DNA of 64,000 bases from Amphibalanus amphitrite (lineage: Eukaryota; Arthropoda; Thecostraca; Balanomorpha; Balanidae). This document shows positions 1 through 64,000 of this stretch, in pieces. Under the pieces are notes generated by a model that ran no database searches, was not told the origin of the DNA, and saw only the letters and a program-made list of their open reading frames with translations. A program made the translations under genes and the position numbers. The stretch covers positions 496,001-560,000 of the forward strand of contig NW_024881854.1 of assembly GCF_019059575.1 (NCBI RefSeq), written 5' to 3'. The first letter of the stretch is position 1, and each line of letters starts with the position of its first letter.

Positions 1-543
1 TTACCGAGCGACTCCCCATACCACGACTCGCGCTACACCGGCAGAGTTGTTTTTGGGGCGGCGTATGCGAACACCGCTGAACGCTCTAGTGCCTGATTTA
101 GGTGTGACAGTGCGGCACTCAGGCGAAACAGAAATTGTATCGCGATCGGCACACGGTTGGTCGTCAGGTGGCCGTATGCGATGCTGTGTTTGTGTCTGCA
201 GTGGACCAGCTCAGCGGTGGCGGGAGGAGGACGTGGCTGCCCGGTGTCCTGGTGGGGAGAGAGGGTGTGAAACTGTCAGTGCGACTCAGAGATGGGCGTG
301 TGATCCATAGACACCTCGGCCGTGTGCGGACGTCTGGCCAAAATGCTTGCAATGCTGCCCGTCGCAATGTCAGCATTCCCAGTGTTGGATACCCTCCCTC
401 ATGTGTGCGTGAGCCGTCCTCACGGGCCGCTGAGACGTCGCCCTTGGCAACGGAGGCCGAGGGAGACGGCCCGGGGGGGGGGACGTTACGCTTTGCGAGA
501 CCGTGCGCGGCTCCGTCCGCCTGAGAGACTGTCTTATGTGTAA
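1..543 (+). mobile_element. Ty3/gypsy fossil, integrase C-terminal tail
   Basis: Translation of about 130-400 resembles the end of a Ty3/gypsy integrase: a W-x-PG-x-V stretch followed by V-x-x-x-DGR-x-x-x-RHLG-x-x-R, the pattern of the GPY/F-type tail. The proline- and arginine-rich end RPPERLSYV is typical of how such polyproteins finish. Only the tail is in the window; the rest would lie to the left. The copy is broken and looks old. Family assignment rests on motif recognition by eye. Confidence 0.5.
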
Positions 544-596
544 AGTGTTATTGGCGACTGTCCAAAAGTGTCATGTTTTGTCCTGAGGTGGAGGGA

Positions 597-770
597 TGTA
601 GTAGATTGCCCCACCGCTGGCTGCGCCAGTGGCCCATGTGTCGCTGTACATACCTGGCCCGCCCCTGACACGGCCCGCGGCGCACGGCCTGAGCCGAGGC
701 CGCGGTTCAATAAACCAGTACAGAACGAACCGCCGTGGTGAACAGGTCAATGAACTTGCATGTTCACATG
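597..770 (+). repeat. Candidate 3-prime LTR of the gypsy fossil
   Basis: A purine-rich run (GGTGGAGGGA) comes just before TGTAGTAG at 597, the expected order of a polypurine tract and an LTR start. An AATAAA signal lies at 709-714. The right end of the LTR is not clear and no second LTR is in the window. Family A sequence begins at 811. Confidence 0.35.
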
Positions 771-1487
771 CTGACCTCCGTGATGTGAGCTGTGTTTGGA
801 GGGGTTTCTTGAGTTATGCGTTGGCTTCTTGGAAATTGTCGACATTCGACCTGAAAATCGGCGAAATTTTGCCTTCAATGACCTCTGGTGACCTGATCTT
901 TGACCCGAAGTGATTTCGTCATTATTTATGGCGCTCTTTTCCGCGTAACACTACGTGGCCCAGGAGCCGAGTTAAAAGGGGGGAGGGTGTTCAAACGATT
1001 GTTGAGATTTCATGACAAAATTTCGAAACGCAAAATATCGAATCGCAAAATATCGAGTCGCATAGTATCGAAATCGCAAAATATCGAAATAGCAAAATAT
1101 CGACTCGCATACCTAAATCGAAGTTGCAAAATATCGAAATGGCAAAATATCGAAAGAAAAATATCGAACGCCAAATATCGAAAAGACAAAATATGGAAAG
1201 CAAATTATCGAAAAGACAAAATATCGGATGCAAAATATCGAAAAGACAAAATATCGAAAACATAATATCGAAAAGGCAAAATATCGAATGCATAATATCG
1301 AAAAGACAAAATACAGACAGCAGAATATCGAAAAGACAAAATATCGAAAGCATAATATCTAAAGGACAAAGTATTGAATGCAAAATATCGAACAGACAAA
1401 ATATCGATAAAGCGAAATATAAAAAAACGAAGGCATAGGCGGCACCAGGGTGGGATAATTGACGAGGCACTAAAACTTTATTCCATG

Positions 1488-1576
1488 ACAACTGAACCAG
1501 TGACAACTAAACCAGTCACAGATGAACCGATGGCAAGTTAACCAGTAAACTGCTGAACCAGTGGACAACTAAGCCA
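1488..1576 (+). repeat. Degenerate tandem of TGACAACTGAACCAGT units
   Basis: About six imperfect copies of a roughly 15-base unit containing ACCAGT lie in the unpaired centre of the foldback element. No function is evident. Confidence 0.5.
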
Positions 1577-1651
1577 TAACTTGATTCAACCCTTCCCGTT
1601 ATTGGCGTTTCATTAGAAGGAAACAGTTGCATTTGTTCTAAAATAATAATC

Positions 1652-1740
1652 AAACCTGATCAAACCTAATGAAACCTAACCCAACCTAACCTAACCTTAC
1701 CTAATCTAGCCTAACCCAGCCCAACTTAACCCAGCCCAAC
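1652..1740 (+). repeat. Degenerate (CCTAA)n telomere-like tract
   Basis: The stretch is dominated by CCTAA, CCTAAC and AACCCA words. The arthropod telomere repeat is TTAGG, whose complement is CCTAA. It is far from perfect and lies in the loop of the foldback element, so an interstitial or captured tract is more likely than a chromosome end. Confidence 0.5.
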
Positions 1741-2440
1741 AGCAACACAGCCTATGATGTTTTTTTTTCATTTCAAAGATAGAAGTGTCGGAAATGTCAG
1801 TGCATCAGCGATTCTTTTCAATATTCTACTTTCGATATTTTGTCTTTTCGATATTCTCCTTACCGATAATTTGTCTTTTCGATATTTAGCATTCGATATT
1901 TCGTCTTTTCGACATTCTGCTTTCGATAATTTGTCTTTTCGATATTCCGCTTTCCAAATTTTGTCTTTTCGATATTCTGCATTCTATATTTTGTCTTTTC
2001 GATACCTATTTTGTCTTTCGATATTTTGCCTTTTCGATATCTTGCCTTTCGATAATTCGTCTTTCGATATCCTGTCTTTTCGATCTTTTGTCATTCGATA
2101 TTTTGTCTTTCGATATTTTGCGATTTCGATATTTTGCGATTCGATATTTTGCCATTTCGATATTCTGCTTTTCGATATTTCGCAACTTCGATATTTTTCC
2201 ATTTCGATATTTTTCCATTTCGATATTTTGCTTTCGATATTTTGTCACTTCGATATTTTACCTTCGATATTTTGCGATTCGATATTTTGAATTTCGATAT
2301 TTTGTCCGGAACCCTGTTCGAACAGCCCCCCCCCCCCCCCCCAACAGGGTGTGGAAATCCAGGACCCCCAGCGGGGAGCGGGATATGATGTTGCTCCCAT
2401 GGCATTAGGGTGGGTGTCAAGGTCACCGGAAGGTCAGGTC

Positions 2441-2453
2441 AGGTCATTGACCT
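2441..2453. promoter_or_regulatory. Perfect IR1 nuclear-receptor site in family B
   Basis: AGGTCA-T-TGACCT is the ideal inverted repeat with 1-bp spacing, the classic ecdysone-receptor/USP type of site. It sits in a mobile-element core full of half-sites; use by the host is unproven. Confidence 0.4.
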
Positions 2454-2539
2454 TTGATGACTTCGGTTCAGTTTTTTTTTTGAATTTTTCATGTTTCTGG
2501 CTTCTGGGCTAGTTTTTGGACCTGAATTCACATTTAGCA

Positions 2540-3738
2540 TTAACCCGCGCCCGGCTGGGGGTCCTGGATTTCCACGCCCTGCTGGGGGGGGGGGGTGTTT
2601 GAACACCCCCCCTTCTAACTCGGCTCCTGGGCCACGTAGCGATAAGCAGAAGGCGGCGTTCGAAAGAGCGTCAAAAATAATGACGAAATCACTTCGATCA
2701 ATTTTTTGGTCAGGTCAAAGGTCAGGTCACCAGAGGTCATTGAAGGCAAAATTTCGCCGATTTCCAGGTCAAATGTCGAAAATTTCCAAGAAGCCAACGC
2801 ATAACTCGGGAACTAATAGAGCTACAGCGCCGCGGAAAAGCGCATTCGATAGCCCTACTAACGCCCTTTCTGAGCAATTCTCTCAGATTTGACCTAACGT
2901 CAACGGTTTTGCCTGCAGGGGGCAAAAACTGCAAAAATAGCCGATTTTTTCGGAAACAGTTTTTCTGCAATAACTTTTGACCCAAGCCTCATACGAGCTT
3001 ACTTTTACCGGCATCGTGTTTCTCTCGTCAAGACGCATCGAATGAACTATAACTTGACCTTGAAAGGTCAACTTGAAAATTTGACCTCAGGTCAAGGTCA
3101 TGACCTGACCGGAAAGGGTCATGTTGCATATCAGTCGATCCGTATCGTCGAGCTGAACACATCTAAGGTGTTTTCATCGCTCTAGCATGCCTCTATCAAA
3201 AGTTATTTGCGAAAAACTGTTAGATACCATTCGTGACCTAAGATGACCTCAGGGCATAAGCAGGGGTCACGGACACCATTTTCATGTCCAGTGTGTCTAA
3301 ACCACTTGTAATTCAGTGTTTGGGAGTGTTTATAATGTCTTTCGTCCAAAAGAGACGCATTTCAATTTTCTCCCATTGACTTATAATGGGGAGGTCGCAA
3401 AATTGACCTGACCTTAGGTCATCGATATCAAAATTCTGAGATAAACATTTTATACATGCTATTGCTCTTAGCAATCGCTGAAAGTTTCAAAGCGATCGGT
3501 CACTCGGTGTAGCTATGACAGACATTGAAACTTTTTATGAGGTGAGGTCACTTCAAGTGACCTGGTGACCTGACCTTGAATGACCTTGGTCTGAAATTTT
3601 TACAACATGTGTAGAATTGATGCATGATAAGGTGTACCAAAAACGGCGGCGCTCCGCGCCGCCGTTTTTGAGATATTCGCGAAAAACCACAAGGGGGGTG
3701 TTCAAACACCCCCCCCCCCCCAGCAGGGCGCGGGTTAA
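2540..3738 (+). mobile_element. Family A TTAA element
   Basis: TTAA at 2540-2543 and 3735-3738 bound a 1.2-kb element. The left end carries two tips (CGCCCGGCTGGGGG and CGCCCTGCTGGGGG) 27 bp apart and the right end carries one. G-run/C-run hairpins around GTGTTTGAACAC lie at both ends. A palindrome of GGCGGCGC type lies at about 3646-3670. I count about 28 GGTCA or TGACC pentamers in the core. It sits in family B between ATTTAGCA and TTTGAACATT, and uninterrupted B copies show the empty site. Non-coding. Confidence 0.85.
2712..2724 (+). promoter_or_regulatory. Perfect DR1 nuclear-receptor site in family A
   Basis: AGGTCA-A-AGGTCA is the ideal DR1 element bound by RXR/USP, HNF4 and COUP-type receptors. 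The same 13-mer recurs in the other well preserved A copies (30511, 48227, 49715, 51227 and, inverted, 23933 and 60026). Confidence 0.45.
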
Positions 3739-3757
3739 TTTGAACATTTACGATTTA

Positions 3758-5028
3758 AGCCCGGTTCTGACTGCCGTTTTTCGATCGTTTGGTGGATCGT
3801 ATGGTGATCGTATCGTGATCGTATGGTGATGGGATGGGGATCGGCACGCTCGTTTCCCGATCGCCGCGATGGTAATCGTATGTGTGCAGTGAGAACCGGG
3901 AAAAAACGTGACTGTGCGCGTCGTTCGGTAGCGGCAGATCGTACGTCGTATTGCGTTCCGTCGAAAGATGGATTGAGTTTATCTTTTGTCTTGATTGTAT
4001 CGTACAGTTGACATCGTGTGGAGAACTCGCTGTGCTGCTGCTTTTCTTGCTGCTGTCTTGTGGAAGGTTTGTGCTAACATATTTGATATCAATTTGATAT
4101 AACTTATCTTATCAGTACAGTAGCATACTCTAAATAAATAAGCTTGATTGACATACTTATAATCAAAGTAGGTACTTCCACTTAGAAGATACCATACGAA
4201 AAATCATTGTTTCGTTCAGATGCGTCAATTACATCTGTCAAAGTATTAATTTTATTGCACGAAAAAGCCTCACCCGATAATGTTAATTTGATACTTAAAT
4301 TAAAGAAATGTTTTAACTACATTTAACCTCTTTTTAAGTCTGAAAAGTATTAATTACCCTCTTTATAGATCTCGTCCCGTTCACTGCGGCCAATCAACGC
4401 GCTTCCCCCAGATGACGTCATCTGTGCGCCTGCGCTCTGCCGAGCCGGCAAGCCTCGTGGTGACCGGCGATTTACCGGCGACACCGGAGGTGGTAGGAGG
4501 TGGTACATAGATATCTTACCAATGAATTTCTGTCAATTTCAACGAACCGATTTTCAAGAAAACCGATGCAAGGATTCACAATACTCACTTTTAGGTTGTA
4601 GGTTACTTTCCAGGACAATTTGACATTATTTTCTATTTTCCACGCATTTTCAAAATCGCGTACCTTCCACGGCCGAGAATGGTTTCCACCGCCATGCCGC
4701 TCCAATCAAGCCGAAATGTTGATAAACTTCACGGAACAGTCAGACCCGACTATTCAAACTAAATTATTGAATTAGAGAGATGTTTCAAACTACATTTAAC
4801 GTCTCTTTAAGCGTAAAAAGTATTTATCTCGTTCTTATCTATCACCGCCGGCAGTAATGGCGGACGCAGACTCCCACACGATACGCACGATCCGCACGAT
4901 ACGATCTACCAGTTACCAGATCGTATCGGGCCTAGAGATTTTCATCTTTTTCCGCCAGCCACGCTCACCATACGATCACCATACGCTTACCATCCGCTCC
5001 GATCGATTTCGGCAGTCAGAACCGGGCT
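3758..5028. mobile_element. Inverted-repeat DNA element with TTA target duplication
   Basis: The ends AGCCCGGTTCTGACTGCCG (3758) and its complement (ending 5028) are near-perfect terminal inverted repeats flanked by TTA at 3755-3757 and 5029-5031. A 3-bp TTA/TAA duplication is typical of PIF/Harbinger elements. Subterminal ATCGTATGGTG repeats appear at both ends. An internal block around 4300-4370 is repeated around 4755-4840. No transposase frame is visible, so it is a non-autonomous copy. The uninterrupted B copy at 18152 shows the pre-insertion site. Confidence 0.75.
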
Positions 5029-5313
5029 TTAGTCTTGGTGCCTTCGTAACACGTTACGAGGCCTTCAGAGGCGGTTAACATCTACTACGAATACCCGGCA
5101 AAACCCTTACTAGTGACCTGATCTGACCTGACCCGACTTGGCCTAAATGCATGAAGACATCATCTATGATGGCATAACTATAACATGATATTCGTGATCT
5201 GCACCCCGAAAAACCACATAACAGCCATGCTATACGACGTTCTGATAGGTCCTGATTTCCCCGACTTTTGGGTCATTTACCTGACCTGGAAGGTCGACCG
5301 ATGATCTAGGGCC

Positions 5314-6255
5314 TTAACCCTAGAACGCCTAGGGGGGGGTGTATCAACCCCCCCCTGAGGTTTTTTCGAAGTGCACGCTAAACGGCTTGTCGTAGCGGGC
5401 TGAAATTTTCAATACCCTCTGGGGCAACCTTTGCGCATCTTTTGCCGAAAAAAATTGATCGGGTCATGTCAGGTCACGGAGTTATGACGTCATAAGAGGT
5501 ACAGCCTCCGGCCGACAGTTACCAAACGTGTGCGCCGAATCCCTAGGTTTTCTGCCGGTGATACCCACATTGTTTGATGGATCATGATGAAACTTCCCAT
5601 GCATGTTGGGGCAAGCATTGGCTATCGTGTGGTGCAAGAAAATTGACCGGGTCAGGTCAGGTCACGGAGCTATGACGTCACAAGAGGAACAGCGTCCGGT
5701 ACTATTTTAAAAAAGCGCCCGAACCACTATTTTGCTAATTCTTGTCACCTCAATGGGAATATGCAGCAATATTAGCTTCTATAGGGAGCAAATGGACCTC
5801 CCAAATCCAAAAATACAATCAGATTTCAAAAATTTAAATTTTGATTTTTCGAATTTCTGCCGCCGACTGTGGCCTTGCCGACTTCCGGCGCTCCCAACGC
5901 GCCATTTTTAGAGCTAGGGAAACGAAATACATACCAAACGATAGAGAATTGATCAAGGAACACAATAGTGAAGGTTTCAAGTCGATATCTCCTACCGTTT
6001 TGCTGCAATCGCCGCGGAAAGTTGAAAAAGTTTGATTTTTCGGAAAATTTGACCTTTGACCGGTCATAAGTAGGTCAAATGTTGACCTAGGACCAAAAAA
6101 TATACCACCAATCACGAGATCTCGTTGAGAGCAATCCGTTGGTTTTTCCGCTAAGCTCTACGACCTTCCGTTTCGAAACGCCAGGGGGGGTCGTAACAAC
6201 CCCCCCCCCCTGGTCGTTCGTGTTATGAGAAATGGCCTGGTCATGCGAGGGTTAA
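5314..6255 (+). mobile_element. Family C TTAA element
   Basis: TTAA at 5314-5317 and 6252-6255. The left end reads CCCTAGAACGCCTAGG; the right end has tip GACCAGG in two copies 27 bp apart. It begins the chain inserted at a TTAA of family B (CCTTAAAATTGGG in the intact copy). Its right TTAA is also the left TTAA of the next element. Its core is closely similar to 19492-20448. Confidence 0.8.
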
Positions 6256-7441
6256 CCCTCGCCCCGTTGGGGGGGGCCATTTTGGCCCTCCCCCTGTGGT
6301 TTTTCCTAAATAGCAAGAAAATGGCGGCGCGCAGCGCCGCCAAATTTTCAGTACCTTTCCGGGCATCAATTTGACACCTTCACACCAAATTTCAAGTCTT
6401 AGGTCACCTTAGGTCAGGAGTTATTGAGGTCAAACTGAGGTCATGTTCGAGCAAAAATGAGCAAAAAACATGCAATCTTGAAACGCTCACCAAATCTACA
6501 GTTATCAAGCAATTTCAAAGTTCTTTATATGGTCTAATAGACAAAAAGCGGCGCTACAAAACTGTTATCTCGGATTTTCAAAATTTTGGGTTTTTGACCC
6601 AAAAAAATTCAAAAAATTGATTTTTTTTAGAAAAACTAAAAAAAATCCAAAATTTTTCCGAATTTCGAAAAAAAACCGGAATATATGTGATAGTCCCTGC
6701 GCTCTTCTATATACATACTAAATTTCAGATCGATATCTCGTTTTTTGGCCAAGTTATAGCGAAAAAACTGTTCAAAAATGATGACGTCAAATTTTTGAAC
6801 TCAATTTTTAGCGATTCTAGACCTCGTACGGCAAAACAAAGACCACCATTGAACTTCCCGTGACAAGCTGCATCGATTCGATATCCATTTTATGCAAAAA
6901 TATCAACTTTGAAATTTGACCCTATTTGACCTGACCTTGACCTGACCTTGACCTGACCTTGACCAAAACGTGACCTAAGCTGGCCCCAAAGGCTGCCTGA
7001 CCCACATAATCGCATTTGTCATGTAAAATGGACCATAAAACATGTATCACACGACACTTTCATAATGTGACCCCCCAGTGACCTGACCTCAGTGACCTGA
7101 CCTGGTATCAGTGACCTCAACTAGCAAAATATGTGTTTGAAGAACATTTCCCCATCGATGATTTTCAATGAAATGCATTTTACTCGATTTTACAACGCAT
7201 TTCTTGAAATGCCTGTAAACGGTGAAAATTGGACCTTTGACCTGACCTGTGACGTCATCGGTTTGACCTAGGTCAATAAAATTGGGTCACAAGGTAGTTC
7301 CCTGATAGGGCTATCCAACACCGTTTGCCGCTTGTCGCTACGTTGCGTGGTTCTCGAGATCTTAGGGGGGGGGGCCAAAATGGCCCCCCCCCCCCCCAAC
7401 GGGGCGCGTTGCTCGGCAGAGCCCAACGGGGCGCGGGTTAA
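6252..7441 (+). mobile_element. Family D TTAA element
   Basis: It shares TTAA 6252-6255 with the C element on its left and TTAA 7438-7441 with E on its right. The left tip is CGCCCCGTTGGGG; at the right the same tip occurs twice, 27 bp apart. A GC palindrome lies near the left end (about 6320-6340). The core includes an A/T-rich stretch (6560-6800) and a TGACCTTGACC block around 6930-6960. A second copy lies at 11920-13130. Confidence 0.8.
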
Positions 7442-8463
7442 CCCTATTCCTGGCGGGGGGGCCTCAGGAGCCCCCCCTGAGGTTTTTTGGTTATTTCTCC
7501 CAAACGCGTTGAGCTAGGAAGCTCAAATTTTCTGACTTTTCCTAAAAGGCTTCTACGCAACATGTCTTAAAATTTTGAGTTGATCTGACCTCAGGTCAGG
7601 TCACCAGAGGCGGATTGGTGACCCTACCTCAGAAAAGTTTGCAATCACGCCAGAGCTAGAGTTTTTGACCGATCAATTTCTTCTCTTCAGGCTTTAGTTA
7701 GGGTACCAGTATGTGCAATTTGTATATCTCGGAATTTTGATATCGGTGACCTAAGGTCAGGTCAGTTTCGCGACCTCCCCATTATAAGTCAATGGGGGAA
7801 AAATCAGCTCCCTGCTTTTACCACTAAAACGGGTCGGAATGGCCCCATATACCATACATGACTTCATATACTTCATATACATTCATATACATGACATTCA
7901 TATACTCCTTTACTACCTTGAGGTCTGTTTTGCTGTTGGGCAGCTGTGAGGTCATGTGACGTCATCAAAGGTCACCAAAGGTTTTTGGCCAATAACTCCG
8001 TACAGGAACAAGATACAGACGCGTGGATGGTCTCATTGTGTTCAGCTCGTCAAGACGCATCGAATGATATACATGATGACCTCGAGGTCACGTGACCTGA
8101 GGTCAACCTTTGACCTTGACCGTTCGAGGTCAACATATATATCATTCGATGCGGATTGACGAGAGGATCACGATGATGCCCTTAGTTTGTTCCTATCTTG
8201 ACTAATTCGAAAGTTATTCGAGAAAAACTCTCACCATATCTAGCGCCGCCATTTTGACTTTTTCGACCCCTGTGACGTCATCTTTGACCTGACCTGAAAA
8301 TGACCTTTTTAAAAACTGTAGATCTTGACCGTGCGAATCCGATGCCGTTTGCCGTTTGTCGCTGCGATGTGTACTTTTTGAGATCTGAGGGCGGGGGGGC
8401 CGAATCGCCCCCCCCCCCCCGCCAGTTTCTTGTCCCGGCGGAGCCCGCCAGGAATAGGGTTAA
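7438..8463 (+). mobile_element. Family E TTAA element (core like family H, different tips)
   Basis: It is bounded by TTAA 7438-7441 and 8460-8463, with tips CCCTATTCCTGGCGGG at both ends and an inner tip copy at the right 26 bp inside. Its core (7620-8330) closely follows family H, including the block with CCATTATAAGTCAATGGGGG and the central GCATCGAATGATATA arms, although the ends differ. This is a tip-swapped relative of H. Confidence 0.75.
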
Positions 8464-10699
8464 CCTTCGCCCCAGTGGGGGGGGCATATGTTACCACCCT
8501 GTCGCGTTATTCGCGTGTGAATAAAAAACCGCGGCGCGTAGCGCCGCGCCGCTTGGGGTAGCTTTTGGTACATCAATTTTGGACAATGTGTAAAATTTTG
8601 ACCCCAGGTCATGTCAGGTCAGGTCACCAGGTCAAGTTAACTGACCAAGCCGGCGAGGTCCGGCGAGGTCCGGCGAGGGTTAACCCTCGCCGGACCTATT
8701 GGTTTTCTACATACGCGCCGGCCGAGGGGGGGGGGGCGGGTAAGACCCCCCCTCGCCGTTTCGCCCCTTGTGGAGCTAGCGCGTCGCGGAAAAAACGAGC
8801 GTGTGCGCCGTTACAAGACGCAGAGATTGGTACCTGATTTTAAGGTCCTAGGTCAACCGGTGACCTCTGAGGTCAGGTCAAGTGCCCCAGGGTACGGTTC
8901 GGTTTTTGGTGAATAACTTTGCAAAAAACGGCCGCAGAGCCGCGATTTTGGCAACATCGTGTTCGCCTCGCTCAGGCGCGTCGAATGATATACTTTTTGT
9001 TCGGGTCAGGTCAACTTGGGGTGTTGACCTCAGGTCAAGGTCAGGTCAGCACCCCCAGGTCACGAAGTTGGTCGAAAGAGGTCATGTCGCATATCATTCG
9101 ATTCGGCAGGTCTTCCTGAGTCCAATGATGGCTTTCGCGACTCGCTAGCTCAATTTGATCGGGAGTTATTGACGAAAAACTAATATGACCTTGATGACGT
9201 CATAAATGACGTCACGCAAGGTCAACATTGCAAAAGTGACGCATCTAACCTTGCAAGGAGTGCATCAAATCACGATTCTGTGTGCTTGAGATAGTTGGAG
9301 ATCGTTCCCGGCGCCAGAATAGCAGTTTTCATTTTTCCCCATTGACTTATAATGGTGAGGTCACGAAAATGACCTGACCTCATATGACCTTTAGGAAAAA
9401 TCCGAGATATACAAGTTGTGACACTCATAATGGATAGTAGATCCTGTAAGTTTCATTTCCCTGTGACATCTCCTCTGGCAGTGAGGGCGTTGCGAAGTTG
9501 CGACATCTGAAGACCGTGCAGAGGTTCACTTATGACGTCATAGGTCAGTGACCTGACCTGACCCAAAAATGCGGTTGGTGTCAAAAGATGCGTCTTGGAT
9601 CAAAGGTCATGTATGCTAAGTTTCAGCTCTCTATCGCCAGCTGTTCGGAGCTATCGCGAAAAAAACCCTATGGGGGGGGCGGCACCCGCCCCCCCCCCTC
9701 GGCCGGCGAGGGTTAAAAAAAGTTTGCAATCATGTCCAGCCTGCAGTGTTTGTCAAAAAGGTTTTAAACTTGGTGGATTGCATGCTGTTATGGGAGCCTA
9801 CAATTTGTATATCTCGGATTTTTTATATCCGTGACCTAAGGTCAGGTCAGTGGCATGACCTTTCCATTACAAGTCAATGGAGAAAAACGAAAATGCCTCT
9901 AGATCCGTGTGTACGCATAGGAACAGTCCAAATATTTCAGAATCACAATGATTTAGTCCACTCGTGATGACCAAGGTGTCATTTTTGCTGATAGCCTCTA
10001 GAAAGGTCATCCGAGGTCATTTGAGGCTACAAACAGTTTTTTGCCAATAACTCGCGATTGGAAAGAGATAGAACGCTGGGGATGGTCTCATTGTGTTTGT
10101 CTTGTTGAGACGCATCGACTGATATGCAACATGACCTTTTCCGGTCAGGTCATGACCTTGACCTGAGGTCAAATTTTAAGTTGACCTTTTAAGGTCAAAT
10201 TATAGTTCATTCGACGCGTATCGAAGAGGGGAACACGATTCTGGCAATAGAAATGTCGTGGCTTTTTGTAGTCGAAAGTTATTGTCGAAAAACACTTTTC
10301 GTAAAAACAGCTATTTTTGGAGTTTTTGCCCTCTGGAGGCTAAACCGTTGACCTGAGGACAATATTGATAATGACCTTTTCAAAAGAAGAGTTCAAAATC
10401 TATCGATTGCTTTTCCATGCGTTTTTCTAGTTACCATAGTTCCTGAGAGAGCGGCATGTTTTCTGAAAAATATAATGACAATTGGCAAATTTTGACCTTT
10501 GATGACCTCTGGTGACCCCAATATTGCTCTAAGGTGAAAAATGACCGAAATACTTTCAAACGTACGCATTGAGAGCTATCGACTGCTTTTTGCCGCGTCT
10601 TTCTAGCCCTCTTAGTTTTTGAGTTAGAGGTGGGTGGTAACATATGCCCCCCCTCACTAGGGCGAAGTTGGCCGAGACCGCCACTGGGGCGCGGGTTAA
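8460..10699 (+). mobile_element. Family F TTAA element, split by a G element
   Basis: The outer TTAAs are 8460-8463 and 10696-10699. Without the G insertion it would match the 1190-bp intact copy at 36669-37858. The left end has CGCCCCAGTGGGG and a GC palindrome at about 8530-8550; the right end has the tip twice, 27 bp apart. It is the last member of the chain placed in family B and is followed directly by B sequence at 10700. Confidence 0.8.
8680..9716 (+). mobile_element. Family G TTAA element
   Basis: TTAA at 8680-8683 and 9713-9716. The tips contain CCCTCGCCGG; the left end has the tip twice, 28 bp apart. It is inserted at a TTAA of family F: the intact F copy reads GACCAAGCC-TTAA-AAAAAG across the site. 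Just left of it, 8652-8679 holds three 10-bp copies of the element's own tip (GGCGAGGTCC and variants). Confidence 0.8.
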
Positions 10700-10853
10700 A
10701 ATTGGGTATCAACGGCTTTCTGACGTGACGGGCAACACGCTCGTTTTTACCGTGAAGTTCTAGCTCGATCAGGGGCTAAAGGCGAGGGGGGTCGTACCCC
10801 CCCCCCCCCCGTGTGCCGTCGAAGGACGCAAAATGACCTGTGCCGGCGAGGGT

Positions 10854-11306
10854 CGGGTCGAGGTCAGGACTCAGGACAGTGGTCTAATCGTGCGAAGGGA
10901 GAAGAGACCTGGGATGGAACTTCCACATTAGGGAAACGAATTAGGGTGACTACCATGAAACGTCACGGATGTAGGTATGTATGTGTTTATGATTGTTGTC
11001 CCCTATCCAAGGAATGACACTTTCTGGCGGACCTGAGGGTGTGGCTGACCCGAGACCTGTACTTTCCGCTCAGGAGGTGCGTCCCCTCATGGACCGCCTG
11101 TGCGACGAGCTGAAGGGTCTGAAGGAAGCCGTCATAACTCTGACGGAACAGCAGTCGCCGCCGGCGGCCGGCCCGCACACCCGGCCCCAGAGTTCCGCGG
11201 AGCTGCGGGACGCGGTGCTGGCCGACGTTCGCGACATGCTGAACGAGGAGCTGCGGCAGCTGCGCCGAGAGCTGCAGGAGCTGAGCGTGAGTCAGGGGGA
11301 TGGTCT
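10854..11306 (+). repeat. Duplicated segment carrying a nucleoporin exon (copy 1)
   Basis: This segment matches 14374-14819 with few differences, including intron, splice acceptor, exon and donor. The right boundary joins family F sequence at a shared GGGGA. Family B precedes it on the left. Confidence 0.8.
11074..11286 (+). CDS. Nucleoporin coiled-coil exon, upstream duplicate
   Basis: The sequence has an acceptor (CCGCTCAG ending 11073) and a donor (GTGAGT from 11287). The exon is 213 bp, exactly 71 codons, phase 0 at both sides. It encodes a charged heptad-rich helix (begins EVRPLMDRLCDELKGLKEAV, ends RRELQELS), likely a coiled coil. It is nearly identical to the exon at 14589-14801, with Asp for Asn at one site. 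Its downstream intron is replaced within about 20 bp of the donor by family F sequence. It could be skipped, used instead of, or spliced in tandem with the other copy without shifting the frame; which of these happens cannot be told from DNA. Confidence 0.55.
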
Positions 11307-11923
11307 CATTGTGTTTGTCTTGTTGAGACGCATCGACTGATATGCATCATGACCTTTTCCGGTAAGGTCATGACCTTGACCTGAGGTCAAATTTTGAAGT
11401 TACCTTTCAATGTCAAATTATAGTTCTTTCGACGCGTCTCGACGAGGGGAACACGATTCTGTTACTAAAAATGTGGTGGCTTTTGGTAGTCGAAAGTTAT
11501 TGTCGAAAAACACTTTTCGTAAAAACAGCTATTTTTGGAGTTTTTGCCCTCTGGAGGCTAAAATATTGACCTGAGGTCAATATTGATAATGACCTTTTCA
11601 AAAGAAATGTTCAAAAGCTATCGATTGCTTTTCCATGTTTTTTTCTAGCTACCATAGTTTCTGAGATAGCGGCATGTTTTCTGAAAAATATCATGACAAT
11701 TGGCAAATTTTGACCTTTGATGACGTCTGGTGACCCCAATGTTGCTCTAAGGTGAAAAATGACCCAAGTACTTTCAAACGTACGCATTGAGAGCTATCGA
11801 CTGCTTTTTACCGCGTCTTTCTAGCCCTCTTAGTTTTTGAGTTAGAGGTGGGTGGTAACATATGCCCCCCCCCCCCCCACTAGGGCGAAGCTGGCTGAGA
11901 CCGCGATCTGGGGCGCGGGTTAA
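11302..11923 (+). mobile_element. Family F right half, 5-prime truncated
   Basis: It matches 10079-10699 and ends with the family F double tip and TTAA 11920-11923. The left side is joined to the duplicated exon segment. Confidence 0.75.
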
Positions 11924-13130
11924 CCCGCGACCTGGTGGGGGGGCTATTTTTGCCCCCCTCCAGACTTTTTGATATATCTCCAAAACCGCTGCGCCGATCG
12001 TCACCAAACTTTCAGTACCCTCCCGGACATCAATTTTACACATTGTGACCAAAAATTTTTCCAAAGGCTATGATAGGTTGGCTGGAAATGACGTCAGAGT
12101 GACGTCATGTTTTGCCGTTTTCGACCCAAAAAAGGGTTTCGTGGGAAGAGCTGTCAGGCCTATAGCTTTGCAAATACAGAAAAATGATAAGGACATAAAA
12201 GCTGTAGATTGGACAGGGCTACAAAACTGCTATCTCGGATTTTTGAAATTAATGGATTTTGACCCCTAAAAATCAAAAAATAGATTTTTTGGATATAATA
12301 ATCGAAAAATCCAAAAAGTTTTTTGATTTTCGCAAAAACCGGAATATATGTGATAGTCCCTACCGCCTTCCATCCACATACCAAATTTGAGATTGATACC
12401 GCTATTTTTTTGGCGAAGTTATAGCGAAAAAAACTGTTCAAAATTGATGACGTCAAATTTTCAAACCCAATTTTTAGCAATTCTAGACCCCGTAGCGCAA
12501 AACAAAGACCACCTTTAGACTCCCCGTGACGAGCTGCATCGAATCAATACCTACTTTATGCAAAACTATCAACTTTAAAATTTGACCTTTTTTCGCCTGA
12601 CCTTGACCTGACCTTGACCTGAACTTCACCAGAAAGTGACCTAAGCCGTACCTGATAGTCTTATAACCAACACCATTGAGTTGGAAATGAAAAATTGGCC
12701 ATAAAACATGTATCACACAACCTTAGTAAAGTTGAGCTCATGTGACCTGACCTGTGACCCTTGGTGACCTGACCTGTGACCTGACCTGTTATTACCAGTG
12801 ACCTCTAATAGCAACATATCTACTAGGCAACTGACGCCCTATCGCTGATTCTCGACAAAATGCGTTTTCCTCGGTGTTATAGCGCATTCCCTAGAAGACC
12901 CGTGAACGGTGAAACATTTTATCTTTGACCTAACCTGTGACGTCATCGGTGACCCCGAGGTCAATGAAATTTGGTTTTATTCGACAAATTTGACAGGCCT
13001 TTCGAACGCCGTTTGAATTTTGCGGATCTGTCCAGTAGTTTCGGAGATACGAGGGGGGGGGGGCAAAAGATAGCCCCCCCCCCCCCCACCAGGTCGCGTT
13101 ATGAACAGACCCCACCAGGGCGCGGGTTAA
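11920..13130 (+). mobile_element. Family D TTAA element, copy 2
   Basis: It is bounded by TTAA 11920-11923 and 13127-13130, both shared with neighbours. The tips read CGACCTGGTGGGG at the left and CGCCCTGGTGGGG at the right, with the inner copy about 27 bp in. The core follows 6252-7441 closely. Confidence 0.8.
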
Positions 13131-14135
13131 CCCGCGCACCGACGGGGGTCTGCGCCAACTTAGTACCGACGGGGGGGCGGATGACCGCCCCCCCCCCTGA
13201 GATCTCGAGAACGAAGCAAGATAGCGACAAGCGGCAAACGGCATCGGATACGCACGGTCAAGATCTACAATTTTTACAAAGGTCATTTTCAGGTCAGGTC
13301 AAAGATGACGTCACAGGGGTCGAAAAAGTCAAAATGGCGGCGCTAAATATGGAGAGAGTTTTTCTCGAATAACTTTCGAATTAGTCAAGATAGGAACAAA
13401 CTAAGGGCATCATCGTGATCCTCTCGTCAATCCGCATCGAATGATATATATGTTGACCTCGAAAGGGCAAGGTCAAAGGTTGACCTCAGGTCACGTGACC
13501 TCGAGGTCGTCATGTATATCATTCGATGCGTCTTGACGAGCTGAACACAATGAGACCATCCACGCGTCTGTATCTTGTTCCTGTACGGAGTTATTGGCCA
13601 AAAACCTTTGGTGACCTTTGATGACGTCACATGACCTCACAGCTGCCCAACAGCAAAAAAGACCTCAAGGTAGTGAAAGTTGATCGTATATGAAGTCATG
13701 TATGGTATATGGGGCCATTCCGACCCGTTTTAGTGGAAAAACAGGTAGTTGCTTTTTCCCCCATTGACTTATAATGGGGAGGTCGCGAAATCGACCTGAC
13801 CTTAGGTCACCGATATCAAAATTCCGAGATATACAAATTGTAGCTAATAATGACCTAATAACATCCTGCGACTTGCAAAGGCCTCCGACATCTACTGTAG
13901 CTCTGGCACGGTGACAAATTTGCAAAAAAGTGACTTGAGGTTGGGTCATTCAAAGTGACCTGGTGACCTGACCTTGAAAGGTAGGAGGTTTAAACTTGCA
14001 CACCATGTGTAAAATTGATAAGGGAATAGTCATACTAAATTTCGCGGCGCTACGCGCCGCGGTTTTCCCGCTATTCGCGAAAAACCTCAGGGGGGGGGGC
14101 GGATATCCGGCCCCACTCGTCGGTGCGCGGGTTAA
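13127..14135 (-). mobile_element. Family H TTAA element
   Basis: TTAA at 13127-13130 and 14132-14135. On this strand the double-tip end comes first (GCACCGACGGGGG, inner ACCGACGGGGG 27 bp in) and the GC palindrome comes near the right end (about 14041-14062). It is the minus-strand counterpart of 26146-27162. Confidence 0.8.
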
Positions 14136-14149
14136 AAACTGAGCTCTTG

Positions 14150-14340
14150 GGAGCGATTCCAATGGTTCAATGTTTTGCGTCGAAATTGGCCGAACATGAC
14201 GTCACTCTGACGTCATTTCCGGCCGACCTATGATAGATACGAAGTTGAAATTAAAAAAAGTATCAAATTGATGCAGCCGAAGGTACTGAAAGTTTGGCGG
14301 CGATACGTCAAGCGGTTTAGAAGCTATTGCAAAAAAAACC
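14150..14340 (-). mobile_element. Family D end fragment
   Basis: The fragment includes ATGACGTCACTCTGACGTCAT and the stretch that matches the complement of 12000-12110. It has no bounding TTAA of its own and lies just upstream of the second copy of the duplicated exon segment. Confidence 0.55.
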
Positions 14341-14588
14341 AGTGCAGTGGGTCGCGGATTGAAGGTGTTGACCTCGGGTCGAGGTCAGGACAGTGGTCTA
14401 ATCGTGCGCAGGGAGAAGAGACCTGGGATGGAACTTCCACATTAGAGAAACGAATTAGGTTTTTTTTTACTACTCTGAACGTCACGGATGTATGTATGTG
14501 TTTATGATTGTTGTGCCCTATCCAAGGAATGACACTTTCTGGCGGACCTGAGGGTGTGGCTGACCCGAGACCTGTACTCTCCGCTCAG

Positions 14589-14801
14589 GAGGTGCGTCCC
14601 CTCATGGACCGCCTGTGCAACGAGCTGAAGGGTCTGAAGGAAGCCGTCATAACTCTGACGGAACAGCAGTCGCCGCCGGCGGCCGGCCCGCACACCCGGC
14701 CCCAGAGTTCCGCGGAGCTGCGGGACGCGGTGCTGGCCGACGTTCGCGACATGCTGAACGAGGAGCTGCGGCAGCTGCGCCGAGAGCTGCAGGAGCTGAG
14801 C
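14589..14801 (+). CDS. FG-nucleoporin gene, coiled-coil exon
   Basis: The exon lies between an acceptor (CCGCTCAG, ends 14588) and a donor (GTGAGT from 14802), is 71 codons long and phase 0 at both ends. It encodes a charged, leucine-rich helix expected to form a coiled coil, as nucleoporins use to assemble subcomplexes. The next exons in the same phase carry FG repeats, so I read it as part of an FG nucleoporin acting in the nuclear pore. Which one is open: Nup358, Nup214 and Nup153 all combine other domains with FG regions. No exon upstream is recognisable. The other copy is at 11074-11286; this one is followed by the normal intron. Confidence 0.65.
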
Positions 14802-15112
14802 GTGAGTCAGGGGGACGGCGATTCAGGCCCACTGGGACGGAGCGCTGCTGGCCCGTCAAACCCCGCGGTGGGTGGCCTCTGCAGTCACAACAATGTCCGA
14901 CCGCATCATCAATGGCAGAGACCTTCACTGTGCTGACCATGTTTATCTCACACCCTTGTTGATTTAACCATCGCCGGTATGTTGTGTCGGATCTCATCAC
15001 GTTGCAAGGAACGATAAGTGTTGTGCATGCATTCTTGCGTATCGTGCTCCTAGATAGTGTCCCGTTGTCACTGAAGTATCCAGCTCTGACACTCCTTCTG
15101 CCCATTCGGCAG

Positions 15113-15484
15113 CTGGAGGTGGACCAGATGAGGAACCAGAAGCAGCTGGAGGTGCAGGCGTCACTACAGCTGCAGCAGCTCCCCATACCGCAAGAGCTGT
15201 TTTCCTGCGGTGGCAAGGCCCCCGCCACGACGGCTTCCACCATCTTCGGGTCGGGGTTTAGTAAGACGACGCCCTCTACCGGGACGGTCTCCAGCACGAA
15301 CGGCGGTATCAAGCTCGACCAGGCACCATCGGCCTGGACTGGCGTTACCACGACCGGCGCCTCTGCTGCCGCCTCCACTGGCTTCAGCTTTGGACCGACC
15401 ACAGCGCCACCTGCTCAGCCGAGCACGCCGAGCTTCTCGTTCCGTCCGCCGACCGCCGAGGGCGCCACCAGCACACCGGCCAAG
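15113..15484 (+). CDS. FG-nucleoporin gene, exon with helix and first FG repeats
   Basis: The acceptor CCCATTCGGCAG ends at 15112 and the donor GTCAGT starts at 15485. The exon is 372 bp, 124 codons, phase 0 on both sides, matching the neighbouring exons. The first 30 residues (LEVDQMRNQKQLEVQASLQL) continue the helical, Gln-rich segment. Then comes low-complexity Ser/Thr/Ala/Pro sequence with STIFGSGF, GFSFGP and PSFSFRP motifs. Phe-Gly repeats of this type bind transport receptors inside the pore channel. The family call rests on composition and FG motifs, not on an alignment. Confidence 0.7.
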
Positions 15485-15854
15485 GTCAGTCAGTCAGAAC
15501 ACAAACCGTCAGCCAGCTACGAACGATGCCCCCAGGGCTCACTACCTTTCCCGAGGCACGTGGCTAATAGTTTCTCGACACCCTCTGTCCATCACTATTG
15601 TCTGCCCATAGAATAGTACCACACTCTCCATTTCGTCGCCAGTTCGCCTGCTAACCTTGCTCATGGAATGTTCAGCTTATAGTGACTATATCTGCCTCCA
15701 TCGATATCCGCACCGTTCCATCGTTTCCATCCTCAGGATAGTCAAATCCTTCTCCTCCACGCCGCAACCCCCTGATCCGCGCTGGACGGGCAACTTTATC
15801 CCATGCGGGATTGCCCGTAAGCCGAGCACCGCCCGTAGCCGGGTGCGGTGAGTG

Positions 15855-16050
15855 CTGGGGGAGCCCCCCCCCTTCCCCAGCAGTGCGTGGAAATCCAGGA
15901 CCCCCAGCGGGGCGCGGACTTATAATCGGGTATCATTTACTGCGTATGGTAACAGCGCACACGCTCGTTTTTTCCGCAACGCTCTTGAGCTCCATCAGGG
16001 GCATAACGGCGAGGGGGTTCGTACCCCCCCCCCCCTTCCATCGGCCGGCA
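15855..16050 (+). mobile_element. End fragments of families A and B in the nucleoporin intron
   Basis: 15855-15914 matches the double-tip end of A (C-run, then CAGGACCCCCAGCGGGGCGC). 15915-16050 matches the right end of B (the GGGTATC, ACACGCTCG and CATCAGGGG stretch). No core sequence is present. Confidence 0.6.
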
Positions 16051-16215
16051 CGTGCGAGTATGTAGAAAATATAAAAGGTCCAGCGAGGGCTAAGTGTTCC
16101 CTTGTCGCCTTGTCATTGTTCCTTTATTTTATATTGTATTTTCATATGTTCAACTACTGATGTGTTCAACTGGATGTCTGAACTAAAGCCGCCCCTGCAC
16201 CGGTTTCCATCGCAG

Positions 16216-17159
16216 GCAAGGGGCGAGAACACCACGGGGGAGGGGCCTGTCAGCTCGACCTCTGGCTCTGGCGCCGCGGTCTCCAGTACCACCACCTCCA
16301 GCGTCGTGACCTCTGCCCCCGCCGCCGGCGCCGGAGCGGCCACTCCCAACAGCTCCTTCCATTTCAAGGCTGCCCCGTTTTGGTTTGCGTTCGGCGGCGA
16401 CCAGGGTAAGGTCGTCGAGGCGACTCCCAAGGCCACGTTCGAGTTCGGCGTGTCGTCCGCAGCCTCGTCGCCGTTCAAATTCTCATTCGGCAGCGACGCC
16501 GACAAGTCTGGATCCTCGATCTTCAGAGGAGCGGCGGCAGCGGACACAAAGACCACGTCAATATTTGGAGGTTCATCGGGTAACAAGACAACTTCGATCT
16601 CCGGAGGAGCGTCGTCAACTGAAACCAAACCTGCGTCTATTTTCGGAGGAACGACCTCTTCCGAAACCAAAACCACGTCCATCTTTGGTACCCCATCGGT
16701 GTTCGGAGAAAAGGGAACTGACAAAGCCGTATCTCTCTTCGGTGGGGCGACCACCGGCGACAAGACATCCAAAGAAGACCAGATATTCGGCGGCTCCGGG
16801 ATTGACTCCAAGCCCGCCTCTCTGTTCGGCGGCTTTGGTGTGGCCTCTGGTGCCCAGTCGTCTCCGTTCGGCTCCAGCTCCTCAGTGTTCGGTGGATGGC
16901 CGTCGTTCGGTAGCGCCGCGTCTAAGCCGGCCTCCAGCGAGAGCGGCGCCGCGGCCAAGCCACCTACTCCGGCCAACTCGTCCGCCCCCAAGGCGCCTGA
17001 GCCGGCCAGCTCCGGCTCGGCCCCGTCGGCACCACCGGCCACTGCTACTGGATCGACTGGTGCCGGCGCTGCGGCCACCCCGGCCCCGTCGGCACCACCG
17101 GCCGCCGCCACTGGATCGACTGGTGCCGGCGCTGCGGCCACCCCGGCCCCGACCAATGG
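16216..17159 (+). CDS. FG-nucleoporin gene, large FG-repeat exon
   Basis: The acceptor TTTCCATCGCAG ends at 16215 and the frame continues in phase 0 from the previous exon. The exon encodes about 315 residues of Ser/Thr/Ala/Gly-rich sequence with many FG motifs: FAFG, FEFG, FKFSFG, SIFGG, SLFGG, SVFGG, SPFGSS and PSFGS. It ends in an Ala/Pro/Thr tract with two near-identical repeats of a GSTGAGAAATPAP unit. This is a classic disordered FG domain of the pore permeability barrier. The frame meets TGA at 17161-17163, but GG/GTGAGG at 17158-17164 is also a good donor, so the exon may splice onward. No poly(A) signal is obvious. No Ran-binding or zinc-finger domain is seen. Confidence 0.75.
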
Positions 17160-17163
17160 GTGA

Positions 17164-17319
17164 GGCTCCGAACTAGGGATGTCTATTTTAGAAAACATGT
17201 GTCCAATGTCTGTCCAATGTCCAATGCTTACGTCGACCGTTTGTCCAAAAATGTCCAAGCCAGCCATTTGTCCAAAGATGTCCGACATCTACGCAATAGT
17301 TTACACTCAACACCGTTAT
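17164..17319 (+). repeat. TGTCCAA-rich stretch
   Basis: About eight TGTCCAA or TGTCCGA words lie here, and the theme resumes at 19285-19390 on the far side of the C element. This suggests one TGTCCAA-containing repeat split by that insertion. Its ends are not resolved. Confidence 0.4.
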
Positions 17320-17930
17320 TTAACCCTCGCCCATGTAGGGGGGGGGTGCAACCCCCCCTGAGGTTTTTCTTAGCTACACGCCGAACCGTTTCAGATAGCC
17401 TGCTCAAATTTTCAGTACCCTTTGGGGCATCCTTTGCGCAACTTTTGTTTTTTTGTCAAGGTCATGTCAGGTCACGGAGTTATGACGTCATAAAGGGAAC
17501 AACCTCCAGCCAGATTTACGCTAAATTGGAGATTGCTTCACATTGGTATAAATGCCGACTGACCTGACACACTGATGGATTGTTTTAGAATCACAACTGG
17601 CTGATTTGACATTGGCACAATGTCCGTTGACATTTTGAAGGTTACTAAAGGTCAAGGTAAGGTCAGTGACCTCGGTTGACCTGTAATGACTTCTTGCACT
17701 TGTATGCCTTTTCGGGGTGTTTTGATGCCCTGAATTCGAACTTGCTATCCATTTCAGGCATCGTCGGATGTTTCTTGTAGTTCATTTGGGGTCAGGGTCA
17801 GGTCAGTGACGTCACACGCCTGACGTGACCCAATGCACAAATGACCTTGCAGACTTCCGATGCTCCCAACGCATCATTTTTAGAGTTATGACATCGAAAT
17901 ACACACCAAACGATAGAGAATTGATCGAGG

Positions 17931-18023
17931 CATGGGTGGAGAACCTGCCCCGGCCACCCCGGCCGTGGCCGGGGTAACCTTCGGCCGACCCCGGCGCGGC
18001 CGGGGTAACTTTTTCCACTTTTG
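17931..18023. mobile_element. 93-bp GC-rich insert with 8-bp flanking repeat
   Basis: It is absent from the other C copies. It is flanked by GATCGAGG at 17923-17930 and 18024-18031. Inside, CCCCGGCC and GGCCGGGGTAAC words are repeated and can pair. The 8-bp duplication would suit an hAT-type mini-element. Confidence 0.5.
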
Positions 18024-18151
18024 GATCGAGGATCACGACAGTGAAGATTTCAAGTCGATATCTCTTACAGTTTTGCCGCGATCGGCGCGGAAATCTGAAA
18101 AAGTTAGATTTTTCCGAAAAATTGACCTTTGACCGGTCATAAGTAGGTCAA

Positions 18152-19032
18152 ATATTAACCCTCGCATGTGTAGGGGGGGGGGGTCGGATGGACCCCCCCC
18201 ATGGTTTTTCGCGAATAACTCGCGTAAAAAGCGGCCGATCGCGACGAAACTTTCAGTACCCTCGCATTGATCAATTTTACACCTATCCTGAAAATTTCAT
18301 GACCCTGACCCAAAGGACCTTTGACCTGTGACCTCTTTTCCGAGACCATGTTTGGCCGTAATCGCGATTTCGCGTATGTCGGCTCGCACTAGCCGCACGT
18401 TTGCAAGCTTTTCGTGGTTTCAAACGTTCAAACATGTGATTTGATGTTACTCCCGTGGGTGTCAAGGTCACCTGAAGGTCAGGTCAGATCATTGACCTTT
18501 GGTGACCTCGGGTGACCTCGGTTCACTTTTTCGAGTTTTACATGTTTCTAGGCTAGTTTTTGGAGCTGAATTCGAATTTAGCAACCATTTGAACATTTAC
18601 GAAGTAGTTTTGGTGACTTCGTAACATGTTACGAAGCTGTCAGAGGTGGTTGACACATACTACGAATACCCGTCACGACGCCTACTGGTTGACCTGACCT
18701 GACCTGACCCGACCTGGTCTAAATGCTTCAAGACATCATCCGTGATCAAAACTAACACGATATTCGTGATCAGCACCCCGAAAACCCCTTAGCAGTCACA
18801 CTTTACGACTTTCTAACAGGTCCCGATTTTCCCGACTTTGGGTCATTGACCTGACCTGGAAGGTCAACCAATGACCTAGGACCTTAAAATTGGGTATCAT
18901 CGGCTTCCTCTCGTCACGGGCAACACGCTCGTTTTTTCCGCGAAGCTCTAGTTCGATCAGGGGCCAAACGGCAAGGGGGGGGTCCAACCGACCCCCCCTA
19001 CACAGCTGGAAAACGCCGCACACATGCGAGGG
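18152..19032 (+). mobile_element. Family B element, most complete uninterrupted copy
   Basis: The left end is TTAACCCTCGCATGTGTAGG with a G-run/C-run hairpin; the right end CACATGCGAGGG has an inner TGTGTAGG copy 20 bp inside. It sits in family C, but the right TTAA is absent and about 30 bp of C sequence expected at the site is missing, so the insertion is not clean. The core has paired AGGTCA half-sites and a CTTCGTAACATGTTACGAAG palindrome. Confidence 0.75.
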
Positions 19033-19175
19033 TATCGCGAGATCTCGTTGAGAGCAATCCGTTGGTCTTTTCCGCTAAGCTCTATGACGCTCCGTTTTCA
19101 AACGCCAGGGGGGTCGCACCCCCCCCCCCCTACATGGGCGAAGGTGGCAAAACACCGTTTACGGGCGAGGGTTAA

Positions 19176-19491
19176 TTTGCAATTAATGTATCGTTACCAG
19201 CTCAAAACAAGGTAATCATATCGAAAGCTGAGCTTTCTAATAGCCAATCAATGTTAAACACGATTACTTTATAAAAATGTTGAGGTGTAGCAAGCGATTG
19301 TCCAAAGTTGTCCAAAGCCTGCTGTCATTATCCAACCGAATTCCGAATTGGACATTGGACAAAATCGGAATTCCGAAGATTCAAGTTCCGATTGACACCA
19401 CTACTCCGAACGGAGCGGGATTGTGGCTCTGATGGCCGGGATTTGTAGTAATCTTAGTACGAGTATGGCGGCGAAAACCACCGTCGGATAA
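19176..19491. other. Intergenic stretch, no gene seen
   Basis: TGTCCAA words and CGGAATTCCG-like short palindromes occur (19290-19390). Nothing coding is recognised. Confidence 0.4.
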
Positions 19492-20448
19492 TTAACCCTA
19501 GAACGCCTAGGGGGGGGGGGGGGTTGTATCAACCCCCCCCCCCCTGAGGTTTTTTCGAAGTGCACGCTAAACGGCTTGTCGTAGCGGGCTGAAATTTTCA
19601 ATACCCTCTGGGGCAACCTTTGCGCATCTTTTGCCGAAAAAAAATTGATCGGGTCATGTCAGGTCACGGAGTTATGACGTCATAAGAGGTACAGCCTCCG
19701 GCCGGATTTTCACAAACTGAGTGCCAACGCCCGAGGTTTCCTGCCGGTGGTACGGACATCGGTTGATGGATCGTGATGAAACTTCCCATGCATGTTGGGG
19801 CAAGTATTGGCTATCATATGGTATAAAAAATTTGACCGGGTCAGGTCAGGTCACGGAGCTATGACGTCACAAGAGGAACAGCGTCCGGTACTATTTTTGA
19901 AAAGCGCCCGAACCACTATTTTGCTAATTCTTGTCACCTCAATGGGAATATGCAGCAATATTAGCTTCTATAGGGAGCAAATGGACCTCCCAAATCCAAA
20001 AATACAATCAGATTTCAAAAATTTTAATTTTGATTTTTCGAATTTCTGCCGCCGACTGTGACCTTTCCGACTTCCGGCGCTCCCAACGCGCCATTTTTAG
20101 AGCTAGGGAAACGAAATACATACCAAACGATAGAGAATTGATCAAGGAACACGATAGTGAAGGTTTCAAGTCGATATCTCCCACCGTTTTGCCGCAATCG
20201 CCGCCGAAAGTTGAAAAAAAGTATATTTTTCCGAAAATTTGACCTTTGACCGGTCAAAAGTAGGTCAAATGTTGACCTAGGACCAAAAAATATACCACCA
20301 ATCGCGAGATCTCGTTGAGAGCAATCCGTTGGTTTTTCCGCTAAGCTCTACGACCTTCCGTTTCGAAACGCCAGGGGGGGGGGTCGTAACAACCCCCCCC
20401 CCCTGGTCGTTCGTGTTATGAGAAATGGCCTGGTCGTGCGAGGGTTAA
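19492..20448 (+). mobile_element. Family C TTAA element
   Basis: TTAA at 19492-19495 and 20445-20448. The left end is CCCTAGAACGCCTAGG, with long homopolymer G and C runs at both ends. It is closely similar to 5314-6255 and is a good reference copy. Confidence 0.85.
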
Positions 20449-20540
20449 CGTAATATGCTGGGCTTTTGCAGCGCTGGCATTAGTCAGTAACTGCTAATAA
20501 ATAACTCCATACCCTTTTGCATGATGATATAGAAGACTGT

Positions 20541-21449
20541 GAACCCTCGCCCGCACATGGGGTTCCCCCCCCCCCCCCCAGGTAGGCTTTCTGCTCTGCA
20601 CTCAATATCTTTAGAGCTAGAAGCCTGATTTTTCGTGTAGCTGCTCCTCTATCCTTTCTTGATGTCCACTGAAAATTTCAACTTTCAGGTTTCTGTTTTT
20701 TCGGAGATATGACTTTCTTTTTCAGGTCATGTCATGACCCAAATGACCAATTATTAACATCTTGCGTTGGCTATGGGCCTTATGAGCTTTTGACACCTTG
20801 CTTTCGGCCTTTTTTTTGCCAGTCTTACCTCCCACCTATCATGGAACATGTTGTTCGACGATGTACTGATGTCAAGGTCAGGGTCTAGGTCAACCTAGGT
20901 CATCTAAAATAATTGCGTTAGGCAAGTTGAATTTGCTTTTCGTGAATTTTTTGACTGTATTTTTGGTAAAAGCTTCTCAGATTATGATTTCATGTAGGTA
21001 ATATGGACACATAAACAATCGGTGCACACATCAGTATACACACAGACACACACAGACATACAAACACATATCATTGACCTTGACCTAGCTTGACCTGAAA
21101 TGACCTCAGCCGCAAAAACCTGGTCGGGAAGTGTGACAAAGAGGTTCTAGCTGGCTTGGTACCAGAAAACGGCATCGTCATCGGTATATGATAAGCAGCG
21201 CACTTGATATCCAACGGTGACCCAAAACAGGAACATTTTTTAGTTTAACCTGACCTGGAAGGTCAATGACTGACCTGAGAAGGTAAAACTGGGTATCATT
21301 GTATTCGTCTCTTCCCAAAGAATCTTTTTGGTCTTTACCGCGAAGCTCTATCTTCAACAGGAACGAAATGGCGCGGGGGGGGGGGTGGTGGTGGCAACCC
21401 CCCATGTGCGTTCTAGGATGGTAAAATGGCATGTGCGGGCGAGGGTTAA
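20541..21449 (+). mobile_element. Family I TTAA element
   Basis: The left end reads TGAACCCTCGCCCGCACATG (TTAA decayed to TGAA); the right end TTAA is 21446-21449 with tip CGCACATG and an inner copy 27 bp in. The right 170 bp resembles the right end of family B. The rest of the core is its own. Confidence 0.7.
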
Positions 21450-21450
21450 A

Positions 21451-23043
21451 TTAACCCTCGCCCATATAGTGCGGGGAGGGGGGAGGCGTCGAACGGACCC
21501 CTACTGCCATCGGTTTTTCGCGAATAACTTTCGTAAAAAGCGGCCGATCGCAACGAAACTTTCAGTACCTCGCGTTAACCCGCGAGTTGCTGGGGGGGGG
21601 GGGAGGGGCGTGAAACGCCCCCCCACTTTTTTCGCCGCGCTATAGCATAAACACAATTTGGATACCTGTAGGGAATTGATTGAAGTTTCTTATGACAAAG
21701 TTTCAAAAAATCGGACGAAGCTTTTTTGAGATATCGAGGTTTTAGTGACGTAATAATTTCTGAGTTTTCGACCAAAAACGGCATATGTTAAAAAAACATA
21801 AAATCACAGATAAGACATACAAACATGCCGTAAACGCCATGAGACTGCCAATACCATGAACAATCAAATGGCTATCTTCGATTTTTGATTATCGTTCCGC
21901 ATTTTCCAAAATCTTGAACTGAATCTTGGCAATTTCTCGTGACTACTTCACGACCATGATACATGCATTTCTTCAATTTAACTTTTTGAACCAAACACGT
22001 ACGCATATGATAAGATTAATGCCACCATCGTGTTCTACGTCCAAAATTACCCCTAAAACATGTGTCACAGGCTGCGAATATCAGTTTTGATTTTCGGGGA
22101 TATGTGCCTACCTGGTAGACCTGACCTTGACCCTGACCTATGCTTGACTGACTCTTACACGGATCTGACACTCTTTTAGGCCTTATATAAAGGATTGTGC
22201 ACCGTTGTGACAGAAATTATGACGAGAGGCGCCCATTGCGAGGTTCTGAAGTCCATGCTACTGAAAACCCGATTTCAGGGGTTTGACCTGACCTTGACCC
22301 GACCTGTGAACTCAAAATTCAACTTAGAAGTACTCATCTGAAGCGTCACGTCGCGTTCTTTCGTTTGCCGCCTCGTGCGTTTCGCTGCGCCTATTGGTTC
22401 TCGAGTTATCGGCTGGGGGCGTTTATTCCCCCCCCCCCCCAGCAAACGGTGGATGGCAAAATACCCCAACAACTGCCGGGATAATCAATTTTACACCTAC
22501 CCTAAACATTTCATCACCCTGACCCATATGACCTTTGACCTGTGACCTTTTTCTCGAGGCCATGTTTGGCCGGAATCGCGATTCGGCGTATGTCGGCTTG
22601 CATTAGCCGCGCGTTTGCAGTTTTTTTTTCGTGGTTTGCAGCGTTCAAACATGCGAAAAGATAGTAGTCCCATGCATTAGGGCGGGTGTCAAGGTGACCT
22701 GAAGGTCAGGTCAGGTGATTAATTTTATAATGACCTCGATTCCTTTTTTGAGTTTTACATGTTACTAGGCTAGTTTTGGAGCTGAATTCAAATTTAGCAA
22801 CCCTTTGATTGAACATTTACGAAGTACTTGTTGTACCTTCGTAGCATGTTACGAAGCTGTCAGAGGCCGTTGACACATAGGTACTAGGAATACCCGGCAG
22901 GACCCCTACTGGTTGACCTGACCTTACCCGACCTGGCCTAAATGCATGAAGACATCATTTGTGATCAAAGCTAACCGATGATATTCGTGATCAGCACCCC
23001 GAAAACCCCCATAGCAGCCACACTTCACGACGTTCTAACACGT
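21451..23043 (+). mobile_element. Family B element split by family J
   Basis: The left end TTAA is 21451-21454. The B sequence breaks at 21575, resumes at 22485 and runs to about 23043, where the right end is lost. The pieces align in order with 18152-19032. Confidence 0.7.
21575..22484 (+). mobile_element. Family J TTAA element
   Basis: TTAA at 21575-21578 on the left and ATAA (decayed) at 22481-22484 on the right. The tip is GAGTTGCTGGGG, with an inner copy about 27 bp inside the right end. The B copy at 23118 shows the target as CGCGTTAATCAATTTTAC. The core is A/T-rich and unlike the other families. Confidence 0.7.
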
Positions 23044-23117
23044 TACGGTCCAAACTCCATAGAGAAGCGGACATACGAATCTTCGAGAGTTAGGCGACGA
23101 AATACTCAACTTGATTG

Positions 23118-23929
23118 TTAACCCTCGCCCGTATTGGTGGTTTGTCAGCCGCGAACGTATAAAGGGGAGGGGGGGGGTCCGTTGGACTCCCCTTGCCGTT
23201 TGGCCCCTGATTGAGCAAAGAGCTTCGCGAAAAAAAACGAGCGTGTTGCCCATGACGGGAGAAAGCCGATGATACCCAATTTTAAGGTCCTAGGTCATTA
23301 GTTCACCTTGCAGATCAAGTCAATGACCCAAAAGTCGGGAAAATCGGGACCTGTTAGAACATCGTAACACGTGGCTTCTTTGGGGTTGTTCGGGGTGATG
23401 ATCACCAATATCATGTCAGTTATGATCATAGAGGGTGTCTTCATACATTTAGGCCAGGTCTGGTCAGGTCAGGATAACCAGTAAGGGTTTTGCCGGGTAT
23501 TCATAGTAGGTGGCAACCGCCTCTGACAGATTCTTAACATGTTACGAAGGCAACAACCGAAATCATCAAAGGTCAATGACCTGACCTGACCTTCTGGTGA
23601 CATTGACACTCCCCCTAATGCATGGGAGGAACACGATATCCCATGTTTGAACGCTTGAAACCATGAAAAGACTGCAAACGCGCGGCTAATGCGAGCCGAC
23701 ATACGCCGAATCGCGATCTTGGCCAAACATTGTCTCGAAAATGAGGTCACTGGTCAAAGGTCATTGGGATCAGGGTCATGAATTTTATTAGGGTAGGTGT
23801 AAAATTGATTAACGCGAGGCCCGCGAGGGTACTGAAAGTTTCGTCGCGATCGGCCGTTTATTACGCGAGTTATTCGCGAAAAGCCAAGGGGGGTCCGTTC
23901 GACCCCCCACCAATACGGACGAGGGTTAA
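23118..23929 (-). mobile_element. Family B element
   Basis: TTAA at 23118-23121 and 23926-23929. The ends CCCTCGCCCGTATTGGTGG and CCACCAATACGGACGAGGG are long inverted repeats. The left end on this strand has an inner CGTAT copy 26 bp in. A perfect IR1 half-site pair lies at 23570-23582. Confidence 0.8.
23570..23582. promoter_or_regulatory. Perfect IR1 nuclear-receptor site in family B
   Basis: AGGTCA-A-TGACCT, the second perfect 1-bp-spaced inverted half-site pair found in a B copy. Confidence 0.4.
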
Positions 23930-23932
23930 GAC

Positions 23933-25138
23933 TTAACCCGCGCCCTGCTGGGGGGGGGGGGTGTTTGAACACCCCACCATTTGTGGTTTTTCGCGAATAT
24001 CTCAAAAACGGCGGCGCGGAGCGCCGCCGTTTTTGGTACACCTTATCATACATCAATTCTACACATGTTGTGAAAATTTCAGACCAAGGTCATTCAAGGT
24101 CAGGTCACCAGGTCACTTGAAGTGACCTCACCTCATAAAAACTTTCAATGTCTGTCATAGCTACACCGAGTGACCGATCGCTTTGAAACTTTCAGCGATT
24201 GCTAAGAGCAATAGCATGTACAAAATGTATATCTCATAATTTTGATATCGATGACCTAACGTCAGGTCAATTTTGCGACCTCCCCATTTTAAGTCAATGG
24301 GAGAAAATTGAAATGCGCCTCTTTTGGATGAAAGACATTATAAACACTCCCAAACACCGAATTACAAGTGGTTTATACACACTGAACATGAAAATGGTGT
24401 CCGTGACTCTTGTTTATGCCCTGAGGTCATCTTAGGTCACGAATGGTATCTAACAGTTTTTCGCCAATAACTTTTGATAGAGGCATGCTAGAGCGATGAA
24501 AACGCCTTAGATGTGTTCAGCTCGACGATACGGAACGACTGATATGCAACATGACCCTTTCCGGTCAGGTCATGACCTTGACCTGAGGTCAAATTTTCAA
24601 GTTGACCTTTCAAGGTCAAGTTATAGTTCATTCGATGAGTCTTGACGAGAGGAACACGATGCCGGTAAAAGTAAGCTCGTACAAGGTTTGGGTCAAAAGT
24701 TATTGCAGAAAAAAGTGTTTTCGAAAAAATCGACTATTTTTGCAGTTTTTGCCCCCTGCAGGCAAAACCGTTGACGTTAGGTCAAATCTGAGAAAATTAC
24801 TCAGAAAGGGCGTTAATAGGGCTATCGAATGCGCTTTTCCGCGGAGCTGTAGCTCTATTGGTTCCCGAGTTATGCGTTGGCTTCTTGGAAATTTTCGACA
24901 TTCGACCTGGAAATCGGCGAAATTTTGCCTTAAATGACTTCTGGTGACCTGACCTTTGACCTGACCAAAAAATTGACCGAAGTGATTTCGTCATTATTTT
25001 TGACGCTCTTTCGAACGCCGCCTTCCGCGTATCGCTACGTGGCCCAGGAGCCGACTTACAAGGGGGGGGGGGTGTTCAAACACCCCCCCCCCCCAGCAGG
25101 GCGTGGAAATCCAGGACCCCCAGCAGGGCGCGGGTTAA
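23933..25138 (-). mobile_element. Family A TTAA element
   Basis: TTAA at 23933-23936 and 25135-25138. The single tip and GC palindrome are at the left, the double tip at the right (minus orientation). It starts only 3 bp after the preceding B element ends. Confidence 0.85.
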
Positions 25139-25707
25139 GATATGATCATTTTGTGAATGTTGGGCAAAGCCTGACCACTACTGGGGCATTCCTGGACTCT
25201 ACTGGGGCATTTGCCCCAGTAGAGTCAAGGAATTAGGTGCAGTAGGGGCATTTGCCCCAGTATGTTAGCCGAGGCCCTGTTATGTTACACGCCGTGTGAT
25301 TTATTTATTAGTTCAGTTATAATTCCTGAGAAGTCGTCTATCCCGGGGGGAGGGGGGGTGTAAATAAGGGCAAATACGAGCTACGAGTCGCCAGGTAGAA
25401 ATAATTTTGATACAGTTGATCGTCTGTTAAATCAATGTGCATCAACCAGATGTCTCAGTCTCGAGACCAACCGACTTGGTCTCGAGAAACAGGTCACAAA
25501 TTAAGGCCAGCTGGATCAGCAGCATGAAATGTTAGGGCATAAGTGTAATTTCAACTTCAGGCTACTGAAAGTTTCGTCGTGATTTCCCTTTTTTACGCGA
25601 ATTAGTTATTTGTCAAAAACTGATTGGGTTCACCTGACCGCTCCCTCTCAATCTAGGTGCGAGTTTTATGTATGAGCCTTCAACGTTATTCTCGTTTGCT
25701 TTTGCAG
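25139..25707. other. Intron upstream of the LRR exon
   Basis: No gene is seen. The stretch contains GGGGCATTTGCCCC palindromes (25195-25226 and about 25243-25260) and a G-rich run near 25350. It precedes the acceptor at 25707. Confidence 0.4.
25195..25226. repeat. Perfect 15-bp inverted repeat with 2-base loop
   Basis: GACTCTACTGGGGCA pairs with TGCCCCAGTAGAGTC around TT. A partial copy of its centre follows within 20 bp. Confidence 0.7.
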
Positions 25708-26009
25708 TCAATCTACAGAAACCAGCATCAACGACACAGCACAGAGAGGGCTCCAGTGGCCGGCGGCCAGTGACGTCTCGATGCCGACATCGAGCCAATC
25801 ACCTGCGGCCAGTGTAGTCACGGTCCAGAAGGAGGAACTCTCGACTGTGAAGCAGTTCACATTTCCACCGGGTCATAGCGAGAAGCAGGTGATAATGGTT
25901 TTGGAGTCCCTCCGAACCTTGGAGGAGCTCACAGTCTCCATTCCTCCTGACTCGACGGGACGGTGGCTGCAGCTGCTGCCGCCGTCCTTGAGGCGCCTGG
26001 ACGTTTACG
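25708..26009 (+). CDS. Leucine-rich-repeat protein, internal exon 1
   Basis: The acceptor TTTGCTTTTGCAG ends at 25707 and the donor GTGAGA starts at 26010. In the open frame the exon begins with one base completing a codon from upstream and ends with one leftover base. It encodes a Ser/Gln-rich lead-in and then LRR-like sequence (SLRTLEELTVSIPPDS, and LLPPSLRRLDVYG). The leftover G joins the GA that opens the exon at 27604, keeping the frame. LRR proteins of this kind often pair with F-box or similar domains; none is in view. A methionine at 25781 lies inside the exon but is not needed as a start. Confidence 0.65.
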
Positions 26010-26145
26010 GTGAGATGTCATCGATGAAACTTGTACCTAATCACACTGCTGTGTGGTGAGGACAGCGCTTAGTAGTAGGTATTGCGATTGCAGCCATGCA
26101 TGTGGGCTGTAATGTTTAGCCGGTCCGATACCATATGCAATAATA

Positions 26146-27162
26146 TTAACCCGCGCACCGACGGGGGGGGCGGATATCCGCCCCCCCCCCTGAGGTTTTT
26201 CGCGGATAGCGGGAAAACCGCGGCGCGTAGCGCCGCGAAATTTGGTATGACTATAACCTCATCAATTTTACACATGGTGTGCAAGTTTGAACCTCCTAAC
26301 TTTTAAGGTCAGGTCACCAGGTCACTTTGAATGACCCAACCTCAAGTCACTTTTTTGCAACTTTGTCACCGTGCCAGAGCTACAGTAGATGTCGGAGGCC
26401 TTTGAAAGTCGCAGGATGTTATTAGGTCATCAGTAGCTACAATTTGTATATCTCGGAATTTTGATGTCGGTGACCTAAGGTCAGGTCAATTTCGCGACCT
26501 CCCCATTATAAGTCAATGGGGGAAAAATCAACTCCCTGTTTTTACCACTAAAACGGGTCGGAATGGCCCCATATACCATACATGACTTCACATACGATCA
26601 ACCTTCACTACCTTGAGGTCTGTTTTGCTGTTGGGCAGCTGTAAGGTCATGTGACGTCATCAAAGGTCACCAAAGGTTTTTTGCCAATAACTCCTTACAG
26701 GCACAAGATACAGCCGCGCGGATGGTCTCATTGTGTTCAGCTCGTCAAGACGCATCGAATGATATACATGATGACCTCGAGGTCACGTGACCTGAGGTCA
26801 ACCTTTGACCTTGACCTTTCGAGGTCAACATATATATCATTCGATGCGGATTGACGAGAGGATCACGATGATGCCCTTAGTTTGTTCCTATCTTGACTAC
26901 TTCGAAAGTTATTCGAGAAAAACCCTCTCCATATCTAGCGCCGCCATTTTGACTTTTTCGACCCCTGTGACGTCATCTTTGACCTGACCTGAAAATGACC
27001 TTAGTAAAAATTGTAGACCTTGTCCGTGCGTATCCGATGCCGTTTACCGCTTGTCGCTATCTTGCTTCGTTCTCGAGATCTCAGGGGGGGGCGGTCATCC
27101 GCCCCCCCCCCCCCCCCCGTCGGTACTAAGTTGGCGCAGACCCCCGTCGGTGCGCGGGTTAA
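26146..27162 (+). mobile_element. Family H TTAA element, reference copy
   Basis: TTAA at 26146-26149 and 27159-27162, in the LRR gene intron. The left tip is GCACCGACGGGG with a perfect GGGCGGATATCCGCCC hairpin and a GC palindrome (about 26217-26238). The right end carries the tip twice, 27 bp apart. The core has a central inverted repeat (26752-26766 with 26833-26847) enclosing alternating AGGTCA and TGACCT sites. Confidence 0.85.
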
Positions 27163-27603
27163 TTAATCTACATACAAAAACAGTGTTTTAGCGGGCAGTG
27201 GCATCATCACAGAAAAATGTGTAATGCGTATTCACTGTAACTCTTGTCAAAATTATGATAGACGTTGTTTTGAAGACCACATGCTCTACAAATGATCATA
27301 CGAAACAGACGCCTAATGTTGATCATTACCTGACATCCAATACAGAGAGTTTTGACAGCATCGTCGATAGTGTTCAATCTCTATTGTTCATAGTTCATGG
27401 TCCATGCTGAGCTATGTAGGTACAACAATATGTGTGCTTGTATACAACAGACATTGCCAAACTCATTCCTATCAGTGACGAGTCGGCTGTGTTGGTGTCA
27501 GTATCGGCTGTTTCATTGTTACATACCATAGTATCAGCGGCCTCCCATCCCGGCGGCAGCTCCGTCCGACTGCAGTCAGCTGACACAGCTCTCTCTCCGA
27601 CAG

Positions 27604-27753
27604 GACCGGGGGAGACGGGGAAGCCGGCGAAACTGGCGAAGAGCAGACGGTCCGACCATGGGCTGGAGGTCGTCATACAACAGGCGGGAGATGACGTCAT
27701 CAACCAGCTAGCCAAGGAGCTGGGACCACGGGTTACCGCGCTGGTCATGTTCA
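27604..27753 (+). CDS. Leucine-rich-repeat protein, internal exon 2
   Basis: The acceptor CTCTCTCCGACAG ends at 27603 and the donor GTGAGT starts at 27754. The 150-bp exon takes one base from the previous exon and leaves one for the next; both joins preserve the frame. It encodes a Lys/Arg-rich segment and then EVVIQQAGDDVINQLAKELG followed by PRVTALVMF, an LRR-like alpha-beta pattern. The next exon, 14.4 kb downstream, opens with a cysteine-proline LRR start that completes the unit. Confidence 0.65.
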
Positions 27754-28454
27754 GTGAGTGGTGGTGACACGGACAGGTTATCGTTGTAAGTGGTTAGGTA
27801 TAGTGACGAACACCATATACCTAACTGATTATGGTAACACCGTTCAGGGAGAGGTGAAACAGGGACTGTGATCAGAGTAATAGTCATGTCAGATACTTTT
27901 TGCTGGTATATTTGGAATATTTTATGTAGGTATGTAAATGACAGATATGCCGGATGCGTCGATATTCATTTCCGTGGGGTGTGAGGAAGTGTTGTCGCCA
28001 ACATGGTGTTGGCGACCTGTGGTGAGTGCATAGGCGTAGGAACGTTTTCGAAAGTGGGGGGGCCAGGTTCACAGAGGTCCAAAACCTAACCTACCCCCAA
28101 AATCCAATTTCTCCTCGGATTTCGGCCACTTTCTTTTCACAAACATGCTCAGAGATAAAAAAAAATTGAGACAAAAACAAAAACAAAATTGGTTAAAATT
28201 TCAGGGAGACTCCCGTCCATAAACTCAAACTGATGGACGCGTTCCCCTGTCCTCCGCAGCCGTTGGCACCCATGCAAATTCCAGAGGCATCCAGCAACTT
28301 TTTCATTACGAGCAAGCGTGAAAAGTGCAAAGCGAGTCTTTTCAATATACCTATAAAAATCAGCATGAACGGCCCAGCTAGGCTCAACCAAACCTATAAC
28401 GTTTTTAGAGGTTTTATATCAGCTCAGCGACCACTGCAACTGGGCTGATTGACT

Positions 28455-30510
28455 ATCAGAGGCAGATGTGGGACTTTTAGAGGTCGGGCTGGGCCCTCAG
28501 AGGCCAGTTTAACCCTCGACGGCCCGGACCTATAGGTTTTCTACATACGCGCCGGCCGACGGGGCGGGGGCGGGTACGACCCCCTCGCCGTTTCGCCCCA
28601 GGTGGAGCTAGCAAGTCGCGGAAAAACGAGCGTCGAGCGTGTGCGCCGTTACAAGACGCAGAGATCGATACCCGATTTTAAGGTCCTAGGTCAACCGGTG
28701 ACCTCTGAGGTCAGGTCAAGTGTCTCAAGGCACGGTTCCGTTTTTAAATGAATAACTTAAAAAACGGCCGCAGAGCCGCGATTTTGCCAGCATCGTGTTC
28801 GCCTCTCTCAGGCGCGTCGAATGATATATACTTTTTGTTTGGGTGAGGTAAACTGAGGGTGTTGACCTCGGGTCACGGTCAGATCAGCGCCCCCCAGGTC
28901 ACGACATTGGTCGATTGAGCTCATGTCGCATATCATCCGATTCGGCAGGTCTTCCTGAGTCCATTGATGGCGTTCCCGACTCGCTAGCTCAATTTGATCG
29001 GTAGGTATTGACGTCAAACTAATATGACCCTTATAACTTCATAAATGACGTCGCGCAAGGTCAACATTGCAAAAGTGACGCATCGAACCTTGCAAGGAAA
29101 GCATGAAATCACGATTCGGTGTGCTTGAGATATTTGGAGATCGTTTCCGGCGCCAGAAAAAGTTTTCAGTTTATCCCCATTGACTTATACCTAATGGTGA
29201 GGTCACGAAAATGACCTGACCTCATATGAGTTGTGAGACTCCTAATGGATACTAGGTCCTCCAAAGTCCAAGGTTCATTTCCCTGTGAAATCTCCTCTGG
29301 CAGTGAGGGCGTTGCGAAGTTGCGACATCTGAAGACCGTGCAGAGGTTCACTTATGACCTCATGGGTCAGTGACCTGATCTGACCCGAAAATGCAGTTGG
29401 TGCCAAAAGATTCGGCTTGATTCAAAGGTCAGCTATGCAAAGCTTCAGCTCTCTATCGCCGGCGTGTTCGGAGCTATCGCGAAAAAAAAAACTATGGAGG
29501 GGCGGCACCCCCCCCCCCCATCGGCCGGCGAGGGTTAAGGCCCTCAGAGACCAGTACAGGGCCTGCAAAGGGCAGGATGAGACCTTTAGATGCCGACTTG
29601 GGCCATCAGAGGCTAATGTGGGTCCTTACAGGCCAGCATGGGCCCTCAGAGGTCAGTGTGGGACCCTAAAATGCCGGCATGGGCCGGGCCGGTGTTGGAC
29701 CCCAGAGGCCAGCAGAAGGCCCTCAAAACCCAAGATGAGTTTCAGAGGCCAGCATCGGGTCTTCAGAATCCAGTGCAAGGCCCTCAGAGGCCAATGCGGG
29801 TCCTTACAGGCCAGCATGGGCCCTTAGAGGTCAGTGTGGGGCCGTAACAGACCGCCATGGGCGGGACCAGGAACCTGGAGACCAGCGGAGGGCCCTCATA
29901 GGCCAAGGTAGGCCCTCAGAGGCCGATGCGGACCCTTAGAGACCGGCATAGGATCTTCAGAATCCAGTGAGGGTCCCTCAGAGCCCAGAGGTCAATGTGG
30001 GACCCTAAAATACCGGCATGGGCCGGTGTTGGACCCCTGAGACCAGCAGAAGACCCTCAAAAACCAAGATGGGCCTCAGAGACCGGCATCAGGTCTTCAG
30101 AATCCCGTGCAAGGCCCTCATAGGCTAATGTGGGTCCTTACAGGCCAGCATGGGCCCTTAGAGGTCAGTGTGGGGCCCTAACAGACCGGCATGGGCCGGC
30201 GTTGGACCCCTAAGGCCAAGATGGACCCTCAGAGGCCGATGCGGACCCTTAGAGGCCGGCATCGGGTCTTCAGAATTCAGTGCGGGACCCTCAGAGGCAC
30301 CTAAAGGTTAGTCTTGGGACCCCAGAGACAGAAATGAGGCCACCAGAGGCCGGTGTGATGCTCTCAGACGCCGGCTGGGCCCTTGAGGCCGGTTTAGGGG
30401 CCCTCAAATGAGGTCAATGTGGGTTCTCAGCGGTCAATGTGGGCGCTTGACCGCCACTGAAGGGCCCTCCGAGATCAATGTAGGACCCTCAAAGACTGGT
30501 TTGGGAGCTG
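28455..30510 (+). repeat. Minisatellite, unit about 25 bp, GGCCCTCAGAGGCCAG
   Basis: Dozens of degenerate units built on GGGCCCTCAGAGGCCAGCAT occupy 28455-28508 and 29539-30510. The G element at 28509-29538 splits the array. Open frames through it are repetitive and not taken as coding. Confidence 0.8.
28509..29538 (+). mobile_element. Family G TTAA element, copy 2
   Basis: TTAA at 28509-28512 and 29535-29538, inside the minisatellite. It follows 8680-9716 throughout with scattered differences and small indels. Confidence 0.8.
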
Positions 30511-31706
30511 TTAACCCGCGCCCGGCTGGGGGTCCTGGATTTCCACGCCCTGCTGGGGGGGGTGTTTGAACACCCCCCCCCTTCTAACTCGGCTCCTGGG
30601 CCACGTAGCGATACGCGGAAGGCGGCGTTCGAAAGAGCGTCAAAAATAATGAGGAAATTACTTCGGTCAATTTTTTGGTCAGGTCAAAGGTCAGGTCACC
30701 AGAGGTCATTGAAGGCAAATTTTCGCCGATTTCCAGGTCGAATGTCGAAAATTTCCAAGAAGCCAACGCATAACTCGGGAACCAATAGAGCTACAGCGCC
30801 GCGGAAAAGCGCATTCGATAGCCCTATTAACGCCCTTTCTGAGTAATTTTCTCAGATTTGACCTAACGTCAACGGTTTTGCCTGCAGGGGGCAAAAACTA
30901 CAAAAATAGCCGATTTTTTCGGAAAGTTTTTCTGCAATAACTTTTGACCCAAGCATTGTACGAGCTTACTTTTACCGGCATCGTGTTCCTCTCGTCAAGA
31001 CGCATCGAACGAACTATAATTTGACCTTGAAAGGTCAACTTGAAAATTTGACCTCAGGTCAAGGTCATGACCTGACCGGAAAGGGTCATGTTGCATATCA
31101 GCCGATCCGTATCGTCGAGCTGAACACATCTAAGGCGTTTTCATCGCTCTAGCATGCCTCTATCAAAAGTTATTTGCGAAAAACTGTTAGATACCATTCG
31201 TGACCTAAGATGACCTCAGGGCATAAACAGGGGTCACAGACACCATTTTCATGTTCAGTGTGTCTAAACCACTTGTAATTCAGTGTTTGGGAGTGTTTAT
31301 AATGTCTTTCGTCCAAAACAGGCGCATTTCAATTTTCTCCCATTGACTTATAATGGTGAGGTCGCAAAATTGACCTGACCTTAGGTCATCGATATCAAAA
31401 TTCTGAGATATACATTTTGTACATGCTAATGCTCTTAGCAATCGCTGAAAGTTTCAAAGCGATCGGTCACTCGGTGTAGCTATGACAGACATTGAAACTT
31501 TTTATGAGGTGAGGTCACTTCGAGTGACCTGGTGACCTGACCTTGAATGACCTTGGTCTGAAATTTTCACAACATGTGTAGAATTGATGTATGATAAGGT
31601 GTACCAAAAACGGCGGCGCTCCGCGCCGCCGTTTTTGAGATATTCGCGAAAAACCACAGGGGGGGGGGGTGTTCAAACACCCCCCCCCCAGCAGGGCGCG
31701 GGTTAA
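30511..31706 (+). mobile_element. Family A TTAA element
   Basis: TTAA at 30511-30514 and 31703-31706, at the right edge of the minisatellite. It has the full family plan: double tip left, GC palindrome right. It shares GAGGAAAT in place of GACGAAAT with the copies at 48227 and 49715, suggesting a subfamily. Confidence 0.85.
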
Positions 31707-32077
31707 TAGCTAGCGTGGGATTCTTGAGCCTCGTGACAATCGAATAAGGGCCAGAGCCCCATACGCCCATGGGGGCCCATTGGTTGTTTGGGGGGTCAAA
31801 TGATATGATGGCCCCCTGATTAGCCTTTGGAGGGGGGGGGAGGGTATGGCCCTGATCCCCCTTTGCGACCGCCACTGCACTGAAAGTGGAAGGGGAGGGG
31901 CAGATACAGACATTGCTGGCCCCCAGCCTGTTTGATCCGAGGCGGGGGCACGGTCACCCTGGCCCCTAGCTAGTACGCCTTTGACGAACTATGCCGACCC
32001 CAAGCAGATCCGGTCAAGCGTTGGTCGTTTGTATACGCATTCTCCTGCACCGTGCGGCGTGCTGGTATTGTCTTATA
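31707..32077. other. Non-coding stretch with a possible hAT end
   Basis: Around 31850-31890 the minus strand reads CAGTGGCGGTCGCAAAGGGG, a CAGTGGCGG start common among hAT ends. The partner end is not found. Nothing else is recognised. Confidence 0.3.
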
Positions 32078-33035
32078 GGGGAGAGCGGGGAGAGTTGTAT
32101 CATGTCCAAGTTGTATCAGGGCGAATTGTGCCAAACTTATCCAATAGATAGCGCTCGTGACACGACCAGCCGACGAGGTTTTCCGGGCGCCATCTTTCCC
32201 TGTTCTGTCGTGTGGCTGGGTGGACGCGTCTCGAGGTGAGAGCCGATTTTATGTTTTTTTAATGTCATTCTAAAAAAATGAGTTGCAAGAAAATGTGTGT
32301 TTTGGGCATTTAGATGTGCACGAATTTGAAAGATCTCCGTAGCGGTGGTGAGGGTAGGTTCTAAGGCTGCGTGAGTGAAAATGGATTTCTCCAGCTGTCC
32401 GCTGTTTTTGAGCACGAGGATGTTTTTTCAAGATGGCGGCGAGGTACATGTTGTATCAGAGCCGGGTGGGGTATGTTGTAACATGTTTGTATGTATGGGT
32501 ATATTGCTTTTGATCGCGAAAGCTAAGCCCTGTCTCGCGTTTGTAGGTAGCTAGTCAGTACTCGTTCCATTTCGGCACAATGTGTTGGCTTCTTTGCTCT
32601 TAACGGGCCACTTTTGCAAATAGTCTGTTGATGTTTCGTTCGTTTCGATGTTTCGTTCGGATTGCATTGACCTAAGTTTGGTCTAATAAAAGTGAAGCCT
32701 TTGAGCATATACATTGTATTAACCCCGTTTAATGTTGTTGTTATGTTCAAAACCAGTAGCAAGCACACTCCCTGAAACGTGAAATACCTCGTGATACAAA
32801 TTACCCCACCATGTGATACAACTCACCCAAGCCATGGGGCAAGTTGTATCAAAAACATTGTTCTATTCGGCAGACCGTAGAAGAAAAACTGGTAGAGGTA
32901 GCGGAAAAGTTACTTTGCACAAAAAAGCAGAAGAATCAAGGAAGGAGATAGTATGGAAATAATGAGTTTATCACGGATAGTTACGAGGTTATGGGTCTCG
33001 GAGTAAAAACTGATACAACCCACCCCACTCTCCCC
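32078..33035. mobile_element. TA-flanked inverted-repeat element with TTGTATCA motifs
   Basis: The ends GGGGAGAGCGGGGAGAGTTG (32078) and its near complement (ending 33035) are flanked by TA. TTGTATCA or its complement recurs near both ends (about 32094, 32108, 32450, 32790, 32815 and 33010). TA duplications suit mariner-like elements, but the family is not certain. No transposase is seen. Confidence 0.6.
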
Positions 33036-34160
33036 TACCTTTTCAGTGTTCGCTGTCCCGCGCCTCGTATTCAACAAAATTTTGTCACAATGACCCACAG
33101 TCTTGTCTCTGATATGGCAATGAAGGAAGGAAATTGCGGTCAATAACGCTGTAGAAACAAAAGGGAATCTTCAAGGGCAAGCTGAATAGTTGTCAAGTTA
33201 CCGGGTGGTAGGTAGGTACAGACAGACACTTAAGTCAGCAAAAAGTGGGGGGGGCCAGTTAACATTGCTGGCCCCCCCACCTCCGAAAGTGGGGGGGCCA
33301 TGGCCCCCCCGGCCCCCCCTGTTCCTACGCCTATGGGTGAGTGCTCCATATAAATGCATAACCAATCACCAATCACCAGTTATGTGGATGTGTTGTTTCA
33401 TTTTCTGCTGGGCAGTTCTTCATTAGTAGGCATCATTACTTGTACACAGAATGCATATAGGTACAAGTACATATACACTGAAAAAACAAAAAATTCCCAT
33501 GGGGAATTCACGGGGCGTTTGTTTGGTGTCAACACCCCAAAAACGCCTTTAAGTGCGTAAACGAGATCATTGAACACCCCGAAATCACCTCTTAAACTCC
33601 AGTGAAGTGTTCCCAAAGTGTAACTGAAGGAAACAAAAAATTCCCAATGGGAATTTTTGGAGAAAAACAAAAGATTCCCATTGGGAGTTCCCGGGGTGTT
33701 TGTTTGGTGTCAACACCTATATAGGTGTAAATCGCTTGGTAACACCCATGAAGGGTGTCAAAAGATAATGGTAAAACACTTGTGGTGAACATCTGCAGTG
33801 TCAGACACCCCTGAAACACCTCAAATAGTGTCCGTTCTGCCGATACCGACACCTTAAGAGTTCCCCAGGATAATGTATCGAGGATATTAGGGGTGTTAGA
33901 CTCCCCATGGATATTCCGGCTCGATGACTGACACCTATGTAACTTATCCGCAGTATCCACAAAATTTACGGGTATCCGGAAGGTGCATGGAAAGATTCCG
34001 AAACAAAATCTATTTTTATAGTGGCAGTGTTTCGGGGATGACTAACACCGTTCTTATTCTCTTGGTACTTCATGTAGTTATAAATGTTATTGTTTAGCTG
34101 GGACAGAGACATTCTAGCATAAAAATATTCAAAACACCAGCTTCGTTTATTAGTTACGGG

Positions 34161-34200
34161 AGCTTTCGAAAGACGTTCGTCTTTCTTCGTCAGCCTGTCT
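34161..34200 (-). other. CTGACGA-stem-GAAA motif, hammerhead-like
   Basis: On the minus strand a CTGACGA block is followed by an 8-bp perfect hairpin (GAAAGACG-AA-CGTCTTTC) and GAAA. This is the order of the hammerhead core, with one extra A before the stem. Similar motifs are known from Penelope-like elements. A decayed repeat remnant is equally possible. Confidence 0.25.
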
Positions 34201-34439
34201 TTGCAGTGTCAGACACCCTTGAAATTCCCTTGGGTGCAGTTGGGTAGATGGCGCTGCTGTGCTGTATGGTGTACAGAGTTTGCATTTATATTCTAATGGA
34301 TTTGCTTCAACTACATCAAATAAACAAATCCACGATAATAAATAAATAAATTCATATACAATACTTCAAAGAAAACGCATCGGGAAAATATTGGGAACAT
34401 AATGCAGCCCTAGTAGCCCATGTTCAACCGTTGGCTTTC

Positions 34440-34597
34440 ATGCGGCCGGCCGCCATACTAGTTTGAAACGTGCGCGACTGCGGGCGGAGGCGCTGGTGGG
34501 ATTACGGTGTGTTGGGAGTATAAGTGTGTGCAAGTGAGTTAGAAGTGATCGTGAGTGGTGTCTTGGTACTCGAAGAGCTCCAGTTTTAGCAAAGGTG
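34440..34597 (+). promoter_or_regulatory. Possible first non-coding exon or promoter region
   Basis: A GC-rich island in otherwise A/T-rich intron is followed by TTTTAGCAAAG/GTGAGC, a good donor at 34598. It might be a first exon of a gene nested in the LRR intron. Evidence is weak. Confidence 0.2.
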
Positions 34598-35264
34598 AGC
34601 TATTCTTCGCTAGCAATGGCACTGCTGCGGATTCCGAAAGACATGGTACTGGCCGCTGGGGGGGGGGGGATGGCGGCATACTCCCGATAGGGGTTCTTTA
34701 ATATCCGAAAAATATATCCTCAGATTTTTTTCTCTTGTGTTGGTGTGCAATTTAACACGCACACTGCTTGGGTATTTATCCGAATTCGTAACCCCACTGG
34801 AGAGGGGGAGGGGGTTGGATTCTGCTTATTTCTATTATGCTCCGCGTATCCGTGCTGCTAGACTGATTTGCGATGCAATGTGGTGGCATTTGTTCCCTGC
34901 AACCTACATTCTGTGTGTAATTTCATAACGCTGTATCATATAGGTATGCATACAACTTATTGATTCCCCCATTGGGTACAGGGTGTCAGGTACAAATGTA
35001 TCACTGGTAGTTTAAATGAATTGTTGGTAATAACAAGGTTGAATAACACCAATGATGAAAGTGGGTGTTCAGTTTATCACACATTGAGCGTCATTCCCTG
35101 CAATGTCAGTGTTTGTTACCAATTTTACACCGTTACGAGTGTTACTAGGGTGTCTTAACAGTGTTGAAGTACACCCTTAATGGACGCCTGAAGGATGAGC
35201 TTAAATTCCAAAGGGCGTTAAAAACAACGTAACCCGAAGCTGATATTAAGGGAGCCTTAGATTA

Positions 35265-36275
35265 GGTCAAAGGTCAGGTCACCAAAGTTCATCGAAGGAC
35301 AAATTTTGCCTCTTACGCCACTTGTTGACGAATCGGCGAATAACTTGTGAACGAATAGAGCTACAGCGCCGCCGAAAAGTACACCCAGTAGCTCTTTCAA
35401 CGTTTTTTTTTGTGGGTGTGAAATGCGTCCTCAGATTTGTCTAAGATCAACTAATTGCCCTACAGAGGAGAAAACCCATGCAATAAACGGTTTTACAGAA
35501 ATTGTTTTCTGCAGCAATTCATTTGATTCAAAACCGACACGACATTTAATGTTCCGGCATCGTGTTCCTCGATTTGAGACGCGTCTAATTAAAAAATAAT
35601 ATGACCGTCAAATGTGATTTTGAAAATCTGACCAAGGGTTATGGTGATGACCCGACCAGAAAGGTCATGTTACAAATTAGTCGATTAGTATTGTCGAGCT
35701 GAACACATCTTATGTGTTTTCATCGCTCTAGCTCTATAAAAAGTTACTGTAAAAAAAAAAACTGAATAGTGGATAGTGGATATATGTCATGACCTGATAG
35801 CACGTCTTGGGTATAAATAGAGCCACGGGTGCAATTTTCCCATTCAGTGTGTAATGTTTTTCGGTTATTCAATGTTTGGGGGCGTTAAGCATGACTTTCG
35901 TCCAAAAAAACACATTTCAATTTGTTCCCGTTGACTTATGCATAATGTTTGCATTCTTGACCTTACAGGTTACAGATATCAAGCTTCAGAGATACGTATT
36001 TATTAATGCTAAAATTTATTAATGAAAAATCTTATCAATCGCCTAAAATTTGAAAGTGATCACTCAGATAGTGTAGCATTGGCGAACAAACTCTTAATTT
36101 TCTGGGATGAGGTCACTTGATGTGGCCTGGTGACCTGACCTTGAGCGACCTGGGTATGAATTTTAACATGTGCAAAAATTTTGGACAAAAGTGGGCACGG
36201 CTCCGCCGTTTTTTTAAGATCTGCGAAATACCGCAGGAGGGGGAGTGGTGTTCATGTTCAAACACCTCAAGCCCG
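35265..36275 (+). mobile_element. Old, decayed family A copy
   Basis: The order of blocks follows family A (half-site cluster, AATAGAGCTACAGCGCCGC, CATCGTGTTCCTC, TTGACTTAT and the final TGTTCAAACACC hairpin) with far more substitutions than other copies. TTAA ends are gone. Confidence 0.65.
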
Positions 36276-36357
36276 CCGCGGAGTCATCCTGTACTTGTTT
36301 CTGTAGTCTGTACGTGTTTCTATTTCTAAGTGTCGTCCTTTCGTGTTTCTCCAGAAT

Positions 36358-36486
36358 ATGCCTCCAAAAGCCAAGAACATAAACATTTTCATGGAGCAAA
36401 CGGTCTTCGAAGTGGAGCTCAGTTGCCATGTACCCACTCAAGTGCGCTCCGTTTTCAAAGAGCTGAAGCAAAGGACAAAGAGATAG
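36358..36486 (+). CDS. Small open frame after a splice acceptor, unrecognised
   Basis: A good acceptor (CGTGTTTCTCCAG, ends 36354) precedes AATATGCC, a plausible start context. The frame gives 42 residues, beginning MPPKAKNINIFMEQTVFEVE, then TAG. Codons look more gene-like than the surroundings. No domain is recognised. The frame could be the first coding exon of a nested gene (see 34440) or a decayed element gene. A second frame runs on to an AAAAG/GTGTGT donor near 36540, so a change in frame is possible. Confidence 0.25.
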   Translation: MPPKAKNINIFMEQTVFEVELSCHVPTQVRSVFKELKQRTKR

Positions 36487-36668
36487 AAGGGCTCAGAGAT
36501 CAAGCTTCGGGCCGCGCTGAAGTGAACAGAGCTGTAAAAGGTGTGTGTGGCGAGGGAGGGGGGGGGGGGTAGGCACGACAGGCGATTATGAACTGCGAAG
36601 TGTGTGAATAGGGCTAGAGAGAGCTAGCGTCTTACGGCGACCTCGGTGAACACTGAACTGATACGGAC

Positions 36669-37858
36669 TTAACCCGCGCCCCAGTGGCGGTCTCGGCCAA
36701 CTTCGCCCTAGTGAGGGGGGGGGGGGCATATGTTACCACCCACCTTTAACTCAAAAACTAAGAGGGCTAGAAAGACGCGGTAAAAAGCAGTCGATAGCTC
36801 TCAGTGCGTACGTTTGAAAGTATTTCGGTCATTTTTCACCTTAGAGCAATATTAGGGTCACCAGAGGTCATCAAAGGTCAAAATTTGCCAATTGTCATTA
36901 TATTTTTCAGAAAACATGCCGCTATCTCAGGAACTATGGTAGCTAGAAAAACGCATGATAGAACAATCGATAGCTTTTGAACTCTTCTTTTGAAAAGGTC
37001 ATTATCAATATTGACCTCAGGTCAACAGTTTAGCCTCCAGAGGGCAAAAACTCCAAAAATAGCTGCTTTTACGAAAAATGTTTTTCGCCAATAACTTTCG
37101 ACTACAAAAAGCCACGACATTTCTATTGCCAGAATCGTGTTCCCCTCACCGAGACGCGTCGAATGAACTATAATTTGACCTTGAAAGGTCAACTTGAAAA
37201 TTTGACCTCAGGTCAAGGTCATGACCTGACCGGAAAAGGTCATGTTGCATATCCGTCGATGCGTCTCAACAAGACAAACACAATGAGACCATCCCCAGCG
37301 TTCTATCTCTTTCCAATCGCGAGTTATTGGCAAAAAACTGTTTGTAGCCTCAAATGACCTCGGATGACCTTTCTAGAGGCTATCAGCAAAAATGACACCT
37401 TGGTCATTACGAGTGGACTAAATCATTGTGATTCTGAAATATTTGGACTGTTCCTATGCGTACACACGGATCTAGAGGCATTTTCATTTTTCTCCATTGA
37501 CTTGTAATGGAAAGGTCATGCCACTGACCTGACCTTAGGTCACGGATATAAAAATCCGAGATATACAAATTGTAGGCACCCATAACAGCATGCAATCCAC
37601 CAAGTTTCAAACCTTTCTGACAAACACTGCAGGCTGGACATGATTGCAAACTTTTTTTAAGGCTTGGTCAGTTAACTTGACCTGGTGACCTGACCTGACA
37701 TGACCTGGGGTCAAAAATTTCACACATTGTCCAAAATTAATGTACCAAAAGCTACCCCAAGCGGCGCGGCGCTTCGCGCCGTGGTTTTTTATTCACACGC
37801 AAAAAACGTGACAGGGTGGTAACATATGCCCCCCCCCCCCCACTGGGGCGAAGGTTAA
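36669..37858 (-). mobile_element. Family F TTAA element, intact reference copy
   Basis: TTAA at 36669-36672 and 37855-37858. The double-tip end is on the left (CGCCCCAGTGG outside, CGCCCTAGTGAGG inside, 27 bp apart) and the GC palindrome is near 37763-37785 on the right. It shows the uninterrupted site where G inserted in the 8460 copy. Confidence 0.85.
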
Positions 37859-37887
37859 GAGGGAGGAGGGGGGCTGATATGTAGTAG

Positions 37888-38406
37888 ACATGTGCATGGA
37901 TCCGAGTGATTGATCCATGATCTCAGTGGATCTTAAAGCAAACGACAAGCTTGGATCTATAATCCCATTGTATCCCACGTAGAAAATGTATCCTGAATCT
38001 CTGAATCTATGATCTCATTGCATCTTATAACAAACCAAAATCAGGATCTGAGATCCGATTGAATCCCACCACATGCAACCTAATGAAACCATGTTTCCAT
38101 GCGACTTCATGGCAAATAAGTGCCATAAATAAAATTATGAATTGTGATGTGTGACCACATGATATCTCTGAAATAGAACCACTGCGATTTGCTACAAGTG
38201 ATCCTAGAATATGTCTATGTTGACAAAAAGTGAACACGGATCTATGATCTCACCAGATCTCTAGGCAGGTTTGGATCTAAGACCCCAATTGATGATTTCT
38301 CGACAAATTTGAGAGAGGGATCTATTATCTATGATCCCTTTAAATTCCAGGTCAAGGTACGTGGGATCAGATCCCAGATACATTTTTTTCGGATCCGTGC
38401 ACATGT
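37888..38406. mobile_element. Inverted-repeat element with internal GGATCTATGATCTC motifs
   Basis: The ends ACATGTGCATGGATCCG and CGGATCCGTGCACATGT are inverted repeats. GGATCT, ATGATCTC and similar words recur about ten times between them. No target duplication or coding frame is clear. Confidence 0.6.
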
Positions 38407-38654
38407 GTGGCTTAGGCTCTTCGTAAACTCAGCGTTAGCGACAGGATTCAGTGATTTGCGAAGTGCGAGGGGAGGGAAGGATCCCAGAGAGCTTGAGAGA
38501 ATATTGCTGCGAACTGGGTAGGAGGACAGGGACCTGGGAGAGATCCAAGAGAGCATGTTTTTGTTTTATTGGCGATTGCTATCATTCAAGACAAATCGTT
38601 CTTGAGCTTACGGCAGACTGCAGTGCCAACTGTGAAGTGTGAGGGAGGAGGGAC
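38407..38654. other. Short unassigned stretch
   Basis: Purine-rich sequence with no recognised gene. GCGAAGTGTGTGA-like words also occur near 36595, so it may be the flank of the same repeat. Confidence 0.3.
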
Positions 38655-39697
38655 TTCACCCTCGCCCGGCCAGGGCCTTTTTCATAACGCGGACGGCCAG
38701 GGGAAGGGGGGTTGGTGCGAACCCCTGGTGATTAACTCCTATGGCACTTGGGAATACCAAATTCACAGAGTAGGTGGAACCATATGGACATCTCAGCCCC
38801 GTTAAAATTTGGCTACTCCAGATCAATTTTTAGTGCTTATGGGTGTATAAAATAAATGAAAAAATCGCTAAAACACAACAAATTTTTCGCTTATACGAGT
38901 AACTTGAATCTAGTAAAGCTAGAGCAAAAATAAAAGCACCAGTGAACTCAGCACGTCAATGCACATAGAGTGATTTACTATTACACCAGTTGAGTGGCCT
39001 TTTAAAGTTCACCCAAAATATATAAGTTCATAAAGTCAATATATACGAGTAAGTTCATAAGTTCACAGGCTTACTAAAATGCGTCAGTATAACATATCTT
39101 TCGAGGCGGCTGTTCAAAAGAAACACAATGGCACCATTTTCAAGCTCTGGGCACACCGTCTATCAAGTTATTAGCAAAAACGTAGTTTGACCCCATTTGA
39201 CCTCAATTGACCCTATCTAGCGTTCTTGCAGCAAACAAACACGTCATGCAATGTATAAACTGAGGTAAAACAACACAAAAACGTTTAAATGGAACGGATT
39301 TCTCTAATATTTTTACAATTCAAATAATTCATAAAATTTCCTTAATAACTCGTCATGACCTGGCTCTAGAATTTGGATGATCTCAGGTTAAGACAATTTC
39401 AAAAACGAGGATACATGTTATGGTACTCGGTGAGCTTAGCATACCCTGCAACTTTGAAATGTCATCAATGGAAAACTCAGGCTTCATAGAAAATATATAG
39501 TGTAGTTTCATGGCTATTTTGACAATATAACGTTTTTTTTTTTGCGACCTGGTGACCTGACCTGATATTATTGAATTGGAACTTTAATTTTCAGGGAATA
39601 TGCCAAAAGGATGTTCCATAAAGTATGCCAAACCTGGTGACGTATAGTACTGCCATTTTAGGGTGTTGCATCAACCCCTTGGCCGGGCGAGGGTTAA
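38655..39697 (+). mobile_element. Family K TTAA element
   Basis: The left end is TTCACCCTCGCCCGGCCAGG (TTAA decayed); the right end TTAA is 39694-39697. The tip CGGCCAGGG occurs twice at the left, 27 bp apart. The core is A/T-rich with few half-sites and looks old. Confidence 0.65.
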
Positions 39698-40202
39698 ATA
39701 GCTGAAGAGATAAAGTACTGATGTGCAGTCGGAGGAAAGTGGAGAGGTGGTTGGATAGAGCCTAGAGAATGCTTTGTGCTCATAATGACCACCGTTCTTA
39801 CTCAAGATTGTTTGTTCTTAAATATACGTTATCAAACGCGGAGCATTCTTTTTTTTTGGGCAGCTTGGACCGCTTCCCATAAACGACTAGTTACCATCAA
39901 GCTAAGTGCGTTACCGGTGGATATGTTCCAGTACAATTTCAAGCACCCCTTTCGTGATTTTTTTTTCTTCGATATATTCCTAACGGATTTGCGTGTCATC
40001 GCCAAATGTCATTCAAACCTCGAATCGTTGTTCTGATCCATCAACCCTCTGAGAAGATAACGCCGGAAATGCAGTGATCATTTAGCCGAAACGCTTAGCT
40101 GTGTGACGGGCTACGCTAACATATGCGATCCATAAGGAAACTTCTAAAGTATAATTTAAACGGAGTGTTTTCAATGAGCCATTGATAAAAAACGTCGCAA
40201 AC
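39698..40202. other. Unassigned A/T-rich stretch
   Basis: No gene, element end or repeat is recognised. Confidence 0.4.
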
Positions 40203-40681
40203 CTGATGCGTGTTCGGGACACCCTTGTCCTCCACAGGTGTTACGTTAAGGGTATTTCCGACCAAACTGTCTGAAATGCCCTTATTGAAATGCTATGCAA
40301 TGCCCGTTCCGCTCTGCAATGCCCGTTGGGTGAATTGATGTCAGCACTCTTACACTCCACAGGTGTTACTAAAGGGCATTTTCGGCCAAACTGTCCGCTC
40401 TGCAATCCCCGTTGGGTGTTCAGTGGGTGTCAAAAAGGTACTGTTGACACCCACTGAACACCCAACGGGGATTTCTGAGCGGACAGTTTGGCCGGAAATA
40501 CCCCAGTAACACCTGTGGGGTGTATGGGGTGTTGACACCCATTAAACACCCAACGGGAATTTCATAGCGGACAGTTTGGCCGGAAATACCCCAGTAATAC
40601 CTGTGGGGTGTATGGGGTGTTGACACCCATTAAACACCCAACGGGAATTTCATAGCGGACAGTTTGGCCGGAAATACCCCA
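40203..40681. repeat. Repeats of about 88 bp with GGGTGTTGACACCC palindromes
   Basis: Units contain GGACAGTTTGGCCGGAAATA, an ACACCTGTGGGGTGT palindrome and AAACACCCAACGGG. About two lie in one orientation (40203-40435) and two or more in the other (40436-40681). The array resumes at 41637 after the C insertion. Confidence 0.7.
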
Positions 40682-41636
40682 TTAACCCTCGCCCGTAAAC
40701 GGCGATCTGCCACCTTCGCCCATGCAGGGGGGGGGGTTGGTGCGACCCCCCCCCCCCTTGGCGTTTGAAAACGGAGCGTCGTAGAGCTTAGCAAAAAGAC
40801 CAACGGATTGCTCTCGCCGAGATCTCGCGATTGGTGGTATATTTTTTGGTCCTAGGTCAACATTTGACCTACTTTTGACCGGTCAAAGGTCAAATTTTCG
40901 GAAAAATAGACTTTTTTCAACTTTTGGCGGCGATTGCAACAAAACGGTGGGAGATATCGACTGGAAACCTTCACTATCGTGTTCCTTGATCAATTCTCTA
41001 TCGTTTGGTATGTATTTCGTTTCCCTAGCTCTAAAAATGGCGCGTTGGGAGCGCCGGAAGTCGGCAAGGTCACAGTCGGCGGCAGAAATTCGAAAAATCA
41101 AATTTTAAATTTTTGAAATCTGATTGTATTTTTTGGATTTGGGAGGTCCATTTGCTCCCTATAGAAGCTAATATTGCTGCATATTCCCATTGAGGTGACA
41201 AGAATTAGCAAAATAGTGGTTCGGGCGCTTTTCAAAAATAGTACCGAACGCTGTTCCTCTTGTGACGTCATAGCTCCGTGACCTGACCTGACCCGGTCAA
41301 GTTTCTTATACCATATGATAGCCAATACTTGCCCCAACATGCATCGGAAGTTTCATCACGATCCATCAACCGATCTCCGTACCACCGGCAGGAAACCTCG
41401 GGCGTTGGCACTCAGTTTGTGAAAATCCGGCCGGAGGCTGTTCCCTTTGTGACGTCATAACTCCGTGACCTGACATGACCCGGTCAAATTTTTTTTTATC
41501 AAAAGATGCGCAAGGTTTGCCCCATAAGGTACCCAAAATTTGGCGGCGCTGCGCGCCGCCGTTTTTGCACTATTTCCGAAAAACCTCAGGGGGGGGGTTG
41601 CACCAACCCCCCCCCCCCTACATGGGCGAGGGTTAA
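40682..41636 (-). mobile_element. Family C TTAA element
   Basis: TTAA at 40682-40685 and 41633-41636. The double-tip end is on the left, the GC palindrome (about 41540-41567) on the right. It is inserted in the 88-bp repeat array, whose other units show the empty site as ACCCCAGTAATACCTG. Confidence 0.85.
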
Positions 41637-41909
41637 TACCTGTGGGGTGTATGGGGTGTTGACACCCACTGAACATCCCACGGGAATTCTAGAGGGATTT
41701 AAGACAAGATTCGTGGGTACTTGTCGAAGTGTCTATTGACCAAAACACCCGAACAACACCAATAAGGTGTAATCGACACTTGATAAACACCCATGGGGTG
41801 TACAACAGCCTGACACCATTAAAGGTGTTCGAGAAAGGTGTTCTACAGGGGTTTCAGGGCGGACACTTTGGCCGGGAGTGTCTTAAGTGTGTTTTTTGTT
41901 TTCTCAGTG
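41637..41909. repeat. Right part of the GGTGT palindromic repeat region
   Basis: It continues the array interrupted at 40682 and ends at the CTCAGTG terminus. A/T-rich simple sequence (CATACATACATGCATAC) follows to about 42010. Confidence 0.5.
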
Positions 41910-42183
41910 TAGGTATACATGCATGCGTATATAGCTACTTCTTTGCAGATATAAAAACTGTACATTCATACATACATGCATACGTACTTACATATACACA
42001 AATATACATACAAATAATATTAAATGTGTTCATTATCACTATTTACTGCTCAATATTACCTAACAGTCAGCTCGTATGCAGCATGTAGTGTCATACCTGT
42101 CTATGTCTCAGCAGTGCTAGCGAGTAGCGTAGCAGCTCCCACGCCATTCACCTACCATATATGTATGTGTCTGTGTTTCCCAG

Positions 42184-42388
42184 ACTGCCCGCGTGTCACT
42201 GCCGGGGCCTTACAGAGGCTGCTGTCCGCCCTCACCAGCCTGGAAGACGTCACACTTGGCGGCTCTCTGTCCGGCGCAATCACTGACGCCTCACTGGCCG
42301 CCCTTCACGGCTGCTCCCAGCTGCGTATAATGCAGCTGGGAGCGCCCAGGGAACTCTGTACGGATGTACCGGTCACAGCGGTCAGCAG
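42184..42388 (+). CDS. Leucine-rich-repeat protein, internal exon 3
   Basis: The acceptor GTGTTTCCCAG ends at 42183; a good donor (AG/GTCAGT) starts at 42389. The single base left by the exon ending 27753 completes the first codon, giving Asn-Cys-Pro. The exon encodes PRVTAGALQRLLSALTSLED and then ITDASLAALHGCSQLRIMQL, textbook cysteine-containing LRRs of the F-box/AMN1 type. If the donor is not used the frame runs to a stop at 42506 through low-quality sequence, so splicing onward is more likely. Confidence 0.75.
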
Positions 42389-43583
42389 GTCAGTCAGCTG
42401 TACAGTAGGTCTACTAAAAAAATCCCCCGCTCCAGAGGCGGCCGGCCGGCCGAACCCCCGGATTCCAGCCCCGACTCTATTGCGCACGCGCAGGCCGCGG
42501 CAGTGACACGGGTCAGGTCGCGGCGCCCGGCGAGTGGGTCAGTTGGCGGCAGGGAGGCACCGGTTCTGACGTCACACGAAAATATCAGTCGGCTGGTTGT
42601 GGCACTGCCCCCTGCCGGCGCGACTGTGCTGCCACCTAGCTAAGCCTAGTCAGCCTAGGACGGGACGGTTTTACTTTTTCTCGTCGAGTGGGGCAGCTTG
42701 CGACGACACTCGGTCGACATAGCTGTGCTGCAACATACCCCAGGTTCGGAGTCTCTCGGACAGCCAATCCTGTTCCATAACCACAGCTTAGTCCCCGCTG
42801 ACCTTAACCAGGATTGGCCGGACGACGTTGAATCTTCGTAGTTCGAGAGACACCGAACCCGCGGATAGTCTGTCGAAGCCTTGGCGGCTGGAGAAAGGCC
42901 AGACATATCTCACTTGATTTTGGCGTGGCCAGCCTCACTTCTGTAGTTTTGCTTCACAGCATTCCACGTCCTATTGAGTTTCCGGTTGCGTAGTACACGA
43001 CCACGTTCAGAAACTTTATGTCTTTTAGATACATCACGCAATGACAAACTTTTGGCAGCATTTACATTTGTTGCCTGCATATTTTGGTGAGGAAAAATCA
43101 CTATCGCAGTAGTACAATCAAGACATACCACAAAGGATCAGAGCTAAAGCAGCATTATTAATCAAAAGTGTATTGCATTGATCACCAGCATGTTCGTAAA
43201 ATAAAATACATCACGAATAAAGATGACAACCAAGCCGGACCAGGACACTTATGACAAACATGAACGCTAAAGTGGCAACACAAATGCAAGAGAGAAGATG
43301 AATCTGCCCTTCGCAATCGTTAACCTAAAATAAAACTTCAAATATACAACAGACTTCTGTGCATTAAAAGAACATGAATATACTCGCTTTGTCGTCGACA
43401 CATAATGGGAACATCCTGCCGGCCCAGCGCGCCCGCCTTCGAGTAGGAAATGGCAGCGGCCGCAGAAGTGGCCAACAGATACATTGTTCGTCACGCCACC
43501 TGCACTGAAACGTACCAGCTATTTAATCGTGAAATGTAGCTAGCCATCCAAAAATGTTGCACTACACCAGCACTACCGCACAG
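42389..43583. other. Intron or intergenic stretch, nothing recognised
   Basis: GC-rich to about 42900, then A/T-rich. No exon, element end or repeat is recognised with confidence. Confidence 0.4.
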
Positions 43584-44288
43584 TTAGCAGATAGGTACGG
43601 ACCGCAGGTCCTGGTCTCTGTCTCTTCCGAGTACGGTCTCCGGACCGGTCACCAGCGCCACCATCTCCGCGCGGTAGCTATAGCACAACTCTCCGGCCGG
43701 GGCCCGCAGTTCCTCGACCTCTTCGTCCAGCCAGACCAGCACGGCTCCCGCCCAGCGCCTGAAGACTCCGCCCTCCACAGATCCGTCCGTCCAAAGCCGG
43801 ACAGCACACAGGGGCAGGAACGCGAGGTGCAGCGTAGCCATGCTTTCCCTTTCCGCCGCCGTGGCCCCAGCCCGGATCGGGCACACGTCCAACCGGAAGG
43901 TGACGCCAGCCGTCTGTTGCCACGGTGGGATTCTCGCTTTCGCCAGGCCTGGCGGCCTCGCAATCTCCAGCCTCGGACCGAAGGCAGGCGCGCCGGTGCC
44001 GAGGCCTCGGCGGTCGCGCGCAGGGGGTCCCCTGATGGCAGACCCAGCGCCCTCCCCAGCAGCCTGGCAGCCAGCGTCCAGCTTCTCTCCTCCATCGGAG
44101 AAAGTCGGGCTTCCGCCATTAGTGCGTGGCACGGTGTTGAGCGTGGACACAGGTGATGATGCGGTCGCCTCCCGCAGTCCTCGCTCCAGGAGATTCACGT
44201 GCGAGGGGGCGGCCGCCGGCAGCCACGCGACGGCAGCGTGTTCGAGCGTCCCTCGGACGTAACCGATTGACCACCGTAATAAGGGCAC
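43584..44288 (-). pseudogene. LINE (non-LTR) pol fragment ending in the RNase H domain
   Basis: On the minus strand, HAAVAWLPAAAPSHVNLLER matches the region just after the reverse transcriptase in RNase H-bearing LINEs. In another frame EARLSPMEERSWTLAARLLG follows. Back in the first frame comes LWTDGSVEGG and SYRAEMVAL, carrying the first Asp and the Glu of RNase H. At least two frame changes are needed, and the RNase H domain is cut off near 43600. The element is therefore dead. The clade is not resolved; Jockey/R1/I-type LINEs have this layout. Confidence 0.65.
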
Positions 44289-45258
44289 CCTCGTCCAGGC
44301 CCCACCTATTCAACCAGGTTGACGGCGCCGTAGCCGTCAGAAACTGGTGATCACTCGAGCCACGCCACAGAGCTCACGCCTCAAAGCGGTTGGCTCTCCG
44401 GTCCTCGGCATCCGGCATCCGCAGTGATTTGGCGTAGCCAGGGCACGTGAGATGCTGGCCTCAGTCATAACCGGAAAGCCTGTAAAAAAAAACAATATGT
44501 GATTGACAAATGGAAATATATTGTATGCATAGAGTTGAGAAATCATGACGCACACTGCATTGTGACAGTAGATAGTTTAGTGTGATTGGCAGAGGAGGGA
44601 CTTATTGTAATAAAACAATAAACAATTGAGGCATTGATTTGATTTTGTAGGTAGCTACCTAGTACCTACCCTTCTCATATGAATCTGGACGATTTGTACC
44701 ATTAAGAAAAAGAAAACGTAGGCGGCCTAGGATCGGGAAGGGGATGTCCCCACTTTTCAGTTATGCTAAAAATAAAATATTTATTTTTCATTTAAATTCA
44801 AAACTAACAGCAAGAAATTGTTCGGCAAGGTGAGATAAGCACGAAACTGTAAAGAATTTGTTCATAGGGGTATTGGGGTTCCCACAAAGTGACATAGAAG
44901 TTCTCTGCCCCCCTCCCCCCACACTTTACGTGAGGTTCCTGCGCCCATGGAAAAAAAAACACATTGCATTATGTGCATCAACACTTAACCCTTGCACTTA
45001 GAGAGGGCCACAAAGCCCACTATAAAGCCCACAAGACACCACCTGAAATCAAAGCATGACAAATGATAGCATGTAGGCACCTGACCTACTATAACCTACT
45101 GAACCAAACATACCCCATATATCAATATGTATGTGTAGATAAAGTATGAATGGTAGGTTAATACCAAGGCTGTTTAGTAGGTTGTAGGCATGCTGAAAGG
45201 ATGAAAGATGGGTATTTGTTCAAAAAATATCTGATCTACAGTTCATATGAATATGCAA
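44289..45258. other. Non-coding stretch, possible decayed hAT piece
   Basis: Around 44716-44950 a G-rich block and a C-rich block end in GTTCCTGCGCCCATGG, resembling the right end of the hAT-like element at 33335. The left partner is unclear. The rest is A/T-rich with no gene. Confidence 0.3.
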
Positions 45259-45266
45259 CATGGGGT

Positions 45267-46365
45267 CCAGACTGGAAAAAAATACACGTTAAGCCGAATA
45301 TGTCCGGCGTAGTGGCGGGATTGCGCCGAAAATTTAAGCGCACGTCCGGCGTAACTTCGCATGCGCCGAATTCAGCGCATGGCGGCGGACGAATTTTTCG
45401 GTGCAGGGCGGTCGCATAATTTTTTGGCGAAAACAGTCACCGAATTTATGCGGTACGCTGGTCAATCTAGCAGCAGATTCGCCCCGTGGGCAGCTCTGGA
45501 GAGGTTGCGGGACGAGACGTCCCCGCCCCGGTCGTCGCGTGCTCGAACTGGCGAGCCGCCCTGAGTCTACTCAGCGGAGGAACGGCCGCCCAGGTGAGGC
45601 CTCAACCTTCGGCGTAGAGATAGGCATGGAAAACCTTGTTGAACGTCGCCAAGCGTCGTTAAGCAATAGCAGTGGGTTCCTGCCCACTGCAGTACCTATC
45701 GAGGGGAATGAGAGCGTGGACGATCTGGCAAAACTAGCGGCCGCCCTGCCCTCAAACGCCCGATCGCTGACCAGGGCGGTTCATTGTGCGGCCTCGCATC
45801 AGTGGCGCGACAACTGCTCAGAATCACTATTCAAGCCACTCCTCGGGAGCACGCCGCCGCTCCCTCTCCCCGGAGAGGACCGAGAGGATGCCATTTCGGT
45901 GCACCAGATGAGGGCGGAACACCGGGGCAGCTCGCTCCAATACGGCACCGAATCGGCTGTCTCCACCCCGCCGCGTGTCAGCAGTGCCCAGACAAGCGGT
46001 GCCCAGCGGCGCTCTGCACCGTGAGCCGAGAAGAGGCTGATGTGCCGGAGCACGTGCTGCTCCGCTGCCGGGCCCTCGCTGGCTCCCACCGAGGTATTGG
46101 GTTTACGTGGAAATAAAAACTAATTTGGACGCTCAAACATGGGATAGTGTACAAAGCCCCGAAACACTCTGCCTGGTTGATATAGCCTTGATCAGTATAT
46201 GTGCACATGTGCTTTATATGAAAAGGGCTTAATTTTCGCACAAATAGGCACCTAATTTTTGGCGCAAATCACTCAGAAATTTCGGCGCAAAATCGCTTGT
46301 GCCGAATTTCGGCGCAAGATAGTCTCACGGGCATCCGGCATGGTGTATGGATGTTTTCAGTCTGG
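45267..46365. mobile_element. hAT-type inverted-repeat element carrying a LINE piece
   Basis: The ends CCAGACTGGAAAAAAAT and its near complement are flanked by a perfect 8-bp duplication CATGGGGT (45259-45266 and 46366-46373). The inner flanks repeat GCGCCGAAAATTT, TTCGGCGCAAAAT and similar words. The middle holds LINE coding sequence. No hAT transposase is seen. Confidence 0.65.
45440..46080 (+). pseudogene. LINE pol C-terminal fragment
   Basis: On the plus strand ALERLRDETSPPRSS and NESVDDLAKLAAALPS match the second half of a LINE RNase H domain. Then comes a C-terminal stretch with a zinc-knuckle-like run (CQQCPDKRCPA, then VPEHVLLRC). Several frames are needed, so it is dead. It begins about where the minus-strand fragment at 43584 stops in the protein, yet lies inside a separate inverted-repeat element. 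Confidence 0.6.
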
Positions 46366-46373
46366 CATGGGGT

Positions 46374-48226
46374 TAGCCGTTAGGTAAGGTTTGATTTTTG
46401 TTTTGTATTTGTATCACATGTAAATATCATATCTGGATTCAGGATGTCAAATAGTGCAAGAATGTACAAAATGTATGCCTGAAAAGTGAATCACTCTTTC
46501 TGAACATTTACTAAAAGTGGTAGTTTAGTACGCAAAGGTTAGGCTAGGGTAGATGATGTTTTTTATCTTCACCATAGTTTATCTACACAGTAACCGAGAA
46601 ACCCTCGTCCAGACATAGCAATAGGTAGGCATGGCAAATCATCAAAAAGTTAATATTTTCTGCTCATCAGCATTTGACCAAAATAAGGGTTCTAGCATGT
46701 CTGGTTATTTCAGGTTATGTTAGGTTATATGAAGGTGAGGTTAAAACTTTAACAAACTCTAAGACATATATACGGGCTTCATCTGAGGTTAATATTGAGC
46801 TAGGGGTCTGGGTACCCACCTTCCTGTCAGGCCATGATACTTGACACACCATCCTGCTATCTGAGGCGGCCCAGGAACCAGCTCAAGCAATTACAATGAA
46901 AGTCAACAGTCGTGCGGGCATTACACCACTCCTCATTAAAATATATCAAGTAATTAGTTAATGACGATAATCCCGCCACCACAAATCTTATGAAACGCAT
47001 CAACATTGACCTTTGATATTCCCACAGTGTATAGATATTCCGAAAAGAAATATCCATAACACTGAACTCTATAATGATCCATAATGATTCAAAGCGAACG
47101 TGTTCTTACGCAGCTGTGACATAAGCTGCGCATACGAAAAACACCCGCTAGACCAATTGATGGCGAATAAACCTGTTGATGAAGAAATACTTGTCTCCCA
47201 TTGGTCTGTGAACACAATCTGCAGGAAACGCAGCTTAAACTACAGTAAAATTTTGCAGGAAAATCTGCAGAAAGTAAGAAAAATGCAATTTAAACATATT
47301 TAGCCAATGAGTCTGGCCAATCTGTTGATATATTCCGATAGATATTGAGCACGATCAGTCATTTTGAAAGAATTACGGTCCGACTCTCTTTATTTTTAAA
47401 GCAATGACGCATAATATGATTATTGAAAAATTGACAAATATATTTTCTTGGAGGGAAAAGTGGGACTAGCGTCAAGTTAAAAATCAAAATTAATACACTG
47501 ATCGAGACCTCGCTTTCAAAAGTATATATCAGTGCATTTTCGCATCGAATCTCTCTCAATCATGAACAAACTTGGGCAAAAACAGCAAGAATGCCTGTTT
47601 TGTCAATTCACACATTTTCATATTTGGGGGCAATTTTAAAGTCGATGGCCAATGTTTTCAAAGCCAACATTTACACAGGAAAAAATACAGCTATTTTTCT
47701 TCCAAATTCATTTATTTGTAGAGTCCGACTCTCTCTTGTTTTCTCGCAGTTTCCGTTGTGCTCTGAGAGAAACGATCATGTGTATCATAAGCGTTTGGCT
47801 CACTTCAAGACGGCAGAATTTGCACTTGCATTTTCTGCTGTGTGGAAGACCAGAGGGAGTCAGCTAATTTATGACAGAATGTGCTTAAAAAATGACTGGT
47901 GAATAATATCTTGTCAGTGCCTGACAAATATTTATATTTAAAATCACGCTCTTCAGCTGTCAAGTGAGCTCCAAATGGCCTAAATTGTCAGCTGTTTATC
48001 ATCCTAGGTCAGCTCAAGGTCACAGACGTCAGCTGAAGAAAGTGGTGACCATTGGCCCTGTGTTGAGCGGACAAACCGGTGTTACCTAGTATTCTATGTA
48101 CCGTGGTTGGCGGCGGCCGGCCGTGGGGTGAGGACGCCGTGCGTGGGGTGCAGAGATGCCGCCTTGTAGAGGAGGGGAAGACAGTGACTCTGCACGATGC
48201 CGGAAATGATGCCTTTGTGATCTAAA
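46374..48226. other. A/T-rich stretch, nothing recognised
   Basis: GTCCGACTCTCT words occur near 47377 and 47725. Short frames show no family features. A GC-rich patch lies just before the A element (48100-48200). Confidence 0.4.
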
Positions 48227-49380
48227 TTAACCCGCGCCCGGCTGGGGGTCCTGGATTTCCACGCCCTGCTGGGGGGGGGGGGGTGTTTGAACACCCCCCC
48301 CTTCTAACTCGGCTCCTGGGCCACGTAGCGATACGCGGAAGGCGGCGTTCGAAAGAGCGTCAAAAATAATGAGGAAATCACTTCGGTCAATTTTTTGGTC
48401 AGGTCAAAGGTCAGGTCACCAGAGGTCATTGAAGGCAAATTTTCGCCGATTTCCAGGTCGAATGTCGAAAATTTCCAAGAAGCCAACGCATAACTCGGGA
48501 ACCAATAGAGCTACAGCGCTGCGGAAAAGCGCATTCGATAGCCTTATTAACGCCCTTTCTGAGTAATTTTCTCAGATTTGACCTAACGTCAACGGTTTTG
48601 CCTGCAGGGGGCAAAAACTGCAAAAATAGCCGATTTTTTCGGAAACAGTTTTTCTGCAATAACTTTTGACCCAAGCATTGTACGAGCTTACTTTTACCGG
48701 CATCGTGTTCCTCTCGTCAAGACGCATCGAACGAACTATAATTTGACCTTGAAAGGTCAACTTGAAAATTTGACCTCAGGTCAAGGTCATGACCTGACCA
48801 GAAAGGGTCATGTTGCATATCAGTCGATCCGTATCGTCGAGCTGAACACATCTAAGGCGTTTTCATCGCTCTAGCATGCCTCTATCAAAAGTTATTTGCG
48901 AAAAACTGTTAGATACCATTCGTGACCTAAGATGACCTCAGGGCATAAACAGGGGTCACAGACACCATTTTCATGTTCAGTGTGTCTAAACCACTTGTAA
49001 TTCAGTGTTTGGGAGTGTTTATAATGTCTTTCGTCCAAAACAGGCGCATTTCAATTTTCTCCCATTGACTTATAATGGTGAGGTCGCAAAATTGACCTGA
49101 CCTTAGGTCATCGATATCAAAATTCTGAGATATACATTTTGTACATGCTAATGCTCTTAGCAATCGCTGAAAGTTTCAAAGCGATCGGTCACTCGGTGTA
49201 GCTATGACAGACATTAAAACTTTTTATGAGGTGAGGTCACTTCGAGTGACCTGGTGACCTGACCTTGAATGACCTTGGTCTGAAATTTTCACAACATGTG
49301 TAGAATTGATGTATGATATTCGCGAAAAACCTTAGGGGGGGTGTTCAAACACCCCCCCCCCCCAGCAGGGCGCGGGTTAA
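48227..49380 (+). mobile_element. Family A TTAA element lacking the GC palindrome
   Basis: TTAA at 48227-48230 and 49377-49380. It is nearly identical to 30511-31706, except that about 45 bp including the whole GC palindrome are absent at about 49317, leaving ATGATATTCGCG. Confidence 0.85.
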
Positions 49381-49714
49381 ACACCTGCACTGCAGTGCAT
49401 ATCCTCCCTTGCCCCATTCCTATTATATCATAATCCTTCAATAATCCGTAATGACCATTCAACGCAAGCAAGCAAACAAAACAACCCGTTTAGCGGCGAC
49501 ATCATATCGGATAAAAAAGTGACAGTGATGATTAGAATTGACTTAGCGCGAGGGCAAATCGTGGGGTATATATGTATCATATGCCGAGTATTTTATTCCC
49601 ATCTATAGCAAATTAAGATTGGGGATCCTGTCCAACAAGTCAGCGGCCGTTCTAGACACAGATAAATGCTTTGTTTTAGGTCGCATCATTATCTGCAATA
49701 ATTCGAAACGAGGT
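49381..49714. other. Spacer between two A elements
   Basis: No gene or repeat is recognised. Confidence 0.4.
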
Positions 49715-50911
49715 TTAACCCGCGCCCGGCTGGGGGTCCTGGATTTCCACGCCCTGCTGGGGGGGGGGGGTGTTTGAACACCCCCCTTCTAACTCGGCTC
49801 CTGGGCCACGTAGCGACACGCGGAAGGCGGCGTTCGAAAGAGCGTCAAAAATAATGAGGAAATCACTTCGGTCAATTTTTTGGTCAGGTCAAAGGTCAGG
49901 TCACCAGAGGTCATTGAAGGCAAAATTTCGCCGATTTCAAGGTCGAATGTCGACAATTTCCAAGAAGCCAACGTATAACTCGGGAACCAATAGAGCTACA
50001 GCGGCGCGGAAAAGCGCATTCGATAGCCCTATTAACGCCCTTTCTGAGTAATTCTCTCAGATTTGACCTAACGTCAACGGTTTTGCCTGCAGGGGGCAAA
50101 AACTGCAAAAATAGCCGATTTTTTCGGAAACAGTTTTTCTGCAATAACTTTTGACTCAAGCCTTGTACGAGCTTACTTTTACCGGCATCGTGTTCCTCTC
50201 GTCAAGACGCATCGAATGAACTATAACTTGACCTTGAAAGGTCAACTTGAAAATTTGACCTCAGGTCAAGGTCATGACCTGACCGGAAAGGGTCATGTTG
50301 CATATCAGTCGATCCGTATCGTCGAGCTGAACACATCTAAGGCGTTTTCATCGCTCTAGCATGCCTCTATCAAAAGTTATTTGCGAAAAACTGTTAGATA
50401 CTATTCGTGACCTTAGATGACCTCAGGGCATAAACAGGGGTCACGGACACCATTTTCATGTTCAGTGTGTCTAAACCACTTGTAATTCAGTGTTTGGGAG
50501 TGTTTATAATGTCTTTCGTCCAAAAGAGGCGCATTTGAATTTTCTCCCATTGACTTATAATGGGGAGGTCGCAAAATTGACCTGACCTTAGGTCATCGAT
50601 ATCAAAATTCTGAGATATACATTTTGTACATGCTGTTGCTCTTAGCAATCGCTGAAAGTTTCAAAGCAATCGGTCACTCGGTGTAGCTATGACAGACATT
50701 GAAACTTTTTATGAGGTGAGGTCACTTCAAGTGACCTGGTGACCTGACCTTGAATGACCTTGGTCTGAAAATTTTACAACATGTGTAGAATTGATGTATG
50801 ATAAGGTATACCAAAAACGGCGGCGCTCCGCGCCGCCGTTTTTGAGATATTCGCGAAAAACCACAGGGGGGGGGTGTTCAAACACCCCCCCCCCAGCAGG
50901 GCGCGGGTTAA
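49715..50911 (+). mobile_element. Family A TTAA element
   Basis: TTAA at 49715-49718 and 50908-50911, with the full family plan. The right TTAA is also the start of a short family G tip. Confidence 0.85.
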
Positions 50912-50938
50912 CCCTCGCCGGCCGAGAAGAGGGGATGG
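50908..50938 (+). mobile_element. Family G tip fragment
   Basis: TTAACCCTCGCCGGCCGAG matches a family G end; the sequence then becomes unrelated. It is the stub of a deleted element sharing its TTAA with the A element. Confidence 0.5.
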
Positions 50939-51067
50939 ATGCCGCCACCAAGTATTTTTTTGCGGTAGCTCAAAGCACACTGATGATAGAAGGCTGACAT
51001 TTCATATGCCTTACATTTGATTCAAGCCGGATCATTTGAAATCAACCACGTTTTCATGTCAGGTCAC

Positions 51068-53268
51068 TTAACCCTCGCACCGACGGGGGGCGGATATCCG
51101 CCCCCCCCCCCCCTGAGGTTTTTCGCGAATAGCGGGAAAACCGCGGCGTGTAGCGCCGCGAAATTTAGTATGACTATAACCTCATCAATTTTACACATGG
51201 TGTGCAAGTTTGAACCTCCTACCTTTTTAACCCGCGCCCGGCTGGGGGTCCTGGATTTCCACGCCCTGCTGGGGGGGGGGGGGTGTTTGAACACCCCCCC
51301 TTGTAACTCGGCTCCTGGGCCACGTAGCGATACGCGGAAGGCGGCGTTCGAAAGAGCGTCAAAAATAATGACGAAATCACTTCGGTCAATTTTTTGGTCA
51401 GGTCAAAGGTCAGGTCACCAGAGGTCATTGAAGGCAAAATTTCGCCGATTTCCAGGTCGAATGGCGAAAATTTCCAAGAACCCAACGCATAACTCGGGAA
51501 CCAATAGAGCTACAGCGCCGCGGAAAAGCGCATTCGATAGCCCTATTAACGCCCTTTCTGAGTAATTCTCTCAGATTTGACCTAACGTCAACGGTTTTGC
51601 CTGCAGGGGGCAAAAAATGCAAAAATAGCCGATTTTTTCGGAAACAGTTTTTCTGCAATAACTTTTGACCCAAGCCCTGTACGAGCTTACTTTTACCGGC
51701 ATCGTGTTCCTCTCGTCAAGACGCATCGAATGAACTATAACTTGACCTTGAAACGTCAACTTGAAAATTTGACCTCAGGTCAAGGTCATGACCTGACCGG
51801 AAAGGGTCATGTTGCATATCAGTCGATCCGTATCGTCGAGCTGAACACATCTAAGGCGTTTTCATCGCTCTAGCATGCCTCTATCAAAAGTTATTTGCGA
51901 AAAACTGTTAGATACCATTCGTGACCTAAGATGACCTCAGGGCATAAACAAGGGTCACGGACACCATTTTCATGTTCAGTGTGTCTAAACCACTTGTAAT
52001 TCGGTGTTTGGGAGTGTTTATAATGTCTTTCATCCAAAAGAGGCGCATTTCAATTTTCTCCCATTGACTTATAATGGGGAGGTCGCAAAATTGACCTGAC
52101 CTTAGGTCATCGATATCAAAATTCTGAGATATACATTTTGTACATGCTATTGCTCTTAGCAATCGCTGAAAGTTTCAAAGCGATCGGTCACTCGGTGTAG
52201 CTATGACAGACATTGAAACTTTTTATGAGGTGAGGTCACTTCAAGTGACCTGGTGACCTGACCTTGAATGACCTTGGTCTGAAATTTTCACAACATGTGT
52301 AGAATTGATGTATGATAAGGTGTACCAAAAACGGCGGCGCTCCGCGCCGCCGTTTTTGAGATATTCGCGAAAAACCACAAGGGGGGGTGTTCAAACACCC
52401 CCCCCCAGCAGGGCGCGGGTTAAGGTCAGGTCACCAGGTCACTTTGAATGACCCAACCTCAAGTCACTTTTTTGCAACGTTGTCACCGTGCCAGAGCTAC
52501 AGTAGATGTCGGAGGCCTTTGAAAGTCGCAGGATATTATTAGGTCATTAGTAGTACAATTTGTATATCTCGGAATTTTGATATTGGTGACCTCAGGTCAG
52601 GTCAATTTCGCGACCTCCCCATTATAAGTCAATGGGGGAAAAATCAACTCCCTGTTTTTACCACTAAAACGGGTCGGAATGGCCCCATATACCATACATG
52701 ACTTCATATACGATCAACCTTCACTACCTTGAGGTCTGTTTTGCTGTTGGGCAGCTGTGAGGTCATGTGACGTCATCAAAGGTCACCAAAGGTTTTTGGC
52801 CAATAACTCCGTAGAGGAACAAGATACAGACGCGTGGATGGTCTCATTGTGTTCAGCTCGTCAAGACGCATCGAATGATATACATGATGACCTCGAGGTC
52901 ACAAGACCTGAGGTCAACCTTTGACCTTGACCTTTCGAGGTCAACATATATATCATTCGATGCGGATTGACGAGAGGATCACGATGATGCCCTTAGTTTG
53001 TTCCTATCTTGACTAATTCGAAAGTTATTCGAGAAAAACTCTCTCCATATCTAGCGCCGCCATTTTGACTTTTTCGACCCCTGTGACGTCATCTTTGACC
53101 TGACCTGAAAATGACCTTTGTAAAAATTGTAGATCTTGGCCGTGCGTATCCGATGCCGTTTACCGCTTGTCGCTATCCTGCTTCGTTCTCGAGATCTCAG
53201 GGGGGGGCGGTCATCCGCGCCCCCGTCGGTGCGAAGTTGGCGCAGACCCCCGTCGGTGCGCGGGTTAA
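51068..53268 (+). mobile_element. Family H TTAA element split by an A element
   Basis: Outer TTAAs are 51068-51071 and 53265-53268. The H sequence breaks at 51227 and resumes after 52423. The intact H at 26146 reads ACTTTTAAGGTCAGG across this site, so the A element landed on an existing TTAA. Confidence 0.85.
51227..52423 (+). mobile_element. Family A TTAA element inside family H
   Basis: TTAA at 51227-51230 and 52420-52423, with the full plan including the DR1 site and GC palindrome. It is the third A copy within 4.2 kb, all in the same orientation. Confidence 0.85.
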
Positions 53269-53429
53269 CTATGACGTCTTAAGTAAACCTCTGCAGACTG
53301 CACGGTTGTCGGTTATAAAATGATGCAAAAATCGTATCGCACTTAGTGTCATATAAGCATAATGGGAAACTATGGAAACAGTTAATTTGGCGTCTGAAAT
53401 GACCTAAAAACTATACCTCAAGCACATGA

Positions 53430-54330
53430 AATCGTGACTTCATACATTCTTGGCAAGGTTTAATGCTTTACTTTTGCATTGTTCACCTTGCGTGACGGAG
53501 TGCTCGTCAATAGGAGTGCTTCGTCAATAACTCCCAATCAAAATGAGCTAGCCAGTCGGGACAGCCATCAATGGACTCTGCAAGACTTGCCGAATCAAAT
53601 GTTATGCAACATGTCCTCCTTTCAACAGCTTCGTGACCTGTGTTGCCCTAACATGACATTGACCTAAACATCCTAAGTTGCTTCACCTAAGCAAAAAAGC
53701 ATATAAATCGACGCGTCTGAGAACAGAAAACACGATTGTATCGAAATGACGATAATGCGACCATTTTTTGGCGAAGTTATTCACCAAAAACCGATCCAAT
53801 GCCTTGGGGCCCTTGACCTGCCCTAAGAGGTCACTGATATTTTAAAATGGGATAACAGTCGCTGCGTCACGTAACGACGCAAGCGCTCGTTTTTTCCCGC
53901 GAGGCTCTAGCAGTTAGCTCAATTATAGGAGCTAAACATGGGGTTGGGGAATCGCTCCCTTCTCACTCACTATTTGGCCGGGATAGTGTTTGCAATTATT
54001 GTTAAAATATAACATTTTAAGATTTCAAATGACCCATTTTTTCCCGCCCAAGTCAAGTCATTCAAGGTCATAGCACCAGGTCACGTTAAGTGACCTTACC
54101 TCAAGGAAAGTTCCTGTGCTCATCAGTCATCATATCTAAATACATCGACTAACCGATCGCTTTAGAACCTTCAGCGATTTGAATGGGCAACAGTATATGG
54201 ATTTGAAACGTTTTTTTTTTTTGCAAGTTTGACATTGCTGACAGAAAGGTCGGGTCAATTTTGAGATCGCTGAAGTCAATGGGAGAAAGTTGAACTGCGC
54301 TTTTTTTGGACGGAACGCAGAATAAACACC
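53430..54330 (-). mobile_element. Old remnants of G-like and A-like cores
   Basis: 53430-53960 follows part of the G core (GAGCTAGC, TTGACCTAA and the GCAAAAAAGCATATAA region) with much decay. 54050-54330 follows the A core in minus orientation (CACCAGGTCACGTTAAGTGACC, CCGATCGCTTTAGAACCTTC). No intact ends. Confidence 0.45.
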
Positions 54331-54950
54331 CTGAAAACAGGTGGTGCCTGATGAGATGCAAAAATGAATGATAAAATTGTTTGTTTTGTTGGGAGCCATC
54401 TTTTTCGGTCTGAGAAGTCCCTTGCAGAGCTCTATGACTTAACTATGCTCTGGTGTAGTAATTTGGTTGTGCGAGCCAGCGACAGTGATTTGCGGAGGCG
54501 TGACTGTTCCCGTGGGACGATTGCCCTGTCGCGGGGGCGGTCCAGCCGTCTCCCCAACGGTCACCCGAAGAGGATTATGTGTCCTGGAATGGAACCGACA
54601 TCAACTACAGGTTGGCTGGTGGGGCGACCTCCAGTCCAGAGAGGGAACCATGAAGACTAGGGGCGATGCGGATTGGTTTTTCCTGAGGATAGCGAGGACG
54701 GAAGGAATCTAGCACCCTTGACCCCGAGTAACTTTTAAAGGGGGAAAAGGGGAATTTCCCCCCTTCGAAAATTCCGCTCCCCTTTCAAATTGTGCGTGAG
54801 CGGCTAGGGAGGGAAGGGGGAATTTCCCCCTTTCAAATTCATTTTTGAGCCCATTTTCAATCAATTCGCTACTCAGATTCTATAATCATCGTTGATCAGA
54901 CTCTAGTCATCAATCAACGTTGCTGGCGCTTAGATCATTTTCAATTTGAG
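54331..54950. other. Unassigned stretch left of the BEL element
   Basis: A frame at 54467-54712 is open but shows no family features. G-run/AATTT/C-run palindromes lie at 54741-54830. No TTAA element end is seen. Confidence 0.4.
54750..54759. promoter_or_regulatory. kappaB-type palindrome, site 1
   Basis: GGGAATTTCC matches the GGGRNWYYCC consensus bound by Rel/Dorsal/Relish factors. A second site lies at 54818-54827. Both sit in longer G/C-run palindromes, so chance is quite possible. Confidence 0.2.
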
Positions 54951-55209
54951 TGTAACGGCCATTCAAATCAATTTCTACAGATAAACCGCCATTCTACTAG
55001 GTGCCGCTATATTGTACGTAAAACATTAATCAATTATCAATGGACAATAATCTTACTTTTGTGGGATCTGACGTCCCAGTATCACAATCGTATGTGTCAA
55101 TGGCCACGCTTCACCGCGTGCCACGCCCTGTTCAAGGTTCTATTAATTGGAGGCGGCAAATTGGGGAAAAGAAAACATCGCTGCCCAATGACCTCTGGGC
55201 GGCGGTTAC
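54951..55209 (-). repeat. BEL/Pao 3-prime LTR
   Basis: TGTAACGGCC to GCGGTTACA. A purine-rich stretch (GGTGGGAG on the minus strand, 55210-55217) adjoins it as the likely polypurine tract. Confidence 0.85.
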
Positions 55210-55811
55210 ACTCCCACCAATCGGTCACGATTCTTTAACAAGACAGTCCACACGCAACACGACCGCGGAGCGCAACCATCCTGCGCCACACGACCGACGA
55301 CGGTAAAGATGGTGGCAAACTGAAATCATCTTACGTCACGGGAGTTGCCCGTCGTCCATCACTAAGCGTCAGCCGCTCACGATACGTAGCGCCAACACAT
55401 ACTAGTCAGCTCACTCGTCGGCTGACGTGCCACTCTCCTCAGTTCACAACGCACTAACAACCACCACACTGTCGGTGGCTGTTAACTGTTTATGTCGCAC
55501 GCTCTGAGGCACTGCATAACTGCATGTCTCAGTTAAACCTTCAACGTCTGAGCCACTGTCATCAAATGAGCCACCGTCGTCACTCGCAGAGCCACAGACA
55601 GCCCCACGCGCAACGCTCAGGGTCGCAGCAGTAGTCTAGGCTACGCAGCAGTCCAGGCTACGCAGCAGCTACACAGTTCAGCCTGACAGCTGCGCACAGT
55701 TCAGCCCCACTGAGCGCCGTCGATGGCTGCAGCCGCCAACTCTGCTCAAGCGCCGCCGGAGCCACCAGCAGCGCGCGGCCCAGCTCCGCCGAGCGCCACC
55801 GAAGTCGGCGC

Positions 55812-58800
55812 CTACGGGAGGAGCCGCACCAGCTTCTGTATCGGTCGATCATATGTTCCGTCTTTCGTGCGTACGGCGACCCGCCGGACGAATCCGTCGT
55901 CGGACGGATGAAGCCGCGTGACGCGCCCCAGCATCCACTTGCAGCGGGGAGAGTTGTCGTCGACAACGAGCACGACGCTGTCCAGTTCGATGTTCTCGTG
56001 CGCTGTCGCCCATTTCCTCCTTTCCTGGAGACTCGGGAGGAACTCGGAGCGCCATCGTTGCCAGAACCGGTTTGCCAGGTACTGGACGCGTCGCCAGCGA
56101 CGACGGCAGTAGACGTCAGTCCTCTGAAAGGCACCAGGCGGCGAAAGCACTACATTACATTTCTGTGTTAGTAGAGTCATGGGTGAGATTGGGTGGGGTT
56201 CATCGGGAGTCATGTTGAAGGATGTGAGGGGCCTGCTATTAACGATAGCTTCCACTTCGCAGAGCAGCGTTCGCAGGAGCTCGTCATCCAGCCGAGCCCC
56301 GTGACATTCCTGAACGAGACCGCCCAAGACAGCCCGAGCGGAGCGAATCATGCGCTCCCAGACGCCTCCTGCGTGGCTGGCTGTTGGGACATTCATCCGA
56401 AAGATGACCCAGTCGCAGTTCTCCTTCACCAGCTCTCTGCGTAACCTGTCGTCGTCCATCTCGTCCAAAGCCTGCTCTAAGGCTCTCTTCCCGCCCACGA
56501 AGTTTGTGCCTCTGTCACTTCGCAGCACCCTCACCGGGCCTCTTCGGCTCACAAACCGTCTGTAGGCGTTAAGAAAAGAGTCCGTCGACAGTGAGTTTGC
56601 CGTCTCGATATACACTGCCCGAGACGACATGCACGTGAAGAGAACGCCCCACCTTTTCACTTCACTCCGTCGCTCCTGTACCAGGAATGGACCAAACAAG
56701 TCCACGCCTGAATAGGTGAAAGGCGCCGCAGGTTCCAGTCTGTCATGCGGCAGGTCGGCCATCTTCTGATTCAGAACGTGGCCACGGAGCTTCTTGCAGT
56801 TGACACACTTCAGAATCAGGCGTGCCACCGATCGTCTCCCTCCGACGACCCAGTAGCCAGATGACCTCAGTCGAGCGAGAGTGAGACCTCGCCCAGCATG
56901 TCCGACTTTCTCATGGCACTCCTTGACGATCAGATACGTCACATGGCTTCGGTTGGGGATGATAACAGGGTGCACCTCACTCTCTGGAAAACCGCTCCTG
57001 CGAAGCCTCCCACCAACACAGATCAACCCGTCTCGCACAACTGGATCGAGACGAGACATCTCTTTGGGAACCGTGGCAGTCCGCCGTCCGGCTCCCACCG
57101 TCCTTGCCTGTCCCGATCGTCCAGCGCGGTCGACTTCACCTGGCAGCTCCTGTCGCTGCAATGCTGTCAGAATGATCCTCTCTGCTTCTTCCAGTTCTTC
57201 TACTCCGACTTGCGTTTTGGGAACATCTCGTGACTGCACGGCACTCCTCTTCATCATCACGAGGTGGTGAAGTTTCCTCACGTACAGGACGCACGTCGCT
57301 ACTGCTCGCTTGGCTCGCCACCAGCTAGAGAAGCACTCGAGCCTCTTCGGAATTCCAGCGAACTCCTCCCGCGCTGCTGTGGCGAAGCTGAAAGCAGAGC
57401 GTGACTTCACCTCAGGATCTTCGTCTCCAACCTCCCGTGGTCCCTCGCCCTCCGGCAGGACCGCACGGGACAGGAAGGCAGGTCCGTGCCACCACAAGGC
57501 ACTGTCCACCAGTTCCTCGGCTCTGATGCCTCGGGAGGCAAGATCGGCTGGATTCTCCTCACTTGTCACGTGCCTCCACTGACTTGGCTCAGTATGGTTG
57601 CGAATTTCCTGAACTCGATTCGCGACATAAACGTGAAAACGTCTCGCTTCGTTCGAAATATAGCCTAACACCACCTTACTGTCTGTCCAGTAGAACTCTT
57701 GTAGGTGCTGCAGCTTCAGTTCGTCCTGGAGGAACTTGCTCATCCTCACAGAGAGTACGGCAGCGGTCAACTCGAGCCTTGGCACCGTAACCGGCTTGGT
57801 TGGTGCCACACGAGCCTTGCTGATGATCAGTGAACAGTTGACCAGTCCATTTTGGTCAACCGTCCTCACGTAACTGCACTGCCCGTAGCCCACAGCGCTG
57901 GCGTCGGAGAAATGATGCAGCTCTACAGTCATCTTGTCCTGCAGCCCACCTTCCACATAGCATCGTGGAACACTCACGATCTTCAGAGCCAACATACTCT
58001 CCATCCACTCCTTCCATGCGTCAGCCACATCGCTGGGCACGGGATCGTCCCATCCGCAGCCCTCACGACACAGCTCCCTCAGTAGCAATTTCCCTCTCAA
58101 GATGAAAGGAGACACCAGGCCCAGTGGATCAAAAAACGAACTTACTACTGATAGTATTCCTCTTCTGGTCACTTCTCTGACTCTCGGCGTGACGTGGATG
58201 GATAACATGTCGGTGTCCGTGTCCCAGTCGATTCCCAGAGTCCGCTCAACGGGAAGATCACCGGAACCGACATCTAGACTCCGAAGTCCAGCGCAGCGAC
58301 TCTCCATCGGCACCGACTTCACGACATCAATGCTGTTCGAGAGGATCTTGTGAACAGTGAAGCCTCCACGTGCGCAGAGTTTTCTGGTCGTGTCAATCAG
58401 TTTGACCGCTGTCTCGGCGTCTGGTACAGAGATGAGACCGTCGTCAATATAGAAATCACCTTTCATAAAGTCGGCGGCCTCTCTTTCAGTGTCACCTCGC
58501 TGACAATCAGCAGCAGCTCTGAGTGCAAACATTGCACACGCGGGTGACGAGGTGGCACCGAATAGGTGAGTCTTCATCCGGTACTCAGTTGGGTCTCTTT
58601 TCAAGTCGCCATCCTCCCACCACAGGAACCTGAGCAAGTTGCGATCCCTGACGTTGACTCCCACTTGGTTGAACATCGCCTCCAAGTCGCAGGAAACCGC
58701 CACAGGCTCCTTACGGAATCGGCACAGGATTCCGGTGAGGCTGTTTGTGAGGTCCGGTCCCTGTAAGAGGTGGCTGTTTAGCACGTGACCCCGAAACTCT

Positions 58801-60025
58801 GCACTGCAGTCAAATACGATTCGAATCTTGTTCTTTTGTGGGTGGTACACCCCGTGATGCGGAATGTACCAAACCCTGCCATCATCCAGCTCCAGTTCTT
58901 CACTGGGGACTTTCTCTGCGTAGCCCTTCTCTAACGTCGCCGCCATGAAGCCGGTGTAGTCGTGTCTGTAGGCCTCGTTTCTCACCAGCTTCGCCTTCAG
59001 TCCTTTGAGTCTTTGCATGGCGACTGTCTTGTTGTTTGGCATGGACACTTTGTCATTCTTCAGTGGCAGCGGCATCTGAAAATGGCCATCCTCGCGGTGC
59101 TCGAGTCCCTCACTCATCTTCACAAACTGTCGATCCTGGATCGATAAAGCTGTCTTATCCTCTCGGCCAGTCTCCTGGAAGTCGGATTCGAGCACCTTCA
59201 GCACCTCCAGTGGGCTCACCTCGCGCACCTGTGATCTGAAGGCGAAATGACAACGTTTGGGGTGACCATCGCTAGTGTCCACCAGATGACACGTCGCGTC
59301 CGGGTCGTTGCTCCCACCGAGACAGCCAACGATGCCCCACCCCAGGTGGGTTCGGATCGCCCAGGGCTCGTTGTCCTTACCAGAAACCACGTCCAGTGGC
59401 TTGATGGCGCGTGAACAGTTGGTCCCCAAAAGCAGAGCCACTGGTGCGCCAGGGAAGAACTCCGGCATTTTACTGGCTACTCTCTCCAGATGCTTCCACT
59501 TCATGGCTGTCTCCCTTTTAGGAACGACCTTCTTGGAGCATGGGATTTCAGGACGAGTGTAGGTTGATGGCAGTCTGATGGCTTCATCTGCTGTCAGGGG
59601 CTGGATCACCAGACCCTGTACCGCTCGGCTGCTGATGACCGACTTCCCCGTCATAGTGCTCAGCTCCAGTTTCGTGGCTCTACCGTCGACTTTCAGGGCT
59701 TCACAAACAGGCTCTGAAGCAAAACAGGCATCAGACTGAGCGTCCAGTACAGCATACACCAGCACGCTGTGTTCCGGGTTGTCAACATGACTCAGTAGCA
59801 CTGGCACCACCAGTGAGTGACAGCAGCCTCCTCCTTCAGCATCTGACACAGAGCCCGAGCAGAATGAAGTCGCCTGCGGTGCCGCGTGGGACGTCCTCCG
59901 TTGGCCTTCAGGCTGAACCTCAGCTTTCTTGAGAAGTGACTCATCATGCAGAATCGTAGGGTGCCACCTGCCACATTCATCACACTTGCATCTTGAGCGG
60001 CATTCCCTCCACCTGTGTCCTCTTC
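55812..60025 (-). CDS. BEL/Pao pol: protease, RT, RNase H, integrase
   Basis: On the minus strand the domains are: a Cys-rich start; a retropepsin-like protease with a DAQSD active-site stretch near 59745; reverse transcriptase with YIDD at 58440-58451; RNase H (HHFSDASA near 57900-57920, YWTDSK later); integrase with an HHCC zinc site (about 56790-56915) and the Asp-Asp-Glu set (GVD near 56705, SDRGTNF near 56505, WERMIR near 56360); and the C-terminal domain found in Pao-type integrases. Together these copy RNA to DNA and insert it. The order, with integrase last and the Pao-type protease, identifies BEL/Pao. The frame ends at 55812. Confidence 0.9.
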
Positions 60026-61226
60026 TTAACCCGCGCCCTGCTGGGGGGGGGGGTGTTTGAACACCCCCCCTTGTGGTTTTTCGCGAATATTTCAAAAACG
60101 GCGGCGCGGAGCGCCGCCGTTTTTGGTACACCTTATCATACATCAATTCTACACATGTTGTGAAAATTTCAGACCAAGGTCATTCAAGGTCAGGTCACCA
60201 GGTCACTTGAAGTGACCTCACCTCATAAAAAGTTTCAATGTCTGTCATAGCCACACCGAGTGACCGATCACTTTGAAACTTTCAGCGATTGCTAAGAGCA
60301 ATAGCATGTACAAAATGTATATCTCAGAATTTTGATATCGATGACCTAAGGTCAGGTCAATTTTGCGACCTCCCCATTATAAGTCAATGGGAGAAAATTG
60401 AAATGCGCCTCTTTTGGATGAAAGACATTATAAACACTCCCAAACACCGAATTACAAGTGGTTCAGACACACTGAACATGAAAATGGTGTCCGTGACCCT
60501 TGTTTATGCCCTGAGGTCATCTTAGGTCACGAATGGTATCTAAGAGTTTTTCGCAAATAACTTTTGATAGAGGCATGCTAGAGCGATGAAAACGCCTTAG
60601 ATGTGTTCAGCTCGACGATACGGATCGACTGATATGCAACATGACCCTTCCCGGTCTGGTCATGACCTTGACCTGAGGTCAAATTTTCAAGTTGACCTTT
60701 CAAGGTCAAGTTATAGTTCATTCGATGCGTCTTGACGAGAGGAACACGATGCTGGTGAAAGTAAGCTCGTACAAGGCTTGGGTCAAAAGTTATTGCAGAA
60801 AAACTGTTTTCGAAAAAATCGGCTATTTTTGCAGTTTTTGCCCCCTGCAGGCAAAACCGTTGACGTTAGGTCAAATCTGAGAGAATTACTCAGAAAGGGC
60901 GTTAATAGGGCTATCGAATGCGCTTTTCCGCGGCGCTGTAGCTCTATTGGTTCCCGAGTTATGCGTTGGCTTCTTTGAAATTTTCGACATTCGACCTTGA
61001 AATCGGCGAAATTTTGCCTTCAATGACCTCTGGTGACCTGACCTTTGACCTGACCAAAAAATTGACCGAAGTGATTTCGTCATTATTTTTGACGCTCTTT
61101 CGAACGCCGCCTTCCGCGTATCGCTACGTGGCCCAGGAGCCGAGTTACAAGGGGGGGGGTGTTCAAACACCCCCCCCCCCCCAGCAGGGCGTGGAAATCC
61201 AGGACCCCCAGCGGGGCGCGGGTTAA
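60026..61226 (-). mobile_element. Family A TTAA element inserted in the BEL element
   Basis: TTAA at 60026-60029 and 61223-61226, with the full family plan in minus orientation (single tip and GC palindrome left, double tip right). It lies between the gag and pol parts of the BEL element, so it is younger than that insertion. Confidence 0.9.
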
Positions 61227-62981
61227 GCAGCCTCGACACAGTCCCAGCTCGTTGACCTTGCTGTTCCGTTCAGTTCCAGTCATCCTTTTGAAGGTGTCGC
61301 AGTCGCTTATCTTGTGCTGGTGTTGACACAGTTCGCATGTTGAAGGCTTCCTTGTGTCCACTTGAGTTCCTCCATTGGCCCTCTTCACACCCGTTGTGGA
61401 CATGAAAGTCCTGGCCTTACTCTGTGTCTTCTGTGGGGCTTGCCGCGTTTCTTCACACTTGGGTACATCCACTGGTCCGCAAGCAATCCTGGCTTCGATG
61501 CCGACAAAACGGACAAACTCTGAGAACGGTGGATGTCTCCTTTTAGCAACGCCCTTTTCATCGTAGAGCCACTTGTCCACCTCCCTCTTCCATCTGTCCA
61601 CCAGGTACTTGGGCAGCTTCTTCACCATCATCTGAATTTCCAGGTAGTCATCCAGGATTCCTAGGTGGCGAAGAGGACCCGCAGCTGCCGCTTGGCAGTG
61701 CTCGAGGAAATCAGCATAATCTCTGAGAGCACGACCATCTTCATTTTTGATTGCGGGCCAGCTCCTCAACTTCATGCGATACGTGTTGGATATGATGAAG
61801 TCATTTCCGAACCTGTCATTCAGTCTCGCCTTCGCCTGCGAGTAAGCCTCATCTGTCCTCAGGTGGAGCAGGCCCAGGATGGCTGTCTTGGCTTCACCCG
61901 CTGTGTACTTTCCTAGAAAGTGAAGGCGTTCGATGGGAGAGGATGTCTGATGTTCAATATAGGTTTCAAAAGACTTCAGCCACATTGGAAACTCCTGAAT
62001 GTTGCCACTGAAGGTGCCTGGTTCCAGCACGGGAAGCCTACTACCATTGTGTCGCTCAGTAAGCAGATCTGCCAGTCTGTGTAGTGCTGCTTGAGTGCTG
62101 GGTTCATCATCCTCCACTCGACCATTGGCTGTCTTGTCGTCTCTTCCTGTACCTTGGACATTATCCTTCACTTGGACTGCAGCATCAATGGAGACATCAT
62201 TTCTTGGTACTGCTCCAGTTCCAGTGACCACTTCAGTATTCTCCTCCTTTGCACCAGGTCCAACTTCATCACTTGGGTCTTGACTTGCTCCCTCCTCCCT
62301 GTCAACATCAAACTGGTCAACCACCCTCAGCTTGGCTTCATTTATGTTCATTTCTGTTTTTATATCCAGTTGTTCTTGCTCCAGCAGCAGCTGTTCTTGT
62401 TTTTGCTTCAGATGCTGCCTTCTTCTACTCATTGCAGCTCTTGCTTCCAGCTCTGCTCTGTCCTGCTGCATCTTGAGCTTCATGAGCACAACCTGTGCCT
62501 TTACTTCGCTGCCGGCACATGACTTGCTTGAACGTGATCCACCAGCGTCAGATCTTGCAGGAGTAGCATCATCTGCGGAGACTGAAGACAGGTGAGCCTC
62601 CACCTTGCCTTTCAGCTCATTCACTTCAGTGAGGTTCTTGTCATGATCCAGGTTTTCTCTCTCTTCACCCTCCATCAGGGAGCATATCACTTCATATGTT
62701 TGCACAAAATCAACATAATCATGCTTCCAGACGTCAAAGTCCTTCCTGATCACTTGTGGCTTTTCTTCCTGCTCAACAGACTCCAACAGTAAGCTGCCAC
62801 GTGATCTCAGCTTCTTCAATAACTGCTTGTACAGCTTTGACTTCTGAGCAGCCTGGTAGCATCTACCTTTCTCAGTTGTCCGCAGCTCCCTGCCCTTCGC
62901 AGACAACATCCTCTGTTCGTCACTCATTGTGGACCAGGCAAGGAATTGCTCAAGAAAAGATGGCACAGGATTTAGTTTCAC
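61227..62981 (-). CDS. BEL/Pao gag part
   Basis: On the minus strand the frame starts MKLNPVPSFLEQF at 62981. A long charged, Gln-rich coiled coil (about 62300-62560) precedes the BEL-type gag domain (FSGNIQEFPMWLKSFETYI, near 61960-62010, then GEAKTAILGLL), which forms the particle core. A Cys/His cluster (CELCQHQHKISDC) follows at about 61290-61340. The A element borders it at 61226. Confidence 0.85.
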
Positions 62982-63355
62982 TACTTAAATAAATGTAAGA
63001 GGTGCAAATAATAGTTTAAATACTGCAATAACAAAACAAAAAATAAAGCACAAAAAATTGTGACCCAAAACCAGTGTTAACACGTCAAGGTCAGACGTCC
63101 AGGTGCTGAGGCCAAAACTCAAGGTCAAAGTGACAAATACAGGTGTGTCTAGCTACAAACACCTCTACTAGTCAACCATCATGCATGATACGACAGGGGG
63201 AATCCTACTAACAACCCTGCGTAACCACTGACTGTCCTAGAATCTACAACCAGTTGATATTCATTCAGTGCAACTGAAACTGTTAAAAGAAGAAAATAAA
63301 GACAATCTTTCAACTACAAAGTCTCAAAATCAGGACTAGATCCTAAAAGTTTTAC

Positions 63356-63615
63356 TGTAACGGCCATTCAAATCAATTTCTACAGATAGACCGCCATTCT
63401 ACTAGGTGCCGCTATATTGTACGTAAAACATTAATCAATTATCAATGGACAATAATCTTACTTTTGTGGGATCTGACGTCCCAGTATCACAATCGTATGT
63501 GTCAATGGCCACGCTTCACCGCGTGCCACGCCCTGTTCAAGGTTCTATTAATTGGAGGCGGCAAATTGGGGAAAAGAAAACATCGCTGCCCAATGACCTC
63601 TGGGCGGCGGTTACA
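63356..63615 (-). repeat. BEL/Pao 5-prime LTR
   Basis: Nearly identical to 54951-55209, with the same TGTAAC and GTTACA ends. Confidence 0.85.
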
Positions 63616-63900
63616 GAACTGACGTTCATGACGTTCACATCCAACCATTTTACGTTCAGTGTAGCGGGAACTACAGATTTGACCCGATACTGATCGGATG
63701 GTCGGTGGGACCGTCTCTTGTCTTGTCTCTTCCGTCTCTTCGAAATCACTGACATATCGCTACAGGCGTCGACGTAGAAACTGGCGGGGGACGGGGGTCA
63801 TGACCTCTAACATTAATACGCATAACACGCTGCAAACCAGGGGTCTTCCTTCGAACCAGGGTCCTTCAATCGGTCTTGGCCTAGCAAAAATAGTCACGTG
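63616..63900. other. Flank right of the BEL element
   Basis: No gene or known repeat is recognised. Confidence 0.4.
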
Positions 63901-64000
63901 TTAACCCGCGCCCCGTAGGGCTACCGGCGGACCCTACCACCCGTAGGGGGGGGGCGTTTCGGCCCCCCTAAGATCTCGGAAAGTTACCGTCCGATTTTCA
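63901..64000 (+). mobile_element. Start of another TTAA element (family L), cut by the window
   Basis: TTAA at 63901-63904, then CCCGCGCCCCGTAGGG with an inner CCCGTAGGGG 28 bp in, then a G-run/C-run hairpin around GGGGCGTTTCGGCCCC. This is the double-tip end of a family not otherwise present here. Confidence 0.7.

Follow-up and report, generated by a model that had tools for sequence, protein, structure and literature searches.

Along the 64-kb window (the whole stretch of DNA analysed here) occur TTAA-bounded elements with CCC...GGG ends, which a preliminary description divided into families carrying their terminal tip once at one end and twice, about 27 bp apart, at the other. The locus thus raises the question of whether the inner tip is a genuine, family-specific part of these ends, and what it might be for.

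Occurrence and offset of the doubled tip

We took bp 7–13 of each element end as its tip word and sought the inner copy further in on the same end. Double-tip ends, 27 altogether, were found in 14 families (A, B, C, D, E, F, G, H, J, K, M, N, O and P; these letters are our own and may differ from those of the preliminary description). With one representative per family and offset ties among representatives resolved in favour of 27, the inner copy lay 26–28 bp inward, on one end only, in 13 of the 14 families, upholding the reported once-and-twice arrangement. The best offset was 27 in eight families (A, B, C, D, F, H, M and P), 26 in three (E, G and N) and 28 in two (K and O), the exception being J with 20. 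Ties were seen in both C copies (20448, 27 = 23; 6255, 27 = 18 = 23), in B at 19175 (27 = 29), in K at 28509 (28 = 33) and in J (20 = 18). A match of at least 5/7 at offsets 26–28 was present in 23/27 double-tip ends versus 23/383 other TTAA starts taken as background, the former count not being blind because the double-tip ends were chosen by inspection. Both B ends, J and P fell below this level, and three single-tip ends (6252, 8460 and 52423) also reached 5/7, within or beside their own C-run.

The elements were about 0.8–1.2 kb long when nested insertions were excluded. The arrangement is illustrated by the minus-strand family A element at 2540–3738, with its double-tip end at 2540 (outer word 2550–2556, inner 2577–2583) and its single-tip end at 3738; by the plus-strand family D element at 6252–7441, whose outer (7425–7431) and inner (7398–7404) words were 7/7 identical; by the plus-strand family C copy C2 at 19492–20448 (outer 20432–20438, inner 20405–20411); and by the plus-strand family H copy at 26146–27162 (outer 27146–27152, inner 27119–27125). 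Copy C1 (5314–6255, plus strand) had its single-tip end at 5314 and its double-tip end at 6255, and a second H element (13127–14135, minus strand) had its double-tip end at 13127. Offsets of 26 were read in the G element at 11920–13130 (plus) and the N element at 23118–23929 (minus), and of 27 in the M element at 20540–21449 (plus; left TTAA slot TGAA) and, at 4/7, in the P element at 21575–22484 (plus; right slot ATAA). Offsets of 28 were read in a family F fragment at 11296–11923 (plus; double-tip end at 11923) and in the O end at 63901–64000 (plus), whose element continues beyond the window; the second K copy (28509–29538, minus) had 28 and 33 tied. The J element at 18155–19036 (plus), with its offset of 20, had TATC in place of TTAA in its right 4-bp slot and apparently interrupts a B copy at 17320–19175 (plus). 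Further family A elements lay at 23933–25138 on the plus strand and at 30511–31706, 48227–49380 and 49715–50911 on the minus strand.

Covariation of the three tip words

Label-shuffle tests used one representative per family, with the 14-family set for the main figures; single-tip-like ends at 39697 (R), 50908 (Q) and 21451 had no partner assigned and were excluded from pair tests. Across 14 families, outer and inner words matched at offsets 26–28 in 74/98 letters, compared to 45.7 when family labels were shuffled, and none of 100,000 shuffles scored as high. Restriction to bp 10–13 gave 47/56 versus 25.9 (again 0/100,000), and, in a 12-family set lacking J and P, the eight families whose outer word starts with CCC still matched in 27/32 letters of bp 10–13 versus 16.3 (6/100,000). 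The proposal that inner and outer tips covary between families at a near-fixed offset was thus confirmed for the families of the window. The accompanying statement that each inner copy matches its own outer copy holds as an excess over shuffled labels, not as identity: the two words differ, with just 4/7 matching in B and P. Positions 10–13 were among the least conserved of the ends, and bp 7–9 of the outer word were C in 10–11 of 12 families, so that just part of the word is free to vary.

The tip of the opposite end took part in the same covariation. Over bp 7–13 it matched the inner copy in 74/91 letters (42.8 shuffled) and the outer copy in 79/91 (40.0 shuffled), neither value being reached in 100,000 shuffles, and over bp 7–45 it best fitted the double-tip interior of its own family in 8/10 families, E and N being the exceptions (0/100,000). 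Of the two copies, the inner one lay nearer to it in A, B, C, G and K and the outer one in E, F, H, J, M, N and P, and in D both were equally near; family O had no opposite end inside the window. Our literature search of open-licence papers found no description of such three-copy covariation across many families.

End polarity, palindromes and target sites

A TTTTT box (T5) was present in 24/28 single-tip ends versus 0/27 double-tip ends; the polarity of the ends is therefore intrinsic and marked by the T5 box. Positions 1–3 were CCC in 27/27 double-tip and 26/28 single-tip ends, the remaining two being CCT, so that the terminal CC(C/T) of the piggyBac superfamily was found throughout. The tip of Trichoplusia ni piggyBac is likewise CCC. 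The fuller hallmark CC(C/T)T, as quoted in PMC2872659, fitted in part only, because position 4 was often G (T in 10/27 double-tip and 17/28 single-tip ends, otherwise G). Within bp 15–48, all 27 double-tip ends lacked both TTAA and CCC(G/T)CG, and the inner copy therefore looks bound rather than cut.

Behind the tips lay a palindrome, exemplified by the G-run/TGTTTGAACA/C-run at 2584–2612 behind the inner copy of the first family A element, in the place of the piggyBac C-terminal-domain site. A scan of 21/27 double-tip and 21/28 single-tip ends placed its centre at 24.5–33 in 21/21 single-tip ends (search range 18–45) and at 52.5–62.5 in 20/21 double-tip ends (search range 45–70), K at 28509 having its top score at 45; scores were weak for F and N. 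Within these preset search ranges both ends thus carry a palindrome that is nearer on one, as in T. ni. For the palindrome inserts, agreement between a family's own two ends was 0.750 versus 0.451 (0/20,000 shuffles, 10 families). The length of the G-run differed between copies of one family, making the tip-to-palindrome spacing looser than in T. ni, and in most families bp 7–13 preceded the G-run. The preliminary description had mentioned neither the palindrome following the tip nor the T5 box at the opposite end.

Two nested insertions revealed the target site. The plus-strand H element at 51068–53268 is interrupted at TTAA by a family A element (51227–52423) with TTAA on each side, at a point where a single TTAA stands in the uninterrupted H copy at 26146 and TCAA in the H copy at 13127. 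Similarly, the plus-strand F element at 8460–10699 contains a minus-strand K element (8680–9716) whose double-tip end, at 8680, has an offset of 28. This K element has a TTAA at each flank, with additional sequence on the left, and the uninterrupted F copy at 36669–37858 (minus) has one TTAA there. The ends thus show the TTAA target site duplication of the piggyBac superfamily.

A piggyBac-like end map and its alternatives

The closest known layout is that of T. ni piggyBac (IFP2, LE35/RE63), in which RE bp 34–63 nearly repeat LE bp 7–35. The offset there is 27, the repeat is followed by a palindrome, and the asymmetry was termed "a puzzling arrangement" by Chen et al. 2020 (PMC7351741). The window elements share with it the TTAA target, a second copy, about 27 bp inward on one end, of the segment that starts at bp 7 (exactly 27 in eight families) and the palindrome behind on both ends, so the end layout itself is known; what distinguishes the window is that it changes in concert across many families. 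The suggestion that a co-evolving duplicate of the tip was undescribed accordingly does not stand as regards the duplicate, since the T. ni repeat is published in the same source, and the paired transposase-binding sites proposed along with it remain the best-supported reading, for piggyBac-like elements. The window elements differ from the published T. ni element in the variation of the word among the 14 families, in the long G/C runs on either side of the palindrome, and in their short length, with no coding match in the tested ORFs. The piggyBat element of Myotis lucifugus also has asymmetric ends and a core-binding motif that is repeated and has a palindrome behind it, and a 2026 preprint reports a second, non-catalytic dimer (PMC11707139, PMC13405395). 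Its left-end motif recurs at 44-bp steps with a palindrome after each copy, whereas the window has about 27 bp and a palindrome behind the inner copy only; 27 is therefore not a constant of the superfamily.

The anatomy, offset, covariation, palindrome, polarity and TTAA insertion seen in the window point, with a probability that we put at about 85%, to non-autonomous piggyBac-superfamily elements with the asymmetric T. ni end map, whose double-tip end would load a second, non-catalytic transposase dimer. The single-tip end is ordered as CCC(T/G)CG, the word at bp 7–13 (most variable at bp 10–13) and the G-run/C-run palindrome; the double-tip end has this tip and word as well, followed by a spacer, the second word 26–28 bp inward and the palindrome. 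In T. ni piggyBac, helices bearing a catalytic residue track bp 2–6, and the major groove is opened at bp 9–14 by the DNA-binding domain (PMC7351741). The similar layout suggests that the catalytic part of the transposase may lie against bp 2–6 here, that its DNA-binding domain may read bp 7–16, and that the palindrome may accommodate the paired C-terminal cysteine-rich domains. Studies of piggyBac and piggyBat further suggest that a catalytic dimer would bind the outer pair of tips, and that the inner copy and palindrome of the double-tip end would bind the second dimer, promoting synapsis of unlike ends. Different families would answer to different transposase specificities, and the three words would change together when specificity shifts because one transposase must read all three. 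Retention of the layout despite word change in 13 of 14 families within one 64-kb stretch provides comparative support for the inner copy as a working transposase site, and the matched end sets form a table usable for working out specificity change in piggyBac-type transposases. The points against this reading are the failure to find a transposase gene in the 18 tested ORFs, the J offset of 20, the 4/7 matches of B and P, the 28/33 tie of the second K copy, the prevalence of C at bp 7–9 of the outer word, the variable G-run length, and the 44-bp spacing in piggyBat.

An unlikely but not negligible alternative is that the inner copy is a functionless relic of one ancestral tandem duplication, its likeness maintained by descent or by gene conversion among tips. 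The families are indeed related, with shared cores of about 66–92% identity between families, and in 5/13 families the opposite end resembles the inner copy more closely than the outer one, as end-to-end conversion could yield. However, word and offset were retained in 13/14 families while bp 10–13 changed, and in T. ni piggyBac transposition fell by about half when the second copy was randomised or 5 bp were inserted (PMC7351741). Far less probable is convergence on piggyBac-like ends by another TTAA-targeting superfamily. Kolobok targets TTAA as well, and no transposase was found among the 18 ORFs tested; but the CCC start of 27/27 double-tip ends does not fit the Kolobok/T2 termini RR / AGGRR given in PMC6004289, and it is T. 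ni piggyBac that has the +27 map. A Kolobok identity was rejected on the grounds that the window termini are CCC or CCT. Hardly any weight attaches to the pattern being an effect of chance and selection: G-runs and C-runs do give easy partial matches, as in the three single-tip ends reaching 5/7, and selection was by eye, yet bp 7–13 mostly lie before the G-run, the T5 box is an independent marker of end type, and both the background of other TTAA starts and the family-label shuffles led us to reject a G-run artefact.

No match to the DDE_Tnp_1_7 (PF13843) transposase was found in 18 tested of the 28 window ORFs of at least 120 aa, nor any Pfam family in the tested ORFs overlapping the elements (2491, 12971, 51017, 17160 and 29417), and a single exact-pattern scan with one conserved core stretch found no related copy in viral contigs. 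Recognised among the tested ORFs were an FG-nucleoporin-like ORF at 31.1 bits, just below the Pfam cut-off of 32.2, and Pao-type retroelement ORFs; a plus-strand family A element (60026–61226, TTAA both sides) lies between two of the latter on the minus strand.

Families with unlike ends also share cores, mostly at 90–100% identity. Most core blocks of the plus-strand E element (7438–8463) are 92–100% identical to H, and most of those of the minus-strand B element (40682–41636) are 90–100% identical to copy C2, each with different ends. In parts of its core, one C copy resembles B more closely than it does the other C copy, and, cores being shared across unlike ends, ends and cores therefore recombine as modules. 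A partial precedent is offered by the coral CMITEs of Acropora, piggyBac-type TTAA elements forming tandem arrays, in which conservation between families is greater in the internal region than in the TIRs; they are about 100 bp long, and the accessible text of PMC2872659 does not mention an inner tip copy. As a tentative extension, rather doubtful at present, the tip words, inner duplicate and palindromes might form an exchangeable specificity cassette. Gap repair or gene conversion whose boundaries fall within the element would then transfer non-autonomous cores from one family's end set to another, or swap the end sets around a core, and a single core could be served by several piggyBac-type transposases. 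If so, the window would constitute a natural experiment in which the three binding sites of an element switch jointly over a core that stays mostly 90–100% identical.

Doubling of the terminal word

TTAA-bounded elements are numerous in the window; they start with CCC, finish with GGG and span ~0.8–1.2 kb before nested insertions. Sorting of their ends gave 14 families that have a double-tip end (A, B, C, D, E, F, G, H, J, K, M, N, O and P). In families with both ends in the window, the single-tip end carries the tip word (bp 7–13 after TTAA) once, usually followed by a G-run, and the double-tip end carries it twice, with the inner copy before the G-run. The best offset from outer to inner word was 27 bp in 8 of the 14 families, 26 bp in three, 28 bp in two and 20 bp in J, with ties (both C ends, one B end, one K end and J) resolved towards 27. 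Across 12 families the outer-to-inner match peaked at offset 27, at 4.33/7, compared with 2.84 at that position for words taken from different families. The match between outer and inner words observed over 14 families was never reached in 100,000 shuffles of family labels, nor was that of the opposite (single-tip) end to the inner or to the outer copy (0/100,000 each), and bp 10–13 alone likewise gave a match unreached in 100,000 shuffles. A match of at least 5/7 at offset 26–28 was found at 23/27 double-tip ends vs 23/383 other TTAA starts. The preliminary description, according to which the tip occurs twice at one end about 27 bp apart, is thereby confirmed well above chance, the offset being 26–28 bp in 13/14 families.

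The outer and inner words are similar, not identical. Over 10 families, the opposite end agreed with the inner copy at 61/70 positions and with the outer copy at 58, and the two copies agreed with each other at 55. Among 13 families, the opposite end was nearer the inner copy in A, B, C, G and K, nearer the outer copy in E, F, H, J, M, N and P, and equally near in D. In family A, bp 10 is G or C in 6/7 outer words and T in 7/7 inner copies and 7/7 single-tip ends. The outer–inner match is only 4/7 in B and P, J is off-register at its offset of 20, and offsets 28 and 33 score equally in the second K copy. The inner word starts with AA in 4/14 families (C, E, M and N), whose outer words start with CA, TC or CC.

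Anatomy of the ends and comparison with piggyBac

Behind the word, both ends carry a palindrome in which a short insert, specific to the family, separates a G-run from a following C-run. The palindrome is centred 24.5–33 bp from the tip at 21/21 single-tip ends (range searched, 18–45) and 52.5–62.5 bp from it at 20/21 double-tip ends (range searched, 45–70); the K copy at 28509 scores best at 45, and scores are weak in F and N. Within a family, the insert of one end agrees with that of the other (0.750 vs 0.451; 0/20,000 shuffles; 10 families). The ends are polar independently of the tip: the T5 box (TTTTT in bp 30–80) occurs at 24/28 single-tip ends (exceptions: F 8460, N 23929, M 20540 and R 39697) and at 0/27 double-tip ends; this polarity and the palindrome help to fix element identity. 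By eye, the T5 box is followed at bp ~70–100 by another GC-rich inverted repeat on the single-tip ends of A, B (41636), D, F and H; the A copy at 49380 lacks this repeat.

Nearly all ends read CCC at bp 1–3, followed by T or G at bp 4. With one end taken per family, bp 5–6 are mostly CG, bp 7–9 of the outer double-tip copy are mostly C, and bp 10–13 hold little information shared between families. Counted in the inner register, bp 1 and bp 4 show no conservation, C occurs at bp 2 in 8/12 and at bp 3 in 7/12, and bp 5 is C in 9/12 and bp 6 G in 10/12. Neither TTAA nor CCC(G/T)CG was found in bp 15–48 of the double-tip ends (n = 27).

The window elements follow the end map of Trichoplusia ni piggyBac in order and spacing, with a looser tip-to-palindrome distance. 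In that element (PMC7351741), bp 2–6 are tracked by helices bearing a catalytic residue, bp 7–16 are contacted by the DNA-binding domain and a palindrome at bp 17–33 of one end is bound by a C-terminal-domain dimer. The end segment RE63 carries a segment duplicated relative to LE35, RE bp 34–63 being nearly identical to LE bp 7–35; transposition fell by roughly half when the second copy was randomised or 5 bp were inserted, and an inner non-catalytic dimer was proposed by the authors. PiggyBat has its repeat in 44-bp steps (PMC11707139), and a 2026 preprint describes for it an asymmetric tetramer whose inner dimer is non-catalytic (PMC13405395). The layout and the reading as paired transposase-binding sites thus most likely reflect the known piggyBac mechanism (probability about 0.85), and by analogy with the moth and bat work the inner copy may serve a second dimer. 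The duplicate tip, earlier taken to be undescribed, is thus a known piggyBac trait. What the window adds is the three-way covariation over many families, no description of which was found in the portions of the open-licence literature searched; together with the modular cores described below, it is of moderate interest.

Modular cores

The C copy at 19492–20448 is 90–100% identical per 50 columns to the B element at 40682–41636 across most of the core, falling to 60–64% in the first 100 columns and to 50% near the double-tip end. In columns 201–350 its identity to B (100, 96 and 96%) exceeds its identity to the second C copy, at 5314–6255 (72, 88 and 86%). Identity between E (7438–8463) and H (26146–27162) rises abruptly from ~50% to 96% ~300 columns in (a single 30% block represents an indel), stays mostly at 94–100% and drops to 50–60% near the double-tip end. 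By comparison, a pair of H copies is mostly 92–100% identical throughout, with one 80% block near the double-tip end. The simplest reading is that interrupted gap repair or gene conversion exchanged the cores and left the ends in place; replacement of the ends, the reverse process, is a possible alternative. Coral CMITEs (PMC2872659) have cores more conserved than their TIRs, a likeness to the window elements, whose cores are also better conserved than their ends.

Annotated elements, 24,562 bases in all, contain the nuclear-receptor half-site word AGGTCA/TGACCT 378 times (15.4 per kb), against 96 times outside them (2.4 per kb), the latter remainder being partly unannotated element sequence.

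Insertion junctions and surrounding sequence

The A element at 51227–52423 interrupts an H element at TTAA, where the H copy at 26146 has a single TTAA and that at 13127 reads TCAA. K (8680–9716) similarly interrupts F at TTAA, a single TTAA standing there in the F copy at 36669, and this insertion has additional sequence on its left side. Left of K (window 8650–8720), 14 bp of the K tip recur across TTAA as an exact inverted copy, which makes TTAA the centre of a perfect 32-bp palindrome; a short tandem repeat lies outside the inverted copy, and the uninterrupted F copy contains neither the inverted tip nor the tandem repeat. The inverted copy may have been left behind when a hairpin was opened off-centre, in the manner of P nucleotides in V(D)J joining. 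Adjoining elements of different families have a single TTAA in common at 6252, 7438, 8460, 11920, 13127 and 50908; these six junctions compare with 2.67 expected (P(≥6) = 0.031) in a crude random-insertion simulation.

A further A element (60026–61226), bounded by TTAA at either end, is situated between two Pao-type ORFs. The window looks eukaryotic: it contains Pao-type retroelement ORFs (Peptidase_A17, DUF5641 and DUF1759) as well as an FG-nucleoporin-like ORF that scores slightly below Pfam's cut-off. Segments 10853–11303 and 14374–14818 are 94% identical duplicates; the duplicated sequence includes a gene-like stretch that lies upstream of the FG-nucleoporin-like ORF. Short AAAATATCGAA-type repeats, present in either orientation, form a long array over 1012–2306.
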